Shown: piece after piece, positions 1 to 64,000 of the stretch
How the letters are laid out: the number at the start of each line of letters is the position of its first letter
How positions within the stretch are numbered: position 1 is the first letter of the stretch
Assembly: GCA_009746045.1 (NCBI GenBank)
Contig: RPFO01000670.1
Span: 1,695,476-1,759,475 of the forward strand
Reading direction: 5' to 3'
DNA length: 64,000 nucleotides
Source of the DNA: Mesostigma viride
Taxonomy: Eukaryota > Streptophyta > Mesostigmatophyceae > Mesostigmatales > Mesostigmataceae
Program-made: the position numbers and the translations under genes
The notes under the pieces: model-generated
The model's input: the letters and a program-made list of their open reading frames with translations, nothing else
Database searches by the model: none
What the model was told of the DNA's origin: nothing

Positions 1-18
1 CGCTTCATCTTCGCGTAG

Positions 19-3000
19 GACCCCGGCGCGGCAGTGTTTGCCTCGGACCACCGCAAGAGGGAGGACGAGGAGGAGGCTGACCCGGTGAGTATGACCACGC
101 AGGGGCGTGGCGGCAGGGTGAAGGAGGCTGTCCCTGTTAGTGGGGGGAGAGGGAGTTTGGTAAGGGCAAATATATTGGTGCAGGGGGCATAGAGTGATGG
201 GCGAGGGGCTGTCGGGGGGGCATGCATGCTTTGTGGCTGGGGCGCGGAAGAGGAGGATGCAGGCTTCCGGGGTAGGGGTGGGGGAGGGGGTGCCCGGAGA
301 TAGGGTGGTGTGCGCCTGGAGCGGGCCATGAAGATCCGAGTTGACATGCTGTTGCTCGGGTGCATCGTGAACAATTCCAGAATCGCCGGGCAAGGAAGCT
401 GGTTGTAGTCGCCGCTCGCCATCCCATGGCGGCTAACACACTCGCCATGATGCCCACGCTGTCCCCATGACTGCTGTCAGTCGGTTTGGGCCGTCCCCTC
501 ATTGCATTGTTGTCCTGACGCACGGCAACTGGCCCACTCCCCGTTGCCCTCCCTGTGTGCCACCCCCCATTGTGCCGGCCATGTGCGCTCTCCCGCCCCC
601 TTCCCTTCCCTCCTGGCCACACGGAGCAGGGCTTCTCGGAGATGCAGATCAAGATGTCGGACGACATGGGCAACCTGGCCAAGGAGAGGGAGCAGGAGAT
701 TAACAAGGTATGACAGACATGGAGGAAGGGAAGGGGAGGGGGCAGGCAGCAGAAGAGGAAGAAGGTAGGGGGGGGGTGACATTTAGGGAGCAGGAGATCA
801 ACAAGATTTTCCAAACATCGGCGAAAGGGCTGGCGGGGAAGTAGGGGGGAGAGAACAGGAGGTTAACAGGGTGAGGGGGGTAGGAGCGCAGCAAGGTGAG
901 GGCTAGATGCTCCCCCCTATCTGCCTTGTCGTTGCTCGCTGCCAACGCCACCGCCCAGTGCTGACGTGTGGCTTGACACATTCGCCCCTTGCCCCCCGCT
1001 ATCGTCGGCTGCTTGGCTCCAGATCGTGGATTCGGTCAACGACCTGGCGTCGGTGATGCAGGATCTGGCGCTACTCGTCATTGACCAGGTAAGGGGCCGA
1101 TTCGCGCGGTCCGTAACGATGCGTCTCTTTCTTGCAGGGTACGGGGCGGCGAACGAGGGCTACGGCGAGCGATAGCACCCACTGTCAAGGAAGATGCTAA
1201 TATTAATCCGGGGGGTCTAGGGTTCAGGGTCACTGTACACCATGTTTGCCAACCTTGTGCGGGGAGTTCACCTAACCGTGGTTGCAACGAGCGGCGGCGG
1301 TTGCTACAGGTAGTGCACATGGCAGTGCCTCGCTGCTTCTTAAGCCCGGCACACCTATGGGGTGGTGGCCATAGGGTAGGTGGCCGTAGGGGTGGTGGCA
1401 TGAACACATGGTTGGTTTATTAAATGAAGGGGGGGGCGGTAGGGATGCGTATGCACCGTAGGCGGTAGTGCCCCGCAGTTAAGACTAAACGGCTCGCGCC
1501 CACCCGGCCACTCGCCTCTTTGCGGGCAAGGTTAAGATCGATTCGTTTGATTGCGTCATGTGCAGGGGCAGCATGACGTCGTCTATGGGCATGCGCCGGT
1601 GGTTCCTCCGGCTGTTTACTCTTCACGATGTAGAGATTCATGTTTAGGGTTTCTTCATGCTGATCGCGTCTGTTTAGGGGAGCAAGTCTTAGGGCTAGTG
1701 CCTGTTTGCTGCGGCTGGGTTGTTGAGAGCAACTCGTTGTTCGGCCGCCTCCCAACTTTGCAAGCAACCAAGCAAGCAGCCAACCACTCAACCGACCGGT
1801 CGACCGACCGACCGACCGACCGGACGGATGAACTGACACTGACCTACCGACCGACCGACCGACCGACCGACCGACCGACCGACCGACCGACCGACCGACC
1901 GACCGACCGACCGACTGACCGACCGACCGACCGACCGACCGACCGACCGACCGACCGACCGACCGACCGACCGACCGACCGACCGACCGACCGACCGACC
2001 GACCGACCGACCGACCGACCGACCGACCGACCGACCGACCGACCGACCGACCGACCGACCGACCGACCGACCGACCGACCGACCGACCGACCGACCGACC
2101 GACCGACCGACCGACCGACCGACCGACCGACCGACCGACCGACCGACCGACCGACCGACCGACCGACCGACCGACCGACCGACCGACCGACCGACCGACC
2201 GACCGACCGACCGACCGACCGACCGACCGACCGACCGACCGACCGACCGACCGACCGACCGACCGACCGACCGACTGACCAACTGACCGACTTTCGTCTC
2301 TTACACACACGTACCTATGCTCACACATGCCTACCTAAGTGCATGACCCGTGATTGCGGTTTGTGCAGGGCACCATCCTGGACCGCATCGACTACAATGT
2401 GGAGATCGTGGCCCAGAAGGTTGCCTCGGGCGTCGTGCAGCTGGAGAAGGTGGGTATCGGATTTGTGGGTGGCACAAGGTGGCAGAAGGTGGGGGCACTT
2501 TTGTGGCTGGCCACAGCGGGGCAGCGGAGCAGCTCATGGAATGCAGATGACAAGCGAGTAGGGGTGGATATTAGATGGGCAGGCAATATAGGGAAAGTGT
2601 TCCGAGCCGCGTTAGGCCATGTAGGGACACTGCTTGTAAGCGGCCATCCTCGCCAGGATAAAAACCGCTCGCCCCGCGGGGTGTGTGCGTGTGCGGGTTA
2701 GTGCTGTGGTCAAGGGAGGGTGTTGCACCTTGTTGCTGCGGGCAAGTAGTCCCCCCTTCTCTAACTTTCATGCCCATGAGCCCTCCAGTGCCTTCTGGTC
2801 AGCGTCTCCTGGCTGGATGACCCTGTACACATCACGGACACTTATGCCCACCCGACAGGGTTTCCTTGGGGGTGTTTCCTGTCAAACACTTGTAGTCGCC
2901 CTATGGCTCGCACAGTTGCTGCAAAGTTTCTCGTCACCTTGATGCACAGTTGCTGCAAAGTTTCTCGCCACCTTGATGCTTGTCCACGTGACGGCATGTT

Positions 3001-3254
3001 GGCCCATGGTTGCAAACGCTGTAAAGGCAATCGCCCACAGGAACGCGGCTAGACTTTTCTGACGTACTGGCTTCATAATGGCCCTTGCCTTGCTGCTGCG
3101 GCCGCGATGTTGTCCCTGAATCGCCCTGTGTATGGCATGAGCGCAGGCGGAGCAAACCCAGCGGAAGAACCGGATGTTTATGTGCATCATGCTTCTGTTG
3201 GTGGCCTGTCTGGTCATGTCCCTGGTGCTGGTCCTGAAGAAGGCCATATTGTAG
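19..3254 (+). CDS. TGN syntaxin (syntaxin-16 / SYP4 type Qa-SNARE), 3' part
   Basis: Five exons join in frame: 19-84, 630-707, 1023-1088, 2369-2449 and 3147-3254 (132 codons plus stop). The upstream part lies outside the window, because position 19 follows an AG acceptor at the left edge. The translation carries the Tlg2/syntaxin-16 SNARE helix (IVDSVNDLASVMQDLALLVI, then GTILDRIDYNVEIVA), with the ionic zero-layer glutamine as the last codon of the third exon shown. It ends in a single C-terminal membrane anchor (FMCIMLLLVACLVMSLVLVL) with a short KKAIL tail, typical of tail-anchored Qa-SNAREs. Known role of the family: vesicle fusion at the trans-Golgi network. Intron 1023-exon/2369-exon holds a long tetranucleotide repeat, and intron 708-1022 holds degenerate copies of the preceding exon end. 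Identification is firm; only the missing N-terminus and untranslated regions are unknown. Confidence 0.88.
784..880 (+). repeat. Degenerate copies of exon end 690-710 inside the syntaxin intron
   Basis: The exon end reads GGGAGCAGGAGATTAACAAG followed by the donor GTATGA. Near-identical GGGAGCAGGAGATCAACAAG lies at about 787-806 but without a GT after it, and a weaker third copy (AACAGGAGGTTAACAGGGTGAG) lies at about 855-877 with a GGTGAG sequence. Spacing is about 100 and 70 bases. This looks like tandem duplication of the exon/intron junction followed by decay. Confidence 0.6.
1796..2290. repeat. (CCGA)n tetranucleotide microsatellite in syntaxin intron
   Basis: About 110 almost perfect CCGA units with a few point changes (for example at 1914 and 2275). 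It fills most of the intron placed directly after the zero-layer glutamine codon. Because the unit is 4 bases, long open frames of period four residues appear on both strands; these are not genes. Confidence 0.97.
2911..2978. repeat. 34-bp tandem duplication in last syntaxin intron
   Basis: Two adjacent copies of a 34-base segment (CACAGTTGCTGCAAAGTTTC plus 14 bases) differing at one base, 2911-2944 and 2945-2978. Confidence 0.85.
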
Positions 3255-3580
3255 AGTAGGGCTTAGGAATACATGGGTTGCAACGGTGCTGGGCAATTTG
3301 GCCCACAAAGAGATGCCCTTCTTTCCCTGCAGTTCCAGTTTGAGGCGGCCCATTGACCAGTTGGCCGATCTAGTCACTTAGCGGATTCCTCGCGCTACTT
3401 AGGGCAGTCCTGACAGCAAGAATGCTGAAGCGTGCAAGTGGCTCACGTTTGTGCTAAGTTTCTCCGTGCCATATGATAATAACAATGTTGCTATTTGCGT
3501 CAAGGAACAGTTGTCTCACTTTATACTGGTGTAATTCCTGTCTTCTTGTTTGCACCCATCCATCCATCCATCGGGGTTAA

Positions 3581-3633
3581 TGCTCCGTGACTCCCCAACG
3601 GGAGCACGAGTCTAATTCATTAATTAATCAATT
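3581..3633 (+). mobile_element. Stem-loop plus TTAA-rich tail (3' end of LINE-like family)
   Basis: TGCTCC...GGGAGCA arms around a CCCCAA-containing loop, followed by an imperfect ATTAATTAATCAATT tail. The same module recurs at 17485, 28399, 40700 (beside a reverse-transcriptase remnant) and, reversed, at 46021-46068. Confidence 0.65.
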
Positions 3634-3691
3634 CCTGTCTTCCCGTGGATGCAAATCCTACAATGTTACTAATCTTGACAACTACATAACT

Positions 3692-3895
3692 AGGAGAACT
3701 TTTGCGGTTGGACTGTAGGTGTCAGCTGGCGATGCCTTAGGATCAGGAGACGTCCGTCCTATAGTCAGCATAAGTGGGAGCGAGAGGTCCCCAGTTCGAT
3801 TCCGGCCTGACATTCATTTGCAGATCGCGTTTTCCGCGGACCGGCACTGAACGCAAATGGTTGTCACCTTTGCGGCGTGCCAAATCAGAAAATCA
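3692..3895 (+). mobile_element. tRNA-derived SINE copy
   Basis: Aligns by eye with 48608-48835 over its whole length, starting GGAGAACTTTTGCGG. It holds a tRNA-like part, TCCGTCCTATAGTCAGC then GAGAGGTCCCCAGTTCGATT, the latter matching a Pol III B box (GGTTCRANNCC type). The following common body (GCAGATCGCG...CACTGAACGCAAATGG...CACCTTTGCGG) is shared by all four copies in the window. Confidence 0.75.
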
Positions 3896-4778
3896 GAACA
3901 TACCCTTGCGTCTCATCTATGACTATAGTCGATCATACGAAGTCTGAGTGGACGGCCACCATGCGTCTGCAGGTTGCCTCACTTATAGCACATGGGACTG
4001 TGTGCCTAGCTTTGCGCGGTACTGCATATATAGTTATGTTTACTGCCTAGTCCTTCGATCAGCTTCATTCTTGAAAGTGCAAGACAAGGACATAGATCAA
4101 CATTTTTTTTTCTTTCCAGACCGTAGAAATAACTGCATATCAATTCTACACAAGTGCGTGCAAGCACAGGGCTGCCCCTGTGCCTGCAGACAGAATAAAT
4201 TGCACACACTTGCACAGGGTAGAAACAGAGCCCAAGGCCATGAAAGACAGTACTAAGCTGCAGTACATGCACATGCATGGCTGTAGTGCACGTCGACCCC
4301 GGTCAGGTTGTATCGTGGATACATATTATTGCAGCATATGCAAAGGAGTTCTTCAAAGAAAACAAAACGCACGGCAAAAAAGCTGTCAAACCAAAAATGC
4401 ACACTAGTATATAGCAACGAGGTTGGCCTATGTATCGCTAAAATGTATAATTAAACCTGTATCCAAGTAGCTTTGAAGCCCCGGTGGCAGATACCGTGGC
4501 TCTAGTGATATTTCCTATTGAAGAGCAGCCTACAGAAATTCTCACAACAACGGGGATGAACGATGCACTTGTCAGTGTTTTCTAAAGCAATAGCTGGCGC
4601 AGCATATCGTTTCAAACCCCCCTCCCCACTTCCTACCTGCTTTCTGCACATAAACCAAAGGCTCGCATTTCTCCTCCACCGCAAATTGTGACTGTGCCGA
4701 TTATTTATGAACATATGCGTTGTGTCCCGTCAGCATTAATCACTGATGGCACAAACATCGCCTGAAGATATCGTCCCC

Positions 4779-7700
4779 TTAGCACGCGGGCAACGGCTCG
4801 TAGTAATGGTGCGGCAGCGCCGCGGGGTGCTTCTCCGGCAGCAGGCCCAGCTGCGTGACGTCATCAGCATGGAAATATGTGGACGCGGGCGGCGCGCCGC
4901 CCAACATGCGGACGGCCTCGTTGCCCGTGATCATCCACCACGCTGCCGCGAGCGAGTTATCCACCGCGTCCTGCACCTTGAGCTCCAACGGGCTGGGCAT
5001 AACCGGCTGGCCGATACCGGCCGCATTGAGGAAGCGGTCCGTGGCCGCCTCCCATGAGAGCGCGTACGACTCCTCCGGGGACAGCGGCTTGGGCTCCGCC
5101 GCCGCCGCCTTCTTGAGGCACTCCTGGAACTCGGCGGGGGTGCGGAAGGTGAGGCAGTTGGAGAAGGACTTAAAAAACTCGTTGGACGGGTGGTCCGCCA
5201 CCACCACAAACTTGCCCATGGCCAGCGCCTCGGCCGTGGTGGTGCACAGCACATCACTGCTGCTCGGGTTGACAAACACTTTGTACCTGAATGTGTGTGC
5301 GTGGGGGCGGACGCATGTATGGGGCAGTGAGGGGGGTGGGCGTGGCAAAAGGACACGCACGGCGCAGACGCAGAGGAAAGCCGCTCCATGTGAGTAAACC
5401 AATGACGCACATACACCATGCACAAGTTATGCCATGCTTGCTGGCCAGATGAGAGCGAGAAAGTTGTGCCGAACCAAGTATCCAGCAACGAACACCTCCC
5501 ACAGACAGTAAAAGCTACGGTGTGCGCTGGCATGGCGATGGACATGTGCTCAAGCATGGCCAAGGAGCATGCCCCCGCCTCCCGAATGGCGCAGGTCCAC
5601 CAATAAGTACCACTGAATGGGTACAAACCCCTCCAACAAATCCATAATCATCTGCACCCCCTAGCTGGGGCCACACGAACCTTTATCCTATCCATAAGAC
5701 AACCGGCTCAAGCCAGACATCTAGACCGCTGGGTGAACGCACACCCTCATCCTAGACAGCTACGCACACAGCGCGGGAACCGTCACCTCTACCGCCGCCC
5801 CTCCATGCAACTGCCGCACCACTCACTTGTGCAGGTCCTTGTCCGCATGGTCCTTGGCGCCGTGGAAGACAAAGTCCAGCCCCTTGCTCTTCACCTCCGA
5901 CTGGATGGCCTCGGCGTCCGGCCCGCTCCCGTAGATGTCCATGTGCGCCGCGCTGCCAGTCTCCTGCGCAAACCCGGTCATCAGGTCAACCAGCTCGCGA
6001 TACCCCTTGCCCCACAGAGCCTTGCCGATGTAGTACATGCTGCCGCCATCACCCTCGCCGCCCTTGCCGCCGGCATCCGCGCTGGCACCTGTCACCCCGT
6101 CCATGGGCGCAGGCTTGTCCATCGCGGCCAGGTCGGTCACCGAGGCCGAGGGGGTCATGCAGGGGGAGGGCGTGGACGCCAGCAGCGGGGTGGAGGAGGA
6201 GGATGCCTGGCGAGACATTGACATGATCGCCGTGCTGGAAGGGACACGGTCCGTGCTGCCAGACGCCACCGAGACACCCGCAGTGGTGCCGCTGCTGGCA
6301 CTGGCACCGCTGGTGGAGGGTGACAGCGGCGGCGGCATCATTGCGGCGGACAGGCGTGATGCATACTCGGCGGCCTTGGCGGCGCCGATTTCAAGGAACT
6401 TGGGCGACACGCCGTGCACGTTCACAATCTGTGGGGAGACGGGGGGGGGGGAGGAAGGGGGGGGAAGCGCAGGGGGGGGGGGGGGGGGAGAGGAAGGGCA
6501 AGGGGCGGAGGGCAAGGGGGTTGCATGGGTGGGCAGCCGAGCGGCCAGGGCCAACACATACGTGTCATGGCCAGGATACATTCTGACCTTTCGGATACGT
6601 TTCCTTTCCTGGTAGGGACAAAGAGTGTGAGCCGTTTTAAGGAGGATGCGAGGCACAGCTGTTGGTAACTGGGCGAGAGATGGGCCACTATTTATGGGCT
6701 TGAACCTACCATCTTCCCAGCCAAAAACTTGACCACATCCAACGAGAGATCAGTTGAACAACTACGCACAGATTCACCACCCTGTGTGAACCCTGCCTTG
6801 ATCCACTCTTGCGCATCCGCCCCTACCTATGAGCACCCGCACTGTCAGCGGGGATTCCATCATCCTCCCTGCCCTCGCAGCAACATGTCTGCACCCCAAC
6901 CATCCACCCTACCAACTTGGGAATGATGTATGCTGCCTGCGGGCCATAGCCCCTACAAGCAAGCGCGGCAGGTCCTGTGCCACCCACCCTACCTACAGGC
7001 GGTGGGCCCAAAACCATCCAAACATCCACTCATCCCAAATCCTACCTGCGAGCGCGGCAGGTCCTCTGTGGCACCCGACAGCCGCAGAACCTTGTCACAG
7101 TGCACACGCGTGCACAGCTTGTTGGCGCCGGCGAGGAAGGCGGCGAGCAGCTCCCCGTTGTCCACGCGGCGGGCATACTCCAAGTAGTTGGTGTGCACCA
7201 CACCCACCACGTGCTCAAACTTGTCCGTCCAGCGGCGCCCATGGTGGTACCTGGCACACTCGGCCACAACCAGCCACCACCCACCAACAACCGGCAGCCA
7301 GCCAGCCCACAACCAGAGGAATTGCAAGGGGGGAACCGAAATGGAGGCATAAAAGGCGGGAACACTGTGAGTGGGCCGAAAGATTTCCAGGGGAAGTGTG
7401 TGTGTGTGTGTGCGGGGGGACTATATACCTTACACTCACAGGCGGGCGATGGCCAGGGGACGAGGGCCAGGGCCAGAAGTGCCGCGCATCAACCCGCACG
7501 GCTGCGCTGTGCATGGTGGCAGACAAGGCGGACATTGACATGTGACTCCATGGCATGGGATGGCATGAGCATGGCATGGCATGGCGAAGTGCCTGCGACT
7601 CATGCGCAGCCGCGCTTTGCTCAAAAGCGTGGCACTGCCTCACGGAAAAGGAGAAGTGCTTGTGCCTGCATCGCACGCGCAAGCAGCATCCACCCCAACA

Positions 7701-10700
7701 GGTGAGATGCAAACATGCTCCCACAATGCCACAGCCCCACTCACCAGGTGAGGTGCTCGGGCTCCTCCAATATGGCCACGTCAGCGCTTGAGTCCGGGAT
7801 GAACTCGGTGATGTCGCCAACGGGGAAGATGGACCCGCGCGCCTTGTCGTAGCGGCCGGGGTAGAACTGGGGCACCAACAAACACACCCACATCGACACG
7901 GAGCACACCAGGTGCCGGCAAGCAGGCAGCGCACATGGTCGGCGCAGAGCGACCGTTTTCCCCCTTCCCCTCACAGCACGATGGCACAAGGCTCAGGCCA
8001 CACAAAAGTCTCTTTTAATTTTTAGGACCCCATCACAGCGACTGGCGATGGCCGGCGCATAATGCAGACCCAAACATGTGCCCCGATAGCTGCCAGCCCC
8101 CCAGTGTCCATTCCCATGTCATCTCTCGCACGGCGAGCCACTGCGCCAACCCACCCGCCATGCACCCATCTCCCACAGCTCAACCCCCACAACCCTTGAG
8201 AACCCCCCCATTCCCCACGCGGCGCACGCTAGGCTTCGCGAGCGCGGACCCTTCTCAACCGTGGTAGCATGGCAAACTTTCTTTGTCCGTTAGCGCACCT
8301 GCAGCTTGAACTTGGCCTCAAAGCCCAGCCTCTGCTTCAGCCACGCGCGCACGTAGGCCTCCTGCTCCTGCGGATTGTCGAACGTGCGCTCGTTCGGGTA
8401 CACCGCGACCTGGTCCTCGCGCGGTATCCAGGGCACCATCAGCGTAACGTGCGGCGAGCGGCGCGCCAGGTAGGCTGCGCGCAGCAGTGGGTTGACCGCG
8501 GTGCCCGTCATCCAGGGCAGCGACGCCGTCGTCACGATCGCGATGTTCTTGTCGGCGGGGGACAGCGGCTTCTGGCCACCCTGCGGGCGTGCGGCGCGCG
8601 GGGCGGTAGTAGTAGAGAACGCGATGCGGCAAGCAGGACGGATATACACGACGCGGCACGCAGGACAATAAATGAGGCAGCGTGTGGTGAGAAACAAAAC
8701 ACAGAGCAAAAGAACTGGCAGGCCTGCGCTGGTTGTCTCCTTGCGATGCGTACTGGGTGAACCGGCCCAGGCAGCGACGCTGGCGCGTGAGCATGGGAAT
8801 GGTCGTGAGGTGATTGTGAGATGGTTGTAAGACGATGGGAAGATGGTTGTTCGGTGGTAGTGAGATGGTTGTATGATGGTGGTTCCATGGGTTGGTAGAA
8901 GCGCGCATGCGCGTGCACCACACCGAGCTAGCGTGCCCACCAGGCGGTCCGCACGGGTGGACCCCCTGCCCGACCACCGTGGTTGGCAAATGGCCAGAAC
9001 TGGAGCGCCACATGCCACTACGTGCCTGCGGGCACGCCCATTGTCATGGCATGGCTTTACGAAAGGGTGCCGTCCGTCTCGAAGAATGCTCCACCACTTT
9101 ATTCCGAACCATATCAAACACTCTGTCCAGCGATGCGTCCAGTACCCTATCCAGTAGCTGGGGCCTCCTCCCGTCATCCTGCCCTGGGGCGCTGGCTGCC
9201 CTGCGCACCAAAGAGTGCGTGCCATTCCAGGCTTAATTTTATAGGGAACATTGGCCATTCTTGCCCCCAAGGAAAGCGGGGCCAGCGCCCCCCCCAAACG
9301 CATGATAGGCGCTTACGCGATGGATGATGCGTGCGCTGCTCGCAAGCACAGTTGATCAGCACCCACCCACCGTGAGCAAGAACACCAGCCGCGACAGCCG
9401 GGCGATCAACCCAGTGGCGAAGGGCAGGGCCGCGAGTGCCTCGGCTGCCTGAGGGAGGACAGATTGAACGGGCGTTCAATTGGCCAGGTGCAACACTCAC
9501 GGTCCTTAACTCGGATGGAACAGCTGGTTGGACACAAGACACAACGCTAGCATGATTCAAGACACCACTATACCGTACATAGTATGGTAATTGACCCAAG
9601 CATATATGGTGCAGCATAGCTAGCTGCGCACACCACACCGCGCGGGGTCTCCCCCCTCATGCCTCACCTAGAGGCACAGCTACACATGGCAGCATGCCTT
9701 CCCTAAAATCCATCCCGCCCTCCCTTACTCGTGGCAAAGTCAAAACAGTTACAAGCATGCAGCCGCCACAGCTAACGCTGCATGGTGTGATTGGTGTCTT
9801 CCTATCCAAACCTTTCGACAACGCATGGCGCAACCCACCGCAAATCTCTTCCCCCCAAACCCTCCGCTACCACTGGGATCAATCATTACTGTTTTACTGT
9901 GCTCCCATGTCCTGCTGCAGGATCGCCGGGCCAAACCCTTCCATTCAAGTATAAGCAGCCTCTTTCTCCATCATCTCCTCCAACCCCCCTTTCCTCTTCA
10001 GAACTGCCCACCTCCTATGAGAGTCTCACCCACCCCCCGTCCCTTCCACTCCATTGCGGGCCACCCACCTCCTGCTGCATCATCTCGCGGTGCTTGCGCC
10101 GCGCCGCCCGCACGCGCTGCTGGTTGCTCAACAGGCCCACGGGCGCCTCCCCGTTGGCGGCGCTGCTGGCTGCCGCCGCGGCCGCGGCCTGCTGCTGCTG
10201 CTGCAGGTTGTTGTCCAGGTACTCAATGCCGGCCTTGATCTTGCGGCCCACCTCGTTGGCCACGTCTGCAAGCGACAGGACTGGGGGGGGGGGGGGAGGG
10301 GGAGCGGCAGCCAAAGAATCCGTACGGGGGGGGGAGGGGGGGGAGGGGGGGGAGGAGAGGGAAGGGGGGGAAGGGGGCGAAGGGGGGGAAGGGGGGGAAG
10401 GGGGAGAAGGGGGGGGATCGTGCTTTGTGAGCACGAGTGTGTTTCATCCACTACAATCATATCCAATCGTATCGATGTGTCACACTAGAAAGTCCCGGTT
10501 AGGGCTGACGGTATCAAAGAGACAACGGTATGGTGAAACGGGCGCACGTGCACATACGGCGACCCGGATAGACCCATCACAATGGCAATCGTCACGAAGA
10601 ACACGCGCCCACCGATCCAGTGAACATCACTCATGTTGTTCACACGTGAAAAACAACACCCATTAAGAAAAGTGATTGAAAACGCTCGCTGACACACGGC

Positions 10701-12632
10701 GGCATACCATGCATGCACTCACCGCCGGTGCATAACACCACCCCATTCACGCACTTACCACGGCCGGCGTTCGCGGTCCCCTGGGCTCCTCCCTGTAGCT
10801 CGCTGCTCACGTTCTTCTCAAACGACTTCCACACGCCGTCGATGAACTCGGGAACCGCCTTCCAGGAAACGAGCGGGGCAGCCAGCGCGCTGGGGGTGGG
10901 CGGCTGAGCGCGGGGGGCAGACAGAGGGAGGGGGAAGCAGGCAGAGGGGGGGGGGGAGGAAGCACAAGGGGAGGAGCGCGTAGGGTGGGGCATGCATGTT
11001 AGTAATCATTTCGAGTGCAGATATGCTCGCAGCCACCATGCCCGCTTCACAAAACCATGCAACCTGGCAATAGTCCCACCGCCCATGGGTTGGCCTGACC
11101 ACACCCCGGACATGGATGCACCACGACCACAGCAAGGCATGGGCCCAGTCACTGCACGTCTTACAAGGGCGCATGCGAAAGTATGCAGAGGGCAACGACG
11201 GGACGAGCACAGCCGTCGTGTGGCATGCCCCCAACCTCAGCAACACAGCCCCCAATGTAACCAGTGACCTGACTCTGCAAGCACAAGGTGCCAAGTGGAC
11301 CGCGTACACCGCGTTGCAAGGCAAACTCTAGAACCGTGGCTGGACCCCAAGTCTCCCAGTGGGCTCTAGGGGACACATGGGCCGGTAGCCGCGGCATGCG
11401 GCCCTGGGACCTCAACAATGGCATGGCATCCCTAACTTCCACGGGCAAATGCAGATATGCTACAATAGAGGCAGCCAAGTGAGTCAAGCTACACAAGACG
11501 ATAGATTCTGGTCAGTTTGTCCGGCTAGGCGTTGCGAGCGCGGCCCCTTGAACCCCTCGCCTTTTCAGGGTTCAATTCCCCAGGTTGCCGTTTTCTACAG
11601 TAGGAATGTACTGTATGTAGGGCCGGTCTCTGTCCCTGTGTACCTTGGCGGCGGCGGTCAGGTCGGGCGTGCTTGTCACCTTGAGCATCTGGCCCGGCTT
11701 TGGCGGCAATTGCTGCGATACGTCAAGAGTTCCCACCACACCACACGTCACCGGGGCATCAGTGCACAGAAAAAAACCCTAGACATAGAAGCTAGTTGAA
11801 ACAGCAGGCGCATGCCTACGTGGCAAAGACATCAGCACCAGGGGAGCCATGCGAGATGTGAGGCACATGACACGTCTCATGACAAACAGCACGCGGCGGG
11901 ACATTGTAAGGCATCCTGCGATGCCACCTGAATTCGCCGGCCAGTTATCCGTATGAAAAGAAATGGCAAGAAAGAAAGAATTCTTCGTACCAAAGATCTC
12001 ATGACGCCCTCGACAAAATCTGGCTTCATCAGGTCGGGCAGATTCGTGAAAGATCGGCTACCAGCCAAAGGCTTCCAAACAGGCTGAGGAGGGGGCATCA
12101 GGCTTTGCGTCGTCCCCATTTCGATGGCACCTGCCTCCGGTTTCGATACCACGAGCGGGCCCGCTCCTAGAGGACTAGACGCTGGGGGGGGTTTCGTTTT
12201 CGCTAAACCATCCCTCATTTTTTCCAGGACCGAGAAATCACCCTCTGACTTCGACTTCCGCATAGCGGAAGTAACGGCGGTCTCTCCAAGCCGCGTAAGT
12301 GCATCAAACATCTCATTCTGCTTGTTGATGGAATCAGCAATCGAAAGCCTTCCTTGGCTTTGAAACGGCTTTGTCTGCCCTGGTCTGTCTTTGGTAGTCA
12401 AAGGAAATCCAAGCTGCAATCCTCCCTTCCGGGGACCTGTGGAAAGCGGAGGCTGAGCAGAAACCGGCTGTGGGGCTAGGAGCGAATCAAGGTTTGTGGA
12501 GAGTTTCTCTAAGTCATTGCGAAGGCGCTCATGCATCCGGTTGTCGTTTCCCCCTGAAAGCTGCGCCTCTCTTAAGGAACGCGAGAGGAAAGCCAGCGGG
12601 CCCCCGAGCGGGGCTTCCGAGGTCTTCTTCAT
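4779..12632 (-). CDS. DGD1: Digalactosyldiacylglycerol synthase, DGD1 type
   Basis: Ten exons join in frame: 12632-11991, 11712-11644, 10903-10759, 10265-10069, 9448-9371, 8580-8299, 7866-7745, 7250-7046, 6428-5827 and 5286-4779, giving 949 residues. The family adds galactose from UDP-galactose to monogalactosyldiacylglycerol at the plastid envelope. Diagnostic stretches in order are [18 protein letters not shown] (about residue 392), [80 protein letters not shown] and [13 protein letters not shown], all typical of the GT4 fold of DGD1. The long N-terminal extension (about 377 residues) matches DGD1 rather than the short DGD2; it begins with an [11 protein letters not shown]-like segment seen in plant DGD1. 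Oddities: a poly-Gln/Ala tract near residue 305 and a Ser/Thr/Pro-rich insert of roughly 100 residues (about 595-695) between the two conserved halves of the catalytic part. Start chosen as the first ATG before the conserved N-terminal segment. Confidence 0.9.
6440..6492 (-). promoter_or_regulatory. Poly-C polypyrimidine tract of a DGD1 3' splice site
   Basis: On the transcript strand runs of 8 to 16 C directly precede the acceptor at 6429-6430. The same style of tract precedes the DGD1 acceptor at 10266-10267 (10281-10420) and three RBM48 acceptors. Confidence 0.5.
6957..6990 (-). repeat. Copy of DGD1 exon end inside the next intron
   Basis: On the minus strand the exon ends CACAGAGGACCTGCCGCGCT then CGCAG and donor GTAGG at 7046. 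About 90 bases into the intron the sequence CACAGGACCTGCCGCGCTTG CTTGTAGGGG repeats it with small changes. It is interpreted as an exon-junction duplication. Confidence 0.65.
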
Positions 12633-13716
12633 TGTCGATTAAAGATGTGCCACTAAATAATTGAAAAGTCGCATCCGCGATCCATGCTTTTGGCTATGTC
12701 AAGTCGAGGACACCGGTTGCGTTGGCGAGCTTAATAGCGATTGCGGGCGTCTCGTGTGCCAGCCAACTGAAGGGCAGAGCGCGTGCCCGGGAATGCGAAC
12801 CTGCTAAGCAGCGATGCGCACAAAACTCGGTTGTCAACTCAGTGGTCTTGCTGGTTACAACTCAGCACGTTGTAGGCGAGGGCTGCGATCTAACTCAGGT
12901 GGCCGGAATCTTCAGGACCTCACTCTGGATCTCACTCAAGAGCGTAAAGCTGAAGAGCTGCCAGCGTCAGCAAGAGATCCCGCCACCCGTTTCAAACCCG
13001 GATGAGCGATTTTTCCAAAACCCCTCTTACAGTACTATGAAGACTCGCGCGAACCTCACAATGCCACGTGCGCCACGTGGCGGCTGGACGCAGATGACTG
13101 GAGGTGGGCACCGGCGGCGCGCCGTTGAAAACTCGTTTTGGGAAGTGCCAGGGCCAGGACGGACATTGGTTTGGCGGAGGGGATATTATTGCAAGATGCT
13201 CGGGATGCCCCGTGGTGGGCAATCCGAGCTGGCCACGTCGGAGCCAGTAGCCAAGTATCCGAGTCAAGTAAAGATCAGGCTTACCACTAGGCCGTCCACC
13301 CCAACGCGAAGCGAGTGGTCTCACAATATAAATTGCGCACCCCCAGGAGGACGTTTGCGAAAAACCACCGAGGCAAAACAGCGGTTTTGGATGTCATGTA
13401 ATTTTCGATAGGGCGGTACTATGATTCTGACTCGCAAGGGAATCATTTACTTCAAGCTTTGCGTAATCCGAATCAACGTGCGCCCGGGATAGCGCCTTGC
13501 ACGGGAAAGGCCAAATTCCGCGCAACATGGTAGACGAAACCCAAGCGCCTCAAACCGACACCGGTTGGTGTTAACGTCTACGTCTAGGCGTGGGCGCACA
13601 GCCGCAGACGAACCTACAGTATAAAGCGACACCTGTTGGTGTTAGTTCTTTGGGCGGGGCTGCAGGTGAAGTTGGTAGCTAATTTGCCTGCTTCTGCTAA
13701 GATATTCATTGATCAG
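12633..13716. other. Divergent intergenic region (DGD1 / START protein)
   Basis: Shared 5' flank of two divergent genes with start codons 1,084 bases apart. An open frame at 12722-13411 has no recognisable family, no codon-use resemblance to the neighbouring exons, and is not called. The region presumably holds both promoters; I see no convincing TATA box. Confidence 0.5.
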
Positions 13717-15995
13717 ATGGATATATCCGGCTTTTCCAAGCTGGCGTCCGTGGACGATATCCCGTCCATGGCGGCAGTAATTGGAAGCCTTCTGTTACCG
13801 TTGTTAGGGCTGTTCCTTGGTTGGGTGTGGAAGCCGCGCTGGGCTTCAGTCCTGCTTCCCCCGGGCTTGTTTTCTCGCAGAATTGCACTTTCGTTAACAG
13901 CCCTTTCCTTCGCGAGGACATACCTTCCAGCTCTTGGCCGTGCTTTGTTTAAAAAGCGCGCTGATACACGTGCTACAGAGACTTCGGAGGCGCCCGTGGA
14001 GCTATGGTGGGTTTTGACTTGGAAATGGCTTGGCAGCGTAGTTGTCGATGCTTTTTGCGCAGCACTTCTCTGTCCTGTTTGGAAATTGAGCAGGATGCGG
14101 CGCGCTGGACGTTAGACGCGTCCTCATGGCACCGGTCGCTTGATTTCCTTTGAAAAGGTTGGAGAAGTAACTGATTTCACTTGCTTCGAATTGCCTTGTT
14201 GCTTCCTTCATCTGGCGTTTCTTCCCAGCAGCAACGGAGAATACAGCGACGTTGTAACCGATGAAGACCTGTTGAATTTTCAACGCGTCCTGGATGGGAG
14301 TGGCGACCCTACTCCTTGGGAGCCAATGATGCACAAACAGAACGATAAGATGGAGTATAGAAGCTATCGTCGGGACCCAGCCGATGGCGGCCCCACACAA
14401 TATACCACCGTGCTGGTTCATCAAAATGCTGACGCAGAGATGGTCCGGGATTTTTACTGGGATGATGGTAGGTTTTCTGTTCCTTTTCTGTTCCCCATCC
14501 ATGTTTTGCTTGTTAGCTCCGTGGGAGTGCGTTACGGCCTTTTCAAGTTTCAAGTCTGTCATTTGTACAGTAGTGTATGGCTATGGTCGGTTGTTGAAGG
14601 CTTATGTTGCTATTCTGATCTTCATCGAAGGCTTATGTGGCTATGTTCCTTGCTATCTACCCTGAAGTTAAAAAAAAGTACCGTTTATTTTGTGGAGGAA
14701 TGTCCCGTCAGGAATCTGAAATTGGCCATTTTTTCTGTTAAGGAGGTCAAGATCAGCATGATGGTGTGGTTGCACAATCCTGAAGCAATTGTTAAGCGTC
14801 CTCTTGCCTGTGGCGCCCTGGTTGGCGCCCTATCTGTGTGCGCAGACTTCCGGTTCCAGTGGGACCGCATGCTGCAGTCGTCGCGTGTGCTGGGCACATG
14901 CTCCGAGACCGGCACGCAGCTGGTGCACTGGGTGCGCAAGTTCCCCGCCTTCTGCTCGCCGCGCGACTATGTGATCGGCCGCCGCATGTGGGCTGTGCAG
15001 GAGCCGTCCCAGGGGGGCGCGCCTCCCTCCACCACCTACTACGCGGTCACCAAGGGCCACCACCACCCGGAGGCGCCCGAGGTCAACCGCCCGCGCCGCG
15101 TGACCAATTACCTGTCCTGCTGGAGGATACGGCCTGTTGCGGGGGTGGATGGTACACCCAACGGCGCGGTCGAGACGGCCTTCTTCCACAGCGAGGTAGG
15201 TTGGTGGTGGCTGTCGGTGCGGAGGACTCCTCCCTGCAACACTTACTCACGTTGATAATATTTTCTTCTCGTGTTATGCTGGCCAAGCTCCTGGGAAAGA
15301 AGAGTTTGAATTTTTGTCTTGCAGGAAAGGGGGTAGGAAGGGTCGAATCTTCTTATAGCACAGTTCATGTTCTTAGTTGCAGTATTCTTTTTTACTCACG
15401 TAGGCTAGATAATTTGCACACGATTCACTTCCACACTTTGCTTCTCGCGCTGACCTCATCCCGTTATTCCCACACCTCGTCCCCACCCCCACCGCAGGAC
15501 ATGCACATCCAGCGGCACGTGGCCAAGATGGGGGTGCGCTCCTTCATGTGGGGCCTTGTCAAGAACATTGACCCGGGCGTGCGCCAGTACATGCAGGAAC
15601 GGCGCGAACGTGACATGCGCGAGGCCTTCCGCGTGCGCATCTCCTCGCGCCGGTCCTCCGACCTGCTGTCCGCCATGGCTGGCGCCTCCCCCACACCCTC
15701 CGGCTCCGCGCCGGTGCCCGCCCTGTCCCCCATCGCCACGCAGGCGGGGCCATTGGCGGCCGGCCCACCTTCCCCAGCTGTCAGCGAGACCAGCGGCATG
15801 ATGCGCTCGGCCTCGCAGGGCGTGCTGGGCGCGCTGCCGGCCACCGCGCTGCCCCGCAAGGGCGGCAAGCTGCGCCATGCGGCGCGGCTGGTGCTGGGCG
15901 CTGGGCTGGCGGCAGCGGTGGGTGGTGCCGAGGTGGGCATCGCAGGGGCGCTCGTGGTGGGCTCCCTGCGCATGCTGCGCAACAACCGCAGGTAG
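13717..15995 (+). CDS. Membrane-anchored START-domain lipid-transfer protein
   Basis: Four exons join in frame: 13717-14006, 14229-14467, 14846-15195 and 15498-15995 (458 residues). An N-terminal hydrophobic segment (residues about 17-37, ending GLFLGWVWKPRW) matches the anchor of plant START proteins of the At1g55960/At3g13062 type. The START/PCTP-like domain follows: DLLNFQRVLDG, EPMMHKQNDKMEYRSYRRDP, VRDFYWDDDFRFQWDRML, GTQLVHWVRKFPAFCSPRDY, IGRRMWAV, YYAVTKG, RRVTNYLSCWRIRPV and KMGVRSFMWGLVKNIDPG. The domain binds a lipid in a hydrophobic pocket; the ligand is unknown. The tail (about residues 325-458) is Ser/Pro-rich and ends in a second, Ala/Gly-rich hydrophobic stretch not typical of the plant proteins. 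The first donor (GTGGGT at 14007) was chosen because it restores the frame with the acceptor at 14228; ATG 13717 is the first in-frame ATG. Confidence 0.85.
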
Positions 15996-18172
15996 ACAGC
16001 TGCGGAGCTCCCGCAGTAAACATGAAACGGGTGCGCACAGCAAACAGGGGCTCGCGGCGGCGACAGCGCAAACGGACTTCCGTGTTGATGTGGGCGATCA
16101 CGTGCACGTGTTGTGGAAGCGGTGCGCTTGGGTGAGCGTGCTTACGAGCCCGAGCAAGCCACCCCATCCATGGGTCGGGGTCAGGCACGCATGCCGCTGG
16201 TCTCCGGACCAGGGACAGGTGTCGCGCGCTTGGTGCGCGGTGTACATCTACGGGTCCACCTCCTGCGTGGGCCAGGCCGGCGGTCAAGTGTTTTCTGCCG
16301 CATGCACCGTGGGACGCGCCATGGGGCGGTCGCGCATGGGGCTGCTGCGTGTAGCCAGCACATTGCCGGCACGTGTGGTTTTGTCTAGTGTGTGTTCTTG
16401 GGCCAAAGTTACGGTGGATGCGGGGGCTTTTTGAAACTAGTTAGCTCAACACATGGTTGAGGCGGGCTCGGGAATGGTTGTCTCACAGGTCTCTTCTTCG
16501 TCACACAGCGCCACACAGGATGTCATGCAGGCTACACCGGGGCCTTTTCTTTCAGTGCCTGCTTTCCAGCTCGGAAAGCACGTGCTCTGTGCATGTGGCT
16601 TCCCGATGTGGCCATGAGGCTCGGTCGCTCCGACTTTCTGGGCTCTGCTTTTCTGGGCTCTTCTGAGGCAGCATGGTGGTGGGGATCTGGGCTGCTGTGA
16701 GCATCTCGTCAAACCTGAGATGCTGGCCTCTCTGGGTGACCCTACCCAGCTGCATGTTGGGAGGCAAGGGGAAAACCTGTGTGTCTGCTATTTCAGAGAA
16801 GCACACCTTTTATTGGTTGCGGATCAGTGTTCCGGAGTTCCCTGACCTGCCTGGCTACCCAGGGAGGTTGTTTGGTAGGCACTTCTAAGCCCGTATTGAG
16901 CATCATGTTGTGCTCAACGCGGGGTGCGAGGGGCCTTTATTGGGCCACTCCCCTCTTCAGGGGTGACACTGAAGGCTGGTTAGGCCAGTTTTCATGGCAG
17001 GGACCGGTCGTGGGAGCTGAACCGGGAATGGCTGCTTGGACTGTCGACCTGGTACACACAAGCGAACCCGCAGGCTGACAAGTGGCATCCTCTTGTGGTC
17101 GCTGCCATTTCTTGCCTTGTTTTAGCAATTTTTAGGGTTGACCTCCCCCATTCAGGGGGAAGAGTACACGTAGATGTTGCCTAATAACCCTTTTGTGACC
17201 ATAACTGTAAGCAAGGGTAGATTGCTTTACAATATTCTCGTTGGCCACACAGCAGCTGAGCAGCAGGCTGTGAACTTCTAAACAGATGCTGGTTGTCTCC
17301 TTGATACAACAACTTTTTTTTCAGGCTGCTGTGATCTGATTGCTTGCCCGGGCTACTTTATGGTATTTTCATAGCATTAAACTCACCACAAACAAAATTT
17401 TCAAGGCTGCTTGGATGAACTCAGAAAAATTTGCTTATTGCTCCATCGAACATTACACTCATCATTGATCATTGACCCATGACTCCCCAATGGGAGCACG
17501 AGTTTAATCAATTAACTAATTAATCAATTAATTAATAGACACGTGACTGCGTCACGCGAGCATTAGTCCTCGTTGGGAGGGGAACATGGGATGGAATGGA
17601 TGATGCGAGCTATCTAGTTAACAGGCCGGGTTGCATGCATGTGGGCACCACGGCCCGAATTGCTATGAATGCCATACGCGGTCACACGTACGCGGAGCCC
17701 CCAGCCACAGTCTCCTATGACAATTGATCATTTAGATGTAACCAGCACGTGTACAGGTGGTACATGTCATGCATCCGAAGGCTATGCAGCCCTTGATGTA
17801 GGATTCTGATCAGACAGCCCTTGATGTAGGATGGTTACATTGGGATCTTAATTAGAGAACAGCTCAGGCTCAAGCCATGCGCCGTATGCAGGCATCGATC
17901 TCGGCAATACGGGGGCCGGGCAAACTGGCCGCATGGGCTTCATTACCCCTCGATATGTTAAGCGGCAATGATGGTAAACCATCTCAGGGAACGAACCTGG
18001 CATTGTCCTTGGCATGCCACACGGATCAGTGCACAGCTTCAGCCATCTGAGGCGCTGCCCCTAAACTCCGCTACTAGTTCGATGGGATGGGAACGGGGCC
18101 CACACCTGGTAGGCTGCCCAGACGTTGCCGGGAGGCCCACTTTCAACACCGCGTGATGCATGCCAGTGCCGC
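15996..18172. other. START gene 3' flank and spacer
   Basis: No supported exon. Likely 3' UTR directly after 15995, then spacer. The only structured part is the tail-to-tail pair of retroelement ends at 17478-17600. Confidence 0.5.
17478..17600. mobile_element. Two retroelement 3' ends fused tail to tail at a TTAA tract
   Basis: The left half (+) has the GACTCCCCAATGGGAGCACG stem-loop and runs into a TTAATCAATTAACTAATTAA tract. Out of the other side, reversed, comes the end found at 48925-48999: minus-strand reading CCCATGTTCCCCTCCCAACG, then GTGACGCAGTCACGTGTCT and the same tract. So two different 3' ends share one AT tract in opposite orientation. Confidence 0.65.
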
Positions 18173-18345
18173 CTAGTGCGGGCCCTTCTTGGGCTCCTTG
18201 ATGAATGAGGGGTGCCGCTCTTTCCTGCAGCCACCGACCCTGAAATGACAACTCGGGCACTTCTTCATCTCTTGCTCATACGGCACGACCTTGAACCCGG
18301 TCCTCTGCTTGCAAGAGTCACAATCTTGGCTGGAGGTATGACAGT
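18173..18345 (-). CDS. Possible last exon of a small zinc-binding protein
   Basis: A pyrimidine-rich acceptor (TGCGCCTGCAG) precedes 18345, and the frame that follows runs 57 codons to a stop at 18173. It contains paired cysteines CDSCKQRTG and MKKCPSCHFR about 17 residues apart, plus further cysteines (DCH, GGC), the pattern of a zinc ribbon or knuckle, and a basic C-terminus KEPKKGPH. I do not recognise the family and found no upstream exon, so it could be a pseudo-exon. No function is assigned. Confidence 0.3.
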
Positions 18346-19048
18346 CTGCAGGCGCACAGGGAGCCAAAAACAATGGGGAAGGAAACCGTGACATATCTGA
18401 GGGTGCATCCCACATACAAGAGATAAGCCGTGTATAAGAAGGTGCGTTTGTGTTCGAAATAAAAGGGGCTACAGAGCCTGCCACTGCGCTTTCCAGTCCT
18501 AGACAATCTTGTTCACCACCTGTGTTCCCGAGCGTGTTGGGTAGACACACACAGCGGTGTGCTTGTTAACCAGAACACACCACCATGAATATGAACACCA
18601 TGGTTGTCTCATAGATATCCGCATGCGCAAGAAGACGCGCATTGGGGCATGGGAGAGCCTCGCACTGGAACACGTGTACTGATCTCAACCCCAAGCATCC
18701 CATTTATTCATTGAGCTGGTACCGCATGGGACCAGCACAAGCACGCTGTTACGTGGTACTAGGAGAGGCACAGCCCCCAGGGAGAAGTTGAGAGTTTGCC
18801 CACTGCACTTGAAGCCTGTCATCAAGACATCCCTTAAAAGAGGGTGTTTTGTCTACAATTCGGGGCGTTTGACCAAGCCAAGACATGGCACCTCACGAGG
18901 GGAAGCTGCTCTTTTACAATCGGGAAAAGAAGAGCAAGCCAATCGCCTCCCCGGGCTTTGGCTGGCAGGCAAGTGGGCAAAGAGTTGCAAAAAACTAACA
19001 TGAGGTCGCTCCGTACTCCCCTATTGTCAGCCGACGGACGGGTGGACG

Positions 19049-19405
19049 GGTGGAGAGATGGAGAGATGGAGAGATGCAGAGATGGAGAGATGGAGAGACG
19101 GAGAGACGGAGAGACGGAGAGACGGAGAGACGGAGAGACGGAGAGACGGAGAGACGGAGAGACGGAGAGACGGAGAGACGGAGAGACGGAGAGACGGAGA
19201 GACGGAGAGACGGAGAGACGGAGAGACGGAGAGACGGAGAGACGGAGAGACGGAGAGAGATGGATCGATGGGTAGATGGATGGATGGACGGATGGGTAGA
19301 TGGGTGGATGGATGGACGGACGGACGGACGGACGGACGGATGGATGGACGGACGGATGGATGGACGGACGGATGGATGGATGGAGGGATGGATAGATGGA
19401 TAGAA
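19049..19405. repeat. (GAGAGACG)n then (ATGG/ACGG)n repeats
   Basis: An 8-base unit GAGAGATG/GAGAGACG repeated about 26 times up to 19258, passing directly into 4-base ATGG/ACGG units up to about 19405. Confidence 0.95.
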
Positions 19406-19642
19406 GGCTCGAAACACACGCCCTGATCAAGGAAGCTGTTTCCGGCCCCACCGTCTAGGTCATGTAGTCGCTCTAAACGTAAGCCAGCCATGATGTCAAT
19501 GCACAAGGCTGTACATTTCCATCTCCATTCATATTCATCATCCTGAACGACTCGAGAACGCGGAATCGATAACGGCAACCTCGACCTACCCTGGGCGGGA
19601 TACTCCCAATTTCTGGCCTGCGCTTGTTGTCTCCTTGATATA
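19406..19642 (+). mobile_element. Dispersed repeat, 3'-coterminal family (long copy)
   Basis: Begins GGCTCGAAACACACGCCCTG and ends GTTGTCTCCTTGATA. It is matched over its length by 39378-39628, and its right-hand part by 32341-32474, 33902-33993 and 50152-50280. All copies end at the same GGTTGTCTCCTTGATA-type terminus, while their left ends differ. Confidence 0.75.
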
Positions 19643-19652
19643 CTAACAGAGA

Positions 19653-19870
<218 letters not shown>

Positions 19871-20037
19871 TCATCCATGGTAAACATCTGCCAACTATTG
19901 AGCGCCAGCCACAGCCATGCCACGTGCTGTCAAAGTACTACCATCTGTTGCATGACCCTACTGCGCCCCCGCACACCCCACACGTATGCGCAAACCCCCT
20001 ACAGCTTCGCAAGACAACCACTCTTATGGCCGGACTT

Positions 20038-23000
20038 CTATTCGGTCTTATTGCCCTCACCAGTAGTGCATGGCTCCTTGATATTGACGACCCCCACGTC
20101 TGCCAGCGCGCTCAGCAAGAACCACTCCTGTGCATCGCGCGTCTTGTTGACGGGCTGCTCGCACACGTTGTAGTAGAGGTACTGCACGCCCTCCGCGTGA
20201 CCCATCTGTGTGTAGTCGAGGCACCGCCGCCGCCACACATACAAAGGCCATAGCATGCACACAAGGGCGACACAGAACACGTGCCATGGTGACATTCACA
20301 TCCCAGAGTTGGCCATGGAACCCATCCATGCCACCGCGCAAACCAGAAACACGATGTGGTGGTGGGGGGGAGAGTGCAAAGAGCAGGGCTGCGGCAGCTG
20401 CCCTGCGCTGCCCCTGCCACGTTCATGAAACGGAACCCTCACGAGATGGAAAACAGACACCCGTTGTACAGGCCCGAGGGGAAACTGTCCCATATGCCCC
20501 CCACTCCCTTGCCAGGGTGCCCTGCTGCTGCACGGTGAACACGGTTGTTTGAGACAGGAACACCTGATATACAGATAGGCATGACGTCCATATGATATGT
20601 CACCTCGTGCCTGCAGTCACCGCACTCGAGCCACCGCGTTCGCATCTCGGCACGAAAGAAGTTGCCTTGGTGGCACCCTCGTGACGGCATCCTTGCTCCC
20701 CACATTCCCCTTATCACCTGAAAAGATAACTAAAGACGACATGGTATACTCACATCCAGCAGATAGGCAGTGCACAACACAAAAATGATATGATAAAACC
20801 TCTTCTAACATAATGGCATACCGACATCACGCCCACATCGCCTTACCTGCATCCCATACACATCAATGCTGCGGCACTTTTGCGCGGCGACGAGCAGCCC
20901 CATCAGCCCCAGCGAGGCATTATCCAGTATACGCGCAGCGTACTCGGTAAACGGCGGCGCCATGCCCGCCACCTTAATGCTGGGGTCCGTCTCCCTCACG
21001 CGCACGAGCGCCTCGAGCGAGGGCCGCGCGCGCAGGGGCACCAGCAGAACCTCCTTGGTCGCCTCATGAAACACCCAGTTCTGGCTGTTGGTCAGGCGGT
21101 GGGTGGTGCGCGTGCCCACCGCGCCCTCGTATCCAGCCGTGGGCGCGCTGTCAAAGCGCATGATCATGTCGTGGTCATCAATGTCGGGCCCAAAGGAGCG
21201 GCCCAGCAGCGCGCCCGAGTTGCCCACCACGGCGCAGGTGGGCCACATGGGGCGGCCAAAAGGGTCCTCGGGGGGGAGCACCTGCCAGGGGTTTAGGATG
21301 GGCAAGCACGTGGGCCGAAGGGCAATGATGTCATGGTGTGCCATGCGGACTCATTCTCGTGGTAATTCCCACGCCCATGCGAGAAGCAGGGCGGGACAGC
21401 ACACCAAGTTGTCACAGAGCGCAGAGCGGCGTGGAGGTTCTTGCATACACATAACGCAGCATGCTCCGGTAATGCGCCTTTTCTGGGTGGGACTCCACAA
21501 GAATCTGAGGCCTGCTTTCCTAGGAACAACCCACGTGGACGACTTGATTTATTGTCGTACTTACAGCGGTGAAGGGCATGGATGCCAACGTACATTGTCT
21601 CATCGATACATGGGCGATCTGTTGGCCATGGCACATGGTGACATGCTAACATGCGAGGCACATAGTAGTGGCGTTGCTAGCCCTCCCACATGCGCAAGCC
21701 TCCTAGCCTCGCGTGTGCAGGCATACAAATACGGAAATTACAACTGCATGGACACACCTGCGTGCGTGAATACAACATGCACCATGAGCCATGCACCCAT
21801 GTACCACGACCACGAATCTCGACAATAATGTACAAAAATACTACAACATGCAAGAAAAGAAGTACAATACAAGAGTACGCACACAGAATGCAGAATTTGG
21901 GGCATGACAGATACATGGCCAGAAGAGCTTGTCACAGAACAACAGTTGGCCCTCCACCGTGAGCACCTTGCCCTGTCCCGCCATCCATGCTGTCAGCTAG
22001 CTACTGTAACAGTGACCGCACACGCCCCTACCTTAAGCAGCTTGCTACGTCCCACCATCCATGCTGTCAGCTAGCAACTGTAACAGTGACCGCACGCGCC
22101 CCCACCTTGAGCAGCTTGTCATTCACAGGTCCCAGCACGCGGTGCCCTCGGTCATGATCTGCCTCGTGCCCCAGCAGCTCCACCACCACCTCGCTCGCGT
22201 TGGCCGCCACCAGCGACCGCCGGTTGAGCGCAAACGTGTCGTCGAACGCCCAGCTGCGCGCACCCAAGCCCAGCAATGAGGGAACGGCCACCAGCTTGGC
22301 CTCCTGCCATGTGCAACGGTGCACAGGTCCGAGGCAAGAGAAAAGGAACAATAAGAACACATTATCTGCGAGAGGATACGAACGATAGGAACACATGATC
22401 GACAAGAGGATAGGAACGATAGGAACACATGATCTGCGAAATGATAGGAATAATAGGAACACATGATCGGCACAAGGACAGGAACGATAGGAAAACATGA
22501 TCGGCAAGAGGATAGGAACAATAAGAACACATGATCTGCACAATGATACAAACGATAGGAACACATGATCTGCGAGAGGATAGGAACGATAGGAACACAT
22601 GATCGGCAAGAGGATAGGAACGATGGGAGCACATGATCGGCAACATAATAGGAACGATGAGAGCACATTATCTGGATGGAGTTCACAAATAGAGCTCAGC
22701 TTCAGAGGGACTACACATATGTGACTGGCAGACTGTTGGGTGGGATGCGCATGGCCCGGCATAGGTAATGGCTAACGTCCGCCAAAGGGGAAGGCACGCG
22801 CACGAAACACAGCCGAGGCAACAACACAAGCAAGGGGCAAGGTACGGTGCACCCATGCAGGACAAACCTACCATTCTGCACTAGTCTACTAATGCAACCA
22901 AGCTGTTCGAATTTGTGTCGTTCCAAAGCTGTTCATGTTCCCATCGTTCCAAAGCTGGTCATGTTCCCATCGTTCCAAAGCTGTTCATGTTCCCATCGTT

Positions 23001-26000
23001 CCAAAGCTGCTCATGTTCCCATCGTTCCAAAGCTGTTCATGTTCCCATCGTTCCAAAGCTGTTCATGTTCCCATCGTTCCAAAGATGCTCATGTTCGCAT
23101 CGTTCCAAAGCTGGTCATGTTCCCATCGTTCCAAAGCTGGTCATGTTCCCATCGTTCCAAAGCTGGTCATGTTCCCATCGTTCCAAAGCTGGTCATGTTC
23201 CCATCGTTCCAAAGCTGGTCATGTTCCCATCGTTACAAAGCTGGTCATGTTCCCATCGTTCCAAAGCTGGCCATGTTCGCATCGTTCCAAAGCTGGTCAT
23301 GTTCCCATCGTTCCAAAGCTGGTCATGTTCCCATCGTTCCAAAGCTGGTCACGTTCCCATCGTTCCAAAGCTGGTCATGTTCCCATCGTTCCAAAGCTGG
23401 TCACGTTCCCATCGTTCCAAAGCTGGTCATGTTCCCATCGTTCCAAAGCTGGTGATGTTCCCATCGTTCCAAAGCTGGTCATGTTCCCATCGTTCCAAAG
23501 CTGTTCATGTTCCCATCGTTCCAAAGCTGTTCATGTTCGCATCGTTCCAAAGCTGGTCATGTTCCCATCGTTCCAAAGCTGGTCATGTTCCCATCGTTCC
23601 AAAGCTGTTCATGTTCGCATCGTTCCAAAGCTGGTCACGTTCGCATCGTTCCAAAGCTGGTCATGTTCGCATCGTTCCAAAGCTGGTCATGTTCCCATCG
23701 TTCCAAAGCTGTTCATGTTCCCATCGTTCCAAAGCTGGTCATGTTCCCATCGTTCCAAAGCTGGTCACGTTCCCATCGTTCCAAAGCTGTTCATGTTCCC
23801 ATCGTTCCAAAGCTGGTCATGTTCCCATCGTTCCAAAGCTGGTCATGTTCCCATCGTTCCAAAGCTGGTCATGTTCCCATCGTTCCAAAGCTGGTCATGT
23901 TCCCATCGTTACAAAGCTGGTCATGTTCCCATCGTTCCAAAGCTGGTCATGTTCCCATCGTTCCAAAGCTGGTCATGTTCCCATCGTTCCAAAACTGGTC
24001 ATGTTCCCATCGTTCCAAAGCTGGTCATGTTCCCATCGTTCCAAAGCTGGTAATGTTCCCATCGTTCCAAAGCTGGTCACGTTCCCATCGTTCCAAAGCT
24101 GGTCATGTTCCCATCGTTCCAAAGCTGGTCATGTTCCCATCGTTCCAAAGCTGGTCACGTTCCCATCGTTCCAAAGCTGGTCATGTTCCCATCGTTCCAA
24201 AGCTGGTCATGTTCCCATCGTTCCAAAGCTGGTCATGTTCCCATCGTTCCAAAGCTGGTCATGTTCCCATCGTTCCAAAGCTGGTCATGTTCCCATCGTT
24301 CCAAAGCTGGTCATGTTCCCATCGTTCCAAAGCTGGTCATATTCCCATCATTCCAAAGCTGTTTATGTTCCCATCGTTCCAAAGCTGGTCATGTTTGCAT
24401 CGTTCCAAAGCTGCTCATGTTCCCATCGTTCCAAAGCTGTTCATGTTCCCATCGTTCCAAAGCTGGTCATGTTCCCATCGTTCCAAAGCTGGTCATGTTC
24501 CCATCGTTCCAAAGCTGGTCATGTTCCCATCGTTCCAAAGCTGGTCATGTTCCCATCGTTCCAAAGCTGGTCATGTTCCCATCGTTCCAAAGCTGGTCAT
24601 GTTCCCATCGTTCCAAAGCTGCTCATGTTCCCATCGTTCCAAAGCTGGTCATGTTCCCATCGTTCCAAAGCTGGTCATGTTCCCATCGTTCCAAAGCTGG
24701 TCATGTTCCCATCGTTCCAAAGCTGGTCATGTTCCCATCGTTCCAAAGCTGGTCATGTTCCCATCGTTCCAAAGCTGGTCATGTTCCCATCGTTCCGAAG
24801 CTGTTCATGTTCCCATCGTTCCAAAGCTGTTCATGTTCCCATCGTTCCAAAGCTGGTCATGTTCCCATCGTTCCAAAGCTGGCCATGTTCCCATCGTTCC
24901 AAAGCTGTTTATGTTCCCATCGTTCCAAAGCTGTTTATGTTCCCATCGTCCCAAAGCTGTTCATGTTCCCATCGTTCCAAAGCTGTTCATGTTCCCATCG
25001 TTCCAAAGCTGGTCATGTTCCCATCGTTCCAAAGCTGGTCACGTTCCCATCGTTCCAAAGCTGGTCATGTTCCCATCGTTCCAAAGCTGGTCATGTTCCC
25101 ATCGTTCCAAAGCTGGTCACGTTCCCATCGTTCCAAAGCTGGTCTCGTTCCCATCGTTCCAAAGCTGTTTATGTTCCCATCGTTCCAAAGCTGGTCATGT
25201 TCCCATCGTTCCAAAGCTGCTCATGTTCCCATCGTTCCAAAGCTGGTCATGTTCCCATCGTTCCAAAGCTGGTCATGTTCGCATCGTTCCAAAGCTGGTC
25301 ATGTTCCCATCGTTCCAAAACTGGTCATGTTCGCATCGTTCCAAAGCTGGTCATGTTCCCATCGTTCCAAAGCTGCTCATGTTCCCATCATTCCAAAGCT
25401 GGTCACGTTCCCATCGTTCCAAAGCTGGTCATGTTCCCATCGTTCCAAAGCTGGTCACGTTCCCATCGTTCCAAAGCTGGTCATGTTCCCATCGTTCCAA
25501 AGCACCCCTGCCACTGGAAACTGTTGCGCCCAACACGCCATGTAATCCAGGAAACAAGGTGGATGCCGGATGCGACACAAAGCACAGCACGGGCAGTGCC
25601 ACATGCTTGCTGCTCAGGGTAGACAGGAGAACTTGAAGCCCGGCATGTACGGCCACATGACATCCTTCATGCTGGATTCTGTCCACCAGTACCAGCCTGG
25701 TGCACGCAGCCCCTCTCAGTCTTTTCCTACCGCCGTAAGCCATGCAGCCTTATGCTTGCAGCTGTGCACTTTTTCAACCCCAAACGCTCTAGCCATGGCC
25801 CTTCAGCCACAATCCCTCAGCAAGAAGCCCTTAGATATAAATCCTCGAGTCAATGTAGCCCTCAACCTTCTGGCCCTGAGCCATCTTGCAAAACCTCTAG
25901 CACCAAGACCAGTTTGCCCAAACACCTCTGAAGCAGCATGCAGGCGGCCACGGCAAACACAAATGTGCGTGCAAACCCAGTGCAAACAGTACCAGGCAGC

Positions 26001-26895
26001 CATCTGGGCTTGCCACCATCATGCCCCAAACACTACCCTTCAGAAAGTGCAACTGGCACATGCGAGTTGATCCCAAACAAGCTACGGTTCGCGGGGCGAA
26101 CCATCGGTGGGCGTGCCATACCTTGCAGAATGGCCCGGTGTATAGCGCCGCGCAGACGCACTTGCTGGCTTCACAGCGGCCGTGGGGTTCACATAACTCA
26201 CGCGTGCAGCTGGGTACCAGATCTGGCCCCTTGGCCCCTCGGCTCTCGCCACTTGCCCTCGCATGCGCATGGGCTGTGGTAGTCTCATCCTTTTCCGTTG
26301 ACGTGGCATCCGTCCTCCGGGACCGCGAGCCAAAGGAGCTCGCTGCATCGGAAATGCTGAGAGAGGTGAAGTGGCTGGTGGATATGTGTGGTCGGTGCTG
26401 AAAGGTATTGTATAGTTCTACCAGTTCCCTAGACTCCATTAAGATGGCGTTCCTCGGGCCGTAGCGAGACCGGATTATTTCCACTGCGCTTACCCTACCG
26501 GCGCCTTTCTTTATCGGGGACAAATCCAACGCTTCGTTCGACGCCGCCCACTGCCGATCAAGTTCTAGGCGCGTGAGGAGGAGGTTATTCATGGCGTCGG
26601 AGGAATATCTACTCGACGAGCCCAACACCCTTGAGGTAAAAAGGATGAATAGCATGGCCATAACACCGGCAATGGCCAGCTGCTTCGGATTCGCCGAGCG
26701 TACACGCAGATACAATAACCTGGACCAGGCGTTCCGGTAAAGCTGCCATAGCAAAGTTTGTAGAAAGGGGGGCGATTTTGCAGGGGTGGAAGAAACTCGA
26801 GGAGCGGCTGTAGCAGTCGGGATCGTCGCTTCGTATCGTGCACCCTGGCTTCTTGCCCCTGCCGGCGTCACTACAGGTGTGACACCTTCGTACAT
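20038..26895 (-). CDS. GT29 sialyltransferase-like type II membrane protein with EGF-like stem domain
   Basis: Four exons join in frame: 26895-26122, 22303-22106, 21281-20847 and 20205-20038 (524 residues). Residues 1-71 are cytosolic and basic, 72-92 a signal-anchor (AIAGVMAMLFILFTSRVLG), and 93-229 a stem. Residues 230-258 form a six-cysteine EGF-like module with spacing C-x4-C-x5-C-x4-C-x-C-x8-C. The catalytic part has sialylmotif L (CAVVGNSGALLGRSFGPDID at 340, then FDSAPT, VGTRTTHR) and sialylmotif S (NASLGLMGLLVAA...CRSIDVYGMQ, 445-469). The last exon holds a YLYYNV motif and DAQEWFLLSAL resembling motifs III/VS. The family transfers sugars from CMP-activated acids in the Golgi; donor and acceptor here are unknown. 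The first intron (3.8 kb) is nearly all minisatellite, and the second carries a duplicated 5' splice site. The last acceptor is the least certain junction. Confidence 0.82.
21965..22110 (-). repeat. 74-bp duplication carrying the GT29 exon-2 donor site
   Basis: On the transcript strand the true junction is GACAAGCTGCTCAAG|GTGGGG (donor at 22105). Exactly 74 bases downstream AAGCTGCTTAAG|GTAGGGG repeats it (potential donor at 22031), followed by the same GTGCGGTCACTGTTACAG and CTAGCTGACAGCATGGATGG sequence, and a third partial copy ends near 21965. Use of the second donor would add 74 bases and shift the frame. Confidence 0.85.
22346..22680 (-). repeat. 34-bp minisatellite with acceptor-like units, GT29 intron 1
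   Basis: About ten diverged units, plus-strand core GATAGGAACACATGATCTGC. On the transcript strand units read TTCCTATCCTCTCGCAG|ATC, a pyrimidine tract followed by CAG; in other units the CAG has become CCG. The array lies within 40-380 bases of the true acceptor (22304-22305). Confidence 0.9.
22919..25504. repeat. 26-bp minisatellite, about 99 copies, GT29 intron 1
   Basis: Unit CCAAAGCTGGTCATGTTCCC plus ATCGTT, very uniform, with the main variation at GGTCATG / GTTCATG / GCTCATG. It has no stop codon in any plus-strand frame, so it creates long artificial frames of up to 876 codons. It fills most of the 3.8-kb first intron of the GT29 gene. Confidence 0.97.
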
Positions 26896-27544
26896 TGTAG
26901 CTAACTGGTCTAAATCATGTGGCCTGCTTACTCAAAAGTCCCGCTGTTGTGATCTACACAGTCTAGCAATCATGGGGAGGACTTAGAACACATTTTTTAG
27001 GCGGCTCGGGTCGCTGCAAAACGCGCATTTACTCCGAGGTTGTACGTTAGAAGACAGGATCAGTTTTCCAGCAACCAGTTGCACGCAAGGTTGCACGTGC
27101 CACCACAGGACGGCCATATCGATGACGGTGCCGCGACGGAACTCACGGAACACAACTTTCATATTCACGGTCGACGATGCTTGAATTTCGGAGAGGGGGT
27201 ACGGCTGATAGCATACCTGACGTGATCAGTTCGTTCAAGTTCCACAGATAGCATCCGTTTCATCCGTACCCTTGGTTGTACACGTACACTTGTCCCCGAG
27301 TGGGACAAGTGCACAGCCAAATTCCCTGCGATCGGAAGCGCATAATTTGGCTCTGATGACACAAACTCTGCGATCACTGTGATTCCTTGTCTCGGGACGA
27401 CTTTAGTCTCTTCTCGGGCCATGCGGCCCTCGTGACTACAAGTCGGCCCTCATCGTGACCACAAAGCGCTGGTCCCACTCGGGTCCAGTGACACAAGCTA
27501 CACTTGTCCCCACGTCATTAGACTAAATTTTGGCATATCAGCGA

Positions 27545-27700
27545 AAGTTGGTGCGAGAGGTCCCCAGTTCGATTCCGGTCGGATTCATTTGCAGATCGCG
27601 TTTTTCCGCGTTTTCCGCGCGGCCCGGCACTCATGAACGCAAATGGTTTTCACCTTTGAGGAGTGCCTGATCAGAATATCAGTGATCAGTTCGGTCGTCC
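27545..27700 (+). mobile_element. tRNA-derived SINE fragment
   Basis: Begins inside the tRNA-like part (GTGCGAGAGGTCCCCAGTTC) and continues through the common body to TGCCTGATCAGAATATCAG. The 5' promoter A-box part is missing. Confidence 0.75.
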
Positions 27701-28249
27701 ATGCAGTCAGCCAGTCACCGACTGATCGGCGCGTAGGGCCCCCGGCCCCGGGCGCCACGCTGCTCGGTCCGACACGCTCCGTCGGAGGCGCAGGCTCGAG
27801 TGAGTTATGTAGTTGTCCTTATGCAAGCGAGAGACAAGCTTTAACCCTACGTCATTTGAAGGGGTGAACAAAAAGAAACTGAATCTCAAAGTCTTCAGTT
27901 TAACCCATGCGGACAACTGTGATAGAAGTCGGGGGGTGTCATGATAGTCGAATGTCAAAAATTTCAGGTCGGACGGCTTTGGGACCATGATGTCAAGGAG
28001 CCTTCAGTTAATTGGGGATCGACCTTGTCCCCAGGCACCATAGTCGATCAGTATAAGTGCTAAATTTCGCATCAACAGGATGGGAGGGGATGATGACCGT
28101 GTGTGTGTTGTGGATGGTCAGTACAGATGTCACACGAACTCTTGCACACGATTCTTAGGTGAAACAATTTTATAGGTAATTGAACCCAATATGCAATGTG
28201 GTCAGATTACTTGCCCACGCTATACTTGTTATGCCCCGCTTACATGGGT

Positions 28250-28465
28250 CTTACTGCACCCACAGTTTGCCGGATCGTTAGCCTGTCCTTTTAGCTAGCC
28301 GCGCCCGATTGCAGCTGTGGCATGCCTTTGGCATGAAGGAGACTGGGGGTCTCTGCCCTTTCTCCTGTAGTGCACACACAGGGATTAAAAGCACTTCAGT
28401 GCTCCGTGACTCCCCAACGGGAGCACGTGTTTAATTAATTAATTAATTAATTAATTAATTAATAT
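28250..28465 (+). mobile_element. LINE-type 3' end with stem-loop and (TTAA)n tail
   Basis: Matches the reverse of 46021-46190: GCAGCTGTGGCATGCCTTTG, GGTCTCTGC, GCACACACAG and AGCACTTCAGTGCTCCGTGA, then the arm GGGAGCACG and nine TTAA units (28430-28465). The pair covers about 180 bases, longer than the stem-loop alone. Confidence 0.7.
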
Positions 28466-29571
28466 GCAATGAGCAGAAATCGATTTGGACAACTCCTTGC
28501 TAAGATATTGTAATTGATCAATAACATACCTCAGTGGGGAGCTAGGATATGTAACACATGATATCCCTGAGAAGGGGTATACGAAGGGGTGTACGAATTG
28601 TATTAGGGTTAGTGAGCTCATCAAAGAGCTGTATTAGGGTTAACCCGGGAATATTACACAATTAATTGTAGTATACAAGTGTTTTGAACATGGATCGGGC
28701 GTCTCCCTTTTTGTACAGTTTGCCACCCTGGCCAGCTTGATAGGCCCTCCTTCCCCAATATCAATAAGACACCATTAGAGGCCGGCCCTTGTTAAGTTTT
28801 CGAGGTGGAGGATTCACGAGCATACTCAGAAATATTGTAGTGTGACACTGTCCTAGATTCTGCGCCGCAAATCTGTGCGCGCCCGTTTGGCTACCTGCGC
28901 TTGCTCGTCCTACAAACGAAGAAGGTATCAAAGACGACAGACCACAAAGACCAAAGGGTCCAACGGGCAATACAAAACGGGCAAACAAGCGATGTATGTT
29001 AGTAACGTGTATGATAACTACTTACAGGCATGCACTACGTCTCGATCGACACTTACAAGTAACACACAATGAATGAGTATTACGATACCAACATCCGAAC
29101 AATACCACCGTTCCAAGGCCGCTAGTCATAGTCCACACGAGTCACAATACATATACCGATATGCGGTATCCAAAACAAATGGGTAATCCAGCTAGCAGCA
29201 TGTGATAAAACCAACAATGCACCAACTGAACACATGTACGAGGTAGCATACATTGGAAAATATAACCACCGCACACGCATGCAAAAGTTGATAGGAGTAT
29301 GAGAGCAGACCCAAAGTGAACGATTGAATACTTGGGAGGGTTGAAACCATCCAGAGAGTAGTTGAAGTGCAGCTTGACAAGATATGCAGCGCAGCCCTGT
29401 CCAGCCCAGGTCAAGGCTGAGGGGAACTGTCGTCGCAACGTGTGGGCAACAACATCCAATCTCAGCCACCCTAGAGGTAACTTAATGGCGGCACTCAGGG
29501 ACAGTCTTTACCGTCATGCTGCAGGTGGTTGCTGCTTGCACCAACGTCCATCTTCCCAAAAACAATGTGGG

Positions 29572-32500
29572 TTACCTGCGTGCATGTACATGACACACCA
29601 ACGTCGACACTAGCACAAGGACGTACATAGCCAGCTGTAACAAAGAGAGGAACGAGAGCAAGCACCGAGCCACCCGTGTACTGCTGAAATCTGAGGGTAC
29701 CCTGCAGATCAGCAAGCCCAGGCTGCTCCCCTCGATGAGCAGAGACACGACGTTGCGGCGCTGCCGCCGACCATGGATGACGGCCACCGCGACCAGGGCA
29801 TTGGGCATCAAGAGGGACACGGTGCATGTTGATGTGGAAGCAACCTCAGCGGCCTTTACCTCCAGTCCAGAAGAAGAATTGTGGGCAGGTAGGCGAGGTG
29901 GCGGCCCTCTGAGTGCTGCCACAGGGGGGCCACGAGATGGAGCAGGTGGAACATGATGAGCCGCAGCGATGCTGGTCGCTGCGACCTGATGAAGAGAACC
30001 ACGCGGGCCCATGACAGATGTGCCCCCCTCCCCCCTGGACACCCTGGACAGCTTGCTGCGGACATCCTGCACGACCCGGTTCATGGAGGGGGCCTCGAAC
30101 CGCTGATAGGGCAGCCGTCCCGGTGGCAGCGGCAGATGAAAGGGTGGGGTTCAGAACCGGGGCAGCGGGCGGGCATGGTAGTCAGTGAAAAATTACTCCC
30201 TGTGCGCCAGAATGATAGTCAGATGGCACGCGCTGCCCAGCGTGTCACCCTGGTGTAAAGTATCCGACGCTACGGGGCACTTCATAAGCTATGGCTGATG
30301 ACGTATTGTGTTAAACACCACGAAGAAGAGGCCTGCACGGACGCATCCCTGTTACGACACACTACTATAAAACGGCACTCGGATTTGCAAGCTGCGCAGT
30401 CTGGACGTGCCAACAAACCGCATCACAGGCATCACATAGCAACACGGCCATGCCGATAACACGTGGGCTAGACCAGTACAGACACGAATATTTCCCCACG
30501 TGGGAGAAGCGATGGAGGAACAACACATCGGCAACCGGTGGGTGCTCCCTGCATCCATTTGCGCACCAAGTACCGACGGGGAGAGCGCAGGTACCTGGCT
30601 CGAATCGCCATCTACCTGGACATGCAGATTCCTGGACAATCATGGCCGCCTACCTGGATATCTGCCGCCAGCGCGGCCTCCACCACGCGGTCGGGGATGC
30701 CAGTAGACACACCCATGGGCGGCGCCGAATGATACTCCACCTCACGGGGTGCTAAACCAGGGCCGCACGCCGGGCCGCCAAACGCATGTGGGGGCATGCG
30801 CGATGGCCGCGGGGGCGCCACAGGAAGGAGGCCCGTGGCATCTGTGATGACTCTTGGTGCCGACGGTGGCTGCAGGGGACCCATGCCAGCTGGCGCCGTG
30901 CCGTTGGTGACTACGGCACCCCCTTGGGCATCCGTCTCTGCATGGCAGCAAGGGTGCGGCTCATGGGCAGACGCAAACGTAAGTGCTTACTTCATTGATG
31001 AGCTGAAGCACGGGTGGTTCCGCGACATGAGAGCTACAGTGAACATCAAGGAGCTACAGTGAACATCAAGGAGCTACAGTGAGTATCAAGGAGCTACAGT
31101 GAGTATCAAGGAGCTACAGTGAACATCGAGGAGCTACAGTGAGTATCAAGGAGCTACAGTGAATACGCCTGTCATGGCGGGGTGGCGCGAACATGGAAGC
31201 CCCTCAGTGACACGTCGTGCTGGGAATTTGAATGAGGAGAATGGGTCAGGGTATGTAAAGGCAGCCACTAGACAGTCCAACGGCAAGCATATGGGAGGGC
31301 ACGATTGACGGAGCGGACATAAACGGTCGAGGCCGTCCTGGGACCTCCCTCTCCGGGACCTCCCTCTCCTGTGGCACGCTTATGCAAAAGACAAACTCCC
31401 AACTCCCACTGCGGCGATGTCCTCGTGACACATGCTACCCTGGTCACCCACGGACCAGGCGTCATGCACCCACTCACCCCCCTGCACATCCACGACCCAC
31501 CCACCACTGCGCATCCACGCACCCACCCTTGACCTTGCGCGCCACCGTGCGCACCCTCTCCTCCAGCTTCTGGCGCGTGTCCCCCACGCTCTCGTGCCCC
31601 AGACCGTACGAGATGTCCAGCAGAGCGCCCATGAAGGGGGCATCATCCATCTTGCGCTTGGCAAACCTTGTGGGGGGGGGGGGGGGGGGGGGGGTTGGGA
31701 GGGTCCCGTGAGGAACGAGTTGTGTGAAGGGTGGAGTGGGGACTGAGTCGTGTGAAGGAGGGGATGAGGGTGAGGGTGGGGGCAGGGGGGAACGGGTTGG
31801 TGAGAGGGGTGGCAGGGGGAGGGTGGCGGGGGAGGGTGGGGGGTGCGGGGGTGCGGGGGAGGAAGCGAGTGGAGGGGTGGCGCATTCTTTTCCCTTGGGG
31901 ACCCCACATCGTTGACCACCACCCATGGCAGGCTCGTAGAGCGGGAGGCCGGTTTGCTATACTGGCAATGATAAGAGGCCTTGATGGGTCATCTGCGAGG
32001 CGGGACTGGGTTGTGCATCAACCAATCGCAGTGTGCTGACACTGCCGCCTGCGCGGGTCGCCAACATGACAGGGTGCGGCATGCGGAAGGAACTTCTTCG
32101 TGAATAGGACCGGGTGCAGGCATGTGCCTGACTATTGGCCATGGTTCTGCAAGCGCTGCGGTGGAAGCTCACCACAGCCCGGATGGTCAAGGGCACGGAT
32201 GGCCAAGTACCGCGTATGGTTCTGATTACGCACGCGTGTGACATGACATCAGGGACCCTCACTCCTGTCCTACCTCGTGTTGGCCATGAGGACAGGTATA
32301 GCAGGCCGTTGGCCATGGAGGCTCAGGCATCGCATAACGACCATACACATTTCCATCACCATTCATATTCATCATCCTGAACGACTCGAACACGCGGACA
32401 AGATAACGGCAGGCTCGAGCTACCACGGTCCGGATTCTCCCGATTTCTGGCCTGCGCTGGTTGTCTCCTTGATATCTATAGAACAATATCACACTATGCT

Positions 32501-33752
32501 CAGGCATGGCATAACGACCATATCTACAGTACACCATAACACCATATCTATAGTACACTATAACACTATCACTCGAGATACCCTGGCGTTGGTGTTGGCC
32601 GCAAATGCAAGCCTCGTGGGTGCGTGTGTAGCAAAATGACCACATAATAGTCTACTATATCTCGTCGTCCCGTTGATACACAGGAGAATGCAGCACGACG
32701 ACTTGCCCTACCTGGAATTGGCCATGAGTGCGAGCGTGTGCCGGTATGGCATGTATTCTGATTTGGCACGCCGCAAAGGTGAAAACCATTTGCGTTCAGT
32801 GCCGGTCCGCGGAAAACGCGATCTGCAAATGAATCCGACCGGAATCGAACTGGGAACCTCTCATGTATTGATGTATACAACGCCATGGCGGCGTGTCATA
32901 CCGGGCGTTGGCCACATGGCAGAACTTGATCCACACCACCTCCGTAAAGGGCTCGCGCTCCTCATCCACCGTGCGGTACCTGGCACCCAGGGGGGGGGGG
33001 GGGGGGGGGGGGGCAGGGTTGGGGTAGAGGGATTCAGCAGGCGGGCGGGCAGGCTCGTGGAATGGGTGAGGAAACAGGTGGGCAGCAGCAGAAGCACCAC
33101 CATTGGAAGCAAGGGTGCAGCAAGCGCCGGGCAGAGGCAGTGCTTATCCAGTTTCTGGGGAGGATCACTGAAGGGCAAAGCTATTGGGAGGCTGGTAACA
33201 TGTACTGAGGAAGCATGTATTCCCATGCCTCCCTCTGTGCAATACAGACAAGTGGCAAGCCCACATTTTGACCTTACATCTGGATGAAGGGTTGGGGAGG
33301 TGGATCGGGTTTGCTGGTTGCCCTCCCGAGACCAGTTGTGCGGGCAGATGACTGGTGTCCCTAACTTACTCCTCAATTGGGCCGTATAAAGCGAAAAGCT
33401 TGATTAGATCTTCCACACAACGGAGTGCCGGCACGTTCCGGACGATGAGATATCTGCATAAGACCCAAGCCACGCAGGGGACGGGGAAAGGGGCGGGGGG
33501 GGGGGGGGAGGAGGAAAATATATTTAAATCCAAGCGCTTGAGAGTCGTTGCCTTGAGAAGCATTAGGCTGAAAATTCCAACGGCCTAAAACAGAAAAAGG
33601 AAGCAGCATAATGCTATGAAAAGGAAGGGGCATGCATACCTTGACTCCTGCGCAACCGTGTATGCTTTGACCGCCGTCAACCGCCTTCCAGCACGGTACG
33701 GCTTCCGCGTATGGCAGATTGCAGCATCCTTTTCTCTCTCACGGCTTGTCAT
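29572..33752 (-). CDS. RBM48-like RNA-binding protein (minor spliceosome)
   Basis: Exons 33752-33640, 33453-33370, 32979-32902, 31666-31527, 30937-30654 and from 30102 onward join in frame. The product starts MTSREREKDAAICHTRKPYR; KPYR...AVKAYT followed by SRYLIVRNVPAL is characteristic of RBM48. The RRM-like part continues DLIKLFALYGPIEEYRTVDE, FTEVVWIKF...ANARFAKRKMDD and GDTRQKLEERVRTV. A Pro-rich linker leads to MNRVVQDVRSKLSRV, which matches the short conserved C-terminal helix of the family. Known role: with ARMC7, a component of the U12-type spliceosome. The C-terminus is not resolved: the frame stays open to 29572 (409 residues) but the last 130 residues are unlike the family, so the real stop or another donor probably lies between 29870 and 30050. 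Several acceptors here have long poly-C tracts. Confidence 0.85.
31031..31163. repeat. 20-bp minisatellite in RBM48 intron
   Basis: Seven units of GAGCTACAGTGAACATCAAG / GAGCTACAGTGAGTATCAAG, the last one partial. On the transcript strand each reads TTGATGTTCACTGTAG|CTC, weakly acceptor-like. Confidence 0.95.
31671..31694 (-). promoter_or_regulatory. Poly-C tract at RBM48 exon-4 acceptor
   Basis: Twenty-four consecutive G on the plus strand, hence C on the transcript, ending 3 bases before the acceptor CACAAG. Similar runs at 32991-33012 (exon 3) and 33498-33509 (exon 2) precede the other RBM48 acceptors. Confidence 0.55.
32341..32474 (+). mobile_element. 3'-coterminal dispersed repeat, medium truncation
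   Basis: Shares TTCATATTCATCATCCTGAA through GGCCTGCGCTGGTTGTCTCC TTGATA with 19406-19642 and 39378-39628, lacking their first roughly 100 bases. It lies in the intron between RBM48 exons 3 and 4. Confidence 0.75.
32745..32872 (-). mobile_element. tRNA-derived SINE fragment, reversed
   Basis: On the minus strand it reads GAGAGGTTCCCAGTTCGATT CCGGTCGG, then the common body (CATTTGCAGATCGCGTTTTC, CACTGAACGCAAATGGTTTT, TTTGCGGCGTGCCAAATCAG). It lies in the RBM48 intron just downstream of exon 3 (transcript sense). Confidence 0.75.
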
Positions 33753-34763
33753 GCCGACGTCACCTTTCGTGCTTTTACCACATCAGAAACTGGGACAAAG
33801 AACGGCCCGGGTATACGCGGCGTCTTCTTCTATATTAGCGATGCTAAGTCGAACGACGTGTGACTAAGTATCTGGACATTTCGGCAGTCCTGCTTCATGC
33901 ACACTCGAACACGCGGACAAGATAACGGCAGGCTCGAGCTACCATGGTCCGGATTCTCCCGATTTCTGGCCTGCGCTGGTTGTCTCCTTGATATAAGGCA
34001 CGATAAACCAACGCGCTTGCACGCCTACGGCCACTGTTCCCGGGCATGAGTCCAACAACTAAGAATGCACAACTTTTTGTATTTTCTTTCCTTGAAATAG
34101 CTTAAGCAACCCATCCAGGAAGCAAAACTTCGATGCAATAAGGGACATCGCTCCCGAATCCCTGCATGTTGTAACTAAAGACACAGAGGTGCAGACTTCG
34201 TCAGGATGGAACGCTTCACGGGTAGCTACGGCGAATGTCCCATCGTGCATATGCAAGGTTAGAAGATACGTCCCTCGCGCTCAATTGAGGGAACCATGGT
34301 GTCACGGGGCATTCGCCTTTATGCGGTCGCCAACATATTATCCCCGCAAGCTGGTCATATCCAATTATTGATCCCAGTACAATTATTGAGCCTGCCCTAG
34401 CTGAGCCTGCGTAAAAAATGTCTTTGAGATCATAAAAGGCCGATGCCATGCCGTACGGGGAGCACATACGGCAACCGCTACGTGGCGCCACCACAAACGC
34501 GGGTGAGATTATTTTCGTTGCCACCATCACCGGGCGTTGCTGGTGTGAAACTTAAAACTTGGCGTAAGCGATCGGGGCCAGGCCAGCACGTACAGCTTTT
34601 CCAGGGCACGCTGTCGGGCACATCTACCGCATGCAGGCTGATCGTGTAGGAATTTGAATCTCTGTTCAGTTTGAAAGTCTCAGATTGCACTGGGGAATTC
34701 ATGATTATGACCTGCTGTTTCGAACGGAATGACCAGGGTGTTTATCGTCTTGCAAGACCTTGA
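33753..34763. other. Divergent intergenic region (RBM48 / CENP-X)
   Basis: About 1 kb between two divergent start codons. It holds a short copy (33902-33993) of the 3'-coterminal repeat. No other feature is recognised; it presumably contains both promoters. Confidence 0.5.
33902..33993 (+). mobile_element. 3'-coterminal dispersed repeat, short copy
   Basis: Starts at CTCGAACACGCGGACAAGAT and ends GGTTGTCTCCTTGATA, identical in layout to the right part of 32341-32474. Confidence 0.75.
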
Positions 34764-36801
34764 ATGGAGCACGTGACCTCGTCCTTCCGCCCCGAAACTG
34801 TTCATGGAATATTGAAACTGTCCTGGGAGAAGGCAGCCAAGGAGCTAACAGAGACAGAGACAGACAACGACAAGAAAGCGGCCGGGAGAGCTATATCTGC
34901 AAACAGTACTGCCTTGCAATTAACGTGCGAACTGTTGCGTCTGTTCGTCTCAGAAGCCGTAAATCGTGCCGCAATTGTGGCACAAGCAAACGGCGACGTT
35001 TCCTTGGAGCCTTACCATTTGGAGCAGGTATGACGATACGAGTGCGGCGATTGTCTGCGTCTGTCCATGGAGTGTGGAATCATGTATGAATTGGTAATTT
35101 TTTTCGCATGCAAACTGTCCTTACAATGATATCTAATTTATATGCGTTAAGTGCTAAGAGGTTGCAGTCTTCCCTATTCATGTGAGATTCTATTGTTGTG
35201 GATATCAATTTACCCGCATGATGTTGCGTGTAAGAACTTACAGTTCTGCTTCCCTTTTCACAGCGGGGACCTAGTTTAGCCCGTGTTGCTGCCACTTACA
35301 GTTGCTTATGTTACCGTTTTAAATGTTTTAAATGTTTTAAATGTTTTAAATGTTTTAAATGTTTTGCTTGGTTAGTGTTTTGGTTCAAATTCCTGGGATA
35401 CGTAAATTTGGGAATTCATTTTGTTGTACATCATCTTTTTCTGTTATAAGGTGGTGCAACATGTTATATGGCTGGTCGTCTCTTTGATATGGGAGATGCC
35501 TGGAAAGTCGGTTACCCATATCTCGAGATATAGATGCTCATGCCTTCTGTAGGCCACCACTTTCATGCACAAAAGTAATCAGAGCATAGGCAGCATGGAG
35601 CAGTTTTGGACGCTGCCTTGAAATGTTGTGGAAAAGGCTGTAGCATTTTGTGCACGCTGTTTAAAGCTGGCAGGCAGGCACAGATACGCACACATGTCCC
35701 CATTGATGTACTTGCAAAGCCAAGATGTGAGGGTTGATTTACTGAGGGTTGATGTAGCGAGGGCTGATCGAGTGAGGGTTGATTTAGTGAGGGATGGTTC
35801 AGTGAGGGATGATGGAGCGATGGATGATCGAGTGAGGGATGATGGAGTGAGGGATGATGGAGTGAGGGATGATTGAGTGAGGGATGATGGAGTGAGGGAT
35901 GATCGAGTGAGGGATGATGCAGTGAGGGATGATGCAGTGAGGGATGATGGAGTGAGGGATGATGGAGTGAGGGATGATCGAGTGAGGCATGATGGAGTGA
36001 GGGATGATGGAGTGAGGGATGATGGAGCGATGGATGATCGAGTGAGGGATGATCGAGTGAGGGATGATGTAGTGAGGGATGATCGAGTGAGGGATGATGT
36101 AGTGAGGGATGATGGAGTGAGGGATGATCGAGTGAGGGATGATCGAGTGAGGGATGATGGAGTGAGGGATGATCGAGTGAGGGATGATCGAGTGAGGGAT
36201 GATTGAGTGAGGGATGATGGAGTGATAGTTTGCAGGAACCCAGGTCTGGCGTACGACATGTGGAACAATGGAACCAGCCAGCTAGGCAAGGCAGCCGTGT
36301 GGCCGTGTGCAGCGCTGCCATGTACTGCGATCGTGCCGCATCATCCCCACCACGTGCTCTTCCGTGTCGTGCGGCACCATGCGCTAGGTGCAGGGTGTGG
36401 ACCTGTCATGCGACAAGATGTGTGTTTTCTGCCCTTTATCGCATTCCCGGCATCAATGTGGACCGCTGGTGTGGCGAAGAAGCGCCGCTGCCAGTGCTTA
36501 TGATGCGTTTGTTACCGGTGGCAGCATTTAGAATTATTTTGACCTTGGGGCAATCATGGCATTGGTCAGGACCGGGAAGCCCTTTGGGAGCCTGTCTGCC
36601 CTTGTTTTGTCTCCGCTGGTCAACAAAAGCAAACGTCGAAGAAGGAGAGGGAGACCAAGGGACAGTCTCGTTGGTAGGTGGACATGTGTGCGGAATTCAT
36701 TCTTGCTTGTTTGTGAACACTAACCACCCAACCCTTGTCCTGGCCGACGCATCCTCCACACTTGGCCACAGATACTGCCGCAGCTGCTGCTGGACTTCTG
36801 A
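34764..36801 (+). CDS. CENP-X / MHF2 histone-fold protein
   Basis: Two exons, 34764-35027 and 36772-36801, give 97 residues. The first exon ends [20 protein letters not shown] then [24 protein letters not shown], closely matching plant MHF2. The second exon is only ten codons and encodes ILPQLLLDF plus stop, the invariant C-terminus of the family, so the 1.74-kb intron is certain. The protein pairs with CENP-S/MHF1 through its histone fold and acts in FANCM-dependent DNA repair, crossover control and the constitutive centromere network. The gene ends 111 bases before the start codon of the DnaJ gene on the same strand. The intron contains two simple tandem arrays. Confidence 0.92.
35316..35365. 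repeat. (GTTTTAAAT)n in CENP-X intron
   Basis: Five and a half perfect 9-base units. Confidence 0.95.
35722..36222. repeat. 15-bp minisatellite in CENP-X intron
   Basis: About 33 units of GTGAGGGATGATGGA with variants at positions 11-15 (GATCGA, GATGCA, GATGTA). Every unit begins GTGAGG, which resembles a 5' splice site, on the transcript strand. Confidence 0.95.
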
Positions 36802-36912
36802 CACACGCGTCGCACGGCTGGGCTACCTTGCTTGCTACTGCGGTCGCTCGTGTGGTTGCTACCGCGGTTGCTCGTGGTCGCTAGTGCGGCGCGTGAGTGC
36901 CCCCCGTCCGCC

Positions 36913-38363
36913 ATGCGCGGACCCCATGAGGTTCTGGGCCTGCCGCGGTCGGCCTCGCTGCAGGACATCAAGGCACGCTTCCGCGAGCTGGCCATGCAGC
37001 TGTACGTGAGGGTGGTGGTGGCCATGCAGCGGTACTTGAGGGGTGGCCATGCAGCGGTACTTGAGGGGTGGCCATGCAGCGGTACGTGAGGGGTGGCCAT
37101 GCAGCGGTACGTGAGGGGTGCAGCGGTACGTGAGGGGTCGCTGGCCATGCAGCGGTACGGGGGGGGGGGGGGGGCATGCAGCGGTACGTTAGCGTGGGGT
37201 GGTGGTGACGGATGGTGGAATTGGGGAAAAGTAATCTTCTATTGTGGGTGGCGGTGGTGGCGGTGGTGTTGGATGGCGGTGTTGGATGGCAGCACTAGGA
37301 ATGAGCAGCTTTGTGGAAGGTGGGAAGGGTGGTGACGGGGGGTGGCACTAGAAGCCTATCATGCATGGTGGAAGGTGGGAATTCAACAGCTGTATTTGGG
37401 GGGGTAGGGGGTGACGTATGGCGGAAGGAGGGGAGCTCAACATGACAACATCTGTACAGAAGTGGGGGATGGTCTTCATCTGAAAGAGAAGATTGACCCC
37501 AATCGTGGATCTCTATCAGTTGGGATTTTCCTGGCTCAAGTTTTCAAGGCGCTACCCATGCCACCAGTCGTAGCCATCATGTAATGCCAATCATGGTCGT
37601 TTTGATCGCATGGGCATGGTGGGCACACTCTTCCACACGTATGTTGCTCCTTGCTTGCTTGTTGGGCAGGGGCAGCTTTTGTCCTTCCCGCATGCTCTGA
37701 TAACCACTTGATGATTACTACTCCTTATGTGCGGTCCGATCGCCACCAGCCACTGCCCATGTTGCGGGGCTGAGGGAGGCTTTATGGCCGTGACATTGTT
37801 GTTGCCGCCGTGCGTGCTGCAGCAAGACAGGGCCACAGCGATGGGCGCGTATCACCACCACTTGGCCACGGACGGCATATTGCTTCAATGGCCCCTTGCT
37901 TCCCTCACGTCATCCCTCCCCTCACCACACATCGCTTGCCCCCTACCCCACCCCCCCTGGCATCCCCAGCCACCCTGACCGCAGCAAGGTGGACAGTGAG
38001 CGCTTCAAGGAGGTCTCAGAGGCCTACACCTCGCTCACGCAGCGGCACGGCCGGTGGGCCACTCCCCACCGCCCCATGACGCATGAGGAGGCCCTGCGAC
38101 GTGCGCAGCACGCGGCGGCGCTCTCTCGCTCTGGCGTCCGCAACGTGGGCAACACGCTGCTCTTCTGTGCGGCCTCGCTGCTGGCCGGCTGCGGCCTGTT
38201 TGCGGGGGCGCTGCTCATGGGGCGCACCGACATGTACCGCGACACGTACGGCCACCGGCGTCTGCCGGTGATGGAGCCGGGGCAGGACCGGAGCACACAC
38301 CAGGCGGGGATCATCCGCATGCTTAAGCAGCTCAAGGCCACTGGGAAGCAGGCGGAGGAGTGA
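36913..38363 (+). CDS. Small single-span DnaJ (J-domain) protein
   Basis: Two exons, 36913-37001 and 37970-38363, give 160 residues. The J domain (1-55) starts RGPHEVLGLPRSASLQDIKA with the HPD triad at 31-33 and ends FKEVSEAYTSL; the usual Tyr of YEVLG is His. The intron falls directly before HPD. A membrane segment lies at about 90-114 (VGNTLLFCAASLLAGCGLFAGALL), followed by a short polar tail. J proteins stimulate Hsp70 ATPase activity; a J domain at the N-terminus followed by one membrane span suggests recruitment of an Hsp70 to an organelle or ER membrane, but the compartment is not evident. The start is the first ATG with the J domain in frame. The 5' end of the intron is an amplified copy of the exon-1 donor region. 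Confidence 0.8.
36991..37195 (+). repeat. 25-bp minisatellite made of the DnaJ exon-1 5' splice site
   Basis: The true junction is GCCATGCAGCT|GTACGTGAGG at 37001/37002. Starting at about 37020 the intron repeats GCCATGCAGCG GTACTTGAGGGGTG (two units), then GCCATGCAGCGGTACGTGAG GGGT (two full units and one missing its first bases), then two eroded units (about 37147 and 37175). At least three repeat units keep a full GGTACGTGAG donor consensus. Confidence 0.92.
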
Positions 38364-39989
38364 CTGGGAGAAGCGGCATCCAGCCATCGTAGGAGGTGAG
38401 CGTGGGCAGTGCATTTGCGGGGCAGCTTCCGTTGAAGGAATGCGTGCAGCCGCACGCTCAATGGGCACAACAGCAAGTTGCTTGGCCTATGGGCTGGTGA
38501 CGGGGTTTGATCTGGGGCTGGCTGGATCCATCTGTGTCTGCGGCCATGGATGGCCAGCCAAGCGTCTGGGTTAGAGAGTACGCAGGAGCCCTGAGGATGC
38601 TGCACTAGATCTGTCACAAGGGTCCAGTGTAGGCGCATTCCACGGAACACGAACTGAGCCACGTGGGCCATATCCGCATGTGTGTATGTCCTCATGGGCC
38701 ATGCACACGGCATGAACACGGCATTACTTGCGTGCATGGGCATTGTGTACATCCCTGTCCAGTGCAGGATGGACGTTTCCTGTCTATTTTCTGAGCATCC
38801 CTTGACCTCGACCTCAGTACGTGGCCTAGTTCAATTTAGGGTAATGTCATGTATTAACACAAACATATCGTTGAACCACATGGCCATCATGTTATAAGAA
38901 CGTCACCCACATCTGTTCGATCGGTGCTGCCCCTTGGCACAAGCTCTACAAACAGGTCGTGGACCGGCTGGATCGCGTAGTATCTCCGCACATCTGAACC
39001 CGGCCGCAGAATGGCCACATCTGAAAGGCCACATCTGAACTAGGCCTATGATGCCAGATCTCCTTTGCGGCCGTTCTGAGCTTGACACTGGATTCGTTGT
39101 CCACACCGTACGTCGTGTCGCTGCAGCAACACGATATTTTCTGGCATATGTGGGCTTTTGGTTCCCGCCGCACATTTGAAAGTGCTGTCCTCCTGATTTT
39201 TTACCTTTGCACCGTGTGCAGTTCTTGGACGTTTGGAAACATGGCATGGCTAATGTAATGACTGACTAGCTATAGACCTTTTGAGTGGTTTTCCATTTGC
39301 GGGTATTTCCTCGTAAATGGTGGGAGAGCGATTGCAGCAATGGTGCTCACCACTAGATACTCGATCCCGGCCGGTGAGGCTCGAAACACACGCCCTGATC
39401 AAGCAAGCTGTTTCCAGCCCCACTGTCTAGGTCATCTAGTCGCTCTACACGTAAGACAGCCATAATTTTTCAATGCACTTGACCGGCTACACGTTTCTAT
39501 CTCCGTTCATATTCATCATCCTGAGCGACTCGAAAACGCGGCCGTACAAGATAACGGCAGGCTCGAGCTACCACGGCCGGTCCGGATTCTCCCGATTTCT
39601 GGCCTGCTCTGGTTGTCTCCTGGATCGATGTATACGTAAGTAACTACAACACAAAACTACGACACGCAGCAGTTATATATAACATACATGTGCACACCGC
39701 CACCGGCGCGCTCACCAGCTAGACCCACTAGGCTGCACGAAATTAAGTGACATATACACCGCCTAGGTCGCGACAAGGTGGGCCGGCCCAGGCGCGGCGG
39801 AATCACACAGGCAGCCACCATGCGAGTGCAGGGCGATCATGGGACAGGCGCTGCCGCCAATTACATATACGAGGACCATGTCCGGGCGCTTCAAATTCTG
39901 TTGGGGAGCATGCTCCCTGACACCGCCGATGATGTGGGCATCCGCATCGGCCTGGCCTGCAGGCCAGGCTCCGTTGAGCTCAACACCTA
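38364..39989. other. DnaJ 3' flank and spacer
   Basis: No supported exon. Contains the long dispersed repeat at 39378-39628. Confidence 0.5.
39378..39628 (+). mobile_element. 3'-coterminal dispersed repeat, long copy
   Basis: Begins GGCTCGAAACACACGCCCTG like the copy at 19406 and ends CTCTGGTTGTCTCCTGGAT. The two long copies start at the same base, suggesting the true left end of the element or of a master copy. Confidence 0.75.
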
Positions 39990-40605
39990 CTGGTGCTCGA
40001 AGGGCCGGCCTGGGCAAGCACCGCAATTGCGCATATGCTCTTCAAGGTCCTCGTCCTCACGGTGCTCACGTATGGCGCTGAGGCGTGGACACTCACGGAC
40101 ACACTGGCGGCTAAGCTAGACGGCACGGTTTACAGGATGCTCCGACAGGTCCTGAATGTAGGGGTTTCCAAGCATAGGTCATTAGAGTCGAGATCTGTAT
40201 CAGGGTATGCCTCGTATTTCGGACGAGATTAGGCAGCGTAGGATAGCTTTTGTAGGACATCTTGCTCGCACCAGCGAGGTCGACACCGCCCTTGGTCTGG
40301 CCGGCCCCCAGCGGCTCGGCCAACCAGGGCTGCATATCTTGACCTGGCCTGGCCCCAAGGACGTACATTCCCAGGAAGCTAGGTAAACCTGCCATGAACT
40401 ACACCCAGATGTTGCTGGCCGACCTCGTGGTCCCAGCTCAGTTTGAACACCGCATCCACTCCCTCTCCCTTCTTTGTACTAGCTGCCATGCAGAATTAAC
40501 AAGAAGAGGTGGCAGAAGATTGTCCAGGCGGCCCACACGCCAGCCCCTGTGGGCAAGCCACCCCCCCCCCCCAAGAGGAAGGGGCGTTTTGCTGAGTAGC
40601 GTAGT
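39990..40605 (+). pseudogene. Decayed LINE reverse-transcriptase C-terminal remnant
   Basis: Frame-broken coding remnant. One frame reads KVLVLTVLTYGAEAWTLTDT then LDGTVYRMLRQVLNV, the hallmark post-polymerase region of non-LTR retrotransposon ORF2. After a frameshift near 40203 it continues MPRISDEIRQRRIAFVGHLA, again typical. A further frame near 40495-40604 gives a basic Pro-rich end (KRWQKIV...PKRKGRFAE). The polymerase core and endonuclease are absent, as expected of a 5'-truncated insertion. Confidence 0.75.
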
Positions 40606-40760
40606 TAGGATTTTCTAGACTAGATCTATAGCTAGCATAGAGTTAGGTTAGGTTGATTCCGCGGCGTCTCCCATGCACCTCCACCCATCCATGGAATACG
40701 TGCTACATGACCTCCCAACGGACGCATGTTATATATAATTTAATTTAAATTAATTTAATG
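40606..40760 (+). mobile_element. 3' UTR and AT tail of the LINE remnant
   Basis: Directly follows the reverse-transcriptase remnant. It contains a diverged version of the window's stem-loop (CGTGCTACATGACCTCCCAA then CGGACGCATG) and ends in AATTTAATTTAAATTAATTT. This links the dispersed stem-loop/TTAA module to a LINE. Confidence 0.55.
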
Positions 40761-41257
40761 TCCGGGCAGACCACGGGCCGGGCATGGTTGATCTGACCCT
40801 CGAGATTGAGGTGGTCTTCCCGACTTCCCGCCGCTACATTGATCGTGAATTTGTATAATATAATAAAAGTTATAATTACTTGCATCTTAGTGAAGGCACC
40901 CAATTAAACATGAACAAAGCCAACGCAAACAAGAGAAATTTATATTTAAGTAAGTGATCAATCAGAGGAGGACTCATGGTCAACTCCTAGATGATCCCCA
41001 TTCTGACGATGTGTATGCACACGCCCATCGCCCAGTCGAGCCGAATCACTCTTTCCACATATCTTGTTTTCCCGATGCGTGCATGCGCGACAAAAATTGA
41101 TCATGATTTTCTGATATATTGAGCGAGACAACTATACTTCATGTTGTCAAGTTTGTGCTGTTGCATGCTTGACACAGTCACATCCTTAAAAACTTATTAG
41201 CAAATGGAACCATCCACGGCCCAGTTCAGCCTGCATCAAGCAGCACTTCAAACGGCA
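40761..41257. other. Spacer
   Basis: AT-rich, no recognisable feature; 3' flank of the downstream minus-strand GT29 gene. Confidence 0.5.
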
Positions 41258-42475
41258 TCACATGAACGTCACCATGCCTGCCTCAGCAAGCTGAGCCAAG
41301 CACTTGCGTTCCGTGGAGATTACATGCTGCAGTAGCGCCCTCCCACGCCGCGTCAGGTGTCCTGCCGGCTCATGGGCACTGAGGTCCACTGACTGTTCCC
41401 CATACATCCGGGTTTCGCCATCCTTCGGGTTGTTTGGGTGCCACAGTAGCGCCCGGGAGCCAGCAGTGGGACGTAATGGCGGCCTCTGCCTTGTGGCTGG
41501 TGGTTCCCTCCGCTGGCCAACCGTATCGGCTGCATTGCCCTCCAGCACACTGGAGCCACTCCCCACAGGGAGTGTTGCTTGCGATGGCGGCACCGCGTAC
41601 ATCCAGCTGCTGGGCATAACCGGGGCTGTGTCTAGGATGGCAGACTTCCGCATGACACGCCACTGCGCGCGGCTCTTTGTGTGCGGGTAGTACCAGTTCT
41701 TGAACAGTGACCCAGACGGCTGGTACCCGAACAGCTGCACGCGCGCGCAGCGGTGCAGCAACAAGAGCGCAGCCAGGAAGCCCGAGGTGGGCGTCTGGCC
41801 CTTTGCGAGGAAGTCGGCCCCACTCGCCGCGTAGGCCACAAACATGGGGTCCAGCACGTGGGCCTTGGTGACCACGGCGCGTGAGATGTCGCGTGCTGCT
41901 ACACGACACTTGCTCACGACGGCCTCCCCCGGTGCCTCACGCCAGCCGATGTAGAGCTGGTTGGTGAAGCGGACGCTCGTTTTGGTGCCCACGTAGCGCT
42001 CAAACTGTTTCGTGGGTGCGCGATTGAAGCGCAGCACGAGTGCTGCTTGGTCAATGACAGTGCCGAGAGGGTGCGACGCGTTGCGGAGGCGTGCGCTGCT
42101 GGCCACCGCGGCACACGTGGGGATAGGGTCACCTGCGGTGCGGCCCCCAAAGACATCCATCGGGGGCAGGTAGTCAGCGAGTCCCTGTTCGCGGGCCGGT
42201 AGCTTGCGTAGCTGGGCTGCTTGGCCGCGGAGGCGTTCTGGCGGCTGCGACCCGCGCCGCACTAGTGTAAGCGGGCTGGAGCTGTCGCCAAACACGCCCT
42301 GCAGGCAGGGGGGTATGTGCCGAGAGGGTATCTCGCAGCGAGGGCCCTCGAAGAGTGCTGCACAAGGCTTGGGGGGGGAGGGTTTGGCGGCGAGGATGTC
42401 ATGCGGTAGACATGCGAGCAGGAGGAGGAGGAGCAGGGGCGAAGCATAGTTGGCGTTGCCCGGCGTCGTGGTCAT
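41258..42475 (-). CDS. Second GT29 sialyltransferase-like protein, intronless
   Basis: Single open frame of 405 residues from ATG 42475. A signal-anchor (ASPLLLLLLLACLPHDILAA, 11-30) is followed by a short Cys/Pro stem. Sialylmotif L is recognisable at 121-172 (CAAVASSARLRNASHPLGTV, IDQAALVLRFNRAPT, VGTKTSVRFTN) and sialylmotif S at 229-250 (PTSGFLAALLLLHRCARVQL FGY). C121 and C243 sit where the family's disulfide cysteines lie, and WYYPH (261-265) resembles motif III. The usual VGNSG of motif L is VASSA here, and I see no clear HxxxxE of motif VS, so activity or specificity may differ from classical sialyltransferases. The C-terminal third is Arg/Ala/Pro-rich and unlike the family. It differs strongly from the GT29 gene at 20-27 kb and is not a recent duplicate. 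Confidence 0.78.
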   Translation of the reverse strand: MTTTPGNANYASPLLLLLLLACLPHDILAAKPSPPKPCAALFEGPRCEIPSRHIPPCLQGVFGDSSSPLTLVRRGSQPPERLRGQAAQLRKLPAREQGLADYLPPMDVFGGRTAGDPIPTCAAVASSARLRNASHPLGTVIDQAALVLRFNRAPTKQFERYVGTKTSVRFTNQLYIGWREAPGEAVVSKCRVAARDISRAVVTKAHVLDPMFVAYAASGADFLAKGQTPTSGFLAALLLLHRCARVQLFGYQPSGSLFKNWYYPHTKSRAQWRVMRKSAILDTAPVMPSSWMYAVPPSQATLPVGSGSSVLEGNAADTVGQRREPPATRQRPPLRPTAGSRALLWHPNNPKDGETRMYGEQSVDLSAHEPAGHLTRRGRALLQHVISTERKCLAQLAEAGMVTFM

Positions 42476-43771
42476 GGGCACAGGGCGCGCCGGTGGTGGG
42501 GTTTAGGGGATTTTCCCCTCATGTCGAGTGAGGGGGTTGTTCATCACCCAGGTTTTCCTCGCCTCCAGCTGATTGACTCGAAGGGAAGCCGACCGTCACC
42601 GAAAGTAGCTTGCTTGACGAGGCGCTACGTGTGTAGTATGCCCTCCTGTCGTGTGGACAAGCAGATGGCACGTGTCAAACGACCAGCCAACCGGGAAAAG
42701 TATTGGCAGACGCCACGTTGGTGAGTGACAACATACTTTTCAGGAAATAGCGGTTGAGGCGAAGACAGACAACGCCAATGGCATCCGTGAATATGTGGCC
42801 AAAGTCTTCCAAAATTACCCGTGCATGGGAGTGATGGGACTGCACGTGGCCGCTGCTCCATGAGCGCTCAAGAAAATGTCTAGGCACCAGGTCAACGTAC
42901 TTACGCCATCGCGGTGTCTGGGACAATGGCAGCGACGTCCTGCCACGCAATTCTCTGTCTGGAAATCTGGGGTCTTGCAAACTTTTAGTGGGCTGCTGAT
43001 AGGCTGGATTAGCCCCCAAGCCCCCCCCCCCGCTCCCCGGGCGGCCCCCTCATGGATTGCCACTGTGCATGTTTCTAATACTAACTTCGAGTTTGAAAAG
43101 GCTTTCTAATACGTCCAACGCATTCCTGCACCTCGTTATTTGATGGATATAGACACCAATGCACGGTCCGGACTTTCTCCGTCTGCTCGGTATCCCCAGC
43201 CCAGCCTACATCAATCTATTACTAGACGTCGCTTGAGAACTGCAACAGAAATTAGCTATTGACTTCCACGTTATGGACATGCTATACAAAGACGGCTTAT
43301 TTGTGTTGCTCGCTCTCAACAGGATGTCGCCTTGAACCACTGATGTGTTCAACCACGCCATCAAATCTGCGGTGCGTGTTATCTCATTTGCCAAGACATT
43401 TTCGTCAAAACAATTTCAATGACAAGGGTTATTAATGACATGAATGACACGAGGCAGGCAAGTGGCAAGGCCGCACCTTGCAAGGTGGATGAACGCGGCA
43501 ATGCCCAACTCAGCATTGTACGGCTACATCTCTCCTTTTGCTGGCGGCTGCAGTGCCAAGGCGCGCCGCGCACTGCACATGCAACTGCCGCAGCCCGCAA
43601 GTAACGAAGAATTTGTCCGCCACAATATTACGTGCCCAGACGACTCCATTGTAGAAGAATTTTAACGTGCTTACCACTGTCTGCGCTCCGGGGACGGCCG
43701 TTCTGTCACACAGGGCTCAAGCTCTAGATTTTGCGCTCTAGATTCCGTGGTTCAATTTCCCACCAGCAACC
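42476..43771. other. Divergent spacer (GT29-like / NIP7)
   Basis: No supported exon. Several short frames (for example 43444-43665) lack recognisable domains. A tRNA-like fragment just before NIP7 was considered and rejected. Confidence 0.5.
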
Positions 43772-44937
43772 ATGCGTCCCCTAGATGAAGCCGAGACAAA
43801 GCAGGTGCTAGAGAAGCTGTTTAAGTACGTGGGGAAGAACATTAAGAACATCATCGACCGGCCAAGCGACCCGTACGTCTTGAGGCTACATAAACAACGG
43901 GTTTACTACGTCAAAGATTCTGTCATGCTGCGAGCAACAAACATCAAGTCAGACAAATTGGTAGCGTTAGGAACATGCATGGGGAAGTTTACTAAGTCCG
44001 GCAAGTTTAGGCTTACCATTACGGCTTTGGACGTCCTTGCTGCCCATGCCAAGTACAAAGTGTGGGTGAAGCCCTCAAATGAAATGTCGTACCTGTATGG
44101 CAACCATCTGGTGAAATCCGGCTTGGGTCGGATAACGGACAACACCCCAGCGTACCAGGTACCAAAAATTGTTTTGCCCTAGCTGTAATAGTCAGGTCAC
44201 CAATACTAGAATTACCTGTGTCGCTTTAGGATTTGCAATGCCCGTTGTCTTGCCCGAGGATACGCCGGCTCAGTTGTTGCTGATAACGCCAGTGCCTGCG
44301 TTATGCTCGTATCTTTTGTTGTTCCGGCCTGAATGCCCCCTATGATGGCTACACTTATCAGGGCGTCGTCGTATATTCCATGTCCGACGTCCCGCTCGGC
44401 TTCGGCATCACAGCCAAGTCCACGCAAGACTGCCGAAAGCTGGAGAACAGCGGCATTGTCGTGCTGCACCAGGCGGATGTCGGTATGTCCCTGTTCCATG
44501 CAACGCGGCTTATGCCGTGATTAGGATGATGGCTTGCCACTCGGAGTTGACGTGGTTGTTAGCGCGATGGTGGGCTATGGGTGAACTTCAAATCCGCTGG
44601 CAAGGCCTGGTAACTGGTTTCGCTCTGATGTTGAGACGCAGTGGTGGCGCGGGTGCTGCACCTGCATGATGGCGTGCAAGAGCAACCAGTTCTGGGGCAC
44701 ATGTGGGCATGATCTTTCACGCATAACATGAAAGATGCATGCTTGAGTGTCGCGATGCATGCCGTGCATGGGTGCGAGAAGTTGTGTGACATATTTGCTG
44801 AACATGCCTAGTTGCCTGATTTACAATTTGCCTCTCGCCTGGTATTTCTTTGATACAAGCTCTATGCCCTCTTCATGCCCTGCTGCTCGCTGCCCCTCCC
44901 TGCAGGCGAGTACCTGCGGATGGAGGACGAGTTGTAA
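43772..44937 (+). CDS. NIP7: 60S ribosome biogenesis factor NIP7
   Basis: Three exons, 43772-44158, 44362-44482 and 44906-44937, give 179 residues, the usual family length (about 180). It begins [20 protein letters not shown] and shows the family signatures [51 protein letters not shown] and [16 protein letters not shown]. The PUA part continues [40 protein letters not shown] and [13 protein letters not shown]7 works in the nucleolus in 27S pre-rRNA processing and 60S assembly. The last exon is only ten codons and was found from the conserved QADVGEYLR ending; without it the frame would read through donor GTATGT at 44483. Confidence 0.95.
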
Positions 44938-46020
44938 AGAGGCGCCACGGCTGGTCTTCTGCCGGTACCAGCGCTTCCTGGAGCCATGGAGGTGCGCTGC
45001 AGCTGTCCTCCTCCCACCGTCCCACCGTGCCTGCACAGCAAGCCCATGTGGACAGGATGTGCCGCCTGAGACTCGAGTGGGGCGGAACTCGTAACGGCAT
45101 GGCCGGTGGCAACGGTGTATTTCTACGCTTCACAGGAAGCAACCATGACACCTGTGCGTGGCCATCACGGGAGGGCTCAGGGCGTGCCATGGCTGTAGGG
45201 ACGGCATGGTACGTGCGGCAGCACCGTGGCAGAGTGGCCAGCGGTGACACGTCACCATTCACCATCGGCGGCGACACATCACCATCAAGGGCAGCGTTCT
45301 GCACAAGGACGACACTACTATGACACAGTGGTCGGTGAACACACAAGGGCCCCACCCCCCCTGAACCGGAAGATGTTGTGACCTTGACAGCTGTCAGTCC
45401 CTGACACGTAGGAATTGCATCGAACGGTTCCGTGAGCTAGGCAGACGGCTTTGAGCACAAAGGGTGCGTAGGATGTCCGCGCAGACCAGTCTTCTATACC
45501 TATCAGTGGCGGCGGGTTTCTATTCAAATGACGAGCATTCCAGGTGCTGCGGCCCTTGTTTCATATTGATATATTCACCTGCAGATAGTTGTCCTTGTTC
45601 CAGATGTCAACAACTATGAGTGGCCTGACAGGCGGCCTGACAGCTGCGCACAACCATATGATTCCACTGTGCCCAAGCAAGCTGACCCCACCCTCGTGAA
45701 ACGTGCCAGATTTCTGGCCTGCAATGGTTGTATCATTGATTTGATTGTGTGGTGCCGTTAGATTCGCAAATTTCAATGACTGAGGTGTGAGCAAATGTCA
45801 ATCGTGCACATGCACGCATGTTATAATGCGCTGGTCGTCTCTTTGATAATTGCAAGGACATTGAAGGGCGCATACATCTGCTGCATGTATACTTTTATGA
45901 AGTGCTGACAAATTGATCATTTTCAAAACATGGTTCGGCAGGTGGAGTTAGTGCAGGTGGAGGCTTTCGCACGATATGCCTCCGCACATTCAGATCAATT
46001 TCTTAAGTATATATACGTAT
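44938..46020. other. NIP7 3' flank and spacer
   Basis: No supported gene. Short ends of the 3'-coterminal repeat family occur at about 45706-45741 and 45828-45852. Confidence 0.5.
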
Positions 46021-46190
46021 ATTAATTAATAAAACACGTGCTCCCGTTGGGGAGTCACGGAGCACCGAAGTGCTTTATAATCCGGGCTGTGTGTGCACAA
46101 CAGCAGAGACCCTCATTCTCCTTCGTGCCTAAGGCATGCCACAGCTGCACTCGGACACGCAAAACTGTGTGTAAACGGTCCGGCAATTGA
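46021..46190 (-). mobile_element. LINE 3' end with stem-loop and TTAA tail (reversed)
   Basis: On the minus strand it matches 28250-28465: CAGCTGTGGCATGCCTTAGG, GGTCTCTGC, GCACACACAG, AGCACTTCGGTGCTCCGTGA, the closing arm GGGAGCACG and a TTAATTAAT tail. It lies downstream of, and in the same orientation as, the LINE ORF1 remnant at 46602-48537. Confidence 0.7.
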
Positions 46191-46601
46191 ATTGAATTGA
46201 ATTGTAACATAACTCCGTTGGGAGTATATGTAGCACATAGCCCGTGAGAGGGGGCATATGGCCTATCATACATCCTAAGCTACTTCCTGCAAGGGTGGGG
46301 ATGTATTTAAAGGACCCTTGCTCTAGGTGCACCAGGGCACGTGCATCCCCATGATCTTCAAGCTATGCCCAGCGAAGGGGGAGCCTGTCATGGGGGGGAA
46401 GATCAGCATAGCTATACAAAGGCTAAAGCGGGGCTCTCAGCAGAGAGTTACTCCCTGCATGGGCACAACATAACTAAATAAAGCTAGGCATCATCTGGAG
46501 TGTGGCTCATCATAGGCACACATGTACATGATTAAATAAAGCGCGTGGCTTAGCTGGGATAGTGCCTCTAGGAGGCGTACATGTACATGGCCACGGTCTA
46601 T

Positions 46602-48537
46602 CTATTCTACACTACTACTGCTGTATTCCCCTAAGCTGGGGCGTAGACCTGGAGTCGCTGGGGCCGCGGGGGTCGCCTGCCAGGGCTTGTGGCCGACGTA
46701 GATGGCCGCCCCCTTCCAGTACACCGGCTGGCCCGCCTTGGTCTGCCGGAGCTGGAGGTAGGTCGGCCATAGCTCCCGTCGCCGTTGTTGCTGCGCCAGG
46801 GTCAGGTCGTCATCAAGGGTGAAGAGAGTCTTCTCGAGCCGCGGTCCGGCAATGTGTGGGTGCAATAAGACCCATGTGAGCATGGCATAACAAGGAGCGT
46901 GCATGGGCAAGTAATCTGATCATAGCCAGGACGTAGCAAGGCTGTACAAGGACTAAGTTAAGGCTATGGCTGGTTGTGTACCGTGCGTTAGCGGTGCACG
47001 TGATCGCTAGGTATGTTGGCACAGCTAGGCAAACATTCTAAGCATGGCTGCCATAGCGGCAGTGACTACCAATGGATACAAGCTAGGGCTATTAAATGCA
47101 AGCTATATGCTAGCCCGCTGGGGGCGTCCACATCTTGGGGTTGATCATCAGGTCCCCGCCCCTCCAGAACACCTTGGGCTTCTGGGGGTCCTGCTTGTGG
47201 CGGAGGTACGTATTCCGGCCACAGGTCGCGTCGCTGCTGCTGCTGAGCGGGGGTCAGGTCGTCGTCCAGCGTCCCTGTGGAGGTGAGGTCGTGCAACCGC
47301 TTGCGACGAGAGAGGAACCGCTGCATGCTTGTCCTCACGGGAGGGGAAGGTGAGCAGGACTGGTGGGGGAGCCGCCTTGTCCCGTGAGTGGGGAAGGCGG
47401 TGGCACCCACGCAGTGAACTACCTCATCTACCAGGCCCATGCATGATCGAGGGTAAGGAGCTGCAGGTCCTTAAGCTCGTCGGCAAGGGAGGTTGACTCG
47501 TGTCACCTGGCTTCCGTGCATGGGGGAAACGACGCAGCACCACCCGGCAGTCGCGGCGGGCGCGGTCGGTGGCCTCCCGTTGTTGTGCCTGGCGAAGGTC
47601 TTCAAGCTCCTGGAGTTTCGTAGCGATGGCGTCGGTGGTGGAGGCGGTCGCTGTCCGCAGCAGGCCGGTCCGCATAGGAGAGGGAAGGGAGGTCACCAGC
47701 ATCCAGCCGGGGTGGCTGGGATGCGATGGTGGCCGTCTGCTCCGCTATCTTTGGGACCTGTGAGGCCAGGGCCTCGGTGCGGGCGGTGATGGCTTCAAGC
47801 TCCTTCATGAGCACGCCGCACTTGCCCTCCACCTGGTTTAGGCGAGAGACAAGTGCAGCGTGCGTCTCGGATGCCTGCGCCGCGGTGTGCAGCGCCGTGA
47901 ACTGAGGTTGGAGCTTGTGGACGACCTTGGTTTCCACATTGGAGACCCGGGCCTCCACCGTGTTGAGCGTACGCCGTGTTCAGCAAGGTCAGCTTCTCGG
48001 CCAACGGCCAGGTCACGTGCTCCTCCAGCACTGCTCGGATGTCATCCTTGCAGAGGGAGGGAGCCGATGTGGCAGCTGGCTGCGCAGGCCGGGCTAGGTT
48101 GCGGAGCTTGCTTGTGATGTCGGCTTCCGTTAGCTGGAAGAAGCTGCACAGGATACCGAGGCGGTGAGTGGTCACTGGCATGGTGAGGAAGTCAGGATCC
48201 AGGTGCTCGTCGGGGATGGGCGCAACGGGCCCACGGCCGGAGCTTGCGTTCCTGTGCTAAGAACTGGACTACTTTGGCGTGCATTAATTCTTCCTTGGTC
48301 AGTTGCAGCCAGCGAAGGAAAAAAAAGCGGTCGTAATCTGGTAGGTACTTTCGTCATTTGTGTTCGTGACAGGGTTTCTTGGGCTCGATCTGCATGGCGA
48401 GGCGCTTGGCGATGGGTTTGCTGGCGGTACGTGGCCGGGTTGGCGGGCCCAGAAGGCTGGGCCAGGACGATGGCGAGTGGGTTGGGGTGGGAGCCGGCAA
48501 GCTCCTTTTCCAAACGCTTGGCTTTTGGAGTCGTCAT
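46602..48537 (-). pseudogene. Frame-broken LINE ORF1 (gag-like) with duplicated C-terminal motif
   Basis: Minus-strand coding remnant spread over several frames. Segments in order: a basic N-terminal part (about 48537-48300); LGILCSFFQLTEADITSKLR; a coiled coil (VSNVETKVVHKLQPQFTALH...VSRLNQVEGKCGVLMKELEA); TKLQELEDLRQAQQREATDR; RRDCRVVLRRFPHAR; and LDDDLTPAQQQQRRDLWPEY. The last motif occurs a second time at about 46700-46840 (LDDDLTLAQQQRRRELWPTY, then GQPVYWKGAAIYV). Coiled coil plus this DLTPAQQ...LWP ending is the layout of L1-like ORF1 proteins in algae. No reverse transcriptase follows before the 3' end at 46021, so the copy is internally deleted. Confidence 0.65.
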
Positions 48538-48607
48538 AGCTGCTAGCTTGTCACGTGCGTAATGATGTCAATACTGCGTTTTAGCCGTAACCGATTATAC
48601 TGGAGAA

Positions 48608-48835
48608 GGAGAACTTTTGCGGATGACTGTAGGTGTAAGTTGGCGATGCCCTAGGATCCGGAGACGCGTCCGTCCTATAGTCAGCGAAACTTGGTGCGAG
48701 AGGTCCCCAGTTCGATTCCGGTCGGATTCCTTTGCAGATCGCGTTTTTCCGCGTTTTCCGGGGACCGGCACTGAACGCAAATGGTACGTTTTCACCTTTG
48801 CGGCATGCCTGATCAGCATACTGGTGGGTGCGCCG
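48608..48835 (+). mobile_element. tRNA-derived SINE, fullest copy
   Basis: Starts GGAGAACTTTTGCGGATGAC. Within 48670-48726 the text TCCGTCCTATAGTCAGC ... GAGAGGTCCCCAGTTCGATT CCGGTCGGA mimics a tRNA of the Glu/Asp sort, with self-complementary TCCG/CGGA ends, a T-arm and a B box, but a shortened anticodon arm. The body then matches the other three copies. A separate element end with (TTAA)n tail lies at 48925-48999 and may be the true 3' end of this insertion. Confidence 0.78.
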
Positions 48836-48924
48836 TAAAAAGGCGCATCGAATGCAAGTGGTCTGATCGAATTTGGGGCTCAGACGCAAAAGATCCGAAC
48901 TCCGCCGTCAGCCATACCGCCGTC

Positions 48925-48999
48925 CCATGTTCCCCTCCCACTGAGGACTTATTATGCTCGTGAACGTGACGCAGTCACGTGTCTCTTAATTAATTAATT
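48925..48999 (+). mobile_element. Retroelement 3' end with GTGACGCAGTCAC hairpin and TTAA tail
   Basis: CCCATGTTCCCCTCCCACTG, then AACGTGACGCAGTCACGTGT, then TCTTAATTAATTAATTAA. The reverse of the same sequence occurs at 17530-17592. Confidence 0.65.
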
Positions 49000-49679
49000 A
49001 ATACCGCCGTCAGCCATTTTCGTATACGCATAGGTATTCCGCGGTGTGGATCGAGTGTCCCATGCCGGCTGTAGTTATTTCGTGGTCGTGGTATCTCTTG
49101 TTACAGTTAGAGTTGGCTTTGTTTATTTTTACGTGGGTACCTTTACTCTGATGTAAGTAATTATATTTTTATAAAGTATAGGTACTTGTATACCATGCAT
49201 GCACATGGCATGCGTTCATACGTGCAAGGGCATATGTGCATGATTGTGTCATGCATGGAATATAATTTAATTATTAGTGTTAAACTGTTTGTAGTAATTA
49301 CGTAGTGCTTACTGAAACATGCGGACCCGTGGGAGACACACGTATCGAGTAGGCATCGGCACTTTTCCAGTGCTTTCAATCCCAGCTGCATGCATGTGTG
49401 TGGCAAAACTCTCTAATATGTATAGTGGTACAAATTTAAGCACAAGAGGATTTTCTCATCCAGCCTCCGGGTTTGATAACACACCCGGCTGTTTGACATA
49501 CGTGACCTTCATTAGTGTACATGCGGAGACATGACTGGCATGCATCGCATCAAACTTTCCGCATTGAACATTCCGATCCATGGCTTCCGAGGCAGGCATT
49601 ACAAAAGAACCATGAATACCCTGACCGGCCCAAGGGTACACGTTCTAGCTTAACGTTCACCTTCGTAGCTACTTCTGTT
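49000..49679. other. AT-rich spacer
   Basis: 3' flank of the sugar transporter; no recognisable feature. Confidence 0.5.
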
Positions 49680-52600
49680 TCACCTGGCCTTGCCATCCTC
49701 AGAAAGCAGCCTCTCAATTTCTTCCAAGGAAAGACCCTTGGTCTCAGGGACTGTATTGTAAATGAATGCGAGCGCAGCCACCCCGATAGCTCCGAACATG
49801 GCGAAGGTGCCGGCCTGTCCTAAGCCCTCCTGCAAGTCACAATACGCATGGCGTGTTGGATGGCAGAAGTCATTTATGGCCCATGGATGTAATCAACACC
49901 CAAAGCAGAATGCTACATCATACAGGGTCCAGTCTGTAAGCAGCATTGGTAGTCATGCCATAGAAACTCGCGGCAAACCATACCGGCATCCTCCACAGGG
50001 GCTGCCACATTGCGGGTGAGCAAAAGGTACAACATTCTCATGGATTGCCAAAAGGAACAACATTCGTATGGATTGTCGTAGTCTGGACTCTGCGGCACAC
50101 ATGCTTACCTGCAGGTGTTTAGTTTCCAGTTTCCGATCGTATCAATGAGCTGGTCCACCTCCATTCATTTCCATCATCCTGAGCGACTCGACAAGTGCGG
50201 ATAAGATGACAGCAGGCTCGAGCTGCCATGGTCCGGATTCTCCCGATTTCTGGCCCACGCTGGTTGACTCTTTGGCATCAATGAGCTGGGCAAATGTGTG
50301 CATCCTCCCCATATCACATGTCCTTGGTGGAGGCCACCCAGCCAAGCTCCTGCTTACAGTACTGCGCATTCCACGCCGTTCCACCTGCATAGATCGTTGC
50401 AGGTTGCCGATTGCCCAAGCCACCATGGGCAGTCGCCGCCCCTTTCCCTGCCCTGCTGCAACTGGAAGGTCTTTTGAGCCAGCGAGTGTGCATGTTGCCA
50501 CAGCCGCAATATTGTGCCTACTGCCCAGATCAGCACCTTCGCAGCCACCTGCATGGGTGGCAGCAGAACCTTGTCTATACAAGTCCAATGCCTGTGGAAT
50601 ACAGCAATCTATGGGCAACGAATCTTCCATTTTGACTGGCGAGCAGATCGACACTGAAACAGGACTAAGGGAGCCTAATTGGATGAGGAACCTTAATTAA
50701 ATGGTGATAAAAACCAATCCACCTGCAGTGCTATAAAAATCCATCCACCTATGCATGTACATACCTGTACAGGTGGCAGCAGCAGAGCCACCAACCAGTT
50801 GCTGCCAAAGTTGACAATGGTGGCGAGGCTGAGCGCGCGGCCCCGCACGCGCAGGGGGAAGATCTCTGACACCATCAGCCAAGAGATAGGGCCGAAAGAG
50901 ATCTGGTGCACAACGACAGGAGGAGGGTGGCGGATGGCAGGCAGTGGCAGACGCGACTGGCGTGCGTAAATAGTTTTGCAGCCAACTGCCCGTGGCCTGG
51001 GTCTGCAAGAATGATACAGTTAGTTAGCGACGTCTAACTTCTTGGCTTCCTTATCACCATGCCTTGCAAACAGGGAGCAAAAAGGTTAGTGCCTCTCAAG
51101 AAATACTAGTGTTCAGCCAAAGCAGGAGCTGCTGACAAGGCAGGACAGGCTGGGTGGCAATCGTGACTGGGAAAGTGTTAAGGCTCGTCCTATTTTAACC
51201 CTTCAGCTGCCACTGCATGGCGCCAAGGGTCAGGGTTATCTTGAGGGAGCATGGCAATGGCCCAGGTTCACTGATTCCATGAGAAGTCCATGTTTGGAGT
51301 AGCGGCTTATATTGGACAAAGCTAAATGGTCCCCCTGCTGGTGCCATGATATCTAACACGGCCTCATGTCGCTACCAACAGTTGTTGGAGGGTCTCTACC
51401 AGGGATATCACAGATTCGTGCGCGGTCCCCGACTCCCTGTCTTCGTTTGGTGCGTGGTACCCCCCCACACACCTTTCTATTCAACATAAACATGAGCAAA
51501 GGCCACGGGGATAAAGGCATGTCTGGCATGATGAAGTGGACACAGGAAGAGAGATAAGAGGCTGGACCCGCTGCCAACGAATGGCATCTGGCCCAGGTTG
51601 TAATATTTAAGTTCAATAAGTTCAATAAGTAATGGCAATAAGTAAAAGCAATACTTAAGTTCCATAAGCAAGGGAACCTCTCTGTGTGGGGATGCTAAGT
51701 TGCCCGGCCACCAGGCCTTGCGATATGTGCAGTGCTGCAAGCTAGAAGCAACCAACTGGGATACGCAACATCAAGTAGGACAGCCAAGCATATGCAGCAG
51801 AACGCACGCGCCACAACCAGCTCAACACTATCAGTCACGAGGTCAACTGCCAACCCTGCCCGTGCATGACCACCCGCCTACCTGATAGCAGCCGACGTAG
51901 ATGAGCAGGGCGGCCACACTCAGGAGCGGGGGGAGGCCGTCCAGGGAGTAGTAGCTGGCGAGCGACACCAGGCTAAAGACCTGCGGATGTTACAGAGGAC
52001 ATTCCAGTTTGCTGCCGTTAGGAGGACCGGTGGGGGAGTGGATGAGTATCGATGAATGATCACGATGATGAGTAACGATGCATGCATCTTTGAGCATGCT
52101 GGCGTGCTCAGAGATGCAGGGGTGCCGGGTATCCCTCGCTTGGACCCAAATGCTCCCTTGTTCCCGTAGAGTCACCCGTACAACATTGCTGCACGCTGGC
52201 ACACGCAACTTTGTAGGTGCATTTTGGTGGTACTACCTGGGTGTGTACTTGAATATCTTTTATTGGCGCAGGGGCCAGCCAGGGGCAGGACACGATTCAC
52301 CACAATCTCTACACCTTTCAACCACGGCACCCCATCCAGAACCAAGGCCTAGAACAGAGCACAAATATGAGAGAACCGAGCAAACATCATCGCCCCTATT
52401 TGCTGCGATAACGTGAACCCTAATCACAAAAGGGGCATGTGAGTACGAGCGAGTATGGCACGGCCACAGCAAATCACAGTTGCCAAGCTCTAATAAATGT
52501 TTTTGCATCACAGCAGGTCACACTTACACCTCCAGCTTTAGCTTGTTTACGGTGTCACGAAAAAGTAGTACTGCATGGCCTACATCTCGATGGAGGCCAC

Positions 52601-55600
52601 TGCACCCCCCATGGCCCCATCCCAGCACGCACGTTGCCCCGTTCCCAGGCCCACTATACAAGGTGGCCCCGTTCCCCCACGGCGACGGCGCATCATTCCC
52701 CTATTAACCCCCCAAACGCACCATGCCCCCCACACCGATGAGCAGCAGCGGTCGGCGGCCGAAGCTGTCGACATAGGCGATGGAGAAACCAGTCATCAGC
52801 AGCTGCAGCCAAGCGGGCGAGACACCGGTGCAGGCAGCCAAGTGGGCCGTGAAAGAGAGACCATTAAAGAGATGCACCGTCAGGAGCAACAGGAGCAGCC
52901 GTCGAGAGAAAATGGGTACAGGGGGCAGGGGTAGGGGCACAGGAAACCACGGCCGAGAGAGCAGGCACCTTGGTCGCCAGCAGGTGCGAGATGGTCTACA
53001 TGAGATGAAAGGCACCCAGTCTAGCGGGTTCCAGCATGAAACCTGCCAGCTAGGCAGCTCCTTATCCTCCTAGCCACTGCCTGGTAGTATTGTCCGCAGC
53101 AGAATATCTATTGACTTGCAGCAAGAACTCCGCAAGTGCACATGGCTTTCTTCTTCAAAGCCACTGGCGGGTATCAAGTGCATTCGCTTCTAAAGCTAGC
53201 CCCAGCCATTAGAGCTCTTTGAAGGCAAGCACCACGGAACATGGCCTTCAAGGGCACCGCATGATACCAGTACTAACGCTGTACCTCCATAACATAACTC
53301 ACTATACCAGTACTGACTCGGAATGACAAACTCACTGCTTTCACCCTACTGTTGCCAGGAGCAGACAATGCAAAATGAGTGCTACAACATGTGGATCCAG
53401 TTGCTGGCTATGGCCGCCGCTCCGACAGCAGGCCGTGGCACATACCCTGTCCCATAAGCTTATCCATGCCCAATAAGTCATAGGGCTCCTTTGTGTCCCC
53501 ATCTAGGTATCCACGTCTGCCTGGGCCTTGTCCCGTCCTTGTGACACCCCACATAAAATCCCTTATGCTGCTTGCCTCATACTACTGGAAATACATCGTC
53601 ACCTGGCCCTACCTTGAAGCAACCCAGCAGGACAGAGACTTTGGCTGCGTCCGACGCGTTGGCAAACCCGGACTCCTGTAGAAAGGGGACGTACGAAGGG
53701 TAAGCAGGGGAGGGAAGCAGGCACGCAGGCAGGTAAGTTCTGATCTTGGTCCTCTACAATCGTTACTGGGGGCTGGGAGAGGAAGCTACTCACACAGCAC
53801 ATAGGTGCACTAGCCCACAGCCCGTAAGCAGGCCCACATGTACTATGCGGGGGATACTTGACCGCGCGGGCAAACCACATGCCCCTCACATAGCAGCAGA
53901 GGATCGGCTGTCCATCCATCCTGGCTGTCCATCCATCCTGGCTGTCCATCCTGGCTGTTCATCCACTATGGCCTGTCCATCCTGGCTCCTCATCCTGGCT
54001 GTTAATCAATTGTGGCCTTCCTTACTTTGAAATGGGTGGGAAAGTCGGCTGACGGCCATAATGACGGGCAAGCCAACACACCGGGTCACAGGGATGCCCT
54101 AAGGGGGGCGCGACTCACCTGGAAGATGGCCGATGCGTAGTAGAGCACACTCGGCTGGCCCGTGATCTGCACACAAGGCACGGCGGTGGAGAGGATGGGC
54201 ACGCATGGCACAGGTTTATGTCTGCAACCGGCCCACTAGGCACCCAACCGCACAAGTGTAGCGAAGGCTTTGCCTGGCAAATGGTGCGGTGTGACGAGTG
54301 GCAGCGGAAGGTGCCAGCGAGCTACCCATGGACACGCGTCGACGCATGTGCCGGTGGAGGTTTACAGCGAGCACGCCGCTTGTCACGTGAAGTGCTCGTA
54401 GGGCCCGCCTTGCAACCCAGGGTGCTATCCAGGGTCACCGTGCATGATGGGCAGTCTGTGTGGGAGGAAATTCCAACCAGAGTGCCATTCTACCTGCGAC
54501 AAGCCTCTAAGTGTTTCCCTGGGGTTGCCGCTCACAACCCGCACAACTTAAACAAGTTCCACCCCAGAAAGCTTTCAGAGCATGGAGGGAAGACAATAAA
54601 TTGTAGTCACAATGCCCAAACAACAAGTGGGTTCTACCGACCCCGTATAATATCACACAACCCGATACAAGCATGCATGCACCGCATAGGGTAGGAGGCA
54701 TTGACGAGGGGACGGCTGTAGCCTGCAGGTGCATCACATCCAGCTGCACCACGCTTTTCTTTGTTCGCCTTGATTTCTTTCATGGAGTTGCTTGAAACAA
54801 GAAGTCAGACAACTAAAACCATTAACAAAACCAAATCGACAGCCAAGAAGCCTCTTTTCTGTCCCACGAAGTCTGCAGGTGCACACTGGGAGCTGAGCAA
54901 GTCCCCTGATGCACTGCAAGCATGTCGACACTAAGACGTGATACCTAAGATGTGACCCCTGACTTATGCCTCCGATTTGTACCTATGGCTGCGATGCCTA
55001 AGGAGTAATACCTGAGGTCTGACACTAAGACGTGATACCTGCTGGAAGAGCACGAGGCCGGTGCCGATGATGAGACCCTTCTTGTTGGGCCCCTGCAGCA
55101 GCTCCTGGAACCCACTCACGAGGTCCTTGTCACCCCCTGCCCCTCCCGCCCCCGCTTGTTCGCTCGTGGCAAGTACCGTCGCCGTCTCCTCTACCTCCGC
55201 TGCCAACGACGCCTCCGACGCGCCACTGCCGCGGATTCGGCGCAGCGAGGCCAGCGCGTCTTGCTTGGCATTTTCCAGCTTCCCCTCTAAAGAGGCGAGG
55301 TTGGAGGGCAATATGGATGGCCAGGAGGTGGGAGGGAGGGAGAGAGGGGGAGACATGTTGGGTCGGAGAATGCAAGGGAAGGCAGGAAAAAGCATTAGTT
55401 CAAGGATTGGTCCCCAGCACCACATGGCCCTGCTAACACAAGAGGGTAGGCAATCCACTACTGCTGGCACACCCCGTGCCTGTGCAGCTCTACGGCACGT
55501 GGTGAAGTGGCCATACAGAATAAGTCCAATGCGCTCTCGTGATCTCCTGATACCGTTTACCTCACCCCCAGACTGCTGTAAAGTTACACCCAGGTTTGCC

Positions 55601-58600
55601 TACACCAACACGGCTGCCTTGAGCTGGACATGCATGCATAGGCAGCGACGTCAAGGGCAGGCGCTCGCAGATCCATCGGCGGCAGCCGGCAGCAATTGCA
55701 TGCGAGACAGACACCGGCACCTACTTCAATCACAGGTCCTGGCAGCTACCTTTATTTCCCTGGAGCAGCAGCCAGCGAGGCGAGTCCGGCAGCCACACCA
55801 TGCCGGCCGCCATCATCAGAGACAAGGGGATGGAGGCGCCCACCATGTCGCGCCAGCCCCCCTCGGCGCCGATAAAAGCGCTGCCAACCACGTAGCCCAG
55901 CTGTGGAAGGCACCGAGGCACCGATGGCAGGCAGTTGCACGGATGACGGGCAATGGCCCGGGGACCAGAGGCAGAGGCAGAAATAGGAGAAAGGAGGCAG
56001 AAGGCAGCGGCAGAAATAGGAGAAAGAAGGCAGAAGGCAGAGGCAGAAATAGGAGAAAGGAGGCAGGAGGCAGGAACAACTTAGACACAGAAGGTAGCGA
56101 ACATCTTCAGTGGACAGTGCCGATAACGAACCAGATGGGGCCTCTTGTGGGGGTGAAGATAGTCAATTGTAAAAAAAGCCTGACGTTTTGATAGCTCTCT
56201 TCAGAAGGTAGATCTAGGGTCTGCCCGAGGCCAGCAATGGAGGGCTGCCTCCAGTCGCTGAACTAGGACGCCAGGGCAGGTTGCCACATAAAAGATGTAA
56301 ATCGATAAATTTACATGGGGGGACACAAACTGGGCCGAGTAGGCGTGGTGTGCTGTGGAGAAAAGAAGGATATGCAGCCGCTGTTACCAACCATGCTTCC
56401 ACTCTTCCTTGCTTGCACGCTTGATTCCTCTCCAGTGTGATTGCGAGTCTTCGCGTGCGTGTGCCGGCTTTCTTGCTCGCACTTTCCCCTAATTGCTCCC
56501 TTACTTCAAGCCTCCTTTCCTCGCTTGCTTCCTCGCTTGTTGGCGTGAACACACGAGCGACCACTCACCAGGATGCCAGCCACGATGAATCCCTCCTTGA
56601 GAGAGACCAGCCGGCCACGCAGCGCCGCAGGGACGGTCTCTGATATGTACAGCGGGGCGCCGTGCATCGCCTGGAGGTGTCCAACAGAGACCCACGGTGC
56701 CCGGCCAAGCAAACAGGGCCAACGCCAACAAAAGCGTGAGTGGGAACAATTCCCTCGATACCAGACATGCACGTGACAGTGAAGTGGAGTGGCAGTGCAT
56801 GGGGTAAAGCCAGGGAGCAGCAACCACCGAACCTGACCAGCCAGCAACCTGCATTTGACCAGCCAACACAAGGGCAGAAATGTATGTGCATACTACTATA
56901 CACCATGGGCTCTGTGTATAGCTCTGCCCATCATGTCGGTGGGGTCCTGAGGGTGGATCCCCAGAAAGATTCCCCGATCCCCCTGGGATACGGCGGGTTG
57001 CAGATGCCACGATGGGAACCGCCAGCTGGGACCAGCAGGCCCCCACAAGCTGGATGTGAGGCTATGCTGACAAGGAGTCTTAGAGACAAGCACCTGCAGC
57101 TGATGCATGGAGCCTCATGCAGCAGGTACAGACGGCAGTTAATGCATGTGTGAGCCGGCGGTAGGGAAACGGGCAGGTACTTTTCCCCAGAAAGAAACAT
57201 TTCTTACACCAAGACAGAGGGACGAGCGGTCAAACTTCCCGAATGATGTGCACATTTATATGACCGATACTATAGCTATACAGCGCTTGTGCTAGCAGCC
57301 AGTGTGGACGTTGATTAAGGGCACACATGTGACCGGAATGCTGAAATCATGATAACCATTTATTGACGGCCTAACAACCACGTTGACGCATTGACGGACG
57401 GTTCTTACCAACCCGATGCCCAGCCCGTAGAGCACGCGCCCCGTGATGAGGGTGGCCAGGGAGGAGGAGAGCACCATGGTGAGTGCGCCCGAGAAGAACA
57501 GCCCTGCGGCTGCCAGCAGCTCCTTTCTCCGTCCTGCGGGCGTCCAACATGCACAAGCAACCCACGTTAGCAGGTACTACATTATCCGCACTCAAGGCGG
57601 GGGCGTACGACCCCACGTGTGGGACCATCAGCTGTGCAAGGCACGCTTGGCGGTGCAGGTTACTGCTGCTCAGGTTGGCATTCTTTCGACGGCAAATGCA
57701 ACGTGCTCGGGATGCGGTGTAACTCTACTTGGTCTAATGTCAAACGGGACGTAACCTTGAACACGCACCCAGGGCATCGGCTACCGCGTACGCCAGAATG
57801 GAGCCGCCCAGCGCCCCTGCCAGGGAGCCGCTCACCTGGGCCAGGGTGAATGGTGGATGACAGCAGCACATAACGAGGAAGGTCAAACATGCACAGCTAG
57901 GAGTGAGTTGGTTGGACCCAGGACAGCTGTCTGAAATGCAGGTGGCCGAGGATGTGTGTACCAGGGTTGGGCGTAAAGGGGGTCAGGGAGGTGACGTAAC
58001 GTAAGCACGTAAAATGGAAAAAGGGTGACGTAAAACGTAAAATCAACGTTAAGGTTTACGTGCGTAACGTAAAGACGTAACATAACTTAAAAACGTAAAA
58101 CCGCACAAAAGCTCATGCAAAAGCTCATATTTTCCACCATTTCCATGCAAAAACCAGACACTGCTGTCTGAGCACCACCTGGCGCGGCGCCGACGCGGCG
58201 CCATTAGGCCTACAAGAGCTCACTAGAGCCCCTTCACCTTGCAACCATCTGCCGACATTCCCACACGGGTTACGCTACGTCCACTTTACGTTACGTTTTT
58301 ACGCGTAAAATGACGTAGAAAGGCAGCGTAAAGGACGACGCACGTAAAGCCATTACAAGCCCATTTCTGCTACGTAAAGCGTAACATAAAACACACGTAA
58401 TTACGTCAACGTAGTTACGTAATTACGTGTTCACGTAGCGTAAACCCTTTTACGCCCACCCTGGTGTGTACATTAGTACTCACATAACCCCTGGCCTCCC
58501 GCTACAAGAGCGATAGTACTGGTCCCTCCCTGGTGAACCAAACACCTTCGCTGTGTAACCGTCAACATCCTGCACTCAAATCGCTAAATATAGCGCCAGG

Positions 58601-61600
58601 CGCCAGCCAGACGACTGCGGCCTGCGTCCACAGAGGATGTGACAGGGCGACAACTCCGGCTCTACTGGCAAACGTATCCCCATGGTCGTGCCTATCAAGG
58701 CATAACCTGGCTCGGATGCGACTAAGTGCGGTGCCAGCCTGGAGCATCGCACCCAGGACGGTCCCCACATGTGGCGTAGGCGAGGTCAAGTCACTGGGTT
58801 GTGGGTTGTGATGTTACGAGGTGGTGGGATCTGAATGAAAAGTGGTCAAGCAACACAGCGCGATGGTACCCAGGCGTAGGAAACACAGGGCCCACAAGGG
58901 GGTATTGGGGACCAAGGGGAAAACCGCAGGACATTCAGGGCATTTGCATGGGTGGCAACAGCAGCGCGTGTGCATGGGGGGCAACAGCAGCGCATTTGCA
59001 TGGGTGGCAACAGCAGCGCGTGTGCATGGGTGGCAACAGCAGCGCGTGTGCATGGGTGGCAACAGCAGCGCGTGTGCATGGGTGGCAACAGCAGCGCGTG
59101 TGCATGGGTGGCAACAGCAGCGCGTGTGCATGGGTGGCAACAGCAGCGCGTGTGCATGGGTGGCAACAGCAGCGCGTGTGCATGGGTGGCAACAGCAGCG
59201 CGTGTGCATGGGTGGCAACAGCAGCGCGTGTGCATGGGTGGCAACAGCAGCGCGTGTGCATGGGTGGCAACAGCAGCGCGTGTGCATGGGTGGCAACAGC
59301 AGCGCGTGTGCATGGGTGGCAACAGCAGCGCGTGTGCATGGGTGGCAACAGCAGCGCGTGTGCATGGGTGGCAACAGCAGCGCGTGTGCATGGGGGGCAA
59401 CAGCAGCGCGTGTGCATGGGTGGCAACAGCAGCGCGTGTGCATGGGTGGCAACAGCAGCGCGTGTGCATGGGTGGCAACAGCAGCGCGTGTGCATGGGTG
59501 GCAACAGCAGCGCGTGTGCATGGGTGGCAACAGCAGCGCGTGTGCATGGGGGGCAACAGCAGCGCATTTGCATGGGTGGCAACAGCAGCGCGTGTGCATG
59601 GGTGGCAACAGCAGCGCGTGTGCATGGGTGGCAACAGCAGCGCGTGTGCATGGGTGGCAACAGCAGCGCGTGTGCATGGGTGGCAACAGCAGCGCGTGTG
59701 CATGGGTGGCAACAGCAGCGCGTGTGCATGGGTGGCAACAGCAGCGCGTGTGCATGGGTGGCAACAGCAGCGCGTGTGCATGGGTGGCAACAGCAGCGCG
59801 TGTGCATGGGGGGCAACAGCAGCGCATTTGCATGGGTGGCAACAGCAGCGCGTGTGCATGGGTGGCAACAGCAGCGCGTGTGCATGGGTGGCAACAGCAG
59901 CGCGTGTGCATGGGTGGCAACAGCAGCGCGTGTGCATGGGTGGCAACAGCAGCGCGTGTGCATGGGTGGCAACAGCAGCGCGTGTGCATGGGTGGCAACA
60001 GCAGCGCGTGTGCATGGGTGGCAACAGCAGCGCGTGTGCATGGGTGGCAACAGCAGCGCGTGTGCATGGGGGCAACAGCAGCGCGTGTGCATGGGTGGCA
60101 ACAGCAGCGCGTGTGCATGGGTGGGAATAGCAGCGCGTGTGCATGGGTGGCAACAGCAGCGCATTTGCATGGGTGGCAACAGCAGCGCGTGTGCATGGGT
60201 GGCAACAGCAGCGCGTCTGCATGGGGGGCAACAGCAGCGCGTGTGCATGGGTGGCAACAGCAGCGCGTGTGCATGGGTGGCAACAGCAGCGCGTGTGCAT
60301 GGGTGGCAACAGCAGCGCGTGTGCATGGGTGGCAACAGCAGCGCGTGTGCATGGGGGCAACAGCAGCGCGTGTGCATGGGTGGCAACAGCAGCGCGTGTG
60401 CATGGGTGGCAACAGCAGCGCGTGTGCATGGGTGGCAACAGCAGCGCGTGTGCATGGGTGGCAACAGCAGCGCGTGTGCATGGGTGGCAACAGCAGCGCG
60501 TGTGCATGGGTGGCAACAGCAGCGCGTGTGCATGGGGGGCAACAGCAGCGCGTGTGCATGGGTGGCAACAGCAGCGCATTTGCATGGGTGGCAACAGCAG
60601 CGCGTGTGCATGGGTGGCAACAGCAGCGCGTGTGCATGGGTGGCAACAGCAGCGCGTGTGCATGGGTGGCAACAGCAGCGCGTGTGCATGGGTGGGAATA
60701 GCAGCGCGTGTGCATGGGTGGCAACAGCAGCGCGTGTGCATGGGTGGCAACAGCAGCGCGTGTGCATGGGTGGCAACAGCAGCGCGTGTGCATGGGTGGG
60801 AATAGCAGCGCGTGTGCATGGGTGGGAATAGCAGCGCGTGTGCATGGGTGGCAACAGCAGCGCGTGTGCATGGGTGGCAACAGCAGCGCATTTGCATGGG
60901 TGGCAACAGCAGCGCGTGTGCATGGGTGGCAACAGCAGCGCGTGTGCATGGGTGGCAACAGCAGCGCGTGTGCATGGGTGGCAACAGCAGCGCGTGTGCA
61001 TGGGGGGCAACAGCAGCGCGTGTGCATGGGTGGCAACAGCAGCGCGTGTGCATGGGTGGGAATAGCAGCGCGTGTGCATGGGTGGCAACAGCAGCGCATT
61101 TGCATGGGTGGCAACAGCAGCGCGTGTGCATGGGTGGCAACAGCAGCGCGTCTGCATGGGGGGCAACAGCAGCGCGTGTGCATGGGTGGCAACAGCAGCG
61201 CGTGTGCATGGGTGGGAATAGCAGCGCGTGTGCATGGGTGGCAACAGCAGCGCGTGTGCATGGGTGGCAACAGCAGCGCGTGTGCATGGGTGGCAACAGC
61301 AGCGCGTGTGCATGGGGGGCAACAGCAGCGCGTGTGCATGGGTGGCAACAGCAGCGCGTGTGCATGGGGGCAACAGCAGCGCGTGTGCATGGGTGGCAAC
61401 AGCAGCGCGTGTGCATGGGTGGCAACAGCAGCGCGTGTGCATGGGTGGCAACAGCAGCGCGTGTGCATGGGGGGCAACAGCAGCGCGTGTGCATGGGGGC
61501 AACAGCAGCGCATTTGCATGGGTGGCAACAGCAGCGCGTGTGCATGGGTGGCAACAGCAGCGCGTGTGCATGGGGGGCAACAGCAGCGCGTGTGCATGGG

Positions 61601-63922
61601 TGGCAACAGCAGCGCATTTGCATGGGTGGCAACAGCAGCGCGTGTGCATGGGTGGCAACAGCAGCGCGTGTGCATGGGGGGCAACAGCAGCGCGTGTGCA
61701 TGGGTGGCAACAGCAGCGCGTGTGCATGGGGGGCAACAGCAGCGCGTGTGCATGGGGGGCAACAGCAGCGCGTGTGCATGGGGGGCAACAGCAGCGCGTG
61801 TGCATGGGGGGCAACAGCAGCGCATTTGCATGGGTGGCAACAGCAGCGCGTGTGCATGGGTGGCAACAGCAGCGCGTGTGCATGGGTGGGAAGAGCAGGG
61901 CCAATAGGTGGGCCGTGGCTGCCCCTGGGGCATAAGGGTGGGCGAGAATGAGGGTCGGGCGTGAGAGGCAAAGGCCAGGCAGTCTACCTGTGGCGCCACA
62001 CATGGGAAGGTGGCGTAGTGAGGTCATGCATTTCCATGAATGCAGCTACACCCTCAGAGCACAGCAAGCCACATTAGACCATGCTGAGCCGATGGGTCCC
62101 ATATGGGACCCCTGCCGCTTGGCTGGCTTCCAAAGCTCTAGCCCGCATGCCTTACCACGGCGCCGGACGCTCTAGCCCGCATGCCTTACTACGGCGCCTG
62201 ACGCTCTAGCCCGCATGCCTTACTACGGCGCCTGACGCTCTAGCCCGGATGCATTACTACGGCGCCTGACGCTCTAGCCCGCATGCCTTACCACGGCGCC
62301 GGACGCTCTAGCCCGCATGCCTTACTACGGCGCCGGACGCTCTAGCCCGCATGCCTTACTACGGCGCCTGACGCTCTAGCCCGCATGCCTTACTACGGCG
62401 CCGGACGCTCTAGCCCGCATGCCTTACTACGGCGCCTGACGCTCTAGCCCGGATGCATTACTACGGCGCCTGACGCTCTAGCCCGCATGCCTTACCACGG
62501 CGCCGGACGCTCTAGCCCGCATGCCTTACTACGGCGCCTGACGCTCTAGCCCGCATGCCTTACCACGGCGCCTGACGCTCTAGCCAGCATGCCTTACCAC
62601 GGCGCCTGACGCTCTAGCCCGCATGCATTACGACGGTGCCTGACGCTCTAGCCCGGAAGCCTTACCACGGCGCCTGACGCTCTAGCCAGCATGCATTACG
62701 ACGGTGCCTGACGCTCTAGCCCGCATGCCTTACCACGGCGCCTGACGCTCTAGCCCGCATGCCTTACTACGGCGCCTGACGCTCTAGCCCGCATGCCTTA
62801 CCACGGCGCCTGACGATCTAGCCCGCATGCCTTACTACGGCGCCGGACGCTCTAGCCCGCATGCCTTACCACGGCGCCTGACGCTCTAGCCCGCATGCCT
62901 TACCACGGCGCCGGACGCTCTAGCCCGCATGCCTTACCACGGCGCCTGACGCTCTAGCCCGCATGCATTACTACGGCGCCTGACGCTCTAGCCCGCATGC
63001 CTTACCACGGCGCCTGACGCTCTAGCCCGCATGCATTACGACGGTGCCGGACACTCTAGCCCGGAAGCCTTACCACGGCGCCGGACGCCAGTGGAGACAG
63101 GTTGTACCAGTCGGTCCCGCTCAGCACGGGATCCTGCGCGCACACGAGGGGGAAGGAGTGCGGGAGTGAGACGGAAACCACACGCATGCGGGTGGCATGT
63201 TATTTCTGGAAGTGTGTTATTAAGTTGCAGGTGTCAGCATTACGAGGGTACAGCTTTACGCATGGTGGTTGCCAGCGTGCAGCCACAGACCGTATTAGAA
63301 GTCGACAGGATCAGTTCTCAAGGGCTGGCCTGTTTTTCATTACAGAGGGCGTGAGTTGCGAATGGGGAAGGGGAACTGCAGTTTCAGAAACGGTTGCTGG
63401 ATGGAGTAAGCAAACGGGCACTGGTTTCATACCTTCAAGGAAATAAGGGCCCCTGAGGTAGATCCGATGTCGTACCCAAACAGAGCTCCACCCACCGCCG
63501 GGAACAGAAACCTGGCAGGCAGGCCAGCATCGCATACACCCCAAATCCAGAAGCGGGTAAGCCCTTGGCAAATTATTTGTGAAGGCAAATTATTTGTGAA
63601 ACCACAAGAGTGGCATTGGCAAATCTTTACCGCATGCGGCGAGGGGTGCACGATTTACAACGGTTACTGTGACACAATTCTTAACGCCAATAGCTTGTCC
63701 ACCTCCTTTCCCAACAAAGGCTGCCTTTAGTTGTCGATACACCGGGCTGTTCAGTAACCAGAAATTTTTATTCCGCCGACTAAAAGTGCCCAATAAGAAC
63801 ACAGCATTCTTAACTTACGGGGCGACGATTGATGTCCAGGACGTGCCAGAGCTGTCGTCAGGTCCTGTTGACTCCGGTTCGGGTGCCTGCGTGGTGTGAA
63901 GGGCACGAAATGCTAGGGTCAT
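49680..63922 (-). CDS. MFS sugar/H+ symporter, plant VGT1 / xylose-symporter-like group
   Basis: Fourteen exons join in frame: 63922-63819, 63511-63433, 63133-63074, 57835-57769, 57533-57409, 56670-56569, 55900-55750, 55286-55039, 54166-54119, 53675-53613, 52802-52722, 51980-51882, 50902-50765 and 49829-49680 (504 residues from ATG 63922). Signatures in order: SIVAPFLFPAVGGALFGYDI, DPVLSGTDWYNLSPL, GSLAGALGGSILAYAVADAL, GRRKELL, GRVLYGLGIGLAMHGAPLYI, ETVPAALRGRLVSLKE, LPDSPRWLLL, LVLFQQITGQPSVLYYAS, GRRPLLL, GPISWLMVSEIFPLRVRGRA and VPETKGLSLEEIE. These are the 12-helix sugar-porter motifs; the nearest plant group includes vacuolar glucose transporter VGT1 and plastid/vacuole-type xylose-symporter-like proteins. 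The first frame stays open to the window edge, so the N-terminus (possible targeting peptide) may be longer. A Gly/Ala/Glu-rich cytosolic loop (about 250-300) follows helix 6. Intron 3 is 5.2 kb of repeats. Confidence 0.9.
50011..50076. repeat. Short tandem duplication in transporter intron
   Basis: GTACAACATTCTCATGGATT and GAACAACATTCGTATGGATT, each preceded by CAAAAG, lie side by side about 30 bases apart. Confidence 0.6.
50152..50280 (+). mobile_element. 3'-coterminal dispersed repeat in transporter intron
   Basis: Shares TTTCCATCATCCTGAGCGAC through GGTCCGGATTCTCCCGATTT and ends CTGGTTGACTCTTTGGCAT, a diverged terminus. Confidence 0.7.
53906..54005. repeat. CCATCCTGGCTGT minisatellite in transporter intron
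   Basis: Six to seven imperfect 13-17-base units of (TGTCCATC)CATCCTGGC. Confidence 0.85.
55970..56080. repeat. Purine-rich minisatellite in transporter intron
   Basis: Three imperfect units of GGCAGAAATAGGAGAAAGGA GGCAGAAGGCAG. On the transcript strand this is a long pyrimidine-rich tract upstream of exon 55900-55750. Confidence 0.85.
57962..58463. mobile_element. hAT-type MITE with terminal inverted repeats and 8-bp target duplication
   Basis: The left end CAGGGTTGGGCGTAAAGGGG and the right end, read on the minus strand, CAGGGTGGGCGTAAAAGGG are inverted repeats. The element (502 bp) is flanked by identical 8-base duplications GTGTGTAC at 57954-57961 and 58464-58471. CAGGG termini with an 8-bp duplication are the signature of hAT transposons. 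Inside, both arms are studded with ACGTAA/TTACGT motifs that extend the inverted repeats imperfectly, and there is no coding capacity. It sits in intron 3 of the sugar-transporter gene. The intact duplication and termini suggest it is not very old. Confidence 0.88.
58941..61897. repeat. 26-bp minisatellite, about 113 copies, transporter intron 3
   Basis: Unit GCATGGGTGGCAACAGCAGC GCGTGT with recurrent variants (GCATTTGCATGG, TGGGGGGCAAC, a one-base-shorter TGGGGGCAAC, GTGGGAATAGC). It has no stop in several frames on either strand, producing artificial frames of over 1,000 codons. On the transcript (minus) strand the unit has no AG dinucleotide; I find only two AG-creating variants (near 60216 and 61150). 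Confidence 0.97.
62135..63076 (-). repeat. 34-bp minisatellite made of the exon-3 5' splice site, transporter intron 3
   Basis: About 27 units of GACGCTCTAGCCCGCATGCC TTACCACGGCGCCT. On the transcript strand each contains GGCGCCGTG|GTAAGGCATGC, a copy of the true exon end GGCGCCGTG|GTAAGGCTTCC at 63074/63073. Variants (TACTAC, CATTACGAC) still leave GTAAGG or GTAATG. The array begins at the exon boundary itself. Confidence 0.93.
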
Positions 63923-64000
63923 CCAAGACTTCCCACAACGATGCCGTTTATAACCCTCCTTTCGCGGCATGCAGGACTTCACGTACCATTTCTCCCCCTT

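What the first reader, a model, noticed from the sequence alone, without database searches (positions are those of the whole stretch)
784..63133. Recurrent theme: exon-end/donor segments duplicated into introns in five genes
Besides the two amplified cases, three genes show one or two copies: GT29 intron 2 (74-bp duplication with intact GTAGGG donor at 22031), the syntaxin intron after 707 (copies at about 787 and 855) and DGD1 (copy at 6957-6990 of the exon end at 7046). A weaker likeness exists in RBM48 after 30654 (CCAG|GTAGGC and CCAG|GTAGAT 40 bases apart). Template slippage or microhomology-mediated duplication at exon/intron borders may lengthen introns here, with the copies decaying or expanding into minisatellites. 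I know of no named mechanism with this signature; introner elements are dispersed insertions and differ.
Basis: inference. Interest (0 to 1): 0.85.

Follow-up and report, generated by a model that had tools for sequence, protein, structure and literature searches.

The report
Splice-donor copies repeated inside algal introns
In this stretch of a green alga's genome, several genes carry extra copies of the end of an exon and its splice donor just inside the following intron, most likely because ordinary local DNA duplications that cover a donor are often harmless and survive.

Summary
In five genes (syntaxin-16-like, DGD1, GT29, a DnaJ protein, a sugar transporter) the last 13-30 exon bases with the splice donor recur inside the next intron, from one copy to 27 in a 34-bp minisatellite. 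The sixth, weak case (RBM48 at 30654) is not supported. The alga is Mesostigma viride.

In 39 hand-built introns, ungapped repeats scoring 15 or more span 5 of 39 donors and 0 of 39 acceptors; six shuffles per intron give none. Random placement of strong repeat events within their introns predicts 0.73 donor-spanning events; 5 of 22 occur (P 0.0005; 0.012 with the expectation doubled). By coverage, however, a donor is no likelier to lie in a repeat than a random intron point.

Best reading: ordinary local duplication in a repeat-rich genome. Donor-spanning copies are tolerated because the original donor is kept, and in four of five genes use of a copy meets an early stop. Single-gene precedents exist (human IFI6, OCT1). 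A donor hotspot is suggested but unproven: the pattern was found and tested in the same 64 kb.

The parts
36911..37001 (+). DnaJ-domain gene, exon 1 (ATG at 36913; donor CAGCT|GTACGTGAGG at 37001/37002)
   Evidence: Spliced product reads ...ELAMQLHPDRSK... and has a Pfam DnaJ domain, E 2.1e-14
36987..37202 (+). 25-bp tandem array spanning the donor; 7 further GTAC donor-like copies, 5 of 7 scoring above the true donor
63074..63133 (-). Sugar transporter exon ending LSPLASGAV| at the donor GTG|GTAAGG
   Evidence: same junction in JGI model Mv16978 (P0001)
62135..63088 (-). 34-bp minisatellite: first unit = last 15 exon bases + first 19 intron bases; 27 donor copies after the true donor
   Evidence: 12 of 27 copies carry the same 9-mer donor
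21951..22118 (-). GT29 intron 2: 74-bp tandem duplication spanning the donor (exon end 22106; copy donor at 22031) plus a decayed third copy
687..720 (+). Syntaxin-16-like (Qa-SNARE) exon end and donor at 707/708
   Evidence: SNARE domain E 4.2e-15; syntaxin/Tlg2 sequence similarity through the junction
785..818 (+). Syntaxin intron, first copy of the exon end (20 of 21 exon bases; donor GT lost)
850..877 (+). Syntaxin intron, second decayed copy (donor-like GGGTGAGG)
7041..7075 (-). DGD1 exon end and donor (exon end 7046)
   Evidence: many of the 120 listed homologues are named digalactosyldiacylglycerol synthase
6952..6984 (-). DGD1 intron copy of that segment, holding GTAGG
54927..54946 (-). 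Sugar transporter intron 8: 20-bp exact copy of the donor segment of the exon ending at 55039 (only 2 exon bases)

Best explanation
These are ordinary local DNA duplications (lags 25-98 bp, the second syntaxin copy 163) that happen to span an exon/intron border on its donor side. Shown: the copies, their order and their strand. Inferred: a tandem duplication across a donor leaves the old exon end and old donor in place upstream and pushes only the copy into the intron. While the upstream donor stays in use the mRNA is unchanged, and in four of the five genes any transcript from a copy donor carries an early in-frame stop and could be destroyed. Such duplications therefore survive, decay (syntaxin, DGD1) or expand by unequal exchange into minisatellites (DnaJ, transporter). 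A duplication across the acceptor would more easily add bases to the mRNA and is lost. In DnaJ and GT29 most copy donors are stronger than the true one, so there the upstream donor is probably favoured by position or exon context rather than strength.
For: Copies are local, on the same strand, and best in their own intron for the five strong cases. Units are continuous exon+intron sequence, as tandem duplication predicts: 15+19 bp in the transporter, about 13+12 in DnaJ, 74 bp in GT29. The introns are repeat-rich in general: 150 of 975 random interior points are spanned by a repeat at p<=0.05 against 4 of 154 exon points. Ungapped repeats of score 15 or more span 5 of 39 donors and 0 of 39 acceptors. 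Reading into the intron meets a stop at +18 (transporter), +39 (GT29), +6 (syntaxin) and +57 (DGD1), before the first copy in all four. Donor scores: 5 of 7 DnaJ copies and the one GT29 copy beat the true donor, and 12 of 27 transporter copies equal it. Human precedent: in OCT1 an 8-bp duplication of a donor leaves both donors operative in minigenes with slight preference for the original, while in liver alternative splicing reached at most 2.1% by pyrosequencing and the authors propose mRNA decay (PMC8137991, passages read).
Against: At event level donors exceed random placement 4- to 7-fold, more than simple tolerance predicts; doubling the expectation, to allow for better detection when one arm is conserved exon, does not remove it fully (P 0.012 at score 20, 0.025 at 24, 0.23 at 28). 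In syntaxin and DGD1 the exon part of the copy is much better kept than the intron part, unlike decay of one tandem unit; a short templated insertion fits better there. In DnaJ the first copy would give an in-frame 10-residue insertion, not a stop. No RNA evidence here shows which donor is used. The acceptor shortage is clear by coverage (1 of 39, expected 4.96, P 0.005) but not at event level (0 observed, 0.73 expected). Donor duplications are not always harmless: in human SUN5 one is reported as damaging, with a two-base frameshift as one of the authors' two hypotheses (PMC7927044, one passage read).
Confidence: 0.68

Rival explanations
1. Donor borders are mutational hot spots or preferred sites of duplication, for example through polymerase-theta-type templated insertion or replication trouble at co-transcriptional structures near 5' ends of introns, so that donor copies arise more often than other intronic duplications.
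For: Event-level enrichment: 5 of 22 strong repeat events span the donor against 0.73 expected (P 0.0005), 0.012 with the expectation doubled; 7 of 38 against 1.28 (P 0.0003) and 5 of 32 against 1.09 (P 0.004) at looser scores. In syntaxin and DGD1 the copied block is short and mostly exonic.
Against: Found and tested on the same window. By coverage donors equal random intron points: 5 of 39 against 4.96 expected (P 0.61) at p<=0.01, 8 of 39 against 6.00 (P 0.19) at p<=0.05. At the strictest score only 2 of 15 events, P 0.07. No mechanism is shown.
Confidence: 0.18
2. Extra donor copies are kept because they help: they bind U1 snRNP downstream of the true donor and aid recognition of long introns or suppress premature polyadenylation.
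For: Donor-like sites are in excess in the first 100 bp of 35 introns (4 array introns left out): 25 against 13.1 in dinucleotide shuffles (P 0.003) at a loose score, 13 against 7.5 (P 0.04) at a medium one; antisense 3 and 1. 12 of 27 transporter copies keep the exact donor 9-mer.
Against: No excess at the strict score (3 against 2.9). The syntaxin copies score -8.2 and 6.0 against 11.0 for the true donor, the DGD1 copy 3.8 against 10.9, so donors are not kept there. Array homogeneity can follow from unequal exchange alone. The excess may itself be decayed duplications.
Confidence: 0.07
3. The copies are remnants of introner-like or other dispersed elements inserted at introns.
For: The window does hold short motifs that recur at dispersed places.
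Against: The five strong donor segments match nothing else in the window as well as their own intron; the copied block includes coding bases of that gene.
Confidence: 0.02
4. Chance resemblance driven by base composition.
For: 4 of the 12 re-searched candidates have better matches elsewhere in the window and one ties.
Against: Five cases exceed every draw from other genes' introns, the shuffles and the rest of the window.
Confidence: 0.03

Closest known systems
[quoted passage not shown] title seen in reference lists only; that the gene is 6-16/IFI6 and other details are recalled)
   Same: A tandem minisatellite whose units carry splice donors, in a transcribed gene
   Different: One human gene; here two arrays plus single or double copies in three further genes of one algal window, with donor use unknown
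Human OCT1 (SLC22A1) rs35854239, 8-bp duplication of the exon 7 donor (PMC8137991, passages read)
   Same: Duplicated donor tolerated because the original junction is kept; out-of-frame product scarce in liver
   Different: 8 bp from the 5' part of the intron, a polymorphism; here 25-98 bp lags including coding bases, and partly amplified
[quoted passage not shown] ATP2A1; potato RdRp gene; PMC4974935, abstract and passages read)
   Same: Tandem duplication at or near a splice border supplies extra splice signals
   Different: There a new intron is made, in potato from an acceptor-side duplication; here an existing intron is lengthened on the donor side
Tandem GYNGYN donors (PMC1779574, search listing only)
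   Same: Two donors close together at one border
   Different: Three bases apart by motif, used for subtle alternative splicing; not copies of the exon end
Introner elements
   Same: A source of intronic sequence carrying splice signals
   Different: Introners are dispersed, similar across genes and make whole introns; these are local and gene-specific

Membership tests
Donor-bearing minisatellite (IFI6 type) | Tandem array of short units in a gene | tested here: met
   34-bp, 28 units (62135-63088) and 25-bp (36987-37202). Not met by syntaxin, DGD1 (1-2 copies) or GT29 (one duplication plus a decayed copy)
Donor-bearing minisatellite (IFI6 type) | Unit contains a splice donor and the array begins at the exon end | tested here: met
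   First units run from 15 (transporter) or about 13 (DnaJ) exon bases through the donor
Donor-bearing minisatellite (IFI6 type) | Several donors of the array used in mRNA | not testable with these tools
   No RNA reads available; JGI model Mv16978 uses the first donor but is a gene model
Introner element | Near-identical copies in many genes | tested here: not met
   Best match of the five strong segments is in their own intron; best elsewhere 14-15.5 against own 21.5-28. Window only
Introner element | Element makes up the whole intron, with both splice sites | tested here: not met
   Copies hold the donor side only; no acceptor segment has a copy at score 15 or more (0 of 39)
Intron gain by AGGT tandem duplication (Rogers) | Both splice sites of the new intron come from one duplicated exonic segment | tested here: not met
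   Exon starts after these five introns have no copy in them at score 11.5 or more

The most novel reading that the evidence does not exclude
In Mesostigma viride the donor border is itself a preferred site of local DNA duplication: exon-end/donor segments are copied into the following intron several times more often than other intronic sequence. Introns would then grow from their 5' ends by serial donor duplication, leaving strings of spare donors that the spliceosome ignores by position.
Probability: 0.2. Interest if true: 0.72.

Novelty: new member of a known kind. Interest (0 to 1): 0.45.

Why it matters
If the donor/acceptor asymmetry holds genome-wide, it gives a simple rule for how introns lengthen: duplications across a donor are often free and those across an acceptor are costly. 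The DnaJ, GT29 and transporter introns are also natural tests of donor choice, because equal or stronger donors lie downstream of the true one and apparently go unused (inferred). Gene finders may fail at such borders: the JGI model of the DnaJ gene lacks the array-bearing first exon.

Tried and rejected
RBM48 30654 as a donor: rejected, since the frame continues through the GT to a stop. My RBM48 intron 4 acceptor (30985) rests on phase alone and is the weakest of the 39.

BLASTN self-comparison for counting events: set aside because it missed known repeats (GT29 i2, DGD1 i8). It had given 3 donor- and 0 acceptor-spanning introns at scores 16-18, 2 and 0 at 20, but 3 and 3 at 15. It was replaced by an ungapped lag scan, which drops simple-sequence pairs. 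Searches cut the two introns over 2000 bp to their ends; one search used full lengths. The reading-frame part used a wrong frame for DnaJ and is superseded. The repeat finder listed only one array 20 times and was not used.

Whole-exon duplication: rejected, matches in the five strong cases stop 13-30 bases into the exon. The 26-bp arrays at 22918-25503 and 58945-61898 and the 15-bp array at 35727-36225 do not look donor-derived by inspection. A repeat unit of the transporter array was sought in viral contigs: 0 matches.

Left out of the intron set: the START gene's first intron (phase not resolved) and the small exon near 18190-18345.

Papers: answered searches. None of the listed titles or abstract openings describes recurrent donor-side duplication into introns; the library lacks most subscription papers. 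PMC8724738 (passages) held nothing on duplicated donors that bears on this.

Full report
What the window is. The sugar transporter spliced from the window matches EukProt entry jgi/Mesvir1/25039/Mv16978 at 100% identity over 88% of the query, and the DnaJ protein matches Mv16975 at 100% over 81%. I take the window to be from Mesostigma viride, a streptophyte alga. Its genome paper gives a mean intron of 1142 bp and repeats filling 30.1% of intron space, and a term search of its main text found no 'tandem repeat' or 'minisatellite' (PMC6947507, passages).

Gene models. From the sequence I modelled nine genes and 39 introns, all GT-AG: syntaxin-16-like 4, START 2, CENP-X 1, DnaJ 1, NIP7 2, GT29 3, sugar transporter 13, RBM48 4, DGD1 9. 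Pfam supports SNARE, DnaJ, GT29, NIP7, CENP-X, START and sugar transporter. The DGD1 piece gave no Pfam hit but has 1650 hits at E<=0.001 among 7997 candidates scored, and many of the 120 listed are named digalactosyldiacylglycerol synthase. Introns 1-12 of the transporter agree with the JGI protein; that model reads into my intron 13 and ends there.

The five cases. (a) Transporter intron 3: a 34-bp array whose first unit is the last 15 exon bases plus the first 19 intron bases, with 27 further donor copies, all keeping GTAA; 12 of 27 have exactly the true donor's nine bases and 15 score lower. (b) DnaJ intron: a 25-bp array from the exon end; 5 of 7 copies score above the true donor, which has a T at -1. 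(c) GT29 intron 2: a 74-bp tandem duplication, 13 exon bases included, copy donor stronger (10.0 against 8.5). (d) Syntaxin intron 2: two copies, the first matching 20 of 21 exon bases but with the donor lost, the second weaker (6.0 against 11.0). (e) DGD1 intron 8: one copy with GTAGG kept but a weak donor (3.8 against 10.9).

Against chance. Donor segments reach p<=0.01 in 10 of 39 introns, acceptor segments in 1, and reverse complements in 1 and 2 (null drawn from introns of other genes, 200 draws). Ungapped repeats of score 13 or more span 9 of 39 donors and 1 of 39 acceptors (mean 0.17 each over six shuffles); at 15 or more, 5 and 0. Of 12 donor segments re-searched in the whole window, 7 match best in their own intron, 1 ties and 4 match better elsewhere. 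I count only the five cases as secure one by one, with transporter intron 8 as a marginal sixth.

Is the donor special? The tests differ. A sliding 45-bp window shows 8 of 39 at the donor border (-30..+15) at p<=0.01, 0 of 39 at the mirrored acceptor window (-15..+30), 3 of 39 at the acceptor window -30..+15, and 15% of 720 interior windows (11% of 680 without the two longest introns). A stricter test that the repeat must span the point gives donors 5 of 39 against 4.96 expected from their own intron interiors (P 0.61) and acceptors 1 of 39 (P 0.005); at p<=0.05 donors are 8 against 6.00 (P 0.19). By coverage, then, the donor behaves like any intron point and the acceptor is protected. Counting each array or pair once, donors stand out: 7 of 38 events against 1.28 expected, 5 of 32 against 1.09, 5 of 22 against 0.73 with full-length introns (P 0.0005), P 0.012 with the expectation doubled, but 2 of 15 (P 0.07; 0.23 doubled) at the strictest score. 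I think the difference arises because a few long interior arrays fill much of the intron space. The enrichment is suggestive, and it was measured on the data that suggested it.

How it probably works. A tandem duplication across a donor keeps the exon end and donor upstream and adds the copy to the intron. Reading past the true donor meets a stop before the first copy in four of the five genes (+18, +39, +6, +57); in DnaJ the first, weak copy would give an in-frame 10-residue insertion, and the stop lies at +88. Copies are thus silent if the first donor is used and mostly disposable if not. The human OCT1 donor duplication is similar: both donors operative in minigenes, the original slightly preferred, the alternative product at most 2.1% in liver by pyrosequencing, with mRNA decay proposed (PMC8137991, passages). 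Against this, a donor duplication in human SUN5 is reported as damaging (PMC7927044, one passage). Which donor is used in Mesostigma is inferred from protein conservation and gene models, not observed.

Extra observation. Donor-like sites are over-represented in the first 100 bp of 35 introns (4 array introns left out) at loose and medium scores (25 against 13.1, P 0.003; 13 against 7.5, P 0.04), not at the strict score (3 against 2.9), and not further in or on the other strand. Decayed donor duplications would do this; a helpful U1-binding role is possible but untested.

Place among known things. The arrays belong with donor-bearing minisatellites, for which a human case is in print (title only). 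They are not introners by the window test and not intron gains of the AGGT type. What is new is several cases in one small window together with the donor/acceptor asymmetry; the searches named under Tried and rejected listed no paper reporting that.

Noticed in passing
window:36911-37970 (+): The JGI model of the DnaJ gene (Mv16975, P0121) starts 'MGMVGTLFHT' from inside the intron and lacks the J-domain first exon; automatic annotation apparently failed at the array-bearing donor.
   Followed up: partly
window:49680-50765 (-): The JGI transporter model (Mv16978) reads into intron 13 and stops, missing my final exon at 49829 that completes a sugar-transporter C terminus.
   Followed up: partly
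window:58945-61898 and 22918-25503: Two very long 26-bp minisatellites (113.8 and 99.5 copies, 96% and 95% matches) inside introns of the transporter and GT29 genes, apparently not derived from the exon ends.
   Followed up: partly
window:41217-42480 (-): An apparently intronless second GT29 (sialyltransferase-like) reading frame in the same window as the intron-bearing one; Pfam GT29 E 4.8e-21. Possible retrocopy.
   Followed up: partly
window:3794, 27567, 48710 (+) and 32839 (-): Dispersed element with a tRNA B-box-like GTTCGATTCCGG, possibly a SINE family (recalled motif).
   Followed up: no
window:32433, 33952, 39585, 50236: Another dispersed repeat (GATTCTCCCGATTTCTGGCC core), four exact copies on one strand, two of them inside modelled introns.
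   Followed up: no
window:3583, 28402 (+), 46047 (-): Repeat with CTCCGTGACTCCCCAA next to TTAATTAA-like runs, resembling element ends.
   Followed up: no
window:35727-36225 (+): 15-bp array GTGAGGGATGATGGA in the CENP-X intron: most units carry a GTGAGG donor-like motif, though it does not look like a copy of the exon end.
   Followed up: no
first 100 bp of introns, whole window: Excess of moderate donor-like motifs on the sense strand just inside introns.
   Followed up: partly
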